The notes beneath the pieces were generated by a model. The model had not been told where the DNA came from, searched no databases, and worked only from the letters and a program-made list of their open reading frames with translations. Positions 1-58,216 of a DNA stretch of 58,216 nucleotides are shown here, in pieces. Origin of the DNA: Methylotenera sp. (GTDB taxonomy: Bacteria; Pseudomonadota; Gammaproteobacteria; Burkholderiales; Methylophilaceae); the NCBI GenBank assembly GCA_028688575.1, contig JAQTXW010000006.1:1-58216 (forward strand). The letters run 5' to 3'. How positions within the stretch are numbered: the first letter of the stretch is position 1; each line of letters opens with the position of its first letter. The translations under genes were made by a program, and so were the position numbers.

Positions 1-54
1 GCACGTTTCGCTTCAAGAATTGCAATCATAATCAAACTTTCACTTTGCGATTAT

Positions 55-82
55 ATGTTAATCATATTAACATGTGATTAAC
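55..82. promoter_or_regulatory. Overlapping inverted repeats upstream of the RHH gene
   Basis: ATGTTAAT at 55-62 and ATTAACAT at 66-73 form a perfect 8-bp inverted repeat with a 3-bp spacer. GTTAATCA at 57-64 also pairs with TGATTAAC at 75-82. The site lies 20-47 bp before the start codon of a ribbon-helix-helix protein, a family that often represses its own promoter through such repeats. An autoregulatory operator is inference. Confidence 0.45.
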
Positions 83-101
83 ACAAAATGGAATAATGCT
101 T

Positions 102-281
102 ATGGAAAACAGAACAGCACGCCTCACACTACTAATAGACCCGACAAAAAAACAAATATTTGAAGAAATCTGTGCCTTGCATGATTTAACACCCTCGCAA
201 GTTGTACGTCAGATGATTCGGGATTATGTGCAGCAGCATGGTAGCCCTGCGCAAATTGCACGCATGCCAAGTAATAATTAA
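102..281 (+). CDS. Small ribbon-helix-helix (CopG/Arc-like) protein
   Basis: This 59-residue protein has the look of a ribbon-helix-helix DNA-binding fold: a short strand near TARLTLLI, a first helix PTKKQIFEEICALH, then the turn and second helix TPSQVVRQMIRDYVQQ. RHH proteins bind DNA as dimers and often repress their own gene or act as antitoxins; no toxin gene is adjacent. Two ATGs are possible, at 96 and 102. The second is preferred because GGAA at 90-93 is then 8 nt upstream. Its 3' part is antisense to the last ~50 codons of the leftward YkgJ reading frame, so one of the two frames is probably shorter than drawn. The exact function is unknown. Confidence 0.6.
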   Translation: MENRTARLTLLIDPTKKQIFEEICALHDLTPSQVVRQMIRDYVQQHGSPAQIARMPSNN

Positions 282-648
282 TGAGTGAAATTTTCACGAT
301 AAAGCTCAATCCAATTAGTACTTGACGAGTTTTCGCTAGGAATTGATGTATTTGATGTTCGATTTCTGGCGCCACCATCTCCACTGGCCTTCCGCCATGA
401 GGACAAGGCATATGCGGCGTAGTGCCAAATAACCGACAAATCAAGGGACGATCTGTGTAAACTTCGCAACCATGATGCGCCAAATACGGACAGCTCAGTT
501 CTGCCAATGCACAGTCACGATCATGCTGACTTTTAACAGGGAATCGAGACGCTTCCAATGAAGGTGCTGTGACTGGCCCGCAACAATCATGGCACCCCAG
601 TTCACATTCAAACGTTGGGATACGCACTACAAAGAATAAACCCCGCAA
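124..648 (-). CDS. YkgJ-family cysteine cluster protein
   Basis: The reading frame holds a cluster of conserved cysteines (ELGCHDCCG near residues 16-24, then CALAELSCPYL, HHGCEVY, RPLICRLFG and MPCPHGG) typical of the YkgJ/CxxCxxCC family, thought to chelate zinc or iron. The recognisable domain ends near residue 115. The last ~55 residues lie antisense to the RHH gene and look unlike the family, so the natural stop may have been lost. The frame starts with TTG at 648; a GTG at 629 is an alternative, and no clear Shine-Dalgarno is seen for either. The biochemical role of the family is unsettled. Confidence 0.6.
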   Translation of the reverse strand: MRGLFFVVRIPTFECELGCHDCCGPVTAPSLEASRFPVKSQHDRDCALAELSCPYLAHHGCEVYTDRPLICRLFGTTPHMPCPHGGRPVEMVAPEIEHQIHQFLAKTRQVLIGLSFIVKISLINYYLACVQFAQGYHAAAHNPESSDVQLARVLNHARHRFLQIFVFLSGLLVV

Positions 649-782
649 GAAGGCATCTATACAACACTATACATAAGATTGATATCATGCGTTAAAAATC
701 TAAACAAAGTAAAGCAACTAGCCATCATGAACAAATACGCACCAACTCAGATGTTGAAGGCAAAGCACACAGCAAAAAGTTA

Positions 783-1084
783 AGTTTTAAATCCTTCTGT
801 GCTTGAGATGGCGGCACACTCGTACTCAATATACTCGGCACACCCAGCGCCAAGTTGGATGCAATAGGCAAACCCAAAGGCAATCAACTTAAAATTAGCG
901 TAACTGCAGCCCCTGTGGCAGGTAAATCCACCGATCATATGGTGAAATTTCTGGCAGTGGCATTGGGTGTGAGTACGAAGGATATTGAAGTGGCATTTGG
1001 ACCATGAACGTGAATAAACAATTACGTATTCAATCCCCAAAAATGCTGCCTGACGTAATCAGCAAACACCTGCCGCCACGCTAA
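783..1084 (+). pseudogene. Decayed DUF167 (YggU-family) gene
   Basis: Reading from 783 gives SFKSFCA, an in-frame TGA at 804-806, then DGGTLVLNILGTPSAKLD and, further on, LKISVTAAPVAGKSTDHMV and KFLAVALGVSTKDIEVAFG. This matches the DUF167 core (VQPGAK, LKI.L.APPV.GKAN, FLAK.LGV....V.I.SG). The frame meets TGA at 1005. One frame over, from about 1001, NKQLRIQSPKMLPDVISK carries on the family's C-terminus to TAA at 1082-1084. A nonsense codon plus a frameshift near 995-1003 disable the gene, and no start codon is convincing. The 649-782 stretch before it holds nothing recognisable. DUF167 proteins are small and of unknown function. Confidence 0.75.
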
Positions 1085-1105
1085 GTGCACACTACCTAAC
1101 TCGCA

Positions 1106-1141
1106 CATAAAAAAACCGCCTTGCGAATGCTTGGCGGTTTT
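1106..1141 (-). terminator. Intrinsic terminator of htpG
   Basis: AAACCGCC at 1113-1120 pairs with GGCGGTTT at 1133-1140 around a 12-nt loop. On the minus strand the stem is followed by a run of T (A run at 1107-1112 on plus). It lies 16 bp past the htpG stop and could also stop rightward transcripts. Confidence 0.85.
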
Positions 1142-1156
1142 CTCAATCAAAATAGT

Positions 1157-3058
1157 TTAACCAATCAAACTATTCATGCGCTTCACAAAGCTTGCAGGGT
1201 CATCCAGCGTGCCGCCCTCTGCCAACAATGCTTGATCAAACAGAACATGTGCCAGATCACCAAATACATCTTCAGCAGTTTCCCCCTCCAAACGCTTGAC
1301 CAACTTGTGGCTAGGGTTAATCTCTAAAATCGGTTTAGTCTCTGGTGCATTTTGTCCTGCCGCTTTCAAGATGCGCGCTAAATTACCTGACAAATCATGC
1401 GCATCACTCACCAAACATGCAGGTGAGTCGGTCAACCGATGTGTTACTCGTACATCTTTGACTTGATCGCCTAAGGTATTTTTAATTTTCTCTACCAGCG
1501 TTTTGGCTTCTTCTTCAATTTTCTTCTGGACTTCTTTTTCAGTCTCGGATTCAAGTTTACCTAAATCTAAATCACCTTTTGCGATTGATTGCAGTTTTTT
1601 ACCGTCAAACTCTGTAAGGCTACCCAACAGCCATTCATCGACACGGTCTGACATCAGCAATACTTCAATGCCTTTTTTACGGAAAATCTCTAAATGTGGG
1701 CTGTGTTTTGCAGCTGCAAAACTATCTGCCGTAATGTAGTAAATCACATCCTGCTCAGGCTGCATGCGTGCAATGTAATCTTTCAAAGATACATTTTGCT
1801 CCTCGGTATCGGCTTTGGTCGAGGCAAATCTCAACAGGCTGGCGATTTTGTCTTTGTTGGCAAAATCCTCCCCTGGGCCCTCTTTCAATACTCGGCCAAA
1901 CTCCTTGTAGAACTTGGTATAATCTGCTGGTTTGTTATCAGCCATGTCTTCCAGCAGGCCTAATACTTTTTTAACAGACCCAGCTTTGATGGCCTCAACA
2001 TCACGGCTTGATTGCAGAATCTCGCGCGACACATTTAATGGCAAATCAGAGGTGTCAATCACGCCACGCACAAAGCGCAGATATTGCGGCATGAGCTTTT
2101 CTGCATCTTCCATGATAAATACGCGCTTCACGTAGAGCTTGATGCCATGACGGCGTTCGCGGTCATACAAGTCAAACGGCGCCTTGCTTGGAATGTAAAG
2201 CAGCGATATGTATTCCTGCTTACCTTCTACACGGCTATGCGTGTACGCAAGCGGATTCTCAAAATCATGCGACACGTGTTTATAAAACTCTTGATATTCT
2301 TCTTCCGTGATGTCATTTTTACTACGCGCCCATAGTGCTGACGCCTTATTTACGGTTTCATCTTCATCAGTGGCAACCTCTGCGCCGTCTTTCCATTCGG
2401 ATTTTTTCATCACAATAGGCAAGGTGATATGGTCTGAATATTTACGGATAATCGACTTCAGTTTCCAGTCACTTAAAAACTCGTCTTCACCCTCGCGCAG
2501 GTGCAACACAATTTCAGTGCCGCGGCTAGGCTTATCCACAACCTCAATCGTAAAGTCACCCTCGCCTGCTGATTCCCATCTCACAGCTTCGTTAGAGCCT
2601 GCACGGCGTGTCGTTAATGTGACTTTATCTGCAATGATAAATGCCGAATAAAACCCCACACCGAATTGACCGATTAAATTGGCATCTTTAGCCTGATCAC
2701 CTGTAAGCGCATTAAAAAACTCTTTAGTCCCTGATTTTGCAATGGTGCCAATATTGTCGATCACTTCATTACGACTCATGCCGATGCCGTTGTCAGCAAT
2801 CGAAACCGTACGCGCATCTTTATCAAAAGCGACACGGATTTTCAACTCGCTATCGTTTTCATAAAGCGCGCCATTGGCCAGCGCCTCGAAACGTAATTTA
2901 TCTGCGGCATCTGAAGCATTGGAAATAAGTTCACGCAATACGATTTCTTTATTACTGTATAAAGAGTGAATCATCAACTGTAACAGCTGTTTTACTTCAG
3001 CCTGAAAAGCCATGGATTCTTTTACGTGCGTTTCTTTTTGTGCAGTCTCTGTGGACAT
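1157..3058 (-). CDS. htpG: Chaperone HtpG (bacterial Hsp90)
   Basis: HtpG is the cytosolic ATP-dependent Hsp90 chaperone, active in folding and stress survival. The 633-residue length is normal. The N-terminal GHKL ATPase domain is clear: [20 protein letters not shown] (ATP and Mg contact region), DNGIGM, and the lid/glycine segment [12 protein letters not shown] middle domain ([19 protein letters not shown]) and a C-terminal dimerisation domain follow. The start ATG is preceded by AGGAG about 10 nt upstream on the minus strand, and the gene appears monocistronic with its own terminator. No sigma-32 promoter was recognised with confidence. Confidence 0.97.
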
Positions 3059-3181
3059 AAAATAAAGCTCCTATCGTGAATTACAAATCAACAGGAGCTA
3101 TTTGGGGATGGCTTGATCAATTTCAAGTCCTTGGTAGCTGAATCTTGGTAGCTGAGATATAGATGAATACGCGTTAGCGCG

Positions 3182-3802
3182 TTAAGCCGTTTCCAGCACC
3201 CATTGCAACAGGGGTTCCCATTGCTGCAAATCCTGCTCAACCAATGAAGGACGCATCTCAAAAATACCCACACCGCGTTCAGCAGATGTCACATAAACTT
3301 GTGCATTGCGCACATAGGTCAGCACAGGAAACCCTGCTTGCTCAAGAAAGCTGGCCAATTGAACCGCTGAATTGGTGCGGCTATTGACGCGCATCCCGAC
3401 TAAAGCCACAAAAGTTTTGTTTTTGCGAATTGCCTTTTCTTCGGTTAATAATGCTAAAAAATCACGACTTGCCCCAATATCAAAGGCGGATGGCTGGATT
3501 GGCACAATCACACAATCGGCAGATTTTACAGCATCGCTCAGCTTATCACCTCTAAGCCCTGCGGGCGAGTCGTGAATCAGCCAATCAGGCGGCGTGGCCA
3601 ACTCTATTTTCTTAGTCTGATGCGTATAAATTCTAGGCAACTCAGCGGGACGGCGAGACAACCACTGCAAAGAAGACTGCTGCCTATCCATATCTGACAA
3701 CACCGTATGATGCCCACAGCTCGCAAAATAACTGGCAAGATTTGTCGCCAGCGTCGTTTTGCCACTGCCTCCTTTAGGATTGGCGATTAAAATTGTTTTC
3801 AC
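3182..3802 (-). CDS. ParA/MinD-family ATPase, orphan
   Basis: A 206-residue P-loop ATPase of the ParA/VirC1 kind. The deviant Walker A motif KGGSGKTT is at residues 10-17, the MDRQQSS switch region near 38, and a Walker B-like segment WLIHDSPAGL near 93-102. Such proteins form nucleotide-dependent dimers and position DNA, flagella or protein clusters. No parB or parS-like partner is visible nearby, so the cargo is unknown. It starts with GTG at 3802, with GAGGG about 8 nt upstream. The downstream gene is htpG on the same strand, 123 bp away, probably a separate unit. Confidence 0.85.
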   Translation of the reverse strand: MKTILIANPKGGSGKTTLATNLASYFASCGHHTVLSDMDRQQSSLQWLSRRPAELPRIYTHQTKKIELATPPDWLIHDSPAGLRGDKLSDAVKSADCVIVPIQPSAFDIGASRDFLALLTEEKAIRKNKTFVALVGMRVNSRTNSAVQLASFLEQAGFPVLTYVRNAQVYVTSAERGVGIFEMRPSLVEQDLQQWEPLLQWVLETA

Positions 3803-3877
3803 TCAATGCCCTCTGTATAAAATAAAAAGCCAAGCGTTACAACGTACTGTAATCCCGACGGTCAATTGATTCTATTA

Positions 3878-4141
3878 CTATTCAGACTTTGCAAGCTTAG
3901 TTTGTTTTAATTTTTTCTTTTCTTCACGCGCATTAATCTCTCGCATTTTTTCGCGCCACTCTTCCAACTGCAAGTCATCCAGCTCCAGCTGAATGGCCAG
4001 CGCTTCATCGGTATCTAGTGACTTATCTTCCAATCTACGCGCCAATTTTCCACGCATGCGACTCTGTAAGCGTTCAGAGGCTTCCTGCGTTAAATTTTTC
4101 ACCTGATCTAGGTATGCCGCACCTGCTGTTTTAATTTTCAC
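3878..4141 (-). CDS. Small charged helical protein of unknown function
   Basis: I do not recognise this family. The GTG at 4139-4141 is chosen over the upstream ATG at 4231 because AGGAG lies 6 nt before it and the upstream extension is not protein-like. That gives 87 residues, almost all predictable as charged helix: LTQEASERLQSRMRGKLARR, then LELDDLQLEEWREKMREINA, ending in a lysine-rich tail. A short coiled coil or a nucleic-acid contact is plausible from composition only. It precedes the ParA-like gene on the same strand by 75 bp, so the two may be co-transcribed. Confidence 0.55.
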   Translation of the reverse strand: MKIKTAGAAYLDQVKNLTQEASERLQSRMRGKLARRLEDKSLDTDEALAIQLELDDLQLEEWREKMREINAREEKKKLKQTKLAKSE

Positions 4142-4328
4142 ATTAACTCCTGATGATGATTGCTTTAACAACAGAGTATAAGTGGCTTGGCAAATAAGGT
4201 GTGTGACACTTTTATGAAAAAATATTGGCACAATTTATCCTGCACTTTATGCCATGTCATCAAAGTTTCAAACTATAATGACATTATTAAATAATAATAT
4301 TGTTTTCAATATACCGCATCTGCCACTT

Positions 4329-5852
4329 ATGAACAACCAAACCCCAGCATCCCTCTCCGACAAATCATTGCTAGCCGCAATTGACCTGGGCTCTAATAGC
4401 TTTCGTCTGGAAATTGGCCGCTTGGATCGCGGCCATATCGAACGTATAGAGTACATCAAAGAAGCAGTGCGCCAAGGCGGTGATCTTGATGAAGACCGCA
4501 ACCTGACCGCTGAAGCAATTGATCGAGGCATTCGCTGCTTATCAAGATTCGGTGAACGATTACAGGGCTTTGATGCCTCTCACGTTCGCGCTGTTGCGAC
4601 ACAAACCTTACGTGAAGCCAACAATCGGGAGCAGTTTCTCAAATTGGCTAAAAAAGCCTTGGGCTTTGAGGTTGAGGTGATTTCAGGCGTAGAAGAAGCA
4701 CGTTTAATCTATCAGGGCGTTAACCGCTTTTTACCCCAATCGAGTGAAAGGCGTGTTGTTATTGACATTGGCGGGCGCTCCACTGAGTTTATTCTAGGCC
4801 AAGGGTTTGAGTCTACCCACACAGCATCACTGCATGTAGGCTCGGTTGCCTGGTCACTCAAGCACTTTGCAACGGGTGAATTTACCGAAAAAGCTTTTAC
4901 GCGCGCCGAAATTTCTGCTGAATCCATTTTTGAAACCCTAGGCAAAAATTTTGACGATGCACACTGGGATGTGGCATATGGCGCGTCTGGTACAGTAGGT
5001 GCTGTTGCTGAAGTATTAGCGCAACACCAGTATCCAGCTGACAAGATCACTAAACAAGGTTTACATTGGTTACGCGATGAACTGCTGCGCGCAAGGCATG
5101 TAGACAATCTGCGTTTAAACGGATTAAAAGAAGATAGAAAACCCGTGATTGGTGGCGGCTTATCTATCCTTATCGCGGTGTTTGAGTTTTTAAAGATTGA
5201 TACACTCCATGTAGCAAAAGGTGCGTTAAGACACGGACTGCTGTATGACATGGTCGCGCGTGAAAATAAAATGCTGGACTTGCGCGACGCCTCCATACAA
5301 CGTCTGGCACGCAGGTTTGATACTGACGAACAGCACGCAAACACCGTTGCTGATGTAGCATGCAAGCTATTCAACAAAATCAGCGAAACCATCACCTTTG
5401 AAACTGGCGAACAATTTAAACATGCCAGAAAATTAAAATGGTCTGCATTGCTCCACGAGATTGGCAGTATCATCTCCCCGGTAGATGCACACCTGCATGG
5501 TGCCTACATTCTTGAGCACACAGAGCCCATGGGGTTTGCCCAGAGTGAACTGCACTGCCTGAGCCTGCTTATTTTGGGGCATCGAGGGAAATTAAAAAAA
5601 TTAGAGGCGGATTTCAGCAACCAGACTTTTGTCATTCAGTTGATATGTCTACGTTTAGCCGTTATTTTATGCCACGCCAGACAAGCACCCAACCTACGCG
5701 GCATTAAACTTGAGATTGCTGGCCAAGCCATCACACTCATACTCCCTAAATACTGGGCAGAGAAATATCCGCAATCCTTTTACTTACTGGGTGAAGAAAT
5801 CACAATCTGGCAAAAAACCACTTGGCAATTTACCCTAGACGCTGCCAATTAG
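4329..5852 (+). CDS. ppx: Exopolyphosphatase, Ppx/GppA family
   Basis: Ppx hydrolyses terminal phosphates from inorganic polyphosphate; some relatives act on pppGpp. The actin/sugar-kinase fold motifs are present: AAIDLGSNSFRLEIGRL near the N-terminus, the second phosphate loop VVIDIGGRSTEFILG, and a C-terminal HD-like helical region (WSALLHEIGSIISP, LSLLILGHRGK). In the second loop an arginine occupies the site often held by glycine or alanine. No start has a clear ribosome site. The ATG at 4329 gives 507 residues, the family's usual length; ATGs at 4254 and 4278 are alternatives. The polyphosphate kinase gene lies about 12 kb away on the opposite strand. Confidence 0.9.
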   Translation: MNNQTPASLSDKSLLAAIDLGSNSFRLEIGRLDRGHIERIEYIKEAVRQGGDLDEDRNLTAEAIDRGIRCLSRFGERLQGFDASHVRAVATQTLREANNREQFLKLAKKALGFEVEVISGVEEARLIYQGVNRFLPQSSERRVVIDIGGRSTEFILGQGFESTHTASLHVGSVAWSLKHFATGEFTEKAFTRAEISAESIFETLGKNFDDAHWDVAYGASGTVGAVAEVLAQHQYPADKITKQGLHWLRDELLRARHVDNLRLNGLKEDRKPVIGGGLSILIAVFEFLKIDTLHVAKGALRHGLLYDMVARENKMLDLRDASIQRLARRFDTDEQHANTVADVACKLFNKISETITFETGEQFKHARKLKWSALLHEIGSIISPVDAHLHGAYILEHTEPMGFAQSELHCLSLLILGHRGKLKKLEADFSNQTFVIQLICLRLAVILCHARQAPNLRGIKLEIAGQAITLILPKYWAEKYPQSFYLLGEEITIWQKTTWQFTLDAAN

Positions 5853-5908
5853 ACCTAGACTATCCATTATTTGAGCGCAAAATCCAGTCAGGATCTCAAA
5901 CAAACATG

Positions 5909-6244
5909 TTACAAAGCCAGTTGATAGAGGTTTGATGCGCGGTTACCCGTACGACAAAAGCCCAACACTGGCTTTTCTGCCGCCGCAAAGCATGCTTTAA
6001 ATGCGTCTACTTCCTCAGGCTGTATATGATTGGGAATCACAGGAATATATGCGTAATTTAAACCTGCGGCTTTCGCTGCGGCTTCTAGCAATGCGCTTTC
6101 AGGTTGCTCATCACCGCCTTCATGATCAGGCCGATTATTAATCACCGTTTTAAAACCCAAATGCGCTATCTCAGCCAGATCACCTGTAGTGATTTGGCTG
6201 GCCACACTAAAATCTGCTGAAATCTGCTTAACTGCTAACGCCAT
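5909..6244 (-). CDS. DUF442 / TIGR01244 phosphatase-like protein
   Basis: This 111-residue protein matches the DUF442 domain, which resembles dual-specificity phosphatases and forms the N-terminal part of Blh, the beta-lactamase-like persulfide dioxygenase of the BigR regulon. Visible hallmarks are the DLAEIAHLGFKTVINNRPD segment, PEEVDAFKACF, and the putative phosphate-binding loop GFCRTGNRA with its cysteine. The metallo-beta-lactamase half of Blh is absent here. It lies next to the ArsR repressor gene of the sulfur/efflux locus, which supports a role in sulfur stress, by inference. A degenerate copy of the dispersed repeat separates the two genes. Confidence 0.8.
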   Translation of the reverse strand: MALAVKQISADFSVASQITTGDLAEIAHLGFKTVINNRPDHEGGDEQPESALLEAAAKAAGLNYAYIPVIPNHIQPEEVDAFKACFAAAEKPVLGFCRTGNRASNLYQLAL

Positions 6245-6282
6245 GACGTTTCTCCAAATATATACAAAACTTCTGACCAGCC

Positions 6283-6382
6283 TTAACCCAAAACTCCTAG
6301 GTAACTCTGTATCTATTTAGCTGGCAACTGACTGCCTTTAATATGCATTGACAACAGGCGCTTATGGAAAATCCGAGTTAAA
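6283..6382. repeat. Dispersed palindromic element, copy E (degenerate)
   Basis: The left end starts TTAACCC and runs to CTAGG. The right end TTATGGAAAATCCGAGTTAA differs at about three positions from the consensus right end. About 100 bp long with no recognisable central hairpin, so this is a decayed or shortened member. It lies between the ArsR and DUF442 genes. Confidence 0.5.
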
Positions 6383-6394
6383 GCATAAGACTTA

Positions 6395-6730
6395 CTAAAC
6401 TACCATAAACAACTTCTTAACCTCGGCCTCTTGAATGAGGCGATTCACTACCTGATCACATACCAACTCACATAACTTATAAACGGAAGGGTCAGCGATA
6501 CTGTAGAAAACACTCGTTCCGCGAGACTCTCTTTTGACCAGGCCATATTGCGCCAGCATGGAGAGGTGCTTAGACACGTTCGCCTGCGAGCAGCCTGAAA
6601 TTTCAGTTAATTGACCCACATTTTTCTCGCCATCCTGCAATGCGTTTAATACCTTCAAACGCGTAGGCTCAGCTAGCGCCTTGAAGTAATCAGCAACATA
6701 TGCAAGTGTATTATCGTTTAGCTTGCTCAT
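6395..6730 (-). CDS. ArsR/SmtB-family repressor of the efflux-sulfur locus
   Basis: A 111-residue winged-helix repressor: ALAEPTRLKVLNALQDGEKN, the helix-turn-helix around EISGCSQANVSKHLSMLAQY, and the wing VKRESRGTSVFYSI. It is divergent from the RND/rhodanese/SQR run, as YgaV, BigR and SqrR are from their sulfide genes. Its cysteines are C47, C87 and C91. The pair that forms the (poly)sulfide link in SqrR/BigR does not align: the helix-2 position reads LNAL, not cysteine. The inducer and chemistry may therefore differ. The ATG at 6730 is chosen because GGTGG lies just upstream; TTG at 6742 is an alternative. The likely operator is at 6785-6810. Confidence 0.88.
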   Translation of the reverse strand: MSKLNDNTLAYVADYFKALAEPTRLKVLNALQDGEKNVGQLTEISGCSQANVSKHLSMLAQYGLVKRESRGTSVFYSIADPSVYKLCELVCDQVVNRLIQEAEVKKLFMVV

Positions 6731-6784
6731 ACAACCACCCAACTTTTAATCAACAATCCAATTATACATTAAAATAATGATTTG

Positions 6785-6810
6785 ACTATATAACTACATA
6801 GTAATATAGT
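6785..6810. promoter_or_regulatory. Probable ArsR operator between repressor and RND genes
   Basis: ATATAACTA-CA-TAGTAATAT at 6788-6807 is a 20-bp inverted repeat with one mismatch, and ACTATAT at 6785-6791 pairs with ATATAGT at 6804-6810. It lies in the 111-bp divergent region. Nearly the same repeat occurs at 16711-16730 upstream of ccoG. Confidence 0.7.
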
Positions 6811-6841
6811 GTCATTTAGTTTGAATGAATGAGTTAGACCC

Positions 6842-7897
6842 ATGCAACGATACACAAACACATATTTACCGACAGCCATTGCCCTCATGTTCTTAGCATG
6901 GATAAGCGCCATGCGCGTTGCCATGGCAGATGAATTGCTCACTTACGTTATCAAAGAGTCACAACAAGCTCCCACCATGACAGTAGAGGGTTCAGTAGAA
7001 GCGGTGCAATTCAGCACTATTGCACCGCAAGTGACAGGCAACATCGTAGCTTTGCCAGTAAAAGCCGGGGACACAATCAAGGCTGGTCAATTGCTTGCAC
7101 GTATTGACACACGCATTGCGCAGCAACAAGTCATCTCCCATCAGGCGCAAGTTGTGGCGGCAAATGCACAACTAAGCGCAGCACGTCAGGAATATGAGCG
7201 CAAACGTCGCTTACATGAAAAACAATATATCAGCCAGGCTGCGTTAGAGCGGGCTGAATCTGATTACAAAATCGCTGAGGCGCAAGCCAAGGCACAACTG
7301 GCACAAACAGGTGTTGCGAATGTGCAAACTGGCCAACATACCATCAACGCGCCTTATGCAGGCTTAATTGCCGAAGTCATGGCTGAACTTGGTAACATGG
7401 CAACACCAGGCAAACCATTGTTTTCCATTTACGACCCTAAAGCATTGCGTGTAGTCGTGAATGTTCCTCAAAGCCAGCTGGCGCAAATTAAGCCTGGCGC
7501 AGGCATTCAAGTATTGATTCCTGCTGCAACAGAAGTTGAGCGCAGTCTGACAGCTACGAAAGTAACGATATTGCCCACTGCTGACGCAGTAAGCAATATG
7601 ACAAAAGTACGTATTACCTTACCCTCCAATTTAACCAGCATTCGCCCTGGCATGTTCGCGCGCGCCATGTTGCCAGTGAATAATGCCAACACCTCCGTGC
7701 AGATTATTGTGCCTGCAAAAGCTGTGATTAAACGCAGCGAGTTAACAGCCGTTTATGTGGTGGATAGCAAAGGCAAGCCACAATTGCGGCAAATTAGATT
7801 AGGTCGCAAACAAGGAGATTTTTACGAGGTGTTTGCTGGACTGCAAGCAGGTGAAGAAGTGGCCGTCGATCCAATTTCAGCCGCGAACTTTAAATAA
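6842..7897 (+). CDS. RND efflux periplasmic adaptor (membrane fusion protein)
   Basis: The protein links an inner-membrane RND pump to an outer-membrane channel. It has an N-terminal signal sequence (hydrophobic TAIALMFLAWISAM, cleavage near VAMA), a biotinyl-lipoyl half-motif KAGDTIKAGQLLARID, a helical hairpin (VAANAQLSAARQEYERKRRL onward), a second lipoyl half (HTINAPYAGLIAEV) and a beta-barrel/MPD region ending near 351 residues. It is the first gene of the rightward run that includes the pump, the TolC-like channel and sulfur genes. The substrate cannot be read from sequence. Regulation by the divergent ArsR protein is inferred from the operator in between. Confidence 0.92.
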   Translation: MQRYTNTYLPTAIALMFLAWISAMRVAMADELLTYVIKESQQAPTMTVEGSVEAVQFSTIAPQVTGNIVALPVKAGDTIKAGQLLARIDTRIAQQQVISHQAQVVAANAQLSAARQEYERKRRLHEKQYISQAALERAESDYKIAEAQAKAQLAQTGVANVQTGQHTINAPYAGLIAEVMAELGNMATPGKPLFSIYDPKALRVVVNVPQSQLAQIKPGAGIQVLIPAATEVERSLTATKVTILPTADAVSNMTKVRITLPSNLTSIRPGMFARAMLPVNNANTSVQIIVPAKAVIKRSELTAVYVVDSKGKPQLRQIRLGRKQGDFYEVFAGLQAGEEVAVDPISAANFK

Positions 7898-7922
7898 ATT
7901 CATAAAATAGATTCATAGATTG

Positions 7923-10900
7923 ATGACCAATCACACAGAAAAATTAGGTATTTCAGGCCGTATTGCAAAATATTTCCAGTCGGCACAAATTACGCCATTG
8001 ATTGGGCTGGTGGCGTTGCTACTTGGACTGTTTGCCATACTGGTCACCCCGCGTGAGGAAGAACCGCAGATTAATGTGACCATGGCGAATGTGCTGATTC
8101 CGTTTCCTGGCGCATCGGCAAAAAATGTTGAACAGATGGTAGCAGTTCCAGCTGAGCAGGTGCTTTCACAAATTGCGGATATTGAACATGTCACTTCAGT
8201 TTCGCGTCCTGGCATGGCAGTGATTACGGTGCAGTTTGAAGTAGGGGTTCCACGCACCGAGGCACTGGTCAGGCTGTACAACACCATTCAGTCTAATCAG
8301 GACTGGTTGCCGAAAAATCTGGGCGTGGGTGAGCCGATTGTTAAACCAAAAGGCATCGATGATGTGCCAATTTTAACGGCAACCTTATACACAAAAAATA
8401 ACCAGCAAGGTGCCTATGAACTTGAGCGCGTAGCACATGCGCTGGAAGCTGAAATCAAGCATGTGAAAGGCACGCGTGAAGTCATCACCCATGGTGGGCC
8501 CAGGCGTGCGGTGAATATCGCACTCGACCCTGTGCGCATGGCAGCCGCCAATGTCACGGTTGCAGATATGCGCCGTGCGCTGCAGTCTGCAAATCTGGGC
8601 GCTCCTTTAGGTGAGGTCGTCAATGCCAATCAGGCAATTGCTATCGAGGTGGGCAATTATCTGGTAGACGCCAATGACGTAGCTGAGCTGGTGGTAGGCT
8701 TGCATGCAGGTCACCCCGTTTATCTGGCCGAGGTGGCCGAGGTAACGAATGGGCCATTGCCTGCGGAGCGTTTTGTCTGGTATGGCGAGGCTGGCAACAC
8801 AGCCGAGTATCCCGCGGTGACATTAAGCGTGACCAAAAAACCTGGGCAAAATGCGGTGACAGTTTCTGATGCTGTGATCAAGCAGATCGAAAGCCTCAAA
8901 AATGTGCTGATACCTGCGGATATGGAAGTGAAGGTCACGCGCAACTATGGCGAGACCGCTAACGAGAAAGCACAGAAACTTATCCAGAAATTAATTTTTG
9001 CCACTTCAGCAGTGGTGCTGCTGGTGCTCGTCGCACTAGGCCGCCGTGAAGCTGCAATCGTTGGCACGGCTGTTATTTTGACACTTACCGCCACTTTATT
9101 CGCATCATGGGCATGGGGATTTACCCTGAATCGCGTTTCATTATTTGCGCTGATTTTTTCTATCGGCATTCTGGTGGATGATGCCATTGTGGTTGTTGAA
9201 AACATCCATCGCCACATGAAACTTAAGCCCCAAGCAAGCCTCACAGAGATTATCCCTGTGGCGGTAGATGAAGTAGGTGGCCCCACGATACTTGCTACGC
9301 TGACGGTGATTGCAGCCCTGCTGCCCATGGCATTTGTGAGCGGTTTGATGGGGCCATACATGAGCCCGATTCCAATTAACGCCAGCATGGGTATGCTCAT
9401 TTCGCTCGCCATCGCTTTTACCATTACGCCATGGCTGTCACGCATCTGGCTGCGCCATGCGCAACACGAAGATGCCTTGGCAAAACGAATTTCGCCATTG
9501 TTTACACGTATTTTCACGCCATTTCTGCATGATACCAAAGGCAAAAGCAATAGGCGGAAACTCAGCATGGCGATACTCGGGCTCATTGTTATTTCGCTTG
9601 CCCTGCCAGTCGCGCAATTAGTGGTGATGAAAATGCTGCCATTTGATAATAAATCTGAATTTCAGGTAGTCGTGGATATGCCCGCTGGTACGCCACTGGA
9701 AAAAACCGCCAGCGTGATGCACGCCATGACAGCCCACCTTGCTACCGTGCCAGAAGTGATTAACTATCAGGCCTATGTCGGGACTTCTGCTCCCATTAAT
9801 TTTAATGGCCTTGTGCGCCAGTATTATTTGCGCAGTGGCGGTGAAATGGGCGACATTCAGGTGAATCTGGTGGAAAAAAATCACCGCAGCGAACAGAGCC
9901 ACGCCATTGCCAGCCGCATCAGGCCAGAACTGCAAAAGATTGCGCGCGAGATGGGCGCTAACGTCAAGGTGGTGGAAGTACCGCCAGGACCGCCCGTGAT
10001 TTCACCGATAGTGGCTGAGATTTATGGCCCAGAGGATGCAGACAGGATGCGCATCGCCAGACAGGTAAGACAAGTGTTTGAGCAAACGGCCGACATCGTC
10101 GATACCGATGACAGCAGTATTGCGGATGCGAAAAAGACGGTTTTGGTTGTCGACAAGAAAAAATCGGCCTTACTTGGCGTAACACAGGCTGCAATCGTGA
10201 GTACCTTGCATGCAGGTTTGGCGGGAGAGGATGTGAGCTATTTACATGACGCAAGCAAATATCCAACAGGCACACGTTTACGTTTGCCCGTTTACTCGCA
10301 AGGGGATGTTGAAGACTTGCTCAAGCTATCGGTGGCCACCTCATCGGGCAAGCTGGTGCCGATACGTGAACTGGTCACACAAGAGGACGCGCTACGGGAA
10401 CAGCCGATTTACCATAAAGATTTGCTGCCTGTTAATTATGTCATGGGCGACATGACAGGCAAACTGGACAGCCCCTTATACGGCATGTTTGGCATGCGCG
10501 GTGACGTGTCTAAAATAGCCGTGCCTGGCGATCAATTAAGCGAGTACTTTATTCAGCAGCCAGAAGATAGCCATCGTGGCTATGCGATTAAATGGGATGG
10601 TGAGTGGCAGGTGACTTACGAAACTTTCCGTGACATGGGCGCCGCTTACGCAGTGGGCCTGATATTGATTTACCTGCTGGTGGTTGCACAGTTTGGTTCT
10701 TATTTAACTCCGCTCATTATCATGGCACCGATTCCGTTAACCATTATCGGCGTAATGCCAGGCCACGCATTGCTGGGTGCACAATTTACCGCCACCTCAA
10801 TGATCGGCATGATTGCGCTGGCGGGGATCATCGTGCGTAACTCCATTCTTCTGGTGGATTTTATTAATCTGGAGGTCGCATCAGGCAAGCCATTCAAAGA

Positions 10901-11108
10901 GGCAGTGATGAACTCAGCCATTACGCGTGCGCAGCCCATTATGCTGACGGCTTTATCAGCTATGCTAGGCGCTTTTTTTATACTGGATGACCCTATCTTT
11001 AACGGGCTGGCGATCTCACTCATCTTTGGCATTTTTGTTTCAACTGTGCTGACATTGGTGGTGATTCCCTTACTTTATTTTGTGGCCTATCACCGTAAAT
11101 TGACTTAA
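7923..11108 (+). CDS. RND efflux pump, inner-membrane subunit
   Basis: This is a proton-driven AcrB/MdtB-type transporter of normal length (1,061 residues from ATG 7923; a TTG lies just before it). Twelve membrane segments in two repeats are visible, with two large periplasmic loops. The proton-relay aspartates are in TM4 (ILVDDAIVVVEN). The N-terminus EEEPQINVTMANVLIPFPGA is typical of a subgroup found with single adaptors. The gene follows the adaptor by 25 bp and precedes a DUF2892 protein, so it is operonic. Sulfur genes in the same run suggest a toxic sulfur compound or stress-related metabolite as substrate, but this is inference. Confidence 0.94.
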   Translation: MTNHTEKLGISGRIAKYFQSAQITPLIGLVALLLGLFAILVTPREEEPQINVTMANVLIPFPGASAKNVEQMVAVPAEQVLSQIADIEHVTSVSRPGMAVITVQFEVGVPRTEALVRLYNTIQSNQDWLPKNLGVGEPIVKPKGIDDVPILTATLYTKNNQQGAYELERVAHALEAEIKHVKGTREVITHGGPRRAVNIALDPVRMAAANVTVADMRRALQSANLGAPLGEVVNANQAIAIEVGNYLVDANDVAELVVGLHAGHPVYLAEVAEVTNGPLPAERFVWYGEAGNTAEYPAVTLSVTKKPGQNAVTVSDAVIKQIESLKNVLIPADMEVKVTRNYGETANEKAQKLIQKLIFATSAVVLLVLVALGRREAAIVGTAVILTLTATLFASWAWGFTLNRVSLFALIFSIGILVDDAIVVVENIHRHMKLKPQASLTEIIPVAVDEVGGPTILATLTVIAALLPMAFVSGLMGPYMSPIPINASMGMLISLAIAFTITPWLSRIWLRHAQHEDALAKRISPLFTRIFTPFLHDTKGKSNRRKLSMAILGLIVISLALPVAQLVVMKMLPFDNKSEFQVVVDMPAGTPLEKTASVMHAMTAHLATVPEVINYQAYVGTSAPINFNGLVRQYYLRSGGEMGDIQVNLVEKNHRSEQSHAIASRIRPELQKIAREMGANVKVVEVPPGPPVISPIVAEIYGPEDADRMRIARQVRQVFEQTADIVDTDDSSIADAKKTVLVVDKKKSALLGVTQAAIVSTLHAGLAGEDVSYLHDASKYPTGTRLRLPVYSQGDVEDLLKLSVATSSGKLVPIRELVTQEDALREQPIYHKDLLPVNYVMGDMTGKLDSPLYGMFGMRGDVSKIAVPGDQLSEYFIQQPEDSHRGYAIKWDGEWQVTYETFRDMGAAYAVGLILIYLLVVAQFGSYLTPLIIMAPIPLTIIGVMPGHALLGAQFTATSMIGMIALAGIIVRNSILLVDFINLEVASGKPFKEAVMNSAITRAQPIMLTALSAMLGAFFILDDPIFNGLAISLIFGIFVSTVLTLVVIPLLYFVAYHRKLT

Positions 11109-11126
11109 TTTTTTGGAGAAACATCT

Positions 11127-11336
11127 ATGACTTCCTGGAAACTTGTTCGTGTAATCGCTGGTTTTTTTATCCTGCTTTCATTAGCGCTGGGCATGACTGA
11201 AAGCCCGTTTTTTGTGAGCCGCTACTGGTTGTATTTCACAGCTTTTGTTGGCATTAACCTGCTGCAAAGTGGCTTGACCAACTGGTGCCTCATGGAAAAT
11301 ATCTTACGTAAATTGGGCGTACGTGCGGGCTGCTAA
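11127..11336 (+). CDS. DUF2892 membrane protein (YgaP C-terminal-like)
   Basis: A 69-residue protein with two membrane segments (VIAGFFILLSLALGM and YWLYFTAFVGINLLQSG) and the family's ending CLMENILRKLGV. DUF2892 forms the C-terminal membrane half of YgaP, the inner-membrane rhodanese. Here it is a separate gene, 18 bp after the RND pump; the rhodanese half is encoded three genes on as a lipoprotein. GGAG precedes the start by 7 nt. Its stop codon ends one base before the next gene's ATG, indicating translational coupling. Confidence 0.85.
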   Translation: MTSWKLVRVIAGFFILLSLALGMTESPFFVSRYWLYFTAFVGINLLQSGLTNWCLMENILRKLGVRAGC

Positions 11337-11337
11337 A

Positions 11338-12714
11338 ATGCGTTTACGCTACTACTTACCGTTGTTGGTTTTTGTTTCAGGTCAGGCACAGGCTTTTGAC
11401 CTTTTAGAGGCTTGGCAGGCTGCGCGTACGCAAGATCCTGCCTTTGCAGCGGCACGCGCAGAGGCGGATGCTGGTCGCACCAAAACATCACAGGCAAGCG
11501 CACTTAAAGGTCCGCAAGTGATGCTCAACGCGGGTGCTGGCGGGGTCAGTAATGATCAGAAAATCACTGGCGCTCAGTTCTCAAACGCGCAATTTGCGGG
11601 TGGTGGCGCTGGTACCAAGGGCACCACTGACTTTCGCACTCAAACGGATGGTGGGCTGAATCTTAATCTGAATCTGCGTGCGGAATATGCCCTTTATGAT
11701 GCAACACGCACCGGCTCTGCCATGCAATTGAATAAACAGGCTGAGTTGGCGGAGGTGCAGCTAAGTGCAGAAGCGCAACATTTAATGCTGCGCGTAGCCC
11801 AGGCTTATTTTGATTCACTGCTGGCTACAGATGCGCTTACTGCGTTAAAGGCGCAGCAACTGGCAGTTGCCAAGGCGCTGGAAAGTTCGCAGGCACGCTT
11901 CAAGGAAGGTGATGTCGCCATTATTGATACGCATGAAACCCAGGCACGTTACGACATGCTGGCGTCACAAGTGCTTGAAGCAGAAAGCAATGTACAGCTC
12001 ACGCGTGCAGTAATGGCAGATATTTCTGGCAATCAGGATGCAGCATTGCAACGTTTATCCAGCAATACTGATTTTAAGCGTTATGTAAACGGTGATTTGC
12101 AAAGCTGGCTAACACGTGCGCAAACCAATCATCCGCAAGTGCATGTGCAGCAATTGCAACAGCAAATCGCGCAGGTTGAGAGTGAGAAATTCAAGTCTAA
12201 GTACGCGCCTACTGTGAGTTTAGTCGCGCAGGCTGGTGGTGAGCGTTTAATGGGCTTAGCAGGCAGTGATGCTGATGTGACCAATCGACAGCTAGGTCTG
12301 GGGGTTCAATTGACGATTCCTCTCTACAGTAGCGGCATGCGCGATGCCAAATATCAGGAAGCGTTGGCATTAGAAGAAAAAACCCGCAGTCAGACTGATT
12401 TCGCACGTCAGCGCGCAGCGCAGGAAGCAAGGTCGGCCTGGGTGGCAGTAAACGTCGGCCAAAGCCAGATTAAGGCGCTGGAGCAGGCAGAACATTCAGC
12501 CTTGACCAAGCTGGATTCCACCCGCGTGGGGCGTGACGTAGGTGACCGCACAACGCTGGATGTACTGAACTCAGAACAGGAACTTCACAATACCAGGCTC
12601 GCATTATCACGCAGTAAATATCAGCTATTACATGCACTGCTTAACCTTTCTGCAGCGGCGGGCGAGCTTAACGAAGCACGTTTAGAAGAAATCAATCAGG
12701 TGTTTAAACCATAG
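11338..12714 (+). CDS. TolC-family outer-membrane efflux channel
   Basis: About 458 residues with a signal peptide (RLRYYLPLLVFVSGQAQA) and two TolC-type repeats of long helices (LEAWQAARTQDPAFAAARAE; later TNHPQVHVQQLQQQIAQVES), ending with NLSAAAGELNE. It should form the outer-membrane exit duct for the upstream RND pump. The ATG at 11338 is chosen over GTG 11323 because it directly follows the preceding stop codon and begins the signal peptide. Confidence 0.9.
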   Translation: MRLRYYLPLLVFVSGQAQAFDLLEAWQAARTQDPAFAAARAEADAGRTKTSQASALKGPQVMLNAGAGGVSNDQKITGAQFSNAQFAGGGAGTKGTTDFRTQTDGGLNLNLNLRAEYALYDATRTGSAMQLNKQAELAEVQLSAEAQHLMLRVAQAYFDSLLATDALTALKAQQLAVAKALESSQARFKEGDVAIIDTHETQARYDMLASQVLEAESNVQLTRAVMADISGNQDAALQRLSSNTDFKRYVNGDLQSWLTRAQTNHPQVHVQQLQQQIAQVESEKFKSKYAPTVSLVAQAGGERLMGLAGSDADVTNRQLGLGVQLTIPLYSSGMRDAKYQEALALEEKTRSQTDFARQRAAQEARSAWVAVNVGQSQIKALEQAEHSALTKLDSTRVGRDVGDRTTLDVLNSEQELHNTRLALSRSKYQLLHALLNLSAAAGELNEARLEEINQVFKP

Positions 12715-12735
12715 TTTTTTGAAAAAGGATAAGCC

Positions 12736-13125
12736 ATGTTAAACCAATTAAAAGTAAGCCTCAGTGTGCTAGCCATCTTGTTACTCGCTGGATGCAATGC
12801 TCAAACAGCATCTGTAACGCCTAAAGAGGCTGCCACAATGTTCGCAGAGAAAAAGGCGATTATCTTAGATGTGCGTGAAGATGATGAATGGAAGGTGCAG
12901 CATATTGCTGGCGCGATGCATATCCCACTTGCACAGGTAGAAACTAGGCTTGACGAGTTGGTGCAATATAAAGACCAGCCCGTGATTCTGCAATGCCGCA
13001 GTGGCAAGCGCTCGGCTAAGGCCGCTGGCATCTTGGCCGACGCTGGCTTTACGCAAGTTTACAATCTTGCAGGCGGGATTCTGGCTTGGGATCAAGACGG
13101 CTTAAAAACAGTGAAATTAAATTAA
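12736..13125 (+). CDS. Rhodanese-domain lipoprotein
   Basis: A single rhodanese domain behind a lipoprotein signal: LAILLLAGC is a good lipobox with C19 as the lipidated residue, so the protein is anchored outside the inner membrane or in the outer membrane. Rhodanese signatures are LDVREDDEWKVQHIAGAMHI and the active-site loop LQCRSGKRSA, whose cysteine carries the persulfide. The domain transfers sulfane sulfur, for example from thiosulfate or persulfides. In YgaP the same two modules, rhodanese and DUF2892, are fused; here they are split and the rhodanese is moved to the periplasmic side. GGATAAGCC precedes the ATG. Confidence 0.92.
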   Translation: MLNQLKVSLSVLAILLLAGCNAQTASVTPKEAATMFAEKKAIILDVREDDEWKVQHIAGAMHIPLAQVETRLDELVQYKDQPVILQCRSGKRSAKAAGILADAGFTQVYNLAGGILAWDQDGLKTVKLN

Positions 13126-13138
13126 CAGGGGCTAAATA

Positions 13139-13735
13139 ATGAATAAATCATTTGTAAAAGGCATCATGGTTTTACTTATATTGCCTGTTTCAGGCTACGC
13201 TGCCGAAACAGATTATCAAGCTGCACAAACCAAATATTTAGATGATAGTCGCAATACAGCAATAGCGTTTAAAACGAAACTTGGCGGCATACTAAAAGCT
13301 CAGCTGGAAACAGCAGGTACAGAGAGCGCCATTGGCGTGTGCAAGCAAATCGCCCCAGCCATGGCTGCAGAGTACTCAAAGAATGGCCGAGTTGTGAAGC
13401 GCGTATCGCTCAAGGCGCGCAATCCATTGCAAGGCACGCCAGATGACTGGGAAAAACAATCGCTAGAGGGTTTTAATCAGGCTAAGCGCGAAGGCAAGCC
13501 CTTGGACACGCTGGAAGCATCAGCAGTCAGTAGTGATGGGCGCTGGTTCCGTTATATGAAAGCTATTCCTACGCAAGCACAGTGCCTGCAATGCCATGGC
13601 AAACCATCCGACATTTCTGCCAGTGTGAAGGCTTTGCTGAGAAACGAATATCCGAACGATCAGGCGGTAGGCTACAGCGCAGGAGAAATCCGTGGCGCAA
13701 TCTCGATTAGTCATCAGCTGAATATCACTCAATAA
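13139..13735 (+). CDS. Tll0287-like (DUF3365) periplasmic haem protein
   Basis: This 198-residue protein has a signal peptide (cleaved near SGYAA) and a Tll0287-like PAS-type fold: helix region FKTKLGGILKAQLETAG, ARNPLQGTPDDWE, and a c-type haem motif CLQCHG with C149, C152 and H153. Related domains bind haem c and act as sensors or redox proteins. C68 is an additional candidate ligand or thiol. It is 13 bp downstream of the rhodanese gene and 38 bp before the SQR-like gene, so it may pass electrons or sense redox state in sulfide oxidation; this is inference. Confidence 0.85.
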   Translation: MNKSFVKGIMVLLILPVSGYAAETDYQAAQTKYLDDSRNTAIAFKTKLGGILKAQLETAGTESAIGVCKQIAPAMAAEYSKNGRVVKRVSLKARNPLQGTPDDWEKQSLEGFNQAKREGKPLDTLEASAVSSDGRWFRYMKAIPTQAQCLQCHGKPSDISASVKALLRNEYPNDQAVGYSAGEIRGAISISHQLNITQ

Positions 13736-13761
13736 GCATAGTCGCGTTTGCTTAACTTTAA

Positions 13762-15045
<1,284 letters not shown>

Positions 15046-15052
15046 AACAATA

Positions 15053-15166
15053 TTAACCGTTGGGCAATTTAGTAGCTGCCTGAACATCATCGCGCATGGT
15101 CGGCATTTTTTCTGTTGAGTAGACTGTCAAGCAATAGAACAACGGTAAAGTACAAGGACTACCCAT
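15053..15166 (-). CDS. Candidate 37-residue small ORF
   Basis: ATG at 15164-15166 to TAA at 15053-15055 encodes a 37-residue peptide ending TEKMPTMRDDVQAATKLPNG. The ending reads like real protein sequence and could be a remnant C-terminus of a larger gene. No Shine-Dalgarno is visible, and it begins just past the terminator of ccoG. I do not recognise it. Confidence 0.2.
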   Translation of the reverse strand: MGSPCTLPLFYCLTVYSTEKMPTMRDDVQAATKLPNG

Positions 15167-15209
15167 AAAATCAAAAACCACGACACTATTCATTGAGTAT
15201 GTCGTGGTT
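15165..15209 (-). terminator. Intrinsic terminator of ccoG
   Basis: AACCACGACA at 15176-15185 and TGTCGTGGTT at 15200-15209 form a perfect 10-bp stem with a 14-nt loop. On the minus strand it runs into TTTTTGATTTT. It lies 19 bp after the ccoG stop and may also stop the convergent SQR transcript. Confidence 0.85.
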
Positions 15210-15227
15210 AATCTTACTTATTAATGT

Positions 15228-16676
15228 CTATCTAGGCACCAGGAACACGGCTTTTTCTTCTATAGATTCACCCGTTTCCTTGGCATGTATTTTAAACACA
15301 ATGTGATGTGAGCCTGACTTTTCTGTGCCATCAGGAATCTGCACACGCACTGCGATAGAGCGCACCTCAGCCGGGTTAATCTGCACCGTTTGCTGGCTAT
15401 CAGTGACATCAGATTTCAGCGCTACTTTGGGTAAGCCCTCAACACTCAATGTGTAATGCTGCGCTGTTTCTGTCGCATTCATAATTTGCAAGCGATATAC
15501 GTTTTCCAACATGCCGCCTTCTGCCAGCCTTGCCATAACCCCACGGTCACGCACTACATTCACCTTAAATGAAGGACGTAGCCACAGGCTGGTGAGGGTA
15601 GCAATCACAAGGGCTGTGAGAACTGCCGTGTAAATAATGACGCGTGGCCGTGCAATGCGTTTGAGCATTTGCTGATGGGTCCAGCCGTTGTTGAGCGCAT
15701 TCTGAGTTGAGTATTTCACCAAACCACGCTCATAACCCACCTTGTCCATCACGGTATCGCATACATCGGCACAAGCGCCACAGCCAATACACTCATACTG
15801 CAAACCCTTGCGAATATCTATGCCCGTGGGGCACACCTGAACACACAGGCTGCAGTCAATGCAAGCCCCATGCTTACTGGGGTCGAGGGCCGTTTTTTGT
15901 GATACCTTGCCACGTGGTTCGCCGCGTTTTTCATCATAGGTGACAATTAAGGTGTCATCATCGAACATAGCGCTCTGAAAACGGGCATAAGGACACATGT
16001 ATTTACATACCTGCTCACGCATAAACCCTGCATTGCCATAGGTGGCAAAACCGTAAAAACAGATCCAGAAGGTTTCCCACGGACCCAGCCCCAGATTGAC
16101 CACGGCGCTACCTAGCTCACGGATAGGTGAGAAGTAACCGACAAAGGTAAACCCAGTCCATAGCGCAAACAGAATCCAGGCCAGATGCTTAGTGCCTTTT
16201 TTAAACAGCTTTTTGCCTGACATGCCCGCACCGTCCAGCTTCATACGGGCGGCACGGTCGCCTTCTATTTTTGCTTCTATCCATAAAAATATTTCTGTGT
16301 ATACGGTTTGCGGGCAGGTGTAGCCACACCATAAGCGTCCAGCAACAGCGGTAAATAAAAATAGCGAGAGGGCTGAGATAATGAGGATGGCAGTGAGGTA
16401 AATCAGGTCTTGCGGGTAGAGCACCAGATTAAAGATATAAAAACGCCGTGCTTCCAGATCAAACAACAGCGCCTGACGTTGTCCCCATTCAATCCAGGGC
16501 ATGCCGTAGAAGACAATCTGGGTCAGCCAAATCATGGCCCAGCGCCATTTGGTAAAAAAGCCAAAGGTGCTGCGCGGATAAATCTTATCCGCAGCAGCAT
16601 AGAGATTAATGATAGCAGGCTCCGCCGCTACATTGCTTTTACCTACGGTTTCAGTAACGTTGTTTTTAGAGGCCAT
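15228..16676 (-). CDS. ccoG: Cytochrome oxidase accessory ferredoxin CcoG (FixG/RdxA)
   Basis: CcoG is an inner-membrane polyferredoxin linked to copper handling in cbb3 oxidase assembly. About 482 residues show four or five membrane spans, the signature CGYTCPQTVYTEIFLWIEAK, a cytoplasmic 8Fe-8S ferredoxin domain (CIDCSLCVQVCPTGIDI and YECIGCGACADVCD) and a C-terminal periplasmic Ig-like domain (FxG family C-terminal). The ATG at 16676 is chosen because AGGTGA lies about 5 nt upstream; a GTG at 16685 is an alternative. No ccoNOPQ genes are in the window. A palindrome upstream resembles the ArsR operator at 6785-6810, tying the gene to the sulfur/efflux locus. Confidence 0.94.
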   Translation of the reverse strand: MASKNNVTETVGKSNVAAEPAIINLYAAADKIYPRSTFGFFTKWRWAMIWLTQIVFYGMPWIEWGQRQALLFDLEARRFYIFNLVLYPQDLIYLTAILIISALSLFLFTAVAGRLWCGYTCPQTVYTEIFLWIEAKIEGDRAARMKLDGAGMSGKKLFKKGTKHLAWILFALWTGFTFVGYFSPIRELGSAVVNLGLGPWETFWICFYGFATYGNAGFMREQVCKYMCPYARFQSAMFDDDTLIVTYDEKRGEPRGKVSQKTALDPSKHGACIDCSLCVQVCPTGIDIRKGLQYECIGCGACADVCDTVMDKVGYERGLVKYSTQNALNNGWTHQQMLKRIARPRVIIYTAVLTALVIATLTSLWLRPSFKVNVVRDRGVMARLAEGGMLENVYRLQIMNATETAQHYTLSVEGLPKVALKSDVTDSQQTVQINPAEVRSIAVRVQIPDGTEKSGSHHIVFKIHAKETGESIEEKAVFLVPR

Positions 16677-16710
16677 ACCTATCACCTATCATAAATTATG
16701 TAATTTAACT

Positions 16711-16730
16711 ATATAACTATCTGGTTATAT
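16711..16730. promoter_or_regulatory. Second copy of the ArsR-type operator, upstream of ccoG
   Basis: ATATAACTA-TC-TGGTTATAT is a 20-bp inverted repeat with one mismatch, 35-54 bp before the ccoG start. It shares ACTATATAACTA (16708-16719) with the 6785-6810 site. A shared regulator is the simple reading. Confidence 0.6.
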
Positions 16731-16832
16731 ATAATATAACATACCACACACTAAATTGCACGTGGCTTATACCAAACCCTCAAGCACACTTCTCATTTTA
16801 AAATGTCATAAAAATTTAACTTGCCTCCATCA

Positions 16833-16863
16833 TTAAACGGTATAAACTATTTATACCGTTTAA
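16833..16863. promoter_or_regulatory. Perfect 31-bp palindrome before the KA-rich gene
   Basis: TTAAACGGTATAAA (16833-16846) and TTTATACCGTTTAA (16850-16863) are perfect inverted 14-mers with CTA between, ending 14 bp before the start codon. It could be an operator, possibly for the encoded protein's own C-terminal domain, or an mRNA hairpin close to the ribosome site. Confidence 0.6.
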
Positions 16864-16877
16864 TATAGGATATCATC

Positions 16878-17342
16878 ATGTCTAAAATCAACCCCGTACA
16901 AGCTAACGCATTAAAAGCCCCAGCTGAAAAGCCTGCGGCAATCAAACCCACAGCCACACAGACAGCGGTCAAAAAAGCAGTCACTGGCAAATCAACGGCA
17001 GTCAAAGCAAGCCCTGCAAACAAACCTGTAAACACACCTGCGGCAGCCGCAGTAGCAAAGCCTGCAGAAAAACCAGTAGAAAAAAACAAAAGCACCACCA
17101 AAGCAGTTAAGGAAAAAACGCCTAAACTAAAAATGGAACGCGATAGCTTTACCATGCCAAAAACGGAGTACGCTCAGTTTGGTGTATTAAAAAGTCGGCT
17201 GGAAAAACTAGGACAACCTGCTAAAAAAAGTGAGTTGATTCGTGCAGGCTTGATGCTATTGGCTGCAATGACTGATACGACATTAAAGACTACACTTAGC
17301 AAAGTGCCTACCATTAAGACTGGCAGACCTAAAAAGAAATAA
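16878..17342 (+). CDS. Lysine/alanine/proline-rich DNA-binding protein with C-terminal helical domain
   Basis: Residues 1 to ~90 are a low-complexity, histone-H1/AlgP-like stretch rich in Lys, Ala, Pro and Thr, probably disordered and DNA-binding. Residues ~95-135 form a folded part (RDSFTMPKTEYAQFGVLKSR, then SELIRAGLMLLAAM) that resembles a ribbon-helix-helix domain. The tail TGRPKKK looks like an AT-hook. A nucleoid-associated or regulatory role is inferred from composition. AGGA lies about 7 nt before the ATG, and the palindrome at 16833-16863 is immediately upstream. It is divergent from ccoG and convergent with sixA. Confidence 0.8.
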   Translation: MSKINPVQANALKAPAEKPAAIKPTATQTAVKKAVTGKSTAVKASPANKPVNTPAAAAVAKPAEKPVEKNKSTTKAVKEKTPKLKMERDSFTMPKTEYAQFGVLKSRLEKLGQPAKKSELIRAGLMLLAAMTDTTLKTTLSKVPTIKTGRPKKK

Positions 17343-17350
17343 ATGATTAA

Positions 17351-17839
17351 TTAAGTGAGCGCGGGCTGCTGCACTGCATACAACATCATTTGCAGTGCGC
17401 TGCCGCTTGCTATTGTTAACTTACGCTGGCGCAGCCACCACACCGAACCTTTTTTTACGGCACAGGCGTGAGGGCTCATTTCAAGCAAGTCTGCGATGCA
17501 CAACCCTAAGTTAGGCTGATGCCCAACCATCACAATGGTCTTTTCAGAGGATAATTGGCGAAGCAGTTCGAGCATTTGCTGAGCACTGCTATGAATACTC
17601 AACACCTCGGATGTGGACATCACCAAGCCCGCTCTTTTTTGCAGTTCAGATGCTGTTTCCTGACAGCGCAGCGCAGGACTAACCCATAACTCCGCATCTT
17701 CAGGCAAGTATTGCGCGAGCCACTTGGCCATGTTGGCCGCATCTTTACGTCCACGCTTGGTTAATGCTCTGTCAGCATCTCTACCGCTGGCACTTTCCAT
17801 CTCAGCTTCCGCATGTCGCCAAAAAATCAGATGCGTCAT
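17351..17839 (-). CDS. sixA: Phosphohistidine phosphatase SixA
   Basis: A 162-residue member of the histidine phosphatase superfamily. The RHAEAE motif near residues 8-13 contains the catalytic histidine, the second histidine is in VGHQPNLG, and SPALRCQET supplies the phosphate-binding arginine. SixA removes phosphate from phosphohistidine, for example in phosphotransfer domains. The gene starts 27 bp after the end of ppk on the same strand, so the two are probably co-transcribed and under the Pho boxes upstream of ppk. It ends 8 bp from the KA-rich gene on the other strand. Confidence 0.9.
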   Translation of the reverse strand: MTHLIFWRHAEAEMESASGRDADRALTKRGRKDAANMAKWLAQYLPEDAELWVSPALRCQETASELQKRAGLVMSTSEVLSIHSSAQQMLELLRQLSSEKTIVMVGHQPNLGLCIADLLEMSPHACAVKKGSVWWLRQRKLTIASGSALQMMLYAVQQPALT

Positions 17840-17866
17840 CTCATGTTCACCTTGTCAATCCGCAGC

Positions 17867-19930
17867 TTACTCAGCATATTTTTTCATAAGCATACGCTGA
17901 GCGCTATGATGAATTTCGTGTGGTTTGGATTTAACTGTCGCACTCAATACATAATGGCCATCGTTTGTGAGTAGCCATGCATCATGAGTATCCTGCAAAT
18001 ACATTTCAAAACACTCATGCAAAATACGTGCACGATGGTCTGCATCTGTGATTGGCCAGGCGATCTCAACACGTCGCATCATGTTACGATTCATCCAGTC
18101 AGCGCTGGATAACCACATATTCTCTACGTCCCCTACTTTAAAGTAAAACACACGAGAATGCTCCAGCAGCTGCCCGATGATAGAACGCACACGAATTCGC
18201 CCATCCAGCCCTTCAGTATCAACAGGCAAAATACAAGCCCCGCGTAAAATCAGGTCTATCTCCACCCCTGCCCGCCCTGCTTTAATAAGCGCATGCACTA
18301 AAGCCTCATCAGTCAGCGCATTCATCTTAAGCATGACTTGTGCGGGCTTTCCTGCTTTGGCTGCAGTCTCGGCTGCGCCGATTCTGGCTAGCATCTGTTT
18401 ATGCAGATTAAATGGCGCAACCAGTAGTTTTTGCATACGTGGCAATTTTACCTGGCTGGCAATATGCCTAAACAAATACTCCATGTCCTGCGTAATTTTG
18501 TCATCCGCGGTTAACATGCTGATATCGGTATATAAACGGGCTGTTCTTGGATTGTAATTTCCCGTCGATACGTGACCATAGTACTTGAGTCCAGCACCTT
18601 CACGCCGCATCACCAATAACATTTTGGCATGTGTTTTGAGGCCGACAATGCCATAAACCACTTGCGCACCTACGGATTCCAAATCCTCGGCCCAGTTAAT
18701 ATTGGCTTCTTCATCAAAGCGCGCTTTAAGCTCCACTACAGCCAGCACCTCTTTACCACGACGCACTGCTTCCTGCAGCAATTTAAGCATACGTGGGTCA
18801 GAGCCTGTACGGTAAATAGTTTGCTGAATCGACAGCACATCTGGGTCATGCACAGCTTCACGTAAAAACTCAATGACCGATTCAAAACTTTCATACGGCT
18901 GATGAATAAGCACATCTTTTTGCTTCAGCTGCGTAAAAAAAGATTGATTCGGCATGAGCTGCTGGCTTACTTTAGGCTCATAGGGTACAAATTTGAGATG
19001 ACTGCCTTCTGCCATGTCTGCTAATCGCATCAAGCGCCCCAAATTAACCAGACCATTCACGCGATATAGCGATTCGTTAGGTAAATCAAACTGTTTTAAC
19101 AAAAAATTTGCCAATTTTTCATCACAACCATGCGAAACTTCCAAGCGCACCGCATCACCAAAGTTTCGCTGTACCAGCCCCTGCCGCAACGCGGTGCGGA
19201 GGTTTTTTACATCATCTTCATCCACGGCAAGATCTGAATGACGCGTGACTCTGAATTGAGAAAAGTTCAGCACTTCACGTCCAGCAAATAAACTATCCAA
19301 ATGCGCGCGAATTACACTGGATAAAGACACAAACTTCTGCTGCCTATTGCTCAAATGCTTAGGGAGTTTAATCAATCTCGGCAACGCACGTGGCACCCTT
19401 AGTATGGCAATATTGTTATTGCGTCCAAAAGCATCCACCCCACCAAGAGAAACAATAAAGTTCAATGACTTATTAGCCACTTGTGGAAATGGGTGTGAAG
19501 GATCCAAAGCAATCGGCACCAGCAAAGGACGCACATCAGATTCAAAATAGCGTGCAACCCAACGCCTCTGCTCTGCATTACGATCCCCATGCGAAACCAA
19601 GTGTACACCCTGTTCAGTCAAGGCAGGCATCAGCTCAGCATTAAAAATATCGTATTGTTTGTTTACCAGTGCATGTGCGGCATTAGAAATCGCTCGGTAG
19701 CTTTCCACGTTCACATCAGTCTGCTGCTCATCTGTGCGCATCGCATCAACGTGTGGCGCGGCACGCACTTCAAAAAACTCATCCAGATTTGATGAAACAA
19801 TACAGAGAAAGCGCAGTCTTTCCAAGAGCGGATAATCTGGATTTTGGGCAAGGCTCAAAACGCGCTCGTTAAACGCCAAAATACTGATATCACGGTTAAG
19901 TAATTTGATAGATGAATGAGTAGGTCGCAT
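17867..19930 (-). CDS. ppk1: Polyphosphate kinase 1
   Basis: PPK1 makes inorganic polyphosphate reversibly from ATP. The 687-residue length and order are normal: N-terminal helical domain (NRDISILAFNERVLSLAQN), head domain, and two C-terminal phospholipase-D-like domains. The autophosphorylated histidine is in VGLKTHAKMLLVM, and the second conserved histidine in LEHSRVFYFKVGD. ATG 19930 is followed directly by the conserved start. Three PhoB half-sites and a TATTAT -10 candidate lie upstream, so induction by phosphate starvation is likely. SixA follows in the same unit; ppx is elsewhere in the window. Confidence 0.97.
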   Translation of the reverse strand: MRPTHSSIKLLNRDISILAFNERVLSLAQNPDYPLLERLRFLCIVSSNLDEFFEVRAAPHVDAMRTDEQQTDVNVESYRAISNAAHALVNKQYDIFNAELMPALTEQGVHLVSHGDRNAEQRRWVARYFESDVRPLLVPIALDPSHPFPQVANKSLNFIVSLGGVDAFGRNNNIAILRVPRALPRLIKLPKHLSNRQQKFVSLSSVIRAHLDSLFAGREVLNFSQFRVTRHSDLAVDEDDVKNLRTALRQGLVQRNFGDAVRLEVSHGCDEKLANFLLKQFDLPNESLYRVNGLVNLGRLMRLADMAEGSHLKFVPYEPKVSQQLMPNQSFFTQLKQKDVLIHQPYESFESVIEFLREAVHDPDVLSIQQTIYRTGSDPRMLKLLQEAVRRGKEVLAVVELKARFDEEANINWAEDLESVGAQVVYGIVGLKTHAKMLLVMRREGAGLKYYGHVSTGNYNPRTARLYTDISMLTADDKITQDMEYLFRHIASQVKLPRMQKLLVAPFNLHKQMLARIGAAETAAKAGKPAQVMLKMNALTDEALVHALIKAGRAGVEIDLILRGACILPVDTEGLDGRIRVRSIIGQLLEHSRVFYFKVGDVENMWLSSADWMNRNMMRRVEIAWPITDADHRARILHECFEMYLQDTHDAWLLTNDGHYVLSATVKSKPHEIHHSAQRMLMKKYAE

Positions 19931-19956
19931 AATAATTTCAGTGAATCAACCTTAAA

Positions 19957-20000
19957 ATAATAACGGTTAATCATGACATTTTTATGACACGCCGTTGACA
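19957..20000 (-). promoter_or_regulatory. PhoB-dependent promoter of ppk (three Pho half-sites)
   Basis: On plus, TGACA occurs at 19974-19978, 19985-19989 and 19996-20000, exactly 11 bp apart. On the minus strand the core is GTGTCAT-AAAA-ATGTCAT (19973-19990), close to the Pho box. TATTAT at 19962-19957 lies 10 nt past it, where the -10 element of a PhoB-activated promoter is expected. Confidence 0.8.
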
Positions 20001-20085
20001 TGGTACATCACAAGCCAGCGTATCATATAACAAGCTCATCAAGCTAGGCAGCACACCTGCAGCTGCACATCAGGCCCATCGAGGA

Positions 20086-20859
20086 CTATTTAAGCAGTTG
20101 ATTTAATGCAACTTGTGCGGCCAGCATACCAAATGTTGCAGTCACACTCACTGCTGAGCCGTAGCCAGCACAATTTAAACCCGAAACACTGCGCTCTATA
20201 TCACACGACGCCGCCACGGGCTTTGTGACTGGCTCATCAGAACAAACACAACGGATGCCAAATTTGGGTGATTTTTTTGGCAGATTACTGCCTTGAGGAA
20301 AGGCGTACTCTTTACGCAGCACGTTACGCACCTTGGCAAGCAGCTTATCACCGTGCACCTGTGCCAAATCCGCCACTTGAATGCGTGTAGGGTCTAACCT
20401 TCCTCCTGCGCCACCAGATACAACAATAGGCACATCCGCCCGTTTGCAAAAATTAATCAGCGCAACCTTCGCCTTTGCATCATCCACGCAATCAATGAGG
20501 CTATCAAAACTAAAATTTAATAACTGTTCAATATTCTCTGGCGTAATGAAATCTTCAATCTGGCGCACCTGACAGCCTGGATTAATGGCCAGAATGCGCT
20601 CACACATTGCAGTGACTTTAGGCTTGCCGATATTACCATCAACTGCAGGTAGCTGACGATTGAAATTGGACTCCGCAATATTATCCAAATCAATCAATGT
20701 AATATTACCCACTGCATTACGCGCCAACACCTCTGCCGCCCAGGAGCCTACCCCACCGATGCCAACCACCACTATATGCAGCGCAGTGAGCTTGGCCAGC
20801 CCGACATCACCATAGAGCCTGCGCACCCCGCCAAACCTGCGTTCAAAATCCATTTTCAT
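20086..20859 (-). CDS. tcdA: tRNA threonylcarbamoyladenosine dehydratase
   Basis: TcdA (CsdL/YgdL) cyclises t6A at tRNA position 37 to ct6A using ATP. This 257-residue E1-like enzyme has the nucleotide motif VVGIGGVGSWAAEVLARNAV, the TLIDLDNIAESNFNRQ segment, and the DCVDDAKAKVALINFC active-site region. The start codon overlaps the acpS stop by one base (TAATG), so translation is coupled to acpS. It is the last gene of the leftward block and its tail abuts the ppk upstream region. The MoeB/ThiF alternative is unlikely given the FGGVRRLYGDVG start typical of TcdA. Confidence 0.93.
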   Translation of the reverse strand: MKMDFERRFGGVRRLYGDVGLAKLTALHIVVVGIGGVGSWAAEVLARNAVGNITLIDLDNIAESNFNRQLPAVDGNIGKPKVTAMCERILAINPGCQVRQIEDFITPENIEQLLNFSFDSLIDCVDDAKAKVALINFCKRADVPIVVSGGAGGRLDPTRIQVADLAQVHGDKLLAKVRNVLRKEYAFPQGSNLPKKSPKFGIRCVCSDEPVTKPVAASCDIERSVSGLNCAGYGSAVSVTATFGMLAAQVALNQLLK

Positions 20860-21236
20860 TAGATTTCCAGCACAACAAACGCCGCTGCGAGGTTTTTTTC
20901 ATCACTGATGCTTAGATGCATTTGCTGAATACTTTTGGCCTCCAAAAAAGCTTGCAATTCTGGAGCCAACACCAGCAAGGGTTTGCCTAAGGCATCATGT
21001 GAAACTGCAATATTCTGAAATGTGGCAGGCGCGCGCAAGCCTGTGCCCAGCGCCTTGGAAAAAGCCTCTTTAGCAGCAAAGCGTTTAGCTAAAAACCGCG
21101 CCTTGATTTGTGATTTTTGATAACTTGCAAGCTCACTCTCTGCCAGCACACGTTTGGCAAAGGCATCACCGAATTCAGCAATAGAGGCATCAATACGCGC
21201 CACCTCCACAATATCTGTTCCTATTCCAAAAATCAT
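20859..21236 (-). CDS. acpS: Holo-[acyl-carrier-protein] synthase
   Basis: AcpS transfers 4'-phosphopantetheine from CoA to apo-ACP. Its 125 residues carry the Mg-binding aspartate in FGIGTDIVEVARI and the RFAAKEAFSKALGTG motif with the second ligand glutamate. It sits 10 bp after pdxJ, the common order in proteobacteria, and overlaps tcdA by one base. Confidence 0.96.
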   Translation of the reverse strand: MIFGIGTDIVEVARIDASIAEFGDAFAKRVLAESELASYQKSQIKARFLAKRFAAKEAFSKALGTGLRAPATFQNIAVSHDALGKPLLVLAPELQAFLEAKSIQQMHLSISDEKNLAAAFVVLEI

Positions 21237-21246
21237 GTTGGCAAGC

Positions 21247-21975
21247 TTACCTTGGAGCGTAATTCTTAATTAAGTTTTTCATCTCGCGTACAGCATTATC
21301 CCAGCCCACAAACAGCGCGTGTGCAACAATCGCGTGGCCGATATTAAGCTCTTCAAACCCGTGCAGTTTAGCCACAAGGTGCGTATTATGGTAGTGCAAG
21401 CCATGGCCCGCATTGACAATCAATCTGGCATCCTTGGCATGATGCAGCGCCTGCTCAATACGCACGAGTTCCTCTGTTTGCATTGCATCTGTTTCGGCGT
21501 CGGCAAAGGTGCCCGTATGCAATTCAATCACTGGCGCACCCGTTTTAACTGCGGCATCAATCTGCGCCAACTCAGGCGCTATGAACAGTGATACACGAAT
21601 CCCCGCATCACTCAATTTTCTAACAGCATGCTGCACTTTATCAAACTGTCCGACCACATCCAAACCACCCTCGGTGGTTCGCTCTTCGCGCCGCTCAGGC
21701 ACCAGACAGACATCTTGCGGGGCTACTTTGATTGCAATATCCAGCATTTCCTCAGTAATAGCACATTCCAGATTCATCTTGGTTTGTAGCAAGGGACGCA
21801 AGGCAAAGATATCGGCATCCTGCATATGGCGGCGATCTTCGCGTAAATGCAGGGTAATACTATCTGCCCCGGATTGCTCCGCACGCAACGCCGCCTGCAC
21901 CACGCTTGGATATTTGGTCCCACGTGCCTGACGGATGGTTGCCACATGGTCGATATTGACGCCTAATTTAATCAT
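21247..21975 (-). CDS. pdxJ: Pyridoxine 5'-phosphate synthase
   Basis: PdxJ condenses 1-deoxyxylulose 5-phosphate with 3-amino-2-oxopropyl phosphate to pyridoxine 5'-phosphate. The 242 residues form a TIM barrel with [17 protein letters not shown] at the start, [12 protein letters not shown], the catalytic ECAITEEML, and the AGHGLHYHN loop. It lies in the conserved recO-pdxJ-acpS order, 59 bp from recO. Confidence 0.97.
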
Positions 21976-22034
21976 GCTTTACTCTCAAATAATTTAGCCA
22001 CTGGTAAACGTGGATTAGCACTAACAAAAAAAAT

Positions 22035-22766
22035 CTATAGTCCCTGTAAATCTATCAACAACTGTCTGGTATGCAAAGGCCTGTCGCCTAAGTAATAAGC
22101 CAGCAAATAACGCATTAGCTGCTTGCTCTGCTGCTGTGTCTGCATATCATGATAGTTATCATTTTCCATATCAATCAAGGTCTTGCCTAACAACTGCACA
22201 CCGTTATCATAGCCCCCGACCTTACCATTGATTTTATAGGCCCCATGCTCCGCCTCGTAGCGATAAGCCTGATCTGCAATCACAGTCTGTGCATTCACAT
22301 CAGTCGTCAGTGGAATTGCATAGCCCAGCTCCTGCAGGAACTTGAGCTCAAAACGCCGCAAGGTCACTGCCAGATCCGCACCGCTCGTTAAATCTCTAAG
22401 CGTGTCAGCATAATATTCAAACAGTGCCTCATGTGCATCTTCGCGCGGCAGCAGCCGTAACAAAAGCTCGTTAAGATAAAAACCGCACATCAGCGCTTCG
22501 CCTTGAAGCAACAGCAAACCCCCTGCCCATTCCAAACTATGCAAGGTTTTAAGTTCCTGCTTGCCTGACCATGTGGCCAACATAGGCTGAAAAGCCTGTA
22601 GCATGCCGCGCATGGCAGAGCGTGGCCGTCTTGCGCCTTTGGCCGTGGTCGCTACACGCCCAAGGTTACGTGCAAACAACTCCACCACAAGACTGGTTTC
22701 TTTGAAGGGGTAAGTATGCAGCACATAGACGGGCTGATTGTCTTGTCGATGATTGGCAATGGCCAC
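22035..22766 (-). CDS. recO: DNA repair protein RecO
   Basis: RecO helps load RecA onto SSB-coated single strands with RecR/RecF. The 243-residue protein opens with the OB-fold region (YVLHTYPFKETSLVVELFAR, VATTAKGARRPRSAMRG) and continues with the helical C-terminal domain. In most betaproteobacteria it directly follows era; here a caspase-like gene of 810 bp separates them. Confidence 0.94.
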   Translation of the reverse strand: MAIANHRQDNQPVYVLHTYPFKETSLVVELFARNLGRVATTAKGARRPRSAMRGMLQAFQPMLATWSGKQELKTLHSLEWAGGLLLLQGEALMCGFYLNELLLRLLPREDAHEALFEYYADTLRDLTSGADLAVTLRRFELKFLQELGYAIPLTTDVNAQTVIADQAYRYEAEHGAYKINGKVGGYDNGVQLLGKTLIDMENDNYHDMQTQQQSKQLMRYLLAYYLGDRPLHTRQLLIDLQGL

Positions 22767-22826
22767 GATTTACCAGCCCTGAGCATGCATAAGTAAGATA
22801 GCTAAAAAACAAACACGCAATTTAGC

Positions 22827-23636
22827 TCACCCCAACTCTGTTCCCTGAGAGGATTGATCGCTCAACCCTGAATTTAACGGATACTGATTTAAATGCTCTG
22901 CAATTCTCTGCTGATAAATAGCTTGCTGGTGTGCGGGCAAAGTGGCCACAAATTGCGCCATCTGCACAACAGCATCCCCCTCATTTTTGTTCAACTCACT
23001 CGTAAGGCCCGACCAAAAGCTTCTTTGCTTTTCGTTTTGTGGGCTAAAAGCTTCAAATTTTCCTTCACCTTCTAGTTGCAGATAGGTTTTTTCGCCATCT
23101 GGCGTTACCACCACCTTGTTGTAGGGGGATGAATACACCGTGCGACCTTTAAGCAAATCCTCCACACCAAAGGCTTGCGTCACCTCAGGATCCACCTGCT
23201 TGATCTCTTCAGCAATAATCCAGCCGCCAAAATAGGTAAGCCCAGCGTGTTGTTCTGTACCAACCGCCGACAAGCCTACTATATTCGCATTAGGCGCGGT
23301 GACTTTTGCTTCCAGCGCGTTTGAGAGTGCTTGCGCATATGAAGCATCACCCCACTTGCCTGCATTGCAGGCAAATAAGGTAACTTCCTGCCCCGCCTGA
23401 TAATGCGGGTCGTCTTTAATCATGCTAGCCAGATCATGCGGTGACACTTTAGAACAGCCACCATCTGCACAGTCTGCACGGCTATACAAAAAAAGCTCAC
23501 CTTTGTTTTGCGGACCATGGGCAAGCACAGTGTAAGCATTGCCATGGTTAGCATAAGGGGCATTCTTTGCAAAATCATCACTGGGTACTACGATACTTAA
23601 ATCTGCCCCATGCGCATGTGCTTGATTCTCAGCCAT
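22827..23636 (-). CDS. Caspase-like (clan CD-type) protein of unknown role
   Basis: I do not recognise a named family with certainty. Residues ~33-125 show the arrangement of clan CD cysteine peptidases: a hydrophobic strand ending in histidine (AYTVLAHG, H40), then a strand ending in cysteine (EVTLFACNAG, C90), with SPHDLASMIKDDPHY between and AQALSNALEAKVTAPN after it. Similar domains occur in secreted effectors and polymorphic toxins. The start lacks a signal peptide. The C-terminal third is helical and polar. GGGAG lies about 8 nt before the ATG. The gene stands between era and recO, normally adjacent, so it is probably an insertion into a housekeeping operon. Catalytic activity is unproven. 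Confidence 0.6.
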   Translation of the reverse strand: MAENQAHAHGADLSIVVPSDDFAKNAPYANHGNAYTVLAHGPQNKGELFLYSRADCADGGCSKVSPHDLASMIKDDPHYQAGQEVTLFACNAGKWGDASYAQALSNALEAKVTAPNANIVGLSAVGTEQHAGLTYFGGWIIAEEIKQVDPEVTQAFGVEDLLKGRTVYSSPYNKVVVTPDGEKTYLQLEGEGKFEAFSPQNEKQRSFWSGLTSELNKNEGDAVVQMAQFVATLPAHQQAIYQQRIAEHLNQYPLNSGLSDQSSQGTELG

Positions 23637-23660
23637 GACCGTAACTCCCGCGATTTGCGC

Positions 23661-24578
23661 CTAGTAGCCTAAAGACTTGAGCGCACGCTCATCGTCTGCC
23701 CAGCCGCCTTTGACTTTTACCCAGGTTTCGAGATACACCTTGCCGCCAAATAATTTTTCCATGTCCTGACGCGCCTCAGTGGAAATCTGTTTCAACTTCT
23801 CACCGCCCTTGCCAATCAACATCGGCTTTTGGCTATCTTTATCTACAATAATGGCGCAGAAAATACGGCGCAGCTTACCTACCACTTCAAACTTTTCAAC
23901 TTCCACCGCCACTGAGTAAGGAATCTCATCGCCTAACAACCTGAAAATCTTCTCGCGCACCAGTTCCGCAGCTAAAAATCGTTCGTTTTTGTCCGTCAAC
24001 TCATCTTCAGAGTAAATTGCATCCTGTTCAGGCAGGTAGCTGCGGATTGACTTCAGCAACTCATCTAAATTAAGGCTTTTTTTGGCACTGACAGGCACAA
24101 TTTCGGCAAAAGGAAATTCCAGATCAAAATCTTGTATCAAAGGCAGCACATTGCCTTTATCGCCCATCAGGTCGAGTTTATTCACCACTAAAATGGTCGG
24201 TGTTTTTTCTGATAGCAGTTTCAGCACCTTACGGTCTGCGTCACCTAATTTCATGGGCTCAATGACAAACAGCACTACATCCACTTCCGTCAGCACTTGT
24301 GTGACAGTTTTATTCAAGCCCTTATTCAACGCATTGAGATGCTTTTGCTGAAAGCCTGGCGTATCAACAAAAATAAACTGCGTGTCATCTGTGGTATGAA
24401 TCCCCAGCAAACGATGGCGGGTAGTCTGAGCCTTACGTGAGGTAATTGCCAGTTTTAATCCCAGGATATGGTTGAGCAGCGTTGATTTTCCGACATTAGG
24501 GCGACCAACGATGGCAACCGTGCCACATTTAAACACACCCTGTTGGTGGGTCGTAGCGTCATTATCTTGATTTGTCAT
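23661..24578 (-). CDS. era: GTPase Era
   Basis: Era is an essential GTPase that binds 16S rRNA and helps 30S maturation. The 305 residues include G1 [10 protein letters not shown]2/G3 with RHRLLGI and DTPGFQQ, G4 NKLD and the C-terminal KH domain ([20 protein letters not shown]). The start overlaps the rnc stop by 4 bp (24575-24578), the usual coupled rnc-era arrangement. Confidence 0.97.
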
Positions 24579-25270
24579 TTTTTGGGTTTTCCAATGTGGA
24601 GTTTATCTAATGCCTCAAGCGCTAATTTGGCCGCTTCCTGTTCAGCAATGCGACGACTAGTGCCATCACCTGTTGTGCGTATATTAAGTTTCTCTATCAC
24701 ACAATCCACAACAAATTGCTGTGCGTGCGCTTCACCACTGGTATGCGTGATGAGATACTCAGGCACCATCATTTTCCTTGCCTGCAATCTTTCCTGTAAT
24801 AAAGATTTTGCATCCTTATCAATCGCTTTAGGGTCTATCGTTTCCAGCTTCTGCTGATACAAACCCAACACAAAAGCTTCTGCTGCCTCAAAGCCACTAT
24901 CAAGATAAACTGCGCCAATCATCGCCTCCAGCGCATCTGCCAGAATAGATGGCCTACGCCAGCCAGCACTTTTTAGCTCACCTTCACCCATGCGTAGCGC
25001 ATCGCCAAGATTAAGCGTGAGTGCGATTTCACTCAAGGTCGCCTCTTTCACCAGTTGCGCACGCAAGCGGCTCAAATCACCTTCAGCCAATCTGGGAAAA
25101 CGTTTGTAAAGTTGAGTAGCAATAATAAAATTGAGTGCACCATCCCCTAAAAACTCCAACCGCTCATTATTTTGTGCAGCATAACTTCGATGCGTGAGTG
25201 CCTGAAATAATAGTTGAGGGTCTTTAAAAGAATGGCTTAATCGTTTTAACAATGCTTGCTGAGTCATCAC
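24575..25270 (-). CDS. rnc: Ribonuclease III
   Basis: RNase III cuts double-stranded RNA, including rRNA precursors. The 231-residue protein has the nuclease signature [16 protein letters not shown], the [15 protein letters not shown] segment with the second acidic cluster, and a C-terminal dsRNA-binding domain ending in [15 protein letters not shown]. It lies between the DUF4845 gene and era. Confidence 0.97.
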
Positions 25271-25320
25271 TAAGTCAATGGCCCTAGTATGGGAGTGTCA
25301 GGTATGGAAATAATGTCATA

Positions 25321-25710
25321 TTATTTACCATCGCTACGCGCTGAAAAATCAATAAGCACGCTCACATTGCCTATAATAGGTTTTACTATTTGATAGTCCA
25401 CAACAATCACAGGCTGCCCATCCACACCTTTTTCTATAACCAAATCAGAGCCTTTAACCGTGTCAATGTAAGCAATATTGGCGCGCCTATCAAAGGAGTC
25501 CTTGATTTCCTTGTTGGTCATATTGGCAAGCTGCTCCTGCCGCATCGCTAATAACACTTTTTTTACCGACATAAACTCTGTGTAGGCGGGTGTCATTTTC
25601 ATGACAATCATTGCAACAAACACGATAAGACCGCCAATAAAAAGCATGCCCAGCAATGTGGCACCTAATTGTTTTTTGGCGTTTTTCAACTCAACTGACT
25701 GATTGCGCAT
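25321..25710 (-). CDS. DUF4845 membrane-anchored protein
   Basis: A 129-residue protein with one N-terminal membrane helix (LGATLLGMLFIGGLIVFVAM) and a small extracytoplasmic domain (FMSVKKVLLAMRQEQ, then VIEKGVDGQPVIVVDYQIV). It occupies the conserved place between lepB and rnc in betaproteobacteria and gammaproteobacteria. Its function is unknown; the location suggests expression with signal peptidase. Confidence 0.88.
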   Translation of the reverse strand: MRNQSVELKNAKKQLGATLLGMLFIGGLIVFVAMIVMKMTPAYTEFMSVKKVLLAMRQEQLANMTNKEIKDSFDRRANIAYIDTVKGSDLVIEKGVDGQPVIVVDYQIVKPIIGNVSVLIDFSARSDGK

Positions 25711-25757
25711 GTGTACTCTCCATCGATAAATGAGATATAACGACTAATAGCTTTTAC

Positions 25758-26537
25758 TTAACGTATGCTGTTGCCTATTCTAGAACCTTGATCAAAATTC
25801 ATCCAGATAAAAAATGCCTTGCCCACTAAATTACGCTCAGGCACAAAACCCCAAACGCGACTATCTGAACTATTATCACGGTTATCTCCCATGGCAAGAT
25901 AATGACCTTCTGGCACGACGACTTCTTCGCCGTTGGCAAATCTTGCCCCAATTGCATCTGCATCATAACTGCCCACCACATCATGCACGAGGATGTCATG
26001 TTCAACCTGACCCAGCTTTTCTCGATATTGCTGCGCAACCATGACATTTAAACCAGACATCACATACTCGTAATCACCTAACATCACTCTAGGCACAGCT
26101 TTGCCATTAATTAGCAACTGCTTATCCTGATAGCTTACTTTATCACCTGGCAGGCCAATCACGCGCTTGATGTAATCAATCGATGGGTTAGGTGGATAAT
26201 GAAACACAAATACATCACCACGCTCTGGCTTGTTAATCTCCACAAAAGCATTATTTAAGATAGGCACCCGCAAGCCATAAGTGAATTTATTTACCAGGAT
26301 GAAATCCCCTGCAATAAGCGTTGGCATCATGGATGCGGATGGAATTTTAAACGGCTCTACAATAAAAGAGCGCACCAGAAAAACCACCAGAATCACTGGA
26401 AAAAAGCTTTTAGCATACTCCACCAGCATAGGCTCATCAGCGCCTGCGGGACGTTTTTTGCTTAACACCAAGCTATCGAACAGCCAGATCAAACCTGTGA
26501 CCAGCAGTATGACAATCATAAACAGTGCGAACATCAT
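25758..26537 (-). CDS. lepB: Signal peptidase I
   Basis: LepB cleaves signal peptides of exported proteins at the outer face of the inner membrane. The 259-residue protein has two N-terminal membrane segments, the catalytic serine in PSASMMPTL, the catalytic lysine in DYIKRVIGLPGDKV, and the conserved box GDNRDNSSDSR. It follows lepA by 20 bp, as in most proteobacteria. Confidence 0.97.
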   Translation of the reverse strand: MMFALFMIVILLVTGLIWLFDSLVLSKKRPAGADEPMLVEYAKSFFPVILVVFLVRSFIVEPFKIPSASMMPTLIAGDFILVNKFTYGLRVPILNNAFVEINKPERGDVFVFHYPPNPSIDYIKRVIGLPGDKVSYQDKQLLINGKAVPRVMLGDYEYVMSGLNVMVAQQYREKLGQVEHDILVHDVVGSYDADAIGARFANGEEVVVPEGHYLAMGDNRDNSSDSRVWGFVPERNLVGKAFFIWMNFDQGSRIGNSIR

Positions 26538-26557
26538 GCTATTGTTACCTTATCTTG

Positions 26558-28351
26558 TTATTTATCTTCAACCCGTAGAATCGCCAAAAATGCCTCTTGC
26601 GGGATCTCCACACTGCCTACTTGCTTCATGCGCTTCTTACCTTCTTTTTGCTTCTCCAGCAACTTGCGTTTACGGGTAATGTCACCGCCATAACATTTGG
26701 CCAGCACATTCTTACGCATGGCTTTAACGGTTTCACGGGCGATGATGTTAGCACCAATTGAAGCCTGAATCGCCACATCAAACATCTGACGCGGTATTAA
26801 TTCACGCATTTTAGCGGCCACTTCACGTCCGCGATATACACTGTTACTGCGGTGCACAATCAGGCTTAATGCATCCACACGTTCGCCATTGACCATGATA
26901 TCCAACTTCACCAGATCCGCTGCGCGAAATTCTAAAAACTCATAATCCATGCTGGCATAACCACGTGATACTGATTTTAGTTTATCGAAAAAATCCAGCA
27001 CTACTTCATTGAGCGGCATTTCATAGCTCAGCATGACCTGCCTGCCCATGTACTGCATATTACGCTGTATGCCTCGTTTGTTATTGCATAAAGTCATCAC
27101 AGGGCCTACATAATCCTGCGGCATCAGCAAGTTAACTACGATCATAGGCTCGCGAATTTCTTCTATGCGGGAGGGTTCTGGCAAACGCGAAGGATTCTCG
27201 ATCTGCACCACCTCACCGCTTTTGAGCAACAACTCATAAACAACCGTAGGGGCAGTGGTGATAAGATCCATGTCATACTCACGCTCCAAGCGCTCTTGTA
27301 CAATCTCCATATGCAGCAAGCCCAAAAAGCCGCACCTGAACCCAAAGCCTAATGCCGTTGAATTTTCTGGCTCAAACAACAAACTTGCATCATTTAAACT
27401 CAGCTTCTCTAAAGCGGTACGCAGTGCCTCAAACTGATTGGACTCAACCGGGTACAGCCCCGCAAACACCTGCGGCTTCACCTCTTTAAATCCTGCCAAT
27501 GGTGCACTGGCGGGCCTGCCAGCCAAGGTAACGGTATCCCCCACCTTGGCAGCAGCCAATTCTTTTATCCCAGAAATAACAAAACCTACCTCACCCGCTG
27601 AAAGCTGGTTTTTTTGCAATGATTTAGGCGTAAACACCCCAACCTGCTCACAAAGGTATTCAGCGCCCGTTGCCATCAGGCGAATTTTATCTTTGGGCTT
27701 GAGCACGCCATCAATCACGCGCACCAACATGACTACACCTACGTAATTATCAAACCAGGCATCAATCACCAAAGCTTTTAGTGGTGCTGCAGCATCCCCT
27801 TTGGGGGCTGGCACTTTTGCCACTACTGCTTCAAGCACATCCCGCACCCCCTCGCCTGTTTTGGCAGAACAGCGTACCGCATCTGAAGCATCCACCCCAA
27901 TAACATCCTCGATTTCCTGAATCACGCGCTCAGGTTCAGCCGATGGCAAATCAATTTTATTCAGTACAGCAGTCACTTCAACGCCTAAATCCAGCGCGGT
28001 ATAGCAGTTGGCTACACTTTGCGCTTCAACCCCCTGGCTGGCATCCACCACCAGCAACGCGCCTTCACACGCAGAGAGTGAGCGAGAGACCTCATAGCTA
28101 AAATCTACATGCCCTGGGGTATCAATTAAATTCAAGTGATAAATCTGGCCATCATCCGCTTTGTACTGTAAAGCGGCCGTTTGCGCCTTGATTGTAATGC
28201 CTCGCTCACGCTCAATATCCATAGAATCAAGCACCTGCGCCTCCATCTCGCGATCGGCCAAGCCCCCGCATAAATGAATAATACGGTCAGCCAACGTAGA
28301 TTTGCCGTGGTCAATGTGAGCAATAATGGAGAAATTACGAATATTTTTCAT
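26558..28351 (-). CDS. lepA: Elongation factor 4
   Basis: LepA is a ribosome-bound translational GTPase with roles in initiation and stress. It has 597 residues, the normal size. Motifs are [14 protein letters not shown] (G1), RGITIKAQ (G2), DTPGHVDF (G3), [11 protein letters not shown] (G4) and the LepA-specific C-terminal domain ending near [20 protein letters not shown]. It is transcribed ahead of lepB and after mucD, with a strong stem-loop at 28416-28450 between mucD and lepA. Confidence 0.98.
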
Positions 28352-28415
28352 GTGTATATATTAATGACTTGATTAACTACCAAAAGCACCAGTAGCGCTT
28401 TTTTACAAAGCAACG

Positions 28416-28450
28416 TAACAACAAGGGCGCACTAGGCGCCCTTGTTGTTA
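28416..28450. terminator. Perfect 15-bp stem-loop between mucD and lepA
   Basis: TAACAACAAGGGCGC (28416-28430) and GCGCCCTTGTTGTTA (28436-28450) pair perfectly around a 5-nt loop. No long T run follows on either strand, so it may act as a weak terminator or mRNA-stabilising hairpin after mucD rather than a full stop. Confidence 0.6.
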
Positions 28451-28534
28451 CCGAACAGCTTGGATTTTACAGCAAATTCAAAGTATTAGCATTATTTAGA
28501 TTACATGCTGCACTTGACGTGCTGCCAAGCTGCC

Positions 28535-29950
28535 TTATTTATCAGCCGAGATTTTAACTGGCACATACAAGGTGTTTTCACCACGCAATACCAGCAAGGC
28601 AACCGTCTTGCCGACGGAAAACCCTGACAACTGCTTATCAAACTGCTCCAGCGACTGCACTTCTGTGTTATTAAGTCCCAGCACCACATCACCGCGCCTG
28701 ATACCAGCCTGCGCGGCAGCACCCTGGGCTTCCACCACTAACAGACCATGTTTGCCATTGAGTTTTTTCTTCTGCTGCGGCGTGAGCTCTTTTAATATCA
28801 AGCCTACCTTATTCACATCAGATTTAACAGCAGGCTTGTTCGCCTGTGCCACTTCATTGCCTTCTGTCGGCATTTCGCCAACAGCGATTTTAAGGGTTTT
28901 CTCACTTCCCTTGCGTAAAATATCCACAGGCACTTTTACACCAGGTTTCGTCACGCCTACTGCGCGCGGCAAATCAGATGATTTTTCAATCAGCTTGCCA
29001 TCAAACTTAAGAATGACATCCCCAGGCTCTAAACCGCCCTTATCCGCAGGGCCGCCTTTTTCAACAGCAGCCACTAAAGCACCGTTCGTATTCTTCATGC
29101 CAAATGATTCAGACAATTCTTTACTTAACTCCTGAATCACAACACCCAGCCAGCCACGGGTTACCTTACCCGCATCTTTTAACTGGTTAGAAACCTCCAA
29201 TGCAACATCAATCGGAATGCTGAAAGACAAACCCATGGAACCACCGCTGCGGCTATAAATCTGCGAGTTGATCCCAATCACTTCGCCAGCAAGATTGAAC
29301 AACGGCCCGCCTGAGTTACCTGGGTTAATCGCCACGTCTGTTTGAATAAAAGGCACATAATTTTCTTGTGGTAACGCGCGGCCCTTTGCACTCACAATAC
29401 CTGCAGTCATGGTGTTCTCTAGCCCGAATGGCGAACCAATCGCAGCCACCCACTCGCCTACTTTGAGTTTAGTGGGGTCACCTGTCACTACTTTGGGCAA
29501 GCCTGTTGCCTCGATTTTCACCAGCGCTACGTCAGTGCGTTTATCCGCACCGATAATCTTAGCTTTAAATTCACGCTTGTCTGAGAGTTTTACAATCACC
29601 TCATCGGCCTCTGCGACCACATGCGCATTGGTCAGAATATAGCCGTCACTGCTGATAATAAACCCTGAACCCAATGATTGGGATTTATATTCTGGCTGTG
29701 CACCGCCATTGCCCCCAGGAAAACCAGGAATACCAAACCGTTTAAAAAACTCCTGCATCTGCTCATCGCCCTGCATATTGGGGAATGGCAACCCTGCGCC
29801 ACGTACGTTTTGCGTGATGCTGATATTCACCACCGCAGGCCCTTGTTTTTCAGCCAACTCGGTAAAGTCAGGCAAATCTTTTGCGTTTGCAGGCAAATTA
29901 ACTGTAGCAATCACAGCAAAAGTGATTGCCGCAATCCATTTTTTTATCAT
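28535..29950 (-). CDS. mucD: Periplasmic serine protease MucD (DegP/HtrA type)
   Basis: A periplasmic protease-chaperone controlling envelope protein quality and, in the MucABCD systems, sigma-E activity. 471 residues: a signal peptide, a trypsin-like domain with the triad H (LTNAHVV), D (KRTDVALVKI) and S (NPGNSGGPLF), then two PDZ domains (GWLGVVIQELSKELSESFG; AQAGIRRGDVVLGLN). It is the fifth gene of the rpoE-rseA-rseB-rseC-mucD series and is followed by lepA. Confidence 0.95.
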   Translation of the reverse strand: MIKKWIAAITFAVIATVNLPANAKDLPDFTELAEKQGPAVVNISITQNVRGAGLPFPNMQGDEQMQEFFKRFGIPGFPGGNGGAQPEYKSQSLGSGFIISSDGYILTNAHVVAEADEVIVKLSDKREFKAKIIGADKRTDVALVKIEATGLPKVVTGDPTKLKVGEWVAAIGSPFGLENTMTAGIVSAKGRALPQENYVPFIQTDVAINPGNSGGPLFNLAGEVIGINSQIYSRSGGSMGLSFSIPIDVALEVSNQLKDAGKVTRGWLGVVIQELSKELSESFGMKNTNGALVAAVEKGGPADKGGLEPGDVILKFDGKLIEKSSDLPRAVGVTKPGVKVPVDILRKGSEKTLKIAVGEMPTEGNEVAQANKPAVKSDVNKVGLILKELTPQQKKKLNGKHGLLVVEAQGAAAQAGIRRGDVVLGLNNTEVQSLEQFDKQLSGFSVGKTVALLVLRGENTLYVPVKISADK

Positions 29951-29990
29951 TTACGCACCTCAATTAACATTTACTATAAAAAATCAACCT

Positions 29991-30458
29991 CTAGGATGAT
30001 GCACACTGGGGCGCATCATCCGCAAACCTTAAAATAACAGCCTGATGATTACCCAGGGCTTTTTTGTAAGACCCAAATCCTACCAGATGACCTTTGACCC
30101 ACAAAAAACCAAGCACCAGCCCCAACATGGTTGCCAGCAGCACATAGAGTTGATTCTCCGTATAAAAATCAGCCACAACTGCAAACAACACCATGCTCAA
30201 CAAAGGTAACACGTATAAATAATAAACTGAACGTAACGCAGCGCGCTCATCTACGCCTACGATGACACTATCACCCACACTCGCATTGATTTTATTATCA
30301 GCCAGAAAGGTATGCGATTGATGTCCAAGCAGCTTACCCCAAGTCGCATTGCCACAGCCACGTTTCTGACCGCAAAGATTACAAGCCGTGCGCCTTTCTA
30401 TTTCCAGGCGTGCCAGGTTTTGTTCCAGCCCCATCACTATTGCATATTGCTCTATCAT
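29991..30458 (-). CDS. rseC: SoxR-reducing / sigma-E modulator RseC
   Basis: This 155-residue inner-membrane protein has the RseC/MucC cysteine cluster RTACNLCGQKRGCGN, two membrane helices (YYLYVLPLLSMVLFAVVA and LYVLLATMLGLVLGFLWV) and an acidic tail. It belongs to the sigma-E operon; in relatives it modulates RseA or takes part in SoxR reduction. A repeat element, copy C, separates it from rseB. Confidence 0.9.
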   Translation of the reverse strand: MIEQYAIVMGLEQNLARLEIERRTACNLCGQKRGCGNATWGKLLGHQSHTFLADNKINASVGDSVIVGVDERAALRSVYYLYVLPLLSMVLFAVVADFYTENQLYVLLATMLGLVLGFLWVKGHLVGFGSYKKALGNHQAVILRFADDAPQCASS

Positions 30459-30475
30459 ATTTACATTAACTTTAC

Positions 30476-30594
30476 TTTAAGCCAGATTTTTCATCTGGCG
30501 ATTTTACATCTACCTGAATGTCAACTAGCCAACTTGTTGGCTTTAGTGTTGGTTATCAGTCGCCGCCAAGTACTAATGGAAAGTCCAGGTTTAA
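30476..30594. repeat. Dispersed palindromic element, copy C (short)
   Basis: This element has the same orientation as copy A. It begins TTTAAGCCAGATTTTTCATC and ends TAATGGAAAGTCCAGGTTTA. Only ~119 bp remain, and the central hairpin present in copies A and B is missing. It starts 2 bp past the rseB stop codon and lies between rseB and rseC in the sigma-E operon. Confidence 0.7.
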
Positions 30595-30596
30595 AA

Positions 30597-31634
30597 TTAT
30601 GGCAATTTAGCGACACCTGTATCAGCAGCATTGACCACTACTGCATTGGCAAACTGTACCACAGTAGCTTCAGGCACCTCACCCACCGCTGTGACCAAAT
30701 AACCATTTTTCTCACTTGCATAAAAACTGGTATTGCCGTTTTTAATCAAAGTCACTTTAGTTTGACGATTTTTCACATGCGCCTTTTTAGGAACAGGTTC
30801 AACAAACAACGACACCGAAGCCAGCCCGTCTGAAAACACTACATGCGCCACAGGGTAAGGCTTGCCAGCTACTGCACGCATCATTTGATCCGTTTTTTGG
30901 TAGCCTGGAGGTAAAATTTTCACATCCCATGAAACAGGAAACTTAGCCTCTGCAGAAACCACCTGCTCATCTTCCATCACGTAATTCTTCTGGCGGTCAA
31001 TTTTTGGTTTAAACCAATCCAAATCTACGGTATTGAGCAAGGATAACTGGTTAAAGGCAATACTCTCTAAAATTTCGCTTTGCTGATTAAACATCGCAGA
31101 TTTCAAAAGCAGGCCAAACTCTTTATCTACCCAGAATTTATGGCTGTAGCGCAAATTATCTTTTGCCAGCAATAACAGCGTCTGTGTTTGCCTATCGGCA
31201 ACACGCTCCTGAATGCTGGCCTGCAAGGTGTAACTTTCTTTTACAGCATCAAGATTAACGGGCAACACTGCGGGGAACATATTTTGCCCGCGCCTTTTCT
31301 CAATGATGATGTCTTTGTTTCTGGCGTTGTATATCACCAACTCGCCACCCTGACTCAGCACCTCACGTGGGGAACCATCCAGCACGACACTTCTGGAAAA
31401 CTCACTTTGACCATTAAACAGGTGCCTGATTTGAACAGCGCGTGTTTTTTGTGTTGTCTGGCAGACAAACACACCCTCATAACTCAAAGCGCGCGCGGCC
31501 ACTGCGGCTTTCTGTAGAACAACCCACAACTCCGCTTCAGTTTCAGATTCTGCCTGTGCTGACACGTGCGTGAATAACAGCCCTACAAATATTACGCTCA
31601 GGGAAATTTTGACACTGGACAAGCTTAAACTCAT
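30597..31634 (-). CDS. rseB: Sigma-E factor regulatory protein RseB (MucB)
   Basis: RseB binds the periplasmic part of RseA and guards it from cleavage until it senses lipids or lipopolysaccharide. The ATG at 31634 gives 345 residues with a signal peptide (VKISLSVIFVGLLFTHVSAQA) and the two-domain fold (ALSYEGVFVCQTTQKTRAVQ; then WDVKILPPGYQKTDQMM and HVVFSDGLASVSLFVEP). It overlaps the rseA stop by 4 bp (ATGA), so translation is coupled. A longer upstream frame exists but is antisense-like and unnecessary. Confidence 0.93.
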   Translation of the reverse strand: MSLSLSSVKISLSVIFVGLLFTHVSAQAESETEAELWVVLQKAAVAARALSYEGVFVCQTTQKTRAVQIRHLFNGQSEFSRSVVLDGSPREVLSQGGELVIYNARNKDIIIEKRRGQNMFPAVLPVNLDAVKESYTLQASIQERVADRQTQTLLLLAKDNLRYSHKFWVDKEFGLLLKSAMFNQQSEILESIAFNQLSLLNTVDLDWFKPKIDRQKNYVMEDEQVVSAEAKFPVSWDVKILPPGYQKTDQMMRAVAGKPYPVAHVVFSDGLASVSLFVEPVPKKAHVKNRQTKVTLIKNGNTSFYASEKNGYLVTAVGEVPEATVVQFANAVVVNAADTGVAKLP

Positions 31635-32137
31635 TCTGAATAGTTTACAGATTGCATGTAATATGAACTTGTGGAAGGTGCAGTCGCCTGATGCGCTATT
31701 AAATACTCTGCTGGGATTGCTTGCTCTGAGTGTTCCAGCTCGGCAAGCTCCATCATCGCCGGCAGCGCATCTGACTGGGTCTGATGCTGCAAGGCCATCC
31801 AACCCACCATCATCACCGCTGCAAAAGAGGCGGCAATCGACCAGGTTACTGGGAGTCTTTCTTTAAAGTCTTTCATGCCTTTGGCAATTGTTTGGGTTGT
31901 GTCCAGCTTACTTGCGCTTGGCGCCAATATCGTAGGCTCAAGCTCGATTTTTTGCATCAAGTTCTTTTTAAAGTCATGGCGCAACAAACCATCGCCCCGC
32001 ATCGCATCGCCAATTAACTGATAATGAGCCCATGCATCCTGCGCCTGCTTATTAGCACTTAACATGCCCAGCAGGTTTTCAGCATCTTCCAACGCAATTT
32101 CATCATCAATCAAAGCAGATATTTGTTCACTCATCAC
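31631..32137 (-). CDS. rseA: Anti-sigma-E factor RseA (MucA)
   Basis: RseA is a single-pass inner-membrane protein that holds sigma-E inactive. The 168-residue protein has the N-terminal anti-sigma domain (MSEQISALIDDEIALEDAEN, AHYQLIGDAMRGDGLL), a membrane helix (TWSIAASFAAVMMVGWMAL) and a short periplasmic domain. AGGAG precedes the tandem ATGs. It lies between rpoE and rseB. Confidence 0.93.
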   Translation of the reverse strand: MMSEQISALIDDEIALEDAENLLGMLSANKQAQDAWAHYQLIGDAMRGDGLLRHDFKKNLMQKIELEPTILAPSASKLDTTQTIAKGMKDFKERLPVTWSIAASFAAVMMVGWMALQHQTQSDALPAMMELAELEHSEQAIPAEYLIAHQATAPSTSSYYMQSVNYSE

Positions 32138-32182
32138 TAAACTCCTAGCTAATACTTATACTAAACCTACATTAGCTGCTGG

Positions 32183-32935
32183 CTACCAGCGCTTATGCTC
32201 CGGTGTATCCAATAGCGGCCGTAATTTAAGCGCGATTGTTTCACGCGCTCTAAAAATTCGTGAACGTACCGTGCCAATTGGGCAACCCATCACCGTTGCA
32301 ATTTCCTCATAACTCAGCCCTTCAATTTCACGTAACGTGATTGCTGTACGCAAATCTTCAGGTAAGGCTTCTACCGTATCATTAACGGTCTGTGCGATTT
32401 GTTTGGTCATCATGGATGACTCTGGTGTTTCGGTTGTGCGCAGTTCATCACCGCTATCGAAGTTCTCGGCATCTTCAATCTCGATATCCGTTGAAACAGA
32501 TGGCCTGCGCCCCAAAGACACCAAATAGTTCTTTGCGGTATTAATGCCAATACGGTATAGCCAGGTGTAGAACGCGCTATCGCCCCTAAAGTTAGGTAAT
32601 GCACGATAGGCTTTAATAAAAGACTCCTGCACGACATCTTCTATCTCGGTCTGATCTCTAATCATACGCGACAGCAGCCTTGCCAGTTTACGCTGATACT
32701 TATCGACAAGCAGGCCAAATGCGCGCTTATCGCCACGCTGCGCGCGCAACACTAGCTCGTGATCTATCTCACGATTTCCCGCCACGGGTGCTGACACTAC
32801 TGCCAACCCCTCATGGCGGACAGCATTTCGCTGCTGATTGTTTGGTTGAGCTTTTCCACCAGCGTAAGTATAACCTTGGCTCACAGGTTGCATAAAGCTA
32901 AATTCGGCCAATTCCTGAATTTTCCCGAGCTGCAT
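32183..32935 (-). CDS. rpoE: Sigma-E factor (RpoE/AlgU) with N-terminal extension
   Basis: An ECF sigma factor for envelope stress. Regions 2 (GDKRAFGLLVDKYQRKLARL, FIKAYRALPNFRGDSAFYTW) and 4 (ITLREIEGLSYEEIATVMGC) are complete. The protein is 250 residues, about 55 more than the usual ~190-200; the extra N-terminal part (residues 1-55) is Gln/Asn/Gly-rich. The ATG at 32935 has GGAGG 10 nt upstream. A shorter form starting at the GTG near the GNREIDHELV segment lacks a good ribosome site. A sigma-E-type promoter lies upstream at 33037-33063. Confidence 0.93.
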   Translation of the reverse strand: MQLGKIQELAEFSFMQPVSQGYTYAGGKAQPNNQQRNAVRHEGLAVVSAPVAGNREIDHELVLRAQRGDKRAFGLLVDKYQRKLARLLSRMIRDQTEIEDVVQESFIKAYRALPNFRGDSAFYTWLYRIGINTAKNYLVSLGRRPSVSTDIEIEDAENFDSGDELRTTETPESSMMTKQIAQTVNDTVEALPEDLRTAITLREIEGLSYEEIATVMGCPIGTVRSRIFRARETIALKLRPLLDTPEHKRW

Positions 32936-33036
32936 CGTTAACTTCCCTCCACGATCTTAAAATTGATCTTAAAATTTCATTAAACGTTTCAATGTTTATT
33001 TATTATTCAACGCATTTTATCTATTGCCTTTTACAA

Positions 33037-33063
33037 TGACCGCGATACACTCTCAGAAGTTCC
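33037..33063 (-). promoter_or_regulatory. Sigma-E-type promoter upstream of rpoE
   Basis: On the minus strand GGAACTT (33063-33057) is followed after 16 nt by GTCA (33040-33037). GGAACTT is the canonical -35 of sigma-E/AlgU promoters, and the -10 resembles GTCNNA only in part. Its position about 100 bp before rpoE fits autoregulation. Confidence 0.6.
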
Positions 33064-33100
33064 AAACCACTTCACTCTTCTTGAATACATTTAAACCATC

Positions 33101-34747
33101 ATGCAGCAATATGACGTCTTGATTATTGGTAGCGGCCTGGCAGGATTATCCCTTGCATTAAGAACCGCAGCACATAAAAAAATATGCCTGGTCAGCAAAC
33201 GCAGCATCAATGACTCTGCCAGCAACTGGGCGCAGGGCGGTATCGCTGCCGTACTCAACGACAATGACTCCATAGAAGCACATATTCAAGATACTTTAAT
33301 CGCTGGGGCTGGCCTATGCGACAGTGCCGTCACCAAAAAAGTGGTTGAACATGGCAAAGAAACCATAGAGTGGCTCATTGAACAAGGCGTGGCTTTTACG
33401 CGAGAGCCAGATAACAGCGGCTACCACCTCACGCGCGAAGGCGGACACAGCCACCGCCGAGTCATACACTCTGCAGACGCCACAGGACACGCCGTACAAA
33501 CCACTCTGGCTGAAAAAGTTCGGCAACACCCTAACATCACCCTGTTTGAAAACCACATCGCCGTGGATTTAATCACCACGCAAAAGGTAAAAGAAAAAGC
33601 TGTACCCATATTCAATGGCAATCAATGTCTAGGTGCCTATGTGCTGGATAACGCCACAGGCAAAGTATTGACGATAGGCGCACAACATACCGTTTTGGCA
33701 ACAGGCGGCGCTGGCAAAGTGTATCTTTACACCACCAACCCTGACATCAGCACTGGCGATGGCATTGCCATGGCGTGGCGCGCAGGCTGCCGCATAGCCA
33801 ATATGGAATTTATTCAGTTTCACCCTACCTGCTTGTTCCACCCGCACGCAAAATCCTTTTTGATTTCAGAAATCGTGCGTGGCGAAGGCGGCCTGCTCAA
33901 ACTGCCCGATGGAACGCGCTTCATGCCAGAACATGACCCACGTGAGGAGTTGGCGCCGCGTGATGTCGTCGCGCGTGCCATTGACTTTGAAATGAAAAAG
34001 CGCGGGCTCGACTGCGTATATCTTGACATTTCACACAAAACACCTGAGTTCATACAGGAGCACTTCCCCAACATCCATCGCCGCTGCCTGCAACTGGGCA
34101 TCGACATCAGTAAGCAGGCTATTCCAGTAGTGCCAGCCGCACACTACACCTGCGGTGGCGTCATGACGGATGACAAGGGGCACACAGACATTAACAACCT
34201 TTACGCGATTGGAGAAACCGCCTGTACAGGCTTGCATGGTGCCAATCGCCTTGCCAGCAACTCCTTGCTTGAGTGTCTGGTGTTTGGGCAAGCTGCGGCA
34301 GAAGATATTTTAAGCCAGCCTGCCATCTCAGTGCCAACGCTCCCGTATTGGGATGAAAGCCGCGTCACTGATGCCGACGAAGAGGTGCTCATCACACACA
34401 CCTGGGATGAGTTACGCCGTTTTATGTGGAATTACGTTGGCATTGTGCGCACAGACAAACGGCTAAGCCGTGCACTGCACCGCATCCATATGCTGCGTGA
34501 CGAGGTGCATGAGTTTTATAGCAACTTTAAAATCAGCAACGATTTAATCGAGCTGCGCAACCTGCTGCAAGTGGCTGAACTGATAGTAAGAAGCGCCATG
34601 GAGCGCAAAGAGAGTCGTGGCTTGCACTTTAGCAAAGATTACCCTGAAACAGAACCCGACCCCATTCCAACCGTGCTGGAACCGTCAAATTATTACAGCT
34701 TGTTAGACAGCGAACATGGCCACCACCATCACACGCACGCACATTAA
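33101..34747 (+). CDS. nadB: L-aspartate oxidase
   Basis: NadB oxidises L-aspartate to iminoaspartate with FAD, the first step of NAD synthesis. 548 residues with the FAD motif [29 protein letters not shown], the active-site region [20 protein letters not shown], and the C-terminal helical domain ([20 protein letters not shown]). The last residues, GHHHHTHAH, are an unusual histidine run. It is divergent from rpoE. Its TAA stop lies within the left end of repeat copy A. Confidence 0.96.
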
Positions 34748-34924
34748 ACCCAGATTTTCCATTAGGCGATTTTGCATCTACTTGCATGTCAACTTGCCCA
34801 TTTTGCGTCTTTTTTACGCATATTTTCTGTCAATAGAATGGCTATTGACCATAAAATCTGCGTAAAAAATCCATCAAACTGCGCGGCGTTGCCACTGCAA
34901 GTCCTAATGGAAAATCTGGGTTAA
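34744..34924. repeat. Dispersed palindromic element, copy A (181 bp)
   Basis: The ends are inverted copies of AACCCAGATTTTCCATTAGG. Between them lies an imperfect hairpin at about 34809-34869, around CAATAG-AATGG-CTATTG and ending in AAAAAA. It spans from the nadB stop codon (TAA at 34745-34747 is part of the element) to the base before the nuclease ATG. No open reading frame or transposase is inside. Copies B-E are elsewhere in the window. Confidence 0.85.
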
Positions 34925-35440
34925 ATGTGGTTGAATCATCGTTTTCTGACGCATTTAGTTACCACAACTTTATTGTTATTCTTTGCGAGCTTAAGCCAAG
35001 CCGATGAACGTTATCGCGTGATTAGAATATATGATGGCGACACCGTTCTGCTTAAAAAAACAAGCCACAGCAAAGATCACAGCAAACTCAAGCTGCGCCT
35101 TGCCGACATTGATGCGCCCGAGCGCAACCAAGCCTATGGCAAGCAGTCACGCTTAGCCCTTAAAGATTTATGCACTGGCGATGATGTGACGGTAGAGGTG
35201 ACGCTGTTAAACAAAGATCAGTACGGGCGCGACTTAGGCAACTTAAGTTGTAACGAAATTGATGCTGCGCTTTACCTAGTAGAGCTAGGCCTAGCGTGGC
35301 ACAACGCCAAATACTCAGACAACTCTGCTACACAGCACGCGGAAGCTATCGCACGTGAGCATCAATTGGGGTTATGGGGAAATAAAAAGCCAACCCCGCC
35401 CTGGCAATGGCGTCATATACGGCAATCAAAATCTAAGTGA
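34925..35440 (+). CDS. Secreted thermonuclease (SNase-like)
   Basis: A 171-residue staphylococcal-nuclease-fold protein that hydrolyses DNA or RNA outside the cytoplasm. It has a signal peptide (VTTTLLLFFASLSQA), RIYDGDTVLL, RLADIDAPERNQAYGKQSR with acidic Ca ligands and the catalytic arginine, and NKDQYGRDLGNL. The ATG at 34925 directly follows repeat copy A, with only a weak GGG before it. No immunity or partner gene is evident. Confidence 0.9.
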   Translation: MWLNHRFLTHLVTTTLLLFFASLSQADERYRVIRIYDGDTVLLKKTSHSKDHSKLKLRLADIDAPERNQAYGKQSRLALKDLCTGDDVTVEVTLLNKDQYGRDLGNLSCNEIDAALYLVELGLAWHNAKYSDNSATQHAEAIAREHQLGLWGNKKPTPPWQWRHIRQSKSK

Positions 35441-35471
35441 TTTAAGTCGGGTTTTTTTATTAAATCTCACG

Positions 35472-35687
35472 TATAATACAGGTCCCTGCGCCAACCAATC
35501 AGCGTAGCGGCCTTATCCCACATCTTTTAAATCTGCACTTCAAACCTGCACCTTAAAATAAATGATGATGAAAATAAATGATGATGACCTTTGCCAGGCC
35601 TCGATTGGTGTTGCTTCATAAGTAATGGGTCGGCTTAATTCTCAGCCCCGAACCATATTGTTACTGGGCTAATGCTGGAGCACTAAT
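35472..35687 (+). promoter_or_regulatory. Promoter -10 and long leader before the RhlE helicase gene
   Basis: TATAAT at 35472-35477 is a good -10, while the -35 region is poor. Transcription from there would give a leader of about 205 nt before the TTG start at 35688. It contains a tandem repeat at 35555-35586 and an imperfect stem (GGGTCGGC with GCCCCGAACC). RhlE and CsdA genes often have long structured leaders tied to cold or autoregulation; the function here is inferred. Confidence 0.4.
35555..35586. repeat. Tandem duplication of a 16-bp unit
   Basis: AAAATAAATGATGATG occurs twice head to tail (35555-35570 and 35571-35586), with no base between, in the leader of the helicase gene. It looks like a slippage duplication. 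Confidence 0.9.
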
Positions 35688-37157
35688 TTGTCTATTGAAA
35701 CAAACCCTACCCTTAACTTTAATGAGTTAGGCCTTACTGAACCGATACTGCGCGCGATTAGAGACGCAGGCTATACACATCCAACGCCGATACAAAGCAA
35801 AGCGATTCCACTGGTGCTCACTGGTGGCGATTTACTGGCTGGCGCACAAACAGGCACGGGCAAAACGGCAGGTTTCACCTTGCCCATCCTGCACTTGCTT
35901 AACCAAACACCTTTAGCGGACATAGCAAAGGCACGCCCGCGCTGCCTTATGTTATCACCCACGCGTGAACTGGCTGCACAAATTGAAGAATCCGTCAAAA
36001 CTTACGGCAAATATTTGCCGATTACTTCTGCGGTGATCTTTGGCGGCGTGAATATTAACCCACAAATCGCCCGTCTCAAAAAACCACTGGATATTCTGGT
36101 GGCCACTCCAGGCCGTCTCTTAGACCATGTTAGCCAAAAAACCCTGGATTTATCAGGGATTGAAATATTAGTGCTGGATGAGGCTGACCGTATGCTGGAC
36201 ATGGGCTTTATCCGTGATATAAAAAAAATTCTGGCTTTATTGCCGAAGCAGCGCCAGAACCTGCTGTTCTCAGCAACTTTTTCTGATGAAATCAAAACAT
36301 TGGCGGACGGTTTATTACATAACCCAGGATTTGTTGAAGTTGCACGCCGCAATACGGCATCTGAACTGGTTGAACAAACCGTACATATGGTGCCACAGGC
36401 ACATAAGCGCGAGTTGGTCAGCCACTTGGTCAAAGCCAATGACTGGAAACAGGTATTGGTATTCACACGCACCAAGCATGGCGCGAACCGATTGGCCGAA
36501 AAGCTGATTAAGGATGGCATCGAGGCTGCTGCCATACACGGCAACAAGAGCCAGGGTGCAAGAACCAAAGCACTTGCGGGGTTTAAAGCAGGTGAAGTGC
36601 GCGTTTTAGTGGCGACAGACATTGCGGCACGCGGCTTGGACATTGACCAATTACCGCAAGTGGTGAATTTTGAGTTGCCTAACGTGCCTGAAGATTACGT
36701 ACACCGCATAGGCCGTACGGGTCGTGCAGGCAGCAGTGGTGCCGCAGTGTCGCTAGTGGACAGAGAAGAATTGAAGTTACTCAAAGATATTGAAAAACTG
36801 ATTAAGCGTGAAATCCCCAAAGTGGCGGTGGAAGGGTTTACGCCTGCAGCAATCGCTGAACCAGAAGCGCCACGACCACCACGCCCGCAACAGGGGAAGC
36901 GCTCTAAACCTCAATCGAGCAACGCCAAAAATGTGAGCAAAAAGCCAATGTCAGAGGCAGCAAGGCATCAGTCCATGCCGCAAAACAGCTTATTTGTACC
37001 GCCAGCACCAGCACGCGCCCATAAGCCACGCGGTATTGCTGGTGAGACATCTGGCAGGCCCGATCAGGGCAGAGCTAATCCTAGAAATGCGAACAGAAGC
37101 GGTTTAACCCAAAGTTCCTCCAACGCACCACACAGAAGCGGCGGCAGAGGTAGGTAA
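35688..37157 (+). CDS. rhlE: DEAD-box RNA helicase (RhlE type)
   Basis: An ATP-dependent RNA helicase used in ribosome assembly and RNA turnover. The 489-residue protein has Q motif ([12 protein letters not shown]), motif [15 protein letters not shown], motif [17 protein letters not shown] (LFSATFS), [10 protein letters not shown] and a disordered basic C-terminal tail. It starts with TTG at 35688, because GGAG lies 7 nt upstream and no ATG fits. A terminator lies 44 bp after the stop. Confidence 0.95.
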
Positions 37158-37200
37158 ATAAGGGAAATGTTAAAAAATCCGCATCCAGTGTGTCAATATC

Positions 37201-37224
37201 AAAAAGCTGCTCAAGCAGCTTTTC
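37201..37224 (+). terminator. Intrinsic terminator after rhlE
   Basis: AAAAGCTGCT (37202-37211) and AGCAGCTTTT (37214-37223) are perfect 10-bp arms with a 2-bp centre, ending in TTTTC. The run of T is short. Confidence 0.65.
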
Positions 37225-37273
37225 TACTCGATGCACACGAGAATTTTCGCCTTCGCCATGAAGATGCGGCGCG

Positions 37274-37729
37274 ATGAGAATCTGGGTTGATGCTGACGCC
37301 TGCCCAGTCGTCATCAAAGAAATTCTTTTTCGCGCTGCCGAGCGCACTCAAATTGTCACCACTTTGGTGGCCAATCAGTTTCTGCGCATACCGCCTTCAG
37401 CCTACATCAAAACGATACACGTCCCCAGTGGATTTGATGTCGCCGATAACTATATTGTCTTAAATATGGAGGCTGGTGACCTGATTATCACGGCAGACAT
37501 TCCGCTTGCTGCGCAGGTGGTTGCAAAAGGTGGCCATGCGATTAACCCGCGTGGTGAGCTTTATACCGAGGCCAACATCAAGGAGCGCCTCTCTATGCGT
37601 AATTTAATGGAAGAATTACGGAGTAACGGTGTGGTGACGGGCGGGCCTTCGGCTTTTAACCAAAGTGACCGCCAAGCCTTTGCTGCTTCGCTGGATAGCC
37701 TGATTGCAAAGTACTTAAGAAAGAAATAA
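37274..37729 (+). CDS. yaiI: UPF0178 protein (YaiI/YqxD family)
   Basis: A 151-residue protein of the YaiI/YqxD family, related to PIN-like nucleases: [20 protein letters not shown] at the start, [26 protein letters not shown] with the acidic residues, and [21 protein letters not shown] ribonuclease role has been proposed for the family but is not established. It stands alone between the helicase and the nitrate locus. Confidence 0.88.
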
Positions 37730-37749
37730 TTCATCAATTGCGGTGCGCA

Positions 37750-37766
37750 TGCACCGTATCAGTGCA
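37750..37766. promoter_or_regulatory. NtrC-like enhancer site upstream of nasT
   Basis: TGCACC-N5-AGTGCA differs by one base from the NtrC consensus TGCACC-N5-GGTGCA. It lies about 90 bp before the -24 box of a sigma-54 promoter, the usual range for an enhancer. Confidence 0.6.
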
Positions 37767-37854
37767 CACCACCATGTACGACATCCGATCAAACATGACG
37801 CCAATCAAAAACTAAATACTTAACATTCATAGGGTTAACGGTTTATTCCATGAT

Positions 37855-37870
37855 TGGCACAGCTATTGCT
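37855..37870 (+). promoter_or_regulatory. Sigma-54 promoter of the nitrate-assimilation unit
   Basis: TGGCAC-AGCTA-TTGCT, with GG at 37856-37857 and GC at 37868-37869 separated by exactly 10 bp, matches the -24/-12 consensus. It lies 33 bp before nasT. Confidence 0.88.
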
Positions 37871-37902
37871 AAAGCTTAGTCAAGTGATGAAATGAACTGG
37901 CC

Positions 37903-38478
37903 ATGCTCAAAGTGATGATTGTTGATAATGATTTAGTGCGTGCGAACCCCCTCAAGCAATCGCTGCTTGATAGTGGTTATGATGTAATCGCACATCTCAA
38001 AGACACCAACAATTTAAATGATGCTTGCAAAAGACTGCAACCAGATGTGGTGATTATCGATACGGAATCACCTAGTCGCGATACGCTGGAACATATCTGT
38101 GTCATGACGGCCAATGATCCGCGTCCGATTATGATGTTCACGCACGATGGCGACAAAGATCAAATTAAGTTAGCGACCCAGGCTGGCGTCTGTGCTTACG
38201 TGGTAGGGAGTATTGAAAATGACAGGCTGCAACCTGTCATTGATGCAGCAGTCGCAAGGTTTGAAGAGTTCAAGCACTTGCGTAGCGCGCTGAATGAAGC
38301 AACGACTAAGTTAGATGAGCGTAAAGTTGTTGAGCGGGCAAAAGGCCTACTGATGAAACAGCGCAATTTGGATGAAGGTGAAGCCTACAATCATTTGCGT
38401 ACGATGGCGATGCAAAGACATACGCGCATTGGTGTGTTAGCGAAACAAATCATTGAAGCCGCAGAACTTTTGTTGTAA
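37903..38478 (+). CDS. nasT: ANTAR-domain antiterminator NasT
   Basis: NasT binds a two-hairpin leader RNA and prevents early termination of nitrate-assimilation transcripts. The protein has an N-terminal receiver-like domain (VMIVDNDLVRANPLKQSLLD, VVIIDTESPSRDT with the acidic site) and a C-terminal ANTAR domain (VVERAKGLLMKQRNLDEGEA, then QRHTRIGVLAKQIIEAAELL). 191 residues is normal. The gene precedes nrtA; the ANTAR target and terminator are directly downstream. In known systems the nitrate-free partner NasS holds NasT inactive, but no nasS is in this window, and the adjacent NrtA carries an export signal. Confidence 0.93.
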   Translation: MLKVMIVDNDLVRANPLKQSLLDSGYDVIAHLKDTNNLNDACKRLQPDVVIIDTESPSRDTLEHICVMTANDPRPIMMFTHDGDKDQIKLATQAGVCAYVVGSIENDRLQPVIDAAVARFEEFKHLRSALNEATTKLDERKVVERAKGLLMKQRNLDEGEAYNHLRTMAMQRHTRIGVLAKQIIEAAELLL

Positions 38479-38531
38479 TAAAAAAGTGATTAAGAAAAGT
38501 CATTAAACGTAATATCACGTTTTGCATAAAA

Positions 38532-38597
38532 GCCCAATGGCGGGCGGGTATCGAAAAAAAAGATTGTAGTAAACAGAGCCAAAGCAGGCTCAATGTT
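38532..38597 (+). promoter_or_regulatory. ANTAR-type two-hairpin leader RNA
   Basis: Hairpin P1 is GCCC-AATGGC-GGGC (38532-38545); P2 is GAGCC-AAAGCA-GGCTC (38576-38591), extendable to AACA...TGTT (38572-38597). Both loops are hexamers with A at position 1 and G at position 4, the signature bound by ANTAR proteins. The terminator follows by 14 bp. Confidence 0.85.
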
Positions 38598-38611
38598 GAG
38601 TAATACAAGGC

Positions 38612-38678
38612 AAAGGCGTCTTGATAAGTCACACATTCTTGATTTGAAGAGTGCATGACTTATCAGACGCCTTTTTTA
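38612..38678 (+). terminator. Regulated intrinsic terminator (attenuator) before nrtA
   Basis: AAAGGCGTCTTGATAAGTCA (38612-38631) pairs with TGACTTATCAGACGCCTTT (38656-38674) with one bulged T, followed by TTTTTTATT. It lies between nasT and nrtA and should stop transcription unless NasT binds the upstream hairpins. Confidence 0.9.
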
Positions 38679-38719
38679 TTGGATCAGGATTTTAATCATT
38701 TTTTACCAGGAGAGTCGCC

Positions 38720-40009
38720 ATGAGTCATCAAAAGAATAAGTTAATGAAAGAGCCAATGATCCAGATAGATACTGGGCGCCGTGATTTCTTTAAGATGAGT
38801 GCCGTTGGGGCTTTAGGGGCGGCAGCTTTATTAGGTTTAGCGCCAGCAAATATGCGTACGCAAGCTTATGCAGCGGGCTCTGATGCACCAGAAATTACCG
38901 AGGTAAAAATCGGCTTTATTCCACTTACGGACTGTGCACCAATTGTCGTCGCATCACAGATGGGATTTGATAAAAAGTACGGCATCAAAATCACTCCATC
39001 AAAAGAGGCCTCATGGGCTTCAGTGCGTGACAAGGTTGCGAACGGAGAGTTGCATGCAGCACATATTCTGTATGGCATGGTATATGGGGTGCAGTTGGGC
39101 ATTGGTGGCCTGCAAAAAGAGATGGCAGTCCTCATGAGTTTAAATAACAACGGTCAGGGGATTTCACTTTCCAATCAGCTTAAAGAAAAAGGGGTGGTCG
39201 ACGGACGCAGTCTTAAGCGATTAATTGATCACGAAAACCGAGACTATACTTTTGCACAGACATTCCCCACAGGCACACATGCCATGTGGCTTAATTACTG
39301 GCTTGCAGCCAACGGGATTAACCCTGTTAACGATGTGAAAAATATTGTGGTACCACCACCGCAGATGGTCGCCAACATGCGTATTGGCAATATGGATGGC
39401 TTTTGTGTTGGTGAGCCGTGGAATGCACGTGCCATTTACGACAAAGTAGGCTTCAGCGTAGCAAGCTCACAGGATATCTGGGTTGACCACCCAGAAAAAG
39501 TATTGGGCACGACTGCGGAGTTTGTCGCAAAAAACCCTAACACCTCCCGCGCCATGATTATGGCAATTTTAGAGGCATGCAGATATATCGATGCTACAGA
39601 GAATCGCGCGAAAGTCGCCAAACTCATTGCAGGAAAGTCCTATGTAAATGCGCCTGAAGAGGTGATTGCTGGCCGCTTTGTTGGGGATTATGACAATGGC
39701 ATTGGCAAAAAATGGAAAGACCCTAACTACATGAAGTTTCATGCAGACGGCAAAGTTAACTTCCCATATTTATCAGATGGCATGTGGTTTCTGACACAGC
39801 ACAAACGCTGGGGGCTACTTAAATCAGACCCAGATTATTTAGCTGTTGCCTCTAAAGTGAATCAAGTGAAGCTGTACACAGAGGCGGCATCGCAGCTAGA
39901 TATCAGCGTGCCAAAAGAAGTGATGCGCACCAGCAAACTAATGGATGGTGTTGTTTGGGATGGCAAAAATCCAGCGGCTTACGCAGCTGCATTCAAAATC
40001 AGGGCCTAA
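38720..40009 (+). CDS. nrtA: Nitrate/nitrite ABC transporter substrate-binding protein NrtA
   Basis: The periplasmic nitrate-binding subunit. Residues 19-55 show a Tat signal (GRRDFFKMSAVGALGAAALL), followed by the NMT1/TauA-like fold (VKIGFIPLTDCAPIVVASQM, GVQLGIGGLQKEMAVLMS, GTHAMWLNYWLAANGINP). 429 residues. AGGAGA precedes the ATG. It heads the transport genes after the attenuator. Export signal and fold separate it from the cytoplasmic sensor NasS. Confidence 0.92.
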   Translation: MSHQKNKLMKEPMIQIDTGRRDFFKMSAVGALGAAALLGLAPANMRTQAYAAGSDAPEITEVKIGFIPLTDCAPIVVASQMGFDKKYGIKITPSKEASWASVRDKVANGELHAAHILYGMVYGVQLGIGGLQKEMAVLMSLNNNGQGISLSNQLKEKGVVDGRSLKRLIDHENRDYTFAQTFPTGTHAMWLNYWLAANGINPVNDVKNIVVPPPQMVANMRIGNMDGFCVGEPWNARAIYDKVGFSVASSQDIWVDHPEKVLGTTAEFVAKNPNTSRAMIMAILEACRYIDATENRAKVAKLIAGKSYVNAPEEVIAGRFVGDYDNGIGKKWKDPNYMKFHADGKVNFPYLSDGMWFLTQHKRWGLLKSDPDYLAVASKVNQVKLYTEAASQLDISVPKEVMRTSKLMDGVVWDGKNPAAYAAAFKIRA

Positions 40010-40109
40010 ATAACAGATGGGGATCAATACGTGCAATAAGTCCTATCAACCGCACTTTTTTAAAAACATGATGCAAAACAAAATACAATTTTCAGGTAAG
40101 GAAACTGCG

Positions 40110-40961
40110 ATGACTAGTATTAAAGCAGCGACAGCAGTGATTAACCATTCCCAGACAGCCATCCACACTAAAAAACTGAATCGCTGGGGTTTAAAAATAT
40201 ATCACTTTTTAAAATGGCTACTGCCGCCTCTTTTTGGCTTATTGATGTTACTTGCGGTGTGGACAGCCCTTTCTGAGCTGTCGCCCAATTTGCCCAACCC
40301 GCTTAAAACCTGGCACGCTGCGCTAGTGCTTTTTAGCGACCCATTCTACGATCTTGGCCCAAATGACAAAGGCGTCGGCTGGAATATATTAGCCTCTTTA
40401 GAACGTGTCGGCCTGGGATTTGGTTTAGCGGCATTTGTTGGCGTTCCATTGGGATTCATTATCGGGCGCTTTGAAATAATTGCCAGAATGTGTGCCCCTA
40501 TCATCAGCCTGTTGCGCCCAGTATCTCCGCTGGCATGGTTACCTATTGGCCTGCTCGTATTCAAAGCAGCTGATCCTGCAGCTATCTGGGTGATTTTCAT
40601 CTCTGCGGTCTGGCCCATGATTATTAATACCGCGGTAGGCGTAAGCAAAGTACCGCAGGATTATATGAACGTCGCCAAAGTACTCAATCTTAGTGAGTGG
40701 AAAATCATGACCAAAATACTCTTTCCATATGTATTGCCGTACATGATGACAGGTGTGCGCCTCTCCATCGGCGTGTCATGGCTAGTCATCGTAGCTGCTG
40801 AAATGCTGACAGGGGGCGTTGGCATTGGTTTTTGGGTATGGGACGAATGGAACAACCTCAATGTGGAACACATTATTATCGCGATTTTCATCGTAGGCAT
40901 AGTGGGGTTGCTGCTTGAGTTTGCACTTACGCAAATCGCCAAAAGATTTAGTTACGAATAA
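40110..40961 (+). CDS. nrtB: Nitrate ABC transporter permease NrtB
   Basis: The inner-membrane permease of the nitrate importer; 283 residues from ATG 40110, where AAGGA lies about 8 nt upstream (an ATG at 40017 would add a polar, non-conserved head). Six membrane segments are visible, e.g. LLPPLFGLLMLLAVWTALSE, IISLLRPVSPLAWLPIGLLV and HIIIAIFIVGIVGLLLEFAL. The coupling region reads EWKIMTKILFPYVLPYMMTG. Confidence 0.92.
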   Translation: MTSIKAATAVINHSQTAIHTKKLNRWGLKIYHFLKWLLPPLFGLLMLLAVWTALSELSPNLPNPLKTWHAALVLFSDPFYDLGPNDKGVGWNILASLERVGLGFGLAAFVGVPLGFIIGRFEIIARMCAPIISLLRPVSPLAWLPIGLLVFKAADPAAIWVIFISAVWPMIINTAVGVSKVPQDYMNVAKVLNLSEWKIMTKILFPYVLPYMMTGVRLSIGVSWLVIVAAEMLTGGVGIGFWVWDEWNNLNVEHIIIAIFIVGIVGLLLEFALTQIAKRFSYE

Positions 40962-40984
40962 CGGACAGTTGATAAGGGTAGATC

Positions 40985-41800
40985 ATGAACAAAGCCTATA
41001 CGGAAAAATATGTTGAACTTGAAAATGTTGATATGTCCTTTACTACAAAAAAAGGCACTTTCAATGCACTGGACAACATCAATCTCAAAATTAAAGAAGG
41101 TGAGTTTATTGCCATCATCGGGCATTCAGGATGTGGAAAATCGACCGTACTCAATTTGATAGCTGGCTTATTAAAACCAACCGAGGGCTTGCTGTTGTGC
41201 GCAGGTCGTGAAATTGCAGGCCCTGGCCCTGAACGAGCGGTTGTCTTTCAGAACCACTCTTTACTCCCCTGGCTAACCTGTCATGAAAATGTTTATTTGG
41301 CTGTTGAACGTGTATTTGGTGGCGGATCCAGTAATGAATCCAAAGCACAACTGAATGCACGCACCCACTCAGCCCTTGATCTGGTTGGCTTGTCACATGC
41401 CGCGGACAAACGGCCCAATGAGATTTCTGGTGGCATGAAACAACGTGTAGGCATCGCGCGCGCCTTGGCGATGGAGCCTAAAGTGTTGTTACTGGATGAG
41501 CCTTTTGGTGCGCTGGATGCACTGACACGCGCCAACCTCCAGGATGAACTCATGAAAATCATGGCCAAATCTGGTTGCACTGCTGTCATGGTGACGCATG
41601 ATGTGGATGAGGCTGTGCTGCTTGCAGACCGCGTGGTGATGATGACCAATGGACCCAGTGCGGACATTGGTGAAATACTGAAAGTTGAGTTGCCTCGGCC
41701 TAGAGATCGATTAGCGCTTTCTGAAAATGCTGATTACAACCACTTACGCAGTGAAGTATTGCGCTTTCTATATGAGCGTCACGCTAGAAAAACAGCTTAA
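40985..41800 (+). CDS. nrtD: Nitrate ABC transporter ATP-binding protein
   Basis: The ATPase of the nitrate importer (271 residues): Walker A GHSGCGKST, Q-loop VVFQNHSLLPWLTC, signature EISGGMKQRVGIA, Walker B VLLLDEPFGALD, H-loop VMVTHDVDEAVL. It lacks the NrtA-like C-terminal domain of NrtC, so it is the NrtD type. It follows nrtB by 24 bp, and the porin gene follows. Confidence 0.92.
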   Translation: MNKAYTEKYVELENVDMSFTTKKGTFNALDNINLKIKEGEFIAIIGHSGCGKSTVLNLIAGLLKPTEGLLLCAGREIAGPGPERAVVFQNHSLLPWLTCHENVYLAVERVFGGGSSNESKAQLNARTHSALDLVGLSHAADKRPNEISGGMKQRVGIARALAMEPKVLLLDEPFGALDALTRANLQDELMKIMAKSGCTAVMVTHDVDEAVLLADRVVMMTNGPSADIGEILKVELPRPRDRLALSENADYNHLRSEVLRFLYERHARKTA

Positions 41801-41858
41801 TTGTGATCAAGGTAAACGCATGATTAACAAACAACTTCAACCACAAAGGGGTTTAACC

Positions 41859-43277
41859 ATGAAATCCAATCTACCGGTGCCATTTAAACGCAACTCCATC
41901 CTGTTGCTTACGGCATTATCAATAGCAGGTATCAGTGAAAGGTGCTTGGCGGAAAATATGTCAGATTCGGAGTACACCTTGTTAGATGCGATTAAACAAG
42001 GTAAGCCAATGGCTAACTTAAGACTGCGCTACGAATCAGTGGACCAAGAGGCCTTTCAACCCGCACCCAATGCTAATCGGAAACTAGACACTGCACATGC
42101 CTTTACCCTACGCAGTTTAATCGGCTGGCAGACTGCCCCCTTTCATAACTTCAGCTTTACAGCACAACTAACTGATGCGCATGAGTTTAACGACAGCTTC
42201 AATGACAGAAGGGACAACGTCAGTGAGCCTGGAAATGCCAACTATCCCAATGTGGTCGATCCAGGATACACCGACATCAATCAACTTTTTGTTGACTTGA
42301 CTGGCATAAAAAATACCAAATTACGTCTAGGTCGTCAGCAACTTAATTTAGACAACGTTCGCTTTATCGGTGATATTGGTTTTAGGCAAAACATGCAGGT
42401 CTTTGATGGGTTTTCTATCACTAATAAGAGTTTGCACAATATCGAGCTCTTTGCGGCTCATTTTAGCAAGGTGCGTCAAATCACCACAAAATTACGTGAT
42501 GGCAACATTGATCTCATCAATGCCAAATACCGCATCTCCCCTACTGAAGCATTAGTAGGATATGGCTATTTCATTGATGCGAAAAACCTTGGACAGAATA
42601 ATGGCAACCCTGCAGCCATAGGCGCAGTCGCGCAAGGTGGCAATGGCCTGGGCGCAAGCCAAGACGCTGTCAGCACAGCAACCACCGATGCCAGCAGTAA
42701 AACTTTAGGTGTGCGTCTGGACGGTGTACGAAAAATAAATGATCACTGGAAAGTCCTCTACACCGCTGAATATGCCAAGCAAAATGATTACCGTGGTGGC
42801 AACCCACTGATCGATGCGCGCTATAGGAAACTTGGTGGCGGGGCGGCTTATGGGGCGTGGTCAGTGCGTATAGACCACGAGAAGCTCTCCAGCAACCAAG
42901 GAAAATATGCGTTTCAAACGCCATTAGGCACTAACCACTTATTCCAGGGCTGGGCAGATCATTTTCTGGCTACGCCACGCCAAGGGATAGAAGATACATT
43001 CATCAGCATTGCAGGCAGTATAGAAAAAGCCAAATTTTATGCTGAATATCACCTATTTAAATCAGATGAGCGATATCAATCACTCAACGGAAAGTTGGGT
43101 AATCAATATGGCTCTGAATTTGACACCAGTATCACTTACCCTCTGAATAACTCGCTCCTTGCTAAAGTAGAGTACGCAAAATTCAATGAAAGTGATGTAT
43201 ATGGCACAAGTTTAAAAGGTGGAGCACGCAAGGGCGATAAAGAAATACTTTGGCTCACGGGGATGTATACGTTTTAA
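41859..43277 (+). CDS. Outer-membrane porin of the nitrate locus
   Basis: A beta-barrel outer-membrane protein, about 472 residues, with a signal peptide (hydrophobic SILLLTALSIAG, cleavage near CLA-EN) and amphipathic strands ending in phenylalanine (LWLTGMYTF). Segments such as NLRLRYESVDQEAF and TKLRLGRQQLNLDNVRFIGD recall the alginate-export/OprD-like barrels. Its position after the nitrate ABC genes suggests nitrate passage across the outer membrane. ATG 41859 is chosen, with AAAGGGG upstream; ATG 41820 also has a possible site and would add 13 residues. The function is inferred from context. Confidence 0.85.
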   Translation: MKSNLPVPFKRNSILLLTALSIAGISERCLAENMSDSEYTLLDAIKQGKPMANLRLRYESVDQEAFQPAPNANRKLDTAHAFTLRSLIGWQTAPFHNFSFTAQLTDAHEFNDSFNDRRDNVSEPGNANYPNVVDPGYTDINQLFVDLTGIKNTKLRLGRQQLNLDNVRFIGDIGFRQNMQVFDGFSITNKSLHNIELFAAHFSKVRQITTKLRDGNIDLINAKYRISPTEALVGYGYFIDAKNLGQNNGNPAAIGAVAQGGNGLGASQDAVSTATTDASSKTLGVRLDGVRKINDHWKVLYTAEYAKQNDYRGGNPLIDARYRKLGGGAAYGAWSVRIDHEKLSSNQGKYAFQTPLGTNHLFQGWADHFLATPRQGIEDTFISIAGSIEKAKFYAEYHLFKSDERYQSLNGKLGNQYGSEFDTSITYPLNNSLLAKVEYAKFNESDVYGTSLKGGARKGDKEILWLTGMYTF

Positions 43278-43339
43278 CGTATGCGCGTTTAACCAATATT
43301 TAGCAAACGCTTTAATGCGCTGATTTTAAGGTATCACCA

Positions 43340-43523
43340 TTTAACCCTGATTTTCCATTAGGACTTGCCGTGGCCACTGCCGCACAGTTTGATTGGTTTT
43401 CTGTGCAGATTTTATGGTCAATAGTCGTTCTATTGACCATAAAATCTGCGTAAAAAAGTCACAAAATGGGCAAGTTGACATGCAATTAGAGGCAAAATCG
43501 CCTAATGGAAAAACTGGGTTTAA
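43340..43523. repeat. Dispersed palindromic element, copy B (184 bp)
   Basis: This copy is inverted relative to copy A. The left end is TTTAACCCTGATTTTCCATT and the right end TAATGGAAAAACTGGGTTTA. The centre is a perfect 20-bp hairpin (43405-43424 with 43430-43449, loop TCGTT). It lies between the porin and nirB, inside the nitrate transcription unit. Confidence 0.85.
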
Positions 43524-43561
43524 GCCCCCCTTCATTATTTAATTTTAAAGCTGATAACACC

Positions 43562-45991
43562 ATGCAAAAAATGAAACTTGTAGTCGTTGGCAACGGTATG
43601 GCAGGCATGCGTACGGTTGAAGAATTGTTGAAAATTGCGCCTGATTTTTATGACATCACTGTATTTGGTGATGAGCCCTACCCTAATTACAATCGGATTA
43701 TGCTGTCGCCTGTGCTTGCAAATGAACAAACCATTGACGACATTATCCTTAACACGCGGGCGTGGTACCAAGACAACAACATCAAGCTCTATACTAGTGC
43801 GCGCATCAATAAAATTGATAGAAAAAACAGAATAGTTTATGCCGAAAATGGGTTCAGTGCAGAATATGACCGGCTGTTGCTAGCGACAGGTTCCAAGCCT
43901 TTTATGCTGCCAATTCCTGGAATAAATCTTGAAGGGGTATTAGGTTATCGTGACATTAAAGATACCAATGACATGATTAATGCAGCTAAAACACACAAAC
44001 ATGCAGTGGTGATAGGCGCAGGGCTACTCGGCCTGGAGGCCGCCAATGGCCTGAAAATACAAGGGATGGACGTCACTGTAGTGCATAAAAATGCATGGCT
44101 GCTTGACAGGCAGCTTGATCAAACGGCAGGGCAGATGTTGCAAAAGAACCTTGAAGCTAAAGGATTGAATTTCTTACTGCAAAAAAATACTGAACAATTA
44201 ATAGCTAATTCGCAAGGTCGCGTTCAGGCGGTTCGCTTTAAAGATGGCGTGGAGATTCCTGCTGATTTAGTCGTGATGGCGGTAGGCATACGCCCAAATT
44301 TCAGCCTGGCTGAATCAGCAGGTATTTACTGCAATAAAGGCATTGTCGTCAATGATACGATGCAAACCTATGACCCACGTGTCTATGCGGTAGGAGAATG
44401 TGTGTCACACCGTGGCATTTCCTATGGTCTGGTTGCCCCCTTGTTTGAAATGGCCAAAGTATGCGCTACCCATCTTGCCAATTTCGGCATAGGTCAATAT
44501 AAAGGCTCGGTTACCTCAACCAAGCTAAAAGTGACAGGCATTGATTTATTCAGCGCGGGCGACTTCACAGGCCGTGATGACTCAGAAGAAATTGTTTTAC
44601 ACGATGCAGTTGGCGGGGTTTACAAAAAACTCGTCATCAAAGATGACAAAATCATTGGCAGCGTGCTTTATGGGGATACCACGGATGGTTCGTGGTATTT
44701 TCAAATGCTAAGAGATGGCAAAGCCATCCATGAAATTCGTGACCACTTAATGTTTGGCCAGGACTCCTTGGGTAACACTGGTCACCAGGGACAGGACAAA
44801 GCCGCGGCCATGTCCAATGAAATGGAAGTCTGCGGTTGCAACGGCGTTTGCAAAGGCACCATCATCAAGGCCATTCAGGATAAAGGCTTATTTACGATTG
44901 ATGACGTCAAAAAACAAACCAAAGCGGGGTCTAGTTGTGGTTCATGCGTAGGCTTGGTAGAACAAATTCTGGCAAGTACATTGGGGGGCGGTTATGCACC
45001 ACCCTCCACCAGCAAAGCGGTGTGTGGCTGTACCGAAAAAAACCATGAAGAAGTGCGTGCAGAAATCCGCAACAACAAATACCTTAACATTCCGGATGCC
45101 ATGCGCGGCATGGAATGGCGCACACCCAACGGCTGTGCTACGTGCAGACCTGCGCTGAATTACTACCTGCTTTCCACTTGGCCACATGAAGCCGTAGACG
45201 ACCCGCAGTCGCGATTTATTAACGAGCGAGTACATGCCAATATCCAAAAAGATGGGACTTACTCTGTTATTCCCCGTATGTATGGTGGTGTTACCTCCCC
45301 TAACCAACTACGTAAAATTGCTGATGTCGCAGATAAATATGCGGTACCCATGGTCAAGGTAACTGGTGGGCAACGCATTGATTTGCTTGGTGTAAAAAAA
45401 GAAGATCTGGTCGATATGTGGAAAGATCTAGACATGCCATCGGGCTATGCCTATGCCAAGGGAATCCGCACGGTTAAAACCTGCGTTGGCTCAGAATTCT
45501 GTCGATTTGGTACACAAGACTCCACGCAAATGGGGATTGATATTGAAAAAGCATTTGACCACATGTGGGCGCCGCACAAAGTTAAATTTGCAGTGTCAGG
45601 CTGCCCACGTAACTGTGCAGAATCTGGCATTAAGGATGTGGGAATCATTGGGGTGGACTCAGGCTGGGAGATTTATGTCGGTGGCAATGGCGGCATAAAA
45701 ACCGAAGTTGCACAGTTTTTATGCAAAGTAAAAAGTCATGATGAAGTGCTGGAGTATTCTGGCGCGTTTATCCAAATTTATCGCGAAGAAGCGCGCTATC
45801 TGGATCGCACTGTACATTGGATTGCACGCGTCGGCTTGGATTACGTAAAACAACGTGTCGTTGAAGATGCAGAAGGCCGAAAAGCTGCCTACGAACGCTT
45901 GCTTTACGCACTACAAGGTGCAGTCAACCCATGGGCAGAACGCGTTGAAAACCGCGACAAACATAAAGAGTTTGAAACGATTACAGTCTAG
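43562..45991 (+). CDS. nirB: Assimilatory nitrite reductase [NAD(P)H] large subunit
   Basis: NirB reduces nitrite to ammonium with NAD(P)H and needs NirD. From ATG 43562 it is 809 residues: FAD/NAD oxidoreductase domain (VVVGNGMAGMRTVEELLK, LLLATGSKPFMLP, AVVIGAGLLGLEAANGLK), a BFD-type [2Fe-2S] domain (CGCNGVCKGTIIKAI, SSCGSCVGL), and the sirohaem/4Fe-4S reductase part (VKTCVGSEFCRFGTQDS, SGCPRNCAESG). The ATG at 43505 lies inside repeat copy B and is unlikely. nirD follows by 30 bp. Confidence 0.95.
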   Translation: MQKMKLVVVGNGMAGMRTVEELLKIAPDFYDITVFGDEPYPNYNRIMLSPVLANEQTIDDIILNTRAWYQDNNIKLYTSARINKIDRKNRIVYAENGFSAEYDRLLLATGSKPFMLPIPGINLEGVLGYRDIKDTNDMINAAKTHKHAVVIGAGLLGLEAANGLKIQGMDVTVVHKNAWLLDRQLDQTAGQMLQKNLEAKGLNFLLQKNTEQLIANSQGRVQAVRFKDGVEIPADLVVMAVGIRPNFSLAESAGIYCNKGIVVNDTMQTYDPRVYAVGECVSHRGISYGLVAPLFEMAKVCATHLANFGIGQYKGSVTSTKLKVTGIDLFSAGDFTGRDDSEEIVLHDAVGGVYKKLVIKDDKIIGSVLYGDTTDGSWYFQMLRDGKAIHEIRDHLMFGQDSLGNTGHQGQDKAAAMSNEMEVCGCNGVCKGTIIKAIQDKGLFTIDDVKKQTKAGSSCGSCVGLVEQILASTLGGGYAPPSTSKAVCGCTEKNHEEVRAEIRNNKYLNIPDAMRGMEWRTPNGCATCRPALNYYLLSTWPHEAVDDPQSRFINERVHANIQKDGTYSVIPRMYGGVTSPNQLRKIADVADKYAVPMVKVTGGQRIDLLGVKKEDLVDMWKDLDMPSGYAYAKGIRTVKTCVGSEFCRFGTQDSTQMGIDIEKAFDHMWAPHKVKFAVSGCPRNCAESGIKDVGIIGVDSGWEIYVGGNGGIKTEVAQFLCKVKSHDEVLEYSGAFIQIYREEARYLDRTVHWIARVGLDYVKQRVVEDAEGRKAAYERLLYALQGAVNPWAERVENRDKHKEFETITV

Positions 45992-46021
45992 CGTTAATAA
46001 TTAATTGATAAGGTGAATAAA

Positions 46022-46330
46022 ATGGGTGGTTGGGTAAAAATAGCAGCAATTGATGATATCCCTAGGTTAGGTGCCCGCGTTTTACGGCGCGAAGAGGCTG
46101 AAATAGGGATCTTCCGTTTGGAAGATGACCGTATTTTTGCCATCAACAATGCCTGCCCTCACAAAGGCGGGCCCTTATCACAAGGCATTGTGTATGGTGA
46201 CAAAGTCGCCTGCCCACTACATAGCTGGAAAATCAGTTTAGTTGACGGCAAAGCTGAAGAACCCGATATGGGCGAAACCGCCTGTTTCAACACAAAAGTT
46301 GAAGATGGCTACGTTTATTTAGAACTATAA
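46022..46330 (+). CDS. nirD: Nitrite reductase small subunit NirD
   Basis: A Rieske-type [2Fe-2S] protein and partner of NirB. The cluster motifs are ACPHKGGPLSQG and CPLHSWKI. ATG 46022 is preferred, with AAGG 8 nt before it, giving 102 residues; a GTG at 46013 is possible. The nitrate reductase gene follows after 11 bp. Confidence 0.93.
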   Translation: MGGWVKIAAIDDIPRLGARVLRREEAEIGIFRLEDDRIFAINNACPHKGGPLSQGIVYGDKVACPLHSWKISLVDGKAEEPDMGETACFNTKVEDGYVYLEL

Positions 46331-46341
46331 GATTAAATACC

Positions 46342-49116
46342 TTGATTAAACAAACAAAATCTACCTGTTGCTATTGCGGCGTCGGCTGCGGGGTGATTAT
46401 TCACGCCAAGATTGAAAATGGGCATGACAAAATTATTGATGTAAAAGGCGACCCTGACCACCCCGCTAATTTTGGACGCTTATGCACCAAAGGCGCTACA
46501 CTGCACCTTACCGCCAAGCTTGATAACCGCTTGCTCTACCCAGAACTGCGCACTCAGCGTGATGCACACAGAACCCGCGCCACATGGGATGAGTCACTTG
46601 ATTTTATCGTTGAAAAGTTCGCCAGCACCATAGAAACACACGGGCCTGACAGCGTGGCTTTTTATATTTCAGGTCAATTGCTTACTGAAGATTATTATGT
46701 ATTTAACAAACTCGCCAAGGGTCTGATAGGCACTAACAATGTAGATACTAACTCCCGGCTCTGCATGAGCTCTGCGGTCACTGGCTACAAGACAACCTTG
46801 GGCGCAGACGCGCCGCCGGCCTGCTACGAGGATATCGACCATACCGATTGTTTGTTTATTGCAGGGTCTAATACTGCTTTTGCACACCCGATTATTTTTC
46901 GCCGCATTGAAGCTGCCAAAGAAAAAAATCCCGACTTAAAAATCATCGTGGTTGACCCGCGCCGCACAGATACCGCACAGGCGGCTGATCTGCACCTTGC
47001 AATCTTGCCAGGCACAGACGTCGCGCTATTTAACGGCTTACTGCATGTGATGTTGTGGGAAGGTTTGCTGGATATGACCTACATCAACGCCCATACCAAC
47101 GGCTTTGCGGAACTGAAAGAAACCATCCGTGAATACACCCCTAAGATGGTGGCTGATATTTGCGGCATCAAAGAAGCAGACATTATCACTGCTGCCAAAT
47201 GGTTCGGCATTGGTCCAACCCTGTCTATGTATTGCCAAGGGCTAAATCAATCTATTCACGGCACTGATAAAAATGCCGCGCTGATTAACTTGCATTTGGC
47301 TACAGGACAAATAGGCAAGCCAGGTGCAGGGCCACTTTCACTCACCGGGCAACCCAATGCAATGGGTGGCCGTGAAGTAGGCGGCATGGCCAATCTGCTA
47401 TCTGGTCACCGTGACTTGAGCAATGCTAAACATCGTGCAGAGGTCGCCAAGCTTTGGGGCATAGAAAGTGTGCCGGCAACCCCGGGCAAAACCGCAGTGG
47501 AGATGTTCGACGCGGTTAACGATGGCAGCATCAAAGCGATTTGGATTGCCTGCACTAACCCTGCGCACTCTATGCCAGACCTGAACAACGTACGCTTAGC
47601 TTTAACCAAGGCTGAATTAGTGGTGGTACAAGATGCCTTCAGCAACACTGACACCAGCCAATATGCCGATGTTTTGTTACCAGCGAGTACTTGGGGCGAA
47701 AAAGAAGGCACTGTTACTAACTCTGAGCGCCGTATTACTCGTATAAACCAAGCGGTAAAACCTCCCGCCGAAGCACATCATGACTGGGAAATCGTGGTGG
47801 AGTTTGCACAGCGTTTAACAAAACGTTTGGCGGCCAACGGTAACCCAAGCTTATCAAAGGGTGTGACTAAAAACCTATTTCCTTACACCAGTGCTGAACA
47901 AATTTTTAACGAACACAGAGAAACCACACGTGATCGTGATTTAGATATCACAGGATTAAGCTATGCCCTACTCAATGCACAAGGCCCGCAACAATGGCCA
48001 TTTACTACCGGCGACGTCACCGGCAAAGCACGTCTATACGCAGATGGCATATTTCAGAAACCAGATGGAAAAGCGCAATTTATTAACGCTACGTATAAAG
48101 GCACCGCAGATAAAACAGACGCGCGCCATCCCCTGCATTTACTCACTGGACGCCTGCGCGACCAATGGCACGGCATGAGCCGCACCGGCACAGTGGCACA
48201 GTTATTTAATCATGCTGAAGAACCTGTTATTCATATCAATGCCGATGACATGACACGCCGTTTGATTAAAACTGGAGATATTGTAAAAGTCAGCAATAAA
48301 CGCGGTAGCTTGGTGCTGCCTGCACAATTGTCAAACGAGGTTCAGCCTTCGCAAACGTTTATCCCCATGCATTGGGGCAGCCAATTTATGCATGGCTTAG
48401 GCGTTAATGCGCTGATGCCGCCTGCGTTTGACAAAACCTCCAAACAGCCTGAACTCAAACATACCGCTATTAAAATTGAGAAATTAGAATTACCTTGGCG
48501 TATGACGGTGATGCGTACCATCCAAAATTTAGAGATGCTACAAAAAATAAGTGGTTTGTTAGCAAACTTTGAGTATGCCAGCTGCTGCTTGTTTGGCCGT
48601 AAAACAGAACATCACGCTGGCATGCTGATTTTACGCGCCGCCCACGCACAAGCGCCAAATGGTGAATTGATTGCAAAAATTGACAGCTTACTAGGCATGA
48701 CAGATGATATGCCGTTACTTAACTACAATGATGCCAAACGTGGCATCAGCAAACGTATTCTGGTTGAAAACAATGTTAGCAACGGCAAACCAGAAGTGAC
48801 AGGCGTGCGTTTGGTAGGCGAAACACTTGCAGCAGACTGGCTGAAAGATGTGATGACCACAGGCGAATTTAGTGCCGAACTCCGCCGCTGGGGGTTAGCG
48901 CCACTAAGTGCACCACCTGCGGGCCAGCATAGCCGTGGCAAAATTATATGCAGCTGTTTAGATGTGGCTGAAAATAACATCATCGAAAACATTCAACTCG
49001 GTGCTGATTTAATCACCCTACAAAATAAACTGAAATGCGGCACAGAATGTGGCTCTTGCTTGCCAGAATTAAAGCAGCTTGTCAGTCGGCACAGCAAGCA
49101 CACTATCTCACGCTAG
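46342..49116 (+). CDS. nasA: Assimilatory nitrate reductase, catalytic subunit
   Basis: A molybdopterin enzyme that reduces nitrate to nitrite in the cytoplasm. 924 residues: N-terminal [4Fe-4S] motif STCCYCGVGCGV (C9, C10, C13, C17), the Mo-bis-MGD domain (DTNSRLCMSSAVTGYKTTLG), molydopterin-dinucleotide-binding domain (LLTGRLRDQWHGMSRTG), and a C-terminal BFD-like [2Fe-2S] domain (CSCLDVAENN, CGTECGSCLPEL). It starts with TTG at 46342; no ATG or good ribosome site is near, so coupling to nirD is likely. It completes the nitrate-to-ammonium path with NirBD. Confidence 0.93.
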   Translation: MIKQTKSTCCYCGVGCGVIIHAKIENGHDKIIDVKGDPDHPANFGRLCTKGATLHLTAKLDNRLLYPELRTQRDAHRTRATWDESLDFIVEKFASTIETHGPDSVAFYISGQLLTEDYYVFNKLAKGLIGTNNVDTNSRLCMSSAVTGYKTTLGADAPPACYEDIDHTDCLFIAGSNTAFAHPIIFRRIEAAKEKNPDLKIIVVDPRRTDTAQAADLHLAILPGTDVALFNGLLHVMLWEGLLDMTYINAHTNGFAELKETIREYTPKMVADICGIKEADIITAAKWFGIGPTLSMYCQGLNQSIHGTDKNAALINLHLATGQIGKPGAGPLSLTGQPNAMGGREVGGMANLLSGHRDLSNAKHRAEVAKLWGIESVPATPGKTAVEMFDAVNDGSIKAIWIACTNPAHSMPDLNNVRLALTKAELVVVQDAFSNTDTSQYADVLLPASTWGEKEGTVTNSERRITRINQAVKPPAEAHHDWEIVVEFAQRLTKRLAANGNPSLSKGVTKNLFPYTSAEQIFNEHRETTRDRDLDITGLSYALLNAQGPQQWPFTTGDVTGKARLYADGIFQKPDGKAQFINATYKGTADKTDARHPLHLLTGRLRDQWHGMSRTGTVAQLFNHAEEPVIHINADDMTRRLIKTGDIVKVSNKRGSLVLPAQLSNEVQPSQTFIPMHWGSQFMHGLGVNALMPPAFDKTSKQPELKHTAIKIEKLELPWRMTVMRTIQNLEMLQKISGLLANFEYASCCLFGRKTEHHAGMLILRAAHAQAPNGELIAKIDSLLGMTDDMPLLNYNDAKRGISKRILVENNVSNGKPEVTGVRLVGETLAADWLKDVMTTGEFSAELRRWGLAPLSAPPAGQHSRGKIICSCLDVAENNIIENIQLGADLITLQNKLKCGTECGSCLPELKQLVSRHSKHTISR

Positions 49117-49255
49117 TATCAAAATCACACGTATATCAAACCATGCTTATGCAGCACTTACAAAAATAAATCCGACTGGCATTTAAGCAACCTTAAAAAT
49201 AGATTAAAATTCTACACTTAACTATTTCAAAAAGCCTCGCTTCAAGGATTCCACC

Positions 49256-49735
49256 ATGCAAATCGCAATGAACACCGTAGTAACTATGACTTATGAACTA
49301 AAAGATGCCGATGGCAATGTGCTTGAATCAAGCAACGAGCCAGTGGCTTATTTACATGGTGGATACGACAATATTTTCCCTAAAGTGGAAGAAGCCATGC
49401 ATGGTAAAAATATTGGCGACGTTGTCATTGTTGATTTACAGCCAGTGGATGCATTTGGTGAATACGATGAAGAACTGGTACAGATTGAACCAGCCAGTGC
49501 CTTTCCAGCCACTGAACTCAAAGTGGGCATGCAATTTGAAGGTGAAGATGAAACTGGCGAAGTGATTTTGTACACAGTCACAGAAATCGCCGACGGCAAA
49601 GTGATTGTCGATGGCAACCATCCATGGGCTGGTGAACGTGTGGTTTTTACTGCAACCATTACCGATGTGCGCGCAGCAAATAAAGAGGAAGTATCACACC
49701 AGCACGTGCATGGTGCAGGCGGTCACCATCACTAG
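49256..49735 (+). CDS. slyD: FKBP-type prolyl isomerase SlyD-like
   Basis: A 159-residue SlyD family protein with the FKBP half (NTVVTMTYELKDADGNVLES, YLHGGYDNIFPKVEEAMHGK), the insert-in-flap chaperone domain (EYDEELVQIEPASAFP) and a histidine-rich tail (HQHVHGAGGHHH) that can bind nickel or other metals. It catalyses prolyl isomerisation and assists folding or metal delivery. It follows nasA by 139 bp and appears to have its own promoter. Confidence 0.93.
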   Translation: MQIAMNTVVTMTYELKDADGNVLESSNEPVAYLHGGYDNIFPKVEEAMHGKNIGDVVIVDLQPVDAFGEYDEELVQIEPASAFPATELKVGMQFEGEDETGEVILYTVTEIADGKVIVDGNHPWAGERVVFTATITDVRAANKEEVSHQHVHGAGGHHH

Positions 49736-49934
49736 CACTTCGCGCTGATGTGGTAGTTTTTAAAACCCGTCGTTTGAATTTGGATGAGTTCAATGCAAAC
49801 GAACTTCAAATATCAGCGGGCAGAAACAATAACACAACCCATATTAATAACTAGCCATAACCAATTATTATTAATTTATAACAAAACAGAATAACAAAAC
49901 ATAGCATGTTAATTGTAACTAATCGTAAAAATTG

Positions 49935-49943
49935 TGCTAGCAT
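49935..49943 (+). promoter_or_regulatory. Extended -10 promoter candidate for hupB
   Basis: TG-C-TAGCAT at 49935-49943 has the extended -10 form. TTGTAA at 49913-49918 is a -35 with a long 19-nt spacer. The rest of the 291-bp gap from 49736 shows no gene. Confidence 0.35.
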
Positions 49944-50026
49944 GATGAAATGTACTTACAAAGCTTATCATTGCGAGCCTGTAGACAAATTTGACCCTTA
50001 TTTAACCAATTTTTAGGACTTACAAT

Positions 50027-50299
50027 ATGAATAAATCTGAATTAGTTGCAAAAGTAGCCGCTGAAGCTGGTGTAACACAGGCTGACGCTAACCGCGTATT
50101 GGATGCAATCACCAACACTATCGGCAACGCATTAAAAGCGGGTGACAATGTTGCACTCGTAGGCTTTGGTACATTTCAAGTGACTGCAAAAGCAGCACGC
50201 ACAGGCCGCAACCCATCAACAGGCGCAACAATTCAGATTGCTGCACGCAATGCACCTGTATTTAAAGCAGGCAAAACTCTGAAAGACAAAGTAAACTAA
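50027..50299 (+). CDS. hupB: DNA-binding protein HU (beta type)
   Basis: A 90-residue nucleoid protein that bends DNA as a dimer. [20 protein letters not shown] forms the helical base and [20 protein letters not shown] the arm; the tip and tail read [24 protein letters not shown] precedes the ATG, and a strong terminator follows. Confidence 0.96.
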
Positions 50300-50335
50300 T
50301 TTTAAATTAGCGTTACATTTAAAACGTTACATTTA

Positions 50336-50366
50336 ACAAAAGGGGCGCATTTGCGCCCCTTTTGTT
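50336..50366 (+). terminator. Intrinsic terminator of hupB
   Basis: ACAAAAGGGGCGCA (50336-50349) pairs with TGCGCCCCTTTTGT (50352-50365), a perfect 14-bp stem. The T run is built into the stem's right arm. Confidence 0.9.
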
Positions 50367-50498
50367 TACCCTATAGCCATCCTCTCAGAACTCATCCCTC
50401 ACACAGACACCTGCGCGACCACTTGAGTTAATGGACTACACACTCAAGTCAACAAAAAACACCTGCATAGTGAAAAAGCGACACCCTTGAAGATTCTT

Positions 50499-50526
50499 GC
50501 CACGGCCTATATGATCAAGCCGTGGC
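50499..50526 (-). terminator. Stem-loop past the gap stop codon
   Basis: GCCACGGC (50499-50506) and GCCGTGGC (50519-50526) pair around a 12-nt loop, 15 bp beyond the gap stop. It has no T tract on the minus strand, so termination is only possible. Confidence 0.45.
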
Positions 50527-50540
50527 GCAGTCACACAGCA

Positions 50541-51542
50541 TTAAGCAATATGCTGCACTAGGCGCAATAAGTTACAGGTGTAGCCGTACTCATTGTCATA
50601 CCAGCCAATCACTTTCAAGAAGGTGGGATCAAGCATGATGCCAGCATCCGCATCGAATACTGAAGCCGCAGGTGCTGTACGGAAATCAGTCGAAACTACT
50701 TTTTCTTCCGTGTAGGCTAATACGTTTTTGAGCCCGCCTTCTGATGCAGCCTTCATCGCAGCACATACTTGTGCGTATGTCGTTTTCTGGGTGAGTTCTA
50801 CTGTTAAGTCCACCACCGACACATCTGCCGAAGGCACGCGTAGCGCCATGCCGGTGATTTTTTGGTTGAGCGACGGAATCAGCACACCAATGGCTTTTGC
50901 CGCACCCGTGCTTGAAGGAATGATGTTTTCAAACACACCGCGACCCCCGCGCCAATCCTTTTTGGAAGTGCCATCTACTGTCAATTGTGAAGCCGTGGCA
51001 GCGTGCACGGTCGTCATCAAGCCGCGCTTCACACCAAAGTTATCATCTAACACCTTCACCAGCGGCGCTAAACCGTTGGTTGTACAAGAGGCGGCTGACA
51101 CAATGGCCTGACCTTGATAGTCCTGATGATTCACGCCGTAAACAAACATCGGGGTATCGTCTTTACCAGGGGCCGATTGCACGACTTTTTTTGCGCCTTT
51201 GTCGATATGGATCTGGCAGCTTTCCTGCGTTAAAAACTTACCTGTAGATTCCACTAGAATATCTACACCCATCTCATCCCAATCAATATAAGCTGGGTCA
51301 CGCTCACTAGTCACGTGAATTTTTTTGCCATTCACCACCAAACAATCATTTTCAGCACGTACATCCGCATTAAAGCGGCCATGCACCGAGTCGTATTTCA
51401 GCATATACACCATATAATCAAGGTCTTGCGTGCCATTCACTGCCACCACCTCAATATTGCTAAACTCAGGCTCCTGCACTACAGCTCTTAACACCATGCG
51501 CCCAATGCGGCCATATCCATTAACACCTATTCTTAATGCCAT
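50541..51542 (-). CDS. gap: Glyceraldehyde-3-phosphate dehydrogenase, type I
   Basis: GAPDH converts glyceraldehyde 3-phosphate to 1,3-bisphosphoglycerate with NAD(P). 333 residues with the Rossmann motif [16 protein letters not shown], the catalytic [13 protein letters not shown] cysteine, [12 protein letters not shown], and the end [16 protein letters not shown]. The gene stands alone, with repeat copy D upstream. Confidence 0.96.
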
Positions 51543-51602
51543 GTTATTCCCCTAAAAACTAAAATTACTTTATTAAGATCCAGCCTGTGTACTGCGATTA
51601 CG

Positions 51603-51796
51603 TTAAACCCAGATTGCCCATACCTCTTGCCAAAGATTAAAAGCAGCAACGCCTCAGCATTGAATGTATTTTTTAGTAGATTTTATAGGCAATCGTGGTT
51701 TTATTGACAGAAAATATACCCAAAAAAAGACACAACTTATAGTCAAGCAGACATTAAAGCAGATGCATTACCGACTTAGAGCGAAGCTGGTGTTAA
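51603..51796. repeat. Dispersed palindromic element, copy D (degenerate)
   Basis: The left end TTAAACCCAGATTGCCCAT matches copies A and B. The middle AGATTTTATAGGCAATCGTG and TTTATTGACAGAAAATATAC align with the B and A centres in B orientation. The right end GCTGGTGTTAA is weak. About 194 bp, diverged, between gap and the DUF2934 gene. Confidence 0.6.
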
Positions 51797-52107
51797 CACT
51801 TAAAATATCAGGCCAACGGCCTAGCAAGCATTAATCACATGGTTTTATTATAAAACAGTTTATACTTTATGCCACCCACTGTGCACCCAAATTCAACAAC
51901 ACAGCGCGATCCTATTTAACGAGCCCCCAGAACCGTACGTAAAAGCCACACAATGAATAGAAATTTAACAACATTCATGGCAAGCCTATTGAAAGATTGC
52001 GACATAAGCACTATGCTTAGCATCAAGTTCAATCTTTAAGCCTTTTTCACAAATCTTATGACTTAATTTGATGACAATAACTTTGAGCAATCAATGAAGG
52101 AACCACG
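51797..52107. other. Intergenic region with a promoter candidate for the DUF2934 gene
   Basis: This 311-bp stretch holds no gene I can see. TTGAAA (51989-51994), 17 bp, TATGCT (52012-52017) is a plausible promoter for the downstream gene. AAAGATTG (51992-51999) and CAATCTTT (52030-52037) form an 8-bp inverted repeat around it. Confidence 0.4.
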
Positions 52108-52368
52108 ATGGCTATCGAAAAAACCAAGACTGAAAAACCCGCAGCCGCAGTAAAAAAGACCGCTGCCACTAAAAAACCCGCTGCAGCCAAAAAGCCAGCC
52201 ACCAAGGCTGCCAGCCCCAGAAAAAAAACAGCCAGTGCCACAGTCAACAACCAGGTGAGCTATGAAGCGATTCAACATGCGGCTTATTTAATTGCTGAAA
52301 AAGACGGCTTCGTGAAAGATGCCATCAGCTACTGGTTAGAAGCTGAAGCACAGGCTAAAACAGCCTAG
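52108..52368 (+). CDS. KA-rich DUF2934 protein
   Basis: The first ~48 residues are Lys/Ala/Pro-rich and H1-like (VKKTAATKKPAAAKKPATK). The last ~40 residues form a DUF2934 helix unit (SYEAIQHAAYLIAEKDGFVK, DAISYWLEAEAQ). It resembles the other KA-rich protein at 16878-17342 in composition but not in the folded domain. DNA binding is inferred. GAAGGAA precedes the ATG. Confidence 0.85.
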   Translation: MAIEKTKTEKPAAAVKKTAATKKPAAAKKPATKAASPRKKTASATVNNQVSYEAIQHAAYLIAEKDGFVKDAISYWLEAEAQAKTA

Positions 52369-52498
52369 TAGCATGGCTTGGCGTTACATGGGCTCATGTA
52401 TGAAAAGTCCGTGTTGAACGCCCGACAAATGATTAGAGTAAGCACTCATGCCATGCCCTGTGAATTAGCATTACTGCGCACACTCGTAGGCAAAAGCG

Positions 52499-55400
52499 TT
52501 ATTTTGCCTGCATAATGCGCTGCAAAGTCTGGCGCGCCAGTTCATAGTCAAAAGATTTAAGCTCACGCAAAAATTGCTTACTGGCATCCGCCAGTAGCGC
52601 ATTAAACTCAGCCTTGTGCTGCTCATAAAATTCAAGCGCCGCGGTATCACTCTCTGCCAGCAAAGCATCTATCTCTGCCAGCAATTCGCTGCCATGCTCA
52701 GCACCCACTGCAACATGCGCTTTTTCGGCTGTGGCAGATGGGGTAGGCAGTGCTGCGGCAATTGCCGCTAAATCTTCATCCATCCTGTTAATCAGTGCAT
52801 CAACCAACGACCTGTTGAGCGACTCATGCGTTAAAGAGGCCTTAACATGATGACGCAGCATGGTATCCAGCTCCGCCGCGGTGGCGGCTAGGGCCTCAAT
52901 GCCCAAAGTGGCAGCGGCACCCTTTACCGCATGCGCAATATGATAAGCCGCTGCATAGTCTTGCTTATCAAGCAAGGCAGTTAAACCTTGCACCTCCTCG
53001 GTGTGCTGATTGACAAAGATCATTAACAGCTCAATATATTTATCCGCATTGCCTTTAAAAACATCCAGCCCACGCTTGAGGTTCAAACCAGCGACATTGC
53101 CTAACTCTGCAAGTGCACCTTCCAGCTTAGCAATTGACTTAGGCGGCGCAGTGATCTCTTGCGTGGCATTTGTTCTACTTTCTAATGTAGCAGGCTCCTG
53201 CACACCTGGCAGCCATTTTAGCAATGTGGCATAAAGTAAATGTGGCTCTACGGGTTTGGCAATAAAGTCATTCATCCCAGCTTGTAAGCAGGTCTGCTTA
53301 TCTTCATCAAACGCATTGGCTGTCATGGCAACAATCGGCATAGACGCCAGCGCTGGCATTTTTCGAATCATACGCGTGGCTTCCAACCCGCTCATGTTGA
53401 CCATGTACATATCCATCAACACCAGATCATAAGCCTTGGTTTTTAGCTTGGCCACAGCCTGTGCACCATCGCTCACCACATCCAGATGCAACCCAACATG
53501 ACGCACCATCTCTATCGCCACCTCACGATTAATCTCGCTATCATCTGCCAGCAAAATTTGTGCATTGGTGTAATGCGTGCGCAACTTAGCTTCTGCATCT
53601 TGGGTGGCCTCCTCACCCAGCACTGGCAAAGAGGCCTCATTTGCACGCTGTAATTTTGCGGTGAACCAGAACGTGCTGCCGTGACCTGGCGCGCTCTCTA
53701 CACCCACTTCACCGCCCATCATCACTGCAAGCCTGCGTGTAATGGCCAAGCCTAAACCCGTGCCACCATATTGGCGCGTAATGGTGCTGTCCGCCTGCTC
53801 AAACGAGTGAAATAGTTTTGTAATGTTTTCGGCGCTAATGCCAATACCCGTATCCTGCACTTCAAATCTAACATACAAATCATCCTCTTGTTGCGACAAT
53901 AACTTGGCACGGATAGCAATCTCACCCTGCTCGGTAAATTTAATTGCATTCGCTGCATAATTTAACAATGCCTGCCGCAGACGAGTTGGGTCACCACGCA
54001 AAAACAAGGGCACATCCTGATAGTCTATCAGTACCTGCAACCCTTTATTACGGGCGGATTCTCCAATAATAGAATCAATATTATCCAGCACACTCGCGAG
54101 ATGAAACGCTGTACTCTCCAACTGCAATCTACCTGACTCAATCTTGGAGAGGTCTAGAATATCGTTAATAATGCTTAACAAATGCCGTCCTGCACCTTCA
54201 ATTTTATCTAAACGCTCAGCCTGCTGCGTATTCTGTACATTACGTTTTAACAGGTGGGTAAAACCAAGAATCGCATTCATCGGCGTACGAATCTCATGGC
54301 TCATATTCGCCAGAAAAACTGATTTAGCCTGATTGGCGGTCTCTGCCTGTTGGCGAGCATGCGTTAATTCAGTTGTGCGCTTATCCACCAGCTCTTCTAA
54401 ATGATAACGATACTGGTCCAGCTCCAGCCCGATGCGTTTTTTCTCAGTCACATCTTCTTTAATCGCCACATAATGCGTCACGCTACCATCCGCTTGCTTG
54501 ATAGGCGCAATGATGGCGTACTCATTTACTTCACGGCCATCTTTGCAACGGTTGATAAACTCCCCTTTCCAGATTTCTCCCCGAGTGAGCGCCTGCCACA
54601 TAGCCTCATAAGTTTCAGGTGGAGTTTTGCCTGACTTTAAAAACCGTGGGGTTTGTCCTATCACCTCTTCACGGCTATAACCGCTGCTTTTCACAAAGGC
54701 TTCATTCACATATTCGATATTCGCATCCACATCGGTAATTTCTATTGCCTCTGGGCTTTGCTCCACCGCCTGCGATAAACGCAGAATCAGCTGCTCGCGG
54801 TTTTTACGCACGGTAATATCTGCAATAAAACCATGCCATATCACCGAACCGTCGGCTTCTCGTTCAGGCAGTGCGCTTCCTTGTTGCCAGGTGACTGTGC
54901 CATCTTCGTGGCAAACTCTAAATTCTTGATTCCATTCAGTTAAATTCTGCGCAGACTCAAAAATAGAGCTTACTACCTGGCCATAATCATCAGGATGCAA
55001 TTTAGCAAAAGCCTTGCTGGCATCTTCTCTAACCTCTTCAGGGTCAATGCCATACATGTCACGCAAAACATTGCTGATGTAAGGGAAGCTCATGCTGCCG
55101 TCTGGACGCAAGCTCAACTGATACACCATGCCCGGAATGCGATTGGTGATTTTTTGCAGCAGCTGCAGCACAGACTCCCGTGCCGCCTCCATCTGCCTGC
55201 GTTCGGTGAGGTCCATATTCGTGCCAGAAACGCGCAACGGCAGACCATTGGCATCACGTAAAATATAGCCGCGTGATAATACAGGCACATCATGCCCCGC
55301 TTTATGGCGCATCCTGAATTCAAGCTCATAGGTATCAGAGCCTCCGTGCACCACATCGTCAAACGCCTGATTTACTCTCGACAAATCCTCAGGGTGCACC

Positions 55401-58216
55401 ACTTTTTGCCAAAGCGCATCGCCCAAATTGAGTTCATTAGGCGCATATCCCAGCATCGCCCACCAGTGAGGTGAATAATAAAGCGCATTATTTTGTAGAT
55501 CCCAATCCCAAGGCGCATCACGTGAACCGCGCAAGACCAGCTGCAAGCGCTCCTCAGATGCCTGCAACGCCTGCTCGGCTGCGATCCTCGCCTCTTCGCG
55601 TACAAAGCCTTCAAGCGCATGCCCCACATCACTTGCCATTTCCATTAGCAAATCACGTACCTCCTGACTAAATGCATTAGGCTCAGCGGCATATAAAGTC
55701 AGCGCACCAATCACTACGCCATCGCATTGCAGCGGCAACGCAGCAGAAGCATACAAGCCTGCATGTACGGCGCGCTCATGCCACGGCAAGGTGCGAGCGT
55801 CATGTAAAAAGTCCTGCACCCATACGGCTTTACTTTCACGTATTGCAATACCCGTAGGCCCTTGTCCATAAGGACTGTCTGGGTCCGCAGAAATCACAAT
55901 ATCATTTAAATAAGCCTGCGCCTCACCCTCAATCGCCACCGGCTTAATTAACTGCGATGCATCATCCAGCAGGCCTATCCAGGCCATTTTGAGGTTGGTA
56001 TAAGTCACTGCACTGCGGCAAATCAGCTGAAACAACTCTTCGCGACTATGGCTACGCACAATCGCCTGATTACAATAGCTCAACACCGCATACATCTGTG
56101 ACAAGCGTTTTATTTTCTCTTCAGCCTGGCGCTGTTCGGTAATATCCTCGTAAATACCCAGGATGCCGATTGTTTCATTCTGCTGGTTTTTTAGCGGCAC
56201 TTTTGAAGTACGCAACCAGATCACATCGCCAGTATGTGTGGTTTGCGGCTCAACATAAAAAAGCTTGGCCACACCAGCGTGCATCACGGCAAAATCATCA
56301 GCGCGATAGCGTTCTGCCTGCTCTGCCCATGCCATCTGAAAATCATCTTTACCAATCAATTGTTCGGAATGCTCTAAACCTGCGTCGCGTGCAAAGAGTG
56401 TATTGCAGCCCAAATAGCGCAAGTTGTTATCTTTCCAAAACACCCGGATGGGTGCGGTATCAATTACCTTTAGTAATAAATCGCGGGCCTGGGCAACGGC
56501 CATTTCAGTCTGCACACGCTCGGTGATGTCTTGCACCGTGCCATTGGACACAAGCGCCACACCTTGCGCATCAAACAGCGTTTTAGCGCGCTCCTGCACC
56601 CACTTAACGCGACCATCAGGCATTAACAATCGGTGCTGAATTTCATAATCAGTTTGCTGCGCGAGTGATTGCGTATAAGCAGTGTTTACTGCATCTCTGT
56701 CATCAGGATGCACCACACTCAAAAAAGTCTCATAAGTCGCATCAAACTGATTGGGGATCAACTCAAATAACCGATAAGTCTGCGCACTCCAGATTAGTCT
56801 GCCATTTTGATGATTCATTGTCCAGTGACCAACATTTGCTATCTGCTGCGCCTCTTTGAGCCGCTGCTCACTCTCGCGTAAGGTGTCTTCCAGCAACTTA
56901 CGTTCGGTAATGTCACGCGCAACGCCAAACAGCCCAATCACACTGCCGTCCAAGTTACGCATCACCCCTTTTGAGGCAAGGTAGGTGCGAGCGCCGTTTG
57001 ATGTTGGCAGCACCTCATCAAAAGAGGTCATCTTGCCTGTAGCTATCACCTGTTGGTCATTAGCCACAATCTGGTCTGCATATATTGCGCTTGTGATGTC
57101 ATGATCTGTTTTACCTATAATCGCTTCAGGCGAATTGCCCAATACTCTTGCCGCCTCAGGGTTGACCATCAAGTAACGACCCTCTAGGTCTTTAATGTAA
57201 ATAGCGTCTGACGAACTCTCTGCCAACATGGCAAGCAGCTGGTTGCTTTGGTTTTTTTGCGCAACAAAAGCCAGTTGCTGCAACTTCACCTGCTGACGCC
57301 ACAGCAACACCAGCGCCATCATCAGGCAGGACGCCGCCACAAAAGTAATCAACCCTATCCAATACAAACCATGCCACAACGGATACATCGCTTCATCGGC
57401 GTCTATTTTGGCTACAATGTGCCAATCGCTCCCCGCAATGGGGGTGTGTACCGCATAGACTATATGCCCTCGACCATCTGTGAGCTTGGCCTGGCCAGAC
57501 TTATCAGCCCCTGCCTCCTGTGTGGCAGGCAATTGTGTGTTTAACAAGGGCTGTAAAAAATGCGGGGCGCTATTACCAGAGTGTCGTGAACGGCTTAAAA
57601 GCTCAATCTCATCACCTTGCTGCCGCACCAACATAGCCTCTGCGGTTTTGGTACCACTTGACCACGATTCAAGCATCGGTAACAAGAACTCGCTCGCCAG
57701 CATACGCAACACTACAGCCGCAGACTGCGGCGCTCCTTTAGCATCGTTCTCTAGCATCGGCACTACCCAATCCAGGTATACCGAGCCATTCTCGGCACGC
57801 ACCAATGCACCACGCTGAGGCAAGCCGCGCTCAAAGGCACTCGCCAATAAATCACGCTCCACTGGCACGCTGGTTTTTGAAGCATCACTACTTAGCAACA
57901 GCTGCCCATCATGGCTGACCATGGCAATAGCGTCGTAGTGATAAACTTGTATCAGCGCTTCAAAGCGTTTTAATATCTTTTGCGTGTCTATCGCATCAGG
58001 TTTGCGCATTCCTGCAGAAACGGCACGCGACACAAAACCATCCGATGCGCGCAGCATCATGGCTTCACCCTCACGCTCGGCTAGCCAGAGATTAATTTGC
58101 GTAGCTTTAAAGTCGGCTGCGGCCTGCAAATCCTGATAAACATCATGCTCGATGGCGGGTTTTTGCAGCACATAAAACACGCCTGTAGTGAGTGGCACTA
58201 ACAACAATAATATTAT
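52499..58216 (-). CDS. Giant hybrid sensor histidine kinase, 5'-partial
   Basis: At least 1,902 residues; the frame is open to the window edge, so the start may lie outside. Order: membrane helix, periplasmic cache-like sensor (~15-265), second membrane helix near 275-300 ([18 protein letters not shown]), PAS/PAC units near 320-440, 446-565, 572-690, a GAF near 715-880, then PAS units at 882-1005, 1016-1140 and 1139-1255. The HisKA domain has H1304 ([11 protein letters not shown]), followed by the HATPase at ~1400-1520, a receiver with D1599 ([10 protein letters not shown]) and an Hpt domain with H1759 ([12 protein letters not shown]). A complete phosphorelay chain is encoded. Signal and output are unknown. 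Confidence 0.92.

Follow-up and report, generated by a model that had tools for sequence, protein, structure and literature searches.

The window, by which we mean the whole 58,216-nucleotide stretch of Methylotenera DNA that was analyzed, carries several copies of a short repeat. Its structure can be written CCCAGATTTTCCATTAGG...CCTAATGGAAAATCTGGG, with a full length of ca. 172 bp and a 5-bp, AT-rich target duplication on either side. Copy A (34749–34920, plus strand) is a full-length miniature inverted-repeat transposable element (MITE) of 172 bp in which both 18-bp ends are perfect. The duplicated target, TTAAA, is found on its left (34744–34748), where it includes the TAA stop codon of the upstream ORF (33101–34747), and on its right (34921–34925), where its final base serves as the A of the next ORF’s ATG (34925). 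R1, a covariance model derived from 19 elements belonging to other subfamilies, matches this copy with an E-value of 5e-28. Copy B (43345–43518, minus strand; 174 bp) is inverted relative to A, as an earlier note on this DNA had stated. It has one mismatch in each end, matches R1 (E = 3.9e-18), and lies between two TTTAA duplications (43340–43344 and 43519–43523). Stretches of copies A and B are 86–93% complementary. The right-hand duplication of B is located 38 bp upstream of the probable ATG (43562) of a nitrite-reductase-like gene.

Copy C (30481–30589, plus strand) represents a short form of 109 bp with four mismatches in each end; it too is flanked by TTTAA (30476–30480 and 30590–30594). 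It sits between rseC-like and rseB/mucB-like genes, and its nearest relative within the compared set is a short copy in the closest genome, G033 (85% identity over 102 bp). Copy D (51603–51796, minus strand) is full-length, with degenerate ends. Its best blastn match is another copy from its own genome (73.7% over 152 bp), and its local score is 102, while none of 200 first-order Markov resamples exceeded 33; it is a real but decayed copy. At 6283–6382, only the right end of copy E is recognizable (22 bp at 95.5%; score of 39 vs. a resample maximum of 32), and it is probably a remnant of the short form, a weak assignment. None of C, D, and E is matched by R1. Thus, A, B, and C are confirmed as non-autonomous transposons of the MITE type. 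Of the family of five that the earlier note had proposed, these three stand as copies, D as a decayed one, and E as a weak remnant.

The repeat is abundant in the genome from which the window derives. When the assembly was searched with the 20-bp end (≤2 mismatches), 71 matches were obtained (36 forward, 35 reverse), compared with none for a reversed control; together with the duplications flanking A, B, and C, this result establishes that the repeat family is real. The inverted ends are present as described earlier, except that two bases of the end given then, AACCCAGATT..., belong to the target duplication; the element itself starts at CCC. Among the segments fetched from this genome were 40 copies with both ends, ranging from 55 to 223 bp and devoid of a transposase gene. 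Perfect 5-bp duplications flank 22 of the 40, vs. 6.0 expected when right flanks were swapped, and none of 10,000 flank permutations reached that count. Likewise, 39 of the 65 elements from the genome_contigs loci have perfect duplications (9.3 expected with swapped flanks). The AT-rich targets are mostly TTTAA, TTAAA, TTCAA, and TTGAA. According to a simple ORF finder, none of the 40 paired copies falls within an ORF of at least 150 aa, in agreement with the original observation that the copies lie between genes.

Evidence of movement comes from a plasmid. The plasmid pYKBU009 carries a 171-bp member of the MITE family; when these 171 bp and one TTTAA are subtracted, the remaining 825 bp are letter-for-letter the sequence found in pJP4 and pYKCT011-1. 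This exact empty site on IncP-1 plasmids demonstrates that a relative of the window’s MITE has moved. Plasmid searches with copy A of the window and with an Undibacterium copy yielded no match. At the orthologous sites in 29 fetched same-genus loci each, the end motif (≤3 mismatches) was present in one for A and in none for B or C; both flanks could be aligned in 25 (A), 23 (B), and 29 (C) of these loci. In G033, site C is a short spacer without an element, and site A harbors a different, 108-bp element with the duplication ATTAA, which we read as a second insertion at the same spot or a replacement. The family therefore displays the features of a MITE: short length without a transposase gene, terminal inverted repeats, target-site duplication, and dispersed copies with empty sites.

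A transposase with matching ends does exist, in another genome. At locus L137, an insertion sequence (IS) whose two 18-bp ends are perfect is flanked on either side by TTGAA and encodes a 476-aa protein; this protein scores 165 bits against PF13701, a profile that we take to represent the IS1380 family. A PF13701-type transposase lies beside the end motif at 12 of 116 loci. The IS with the same 18-bp ends is intact in other proteobacteria and occurs as a truncated copy in Methylotenera (genome G007); one metagenome-assembled genome, SKS3.bin12, has both the IS with its two ends and a 173–174-bp MITE, as does Geobacter UBA6802. The ends of the IS copies at L400 and L401 have 0–2 mismatches, and the target duplications of the copies at L186/L400 and L401 are imperfect. 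Only the ends are common to IS and MITE: interior matches are merely 11–20 bp long (E = 0.1–0.6). PF13701 matches were found in 10 of 61 relatives. Among same-genus carriers of the MITE, the match is strong in G007 only; that in G021 is weak (26.7 bits) and covers the same stretch of the profile as the IS4-like L061. The latter, a DDE-type ORF of the window’s own genome with 34.7 bits to PF13701, was considered as the partner and rejected: in Pfam it matches DDE_Tnp_1 and DUF4372 best, and its locus lacks the end motif (≤4 mismatches). A pair of ends 1,687 bp apart in G033 was also dismissed, as it spans a 296-aa ORF and is not an IS. The window’s own assembly yielded no IS1380-type transposase; the earlier proposal that the elements were mobilized from elsewhere in the genome is hence not borne out. 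The broader claim that they are non-autonomous mobile elements is upheld by the inverted ends, the 5-bp duplications, the exact empty site of a relative, and the existence elsewhere of an IS1380-type partner with identical ends.

How widely is the MITE distributed? A strict pattern demanding two perfect ends was found in the window’s genome alone among 398 Pseudomonadota genomes. Because this pattern is too strict for measuring spread, a full-length covariance model was used instead. It detected the element in 30 of 300 Burkholderiales genomes (22 of 135 genera), the window’s own genome included, under Infernal’s stricter filters, which may miss weak members. That count includes three matches without family ends by eye, which may be false (L386, L391, and L392), and one short element with similar ends and, by eye, another interior (L396). 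Two further matches (L389 and L390) have ends like CCCGCATTTCTCACAGGGG and another (L395) has an end like GGAGCCTGTCGGA; the interior is still recognized in all three. The CCCGCATTTCTCACAGGGG ends could have arisen from the usual end by divergence. Members of the family also occur in Geobacter, and copies are carried by the isolates Undibacterium amnicola and U. seohonense. A hairpin MITE of ca. 172 bp is kept over distantly related bacteria, Burkholderiales and Geobacter, though its sequence has diverged.

At full length, the MITE forms a single long, imperfect hairpin made up of an end stem, a small side hairpin present only on the left, a long arm, and a central hairpin. For the analysis of covariation, one of 63 oriented elements was dropped as unorientable, and thinning of the remainder (62) at 95% identity left 46 (set A2). 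Set A3 consists of the 19 that fall outside the AT-rich subfamily of Methylotenera (although one row, L219, lies on a Methylotenera-binned contig), and the remaining 27 constitute A4. Set A5 comprises 27 hand-picked rows, including three matches with odd or diverged ends. The structures were taken from folds of the same sequences, which biases the share of paired cells upwards; two-sided changes and controls with slid partners are thus the better measure. In A3, 29 of 66 pairs had changed on both sides, amounting to 121 cells vs. 38.0 in shuffled alignments, and further pair types did not exceed the shuffles (49 vs. 49.0). A wider set had two-sided changes at 48 of 66 pairs (259 cells vs. 80.6 shuffled). 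Within Methylotenera alone, covariation was much weaker: 9 of 63 pairs, a number reached by 7 of 500 shuffles, and 16 cells vs. 5.7. By parsimony, 118 pair-keeping two-sided changes were counted over 40 of 48 interior pairs, compared with 4–17 for slid partners. Roughly the same central part is missing from three copies of 117–118 bp, and in the recent plasmid copy the folded arm is disrupted; from these copies we conclude that the central hairpin is dispensable for movement.

What maintains this pairing can be weighed against three other accounts. The hairpin could be unselected, with quasipalindrome template switching copying one arm onto the other and so changing both sides at once. This explanation is possible, if doubtful: pair-keeping changes on two sides (118) far outnumber those on one (21; slid controls 19–46), and the strand preference is slight, both of which it accommodates. 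However, the left-only side hairpin has been retained while four of its five pairs changed on both sides, and the unpaired TTC and TC positions in the facing loops are identical in 19 of 19 A3 sequences. Arm copying should tend to level out differences of this kind between the arms, and the kept asymmetry therefore counts against it. Alternatively, the interior might be a structured RNA, transcribed, for example, from an upstream gene and acting as a 3′ mRNA stabilizer, a terminator, or a small RNA. The strong covariation is in keeping with this idea, as is the excess of G-U over A-C cells on the minus strand (34 vs. 17 in A3, 49 vs. 30 in A4, and 58 vs. 40 in A5), which extends to the columns of A3 (15 vs. 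10). In addition, 17 of 38 copies are located ≤25 bp from the 3′ end of a gene and 7 near a 5′ end, vs. 14 (3′) and 18 (5′) for 97 intergenic target 5-mers in a control that is drawn from the window alone, with different ORF lists for copies and control and a hand-picked gene list. We nevertheless regard an RNA as unlikely, given that G-U intermediates are few, that the minus-strand columns show little preference in A4 (23 vs. 20) and A5 (24 vs. 24), and that no Rfam family emerges at the gathering score (Rfam 15: none in the window, and a tRNA alone at 13 loci).

The third account, fixed regulatory repeats of the REP/ERIC kind inherited at the same places, would fit the palindromic shape and the avoidance of ORFs of at least 150 aa (0 of 40 copies). 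It is contradicted by the perfect target duplications, by the exact empty site, and by the distribution in relatives: conservation at orthologous sites fails, the end motif being absent from 28, 29, and 29 of 29 for A, B, and C, respectively. The REP-like alternative raised in the earlier note is accordingly very improbable, and the elements are mobile rather than fixed.

We consider it highly probable that the family is a MITE mobilized by an IS1380-type transposase, with a full-length hairpin whose pairing is kept. The transposase would recognize the 18-bp end CCCAGATTTTCCATTAGG common to IS and MITE and insert the MITE at AT-rich sites, duplicating 5 bp. Presumably it acts on the MITE within the cell, having come to the window’s genome from outside or having been lost since. 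The length of ca. 172 bp and the pairing are kept while the letters change. The scarcity of one-sided pair-keeping steps and the slight strand preference point to DNA-level pairing or arm copying, not plainly to one RNA, and for these reasons we prefer DNA-level maintenance of the pairing, acting on both strands, as the most likely reading; the folded form may have a role of its own. A more far-reaching but rather unlikely version treats the interior as a module of folded DNA (or RNA) that is itself selected and has been retained across Burkholderiales and Geobacter by compensatory change, perhaps with more than one kind of transposon end, of which L389, L390, and L395 would be the examples. 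If true, this would be a DDE-type MITE in which shape, not sequence, is the conserved trait.

MITE hairpins are usually regarded, in our reading of the field, as by-products of inverted ends. The surprise lies in the structural constraint. A 172-bp design that persists in very distant bacteria through many paired mutations makes possible roles of a DNA hairpin testable in the movement of a DDE-type element, in its survival in the genome, and in its tolerance near genes. The results also point to a probable transposase partner and name a broad-host-range plasmid that carries a copy (pYKBU009), and they supply a target rule and a covariance model with which further members can be sought.

Searches of the open-licence PMC literature returned no report of this family, and it is absent from the consulted parts of PMC10969869, PMC4133298, PMC10813416, PMC9499019, PMC9330008, and PMC3281130, which name IS1380 elements or MITEs. 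Bacterial MITEs are described as short and mostly intergenic, with AT-rich targets, size variants, and foldable transcripts (PMC10969869, in part); a conserved length and a fold of the whole element that covaries across phyla go unmentioned in the portion of that review consulted. The present family resembles Correia, Chunjie of Geobacter uraniireducens, and QMITE2 of Coxiella, as partly described, in its short length, mostly intergenic location, AT-rich targets, and size variants. Chunjie, compared by its description, differs in being 178–235 bp long (PMC10969869, in part) vs. ca. 172 bp here. In the excerpt consulted, IS1247 is listed as an IS1380-family element of 1672 bp with IR 16/13 and DR 5 (PMC3281130). 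Elements of that family (e.g., IS1247, ISPme1, and ISEcp1) have in common with our findings the PF13701 transposase, the 5-bp direct repeat, and, in the IS copies found here, the identical 18-bp ends; unlike them, the MITE is geneless, and its interior has no IS match beyond word-sized ones.

REP/BIME sequences with RAYT transposases are palindromic, intergenic, and present in many copies; REPs move via a Y1-type enzyme without target duplication. The MITE described here differs from them in its DDE-type partner and in the 5-bp duplications that mark its insertions. In integron attC sites, structure rather than sequence is conserved, with a kept asymmetry. By analogy only, and with no claim of membership, the MITE may be likened to these sites: in both, structure appears to be conserved over sequence and asymmetry to be kept.

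There is good evidence that the repeats are copies of an IS1380-type MITE (a gene-less mobile element of about 172 bp at full length) and that they were transposed. The earlier note had described five palindromic MITE-like elements, A to E, and its places for three of them were right after the bases of the target duplication were trimmed: copy A lies at 34749-34920 (duplication TTAAA), copy B at 43345-43518 in the opposite orientation (TTTAA), and copy C at 30481-30589 (TTTAA). Of the remaining two, D stood as a decayed copy, and E is weak. Two ORFs enclose A so closely that the upstream stop codon and the downstream start codon each reach the target duplication; a nitrite-reductase-like gene probably starts 38 bp beyond the end of B, and rseC-like and rseB/mucB-like genes flank C.

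The assembly holding the window (2.25 Mb, 93 contigs, 98.2% complete; the window is contig C4) contains 29 near-full copies and further pieces. A genome-wide search with the 20-mer end, as had been proposed, yielded 71 occurrences with at most two mismatches; the reversed control yielded none. Ends were paired (at most four mismatches) in 189 kb of segments fetched around end matches, with 19 further single ends, some due to chance, excluded. The resulting 40 copies are 55–223 bp long, 22 of them 171–175 bp. Target duplications, also a proposed check, were perfect over 5 bp in 22/40 copies; swapping the right flanks gave a mean of 6.0 and a maximum of 16 in 10,000 permutations. Three copies of 117–118 bp, at different places, are without about the same central stretch, and one has a perfect 5-bp duplication; thus, it seems that a shortened form multiplied itself.

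The 18-bp end motif was found, within one mismatch, in 16 of the 52 genomes of the genus, the window's own included (controls, 0). Sites A, B, and C were each compared with 29 same-genus loci, excluding the window's own. Both flanks could be aligned in 25, 23, and 29 of these, respectively, and the motif (at most three mismatches) was present in 1, 0, and 0 of the 29; copies conserved in all relatives, which the earlier note would have taken as refuting, are thus not seen at these three sites. The single exception, at site A, comes from the nearest genome, G033 (87% at this site). There, the same intergenic spot is occupied by another member of the family, distinct from A and 108 bp long (L237 2346-2453, G033:C18), with the duplication ATTAA, one base off relative to that of site A: a same-site insertion or replacement. 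At site C, the matched flanks of G033 are 35 bp apart, and the end motif was not found in that locus within five mismatches. Several short copies were observed in this genome (loci such as L325, L332, and L334). Window copy C is nearest to the G033 short copies (77–85%) and, by this resemblance, may be a member of a short subfamily.

An exact empty site, another of the proposed checks, was found on plasmids. Among 72,556 records searched with a Burkholderiales copy, only pYKBU009 matched; this IncP-1 beta plasmid originates from river sediment, and Tn501 and IS1071 are tabulated as its accessory parts (PMC9499019). Its 171-bp MITE (L417 4001-4171) is located between kfrB and kfrA, and the PLSDB gene table has no annotated feature on it. 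A search with the kfrA-kfrB stretch returned 312 records, 85 spanning most of it, and two of these, pJP4 and pYKCT011-1, were compared letter by letter. Removal of the 171 bp and one TTTAA leaves their 825-bp stretch in every letter; the empty site is therefore exact. The pYKBU009 copy shows a broad-host-range carrier of the element.

An exact 18-mer scan of genome_contigs returned at least 116 loci. Besides Methylotenera, the carriers among the loci listed are Undibacterium isolates and MAGs, Comamonadaceae, Burkholderiaceae, Gallionellaceae, Geobacter, and other Deltaproteobacteria MAGs. These loci hold 65 paired elements, 40 of them 171–175 bp long and 39 with perfect duplications (9.3 expected with swapped flanks). 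The interiors of these elements often have no blastn match to copy A beyond the ends, yet can be aligned with few gaps. R1, a covariance model of the full-length form, recovered A (E 5e-28) and B (E 3.9e-18) in the window and did not find C, D, or E there. It matched in 30/300 Burkholderiales genomes (own included) and 22/135 genera, of which a few low-scoring matches may be false. Three matches (L389, L390, L395) have ends unlike those of the family (CCCGCATTTCTCACAGGGG-like; GGAGCCTGTCGGA-like) and a similar interior.

The surprise is a widely kept, covarying hairpin that comprises the whole element. Most elements share one fold: a stem formed by the ends, a long arm, and a central hairpin, plus a small side hairpin that is present on the left side alone and is weak or lost in Methylotenera. 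In A3, the alignment from which R1 was built (19 elements outside the AT-rich Methylotenera subfamily), two-sided changes affect 29/66 pairs (121 cells vs. 38.0 shuffled), covariation is 0.270 vs. 0.110 shuffled (slid partners at most 0.108), and further pair types show no excess (49 vs. 49.0). In A5, a hand-picked set of 27, the values are 48/66 pairs, 259 cells vs. 80.6, and 0.388 vs. 0.144 (slid partners at most 0.113). Parsimony on a FastTree tree of A5 gave 118 two-sided pair-keeping changes over 40/48 interior pairs (slid partners, 4–17), 35 two-sided changes without a kept pair, and 77 one-sided changes losing the pair. The signal within Methylotenera is weak: 9/63 pairs, reached by 7/500 shuffles, and 16 cells vs. 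5.7.

Is this pairing that of an RNA or of DNA? Selection of one strand as an RNA predicts more G-U pairs than A-C mismatches on it. The interior was counted with folds that forbid G-U, in A5, A3, and A4 (the 27 aligned elements that are not in A3), respectively. By cells, G-U vs. A-C on the plus strand was 33 v 58, 15 v 41, and 29 v 47, and on the minus strand 58 v 40, 34 v 17, and 49 v 30; by columns, it was 22 v 24, 9 v 16, and 19 v 22 on the plus strand and 24 v 24, 15 v 10, and 23 v 20 on the minus strand. The G-U excess thus tilts to the minus strand, more clearly in the cells, which are non-independent. One-sided pair-keeping changes are few (21 vs. 118 two-sided, A5 parsimony), which speaks for pairing maintained on both strands or produced by copying from one arm to the other. 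Such copying as the sole explanation is disfavoured by the left-right asymmetry, which is preserved, and by the invariant loop bases. No Rfam family reached its gathering score. Of 38 copies, 17 are within 25 bp of a gene 3′ end and 7 near a 5′ end, compared with 14 and 18 of 97 target 5-mers of the window, the ORF lists differing between copies and control. Since the target can contain stop codons, this 3′-end preference may be passive.

A transposase with matching ends, which the earlier note had suggested seeking, was found outside the window's own genome. In that genome, PF13701, the IS1380-type transposase profile, detected none; its single borderline match is IS4-like. This match, the DDE transposase ORF L061 910-2085 (G000:C54), belongs with DDE_Tnp_1/DUF4372, and its ends are unlike the MITE's. 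An IS1380-type transposase adjoins the end motif in 12 of the 116 loci listed, and PF13701 scored above cut-off in 7 of the 18 genomes reached through loci, 10 having no match at all. L137 is an intact IS of 1,496 bp with perfect ends, TTGAA on each side, and a 476-aa protein (165 bits to PF13701); Methylotenera G007 holds a truncated copy of this type, bordered by the same motif. Among the loci listed, three ISs have both matching ends (G731, SKS3.bin12, Geobacter UBA6802), and the latter two genomes also carry a 173–174 bp MITE. A decayed 1,212-bp copy in Nitrosomonas communis has both ends. Inside the ends, IS and MITE had nothing in common beyond word-sized matches. At one end of the ISs at L137, L142, and L194, the inner end motif (CCTAATGGAAGCCATTAG-like) recurs in inverted orientation just inside the terminus. 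This second copy may be an extra transposase site; by eye, copy A is without it. The 5-bp repeat seen here agrees with that of IS1247, an IS1380-family element whose direct repeat is likewise given as 5 bp (PMC3281130).
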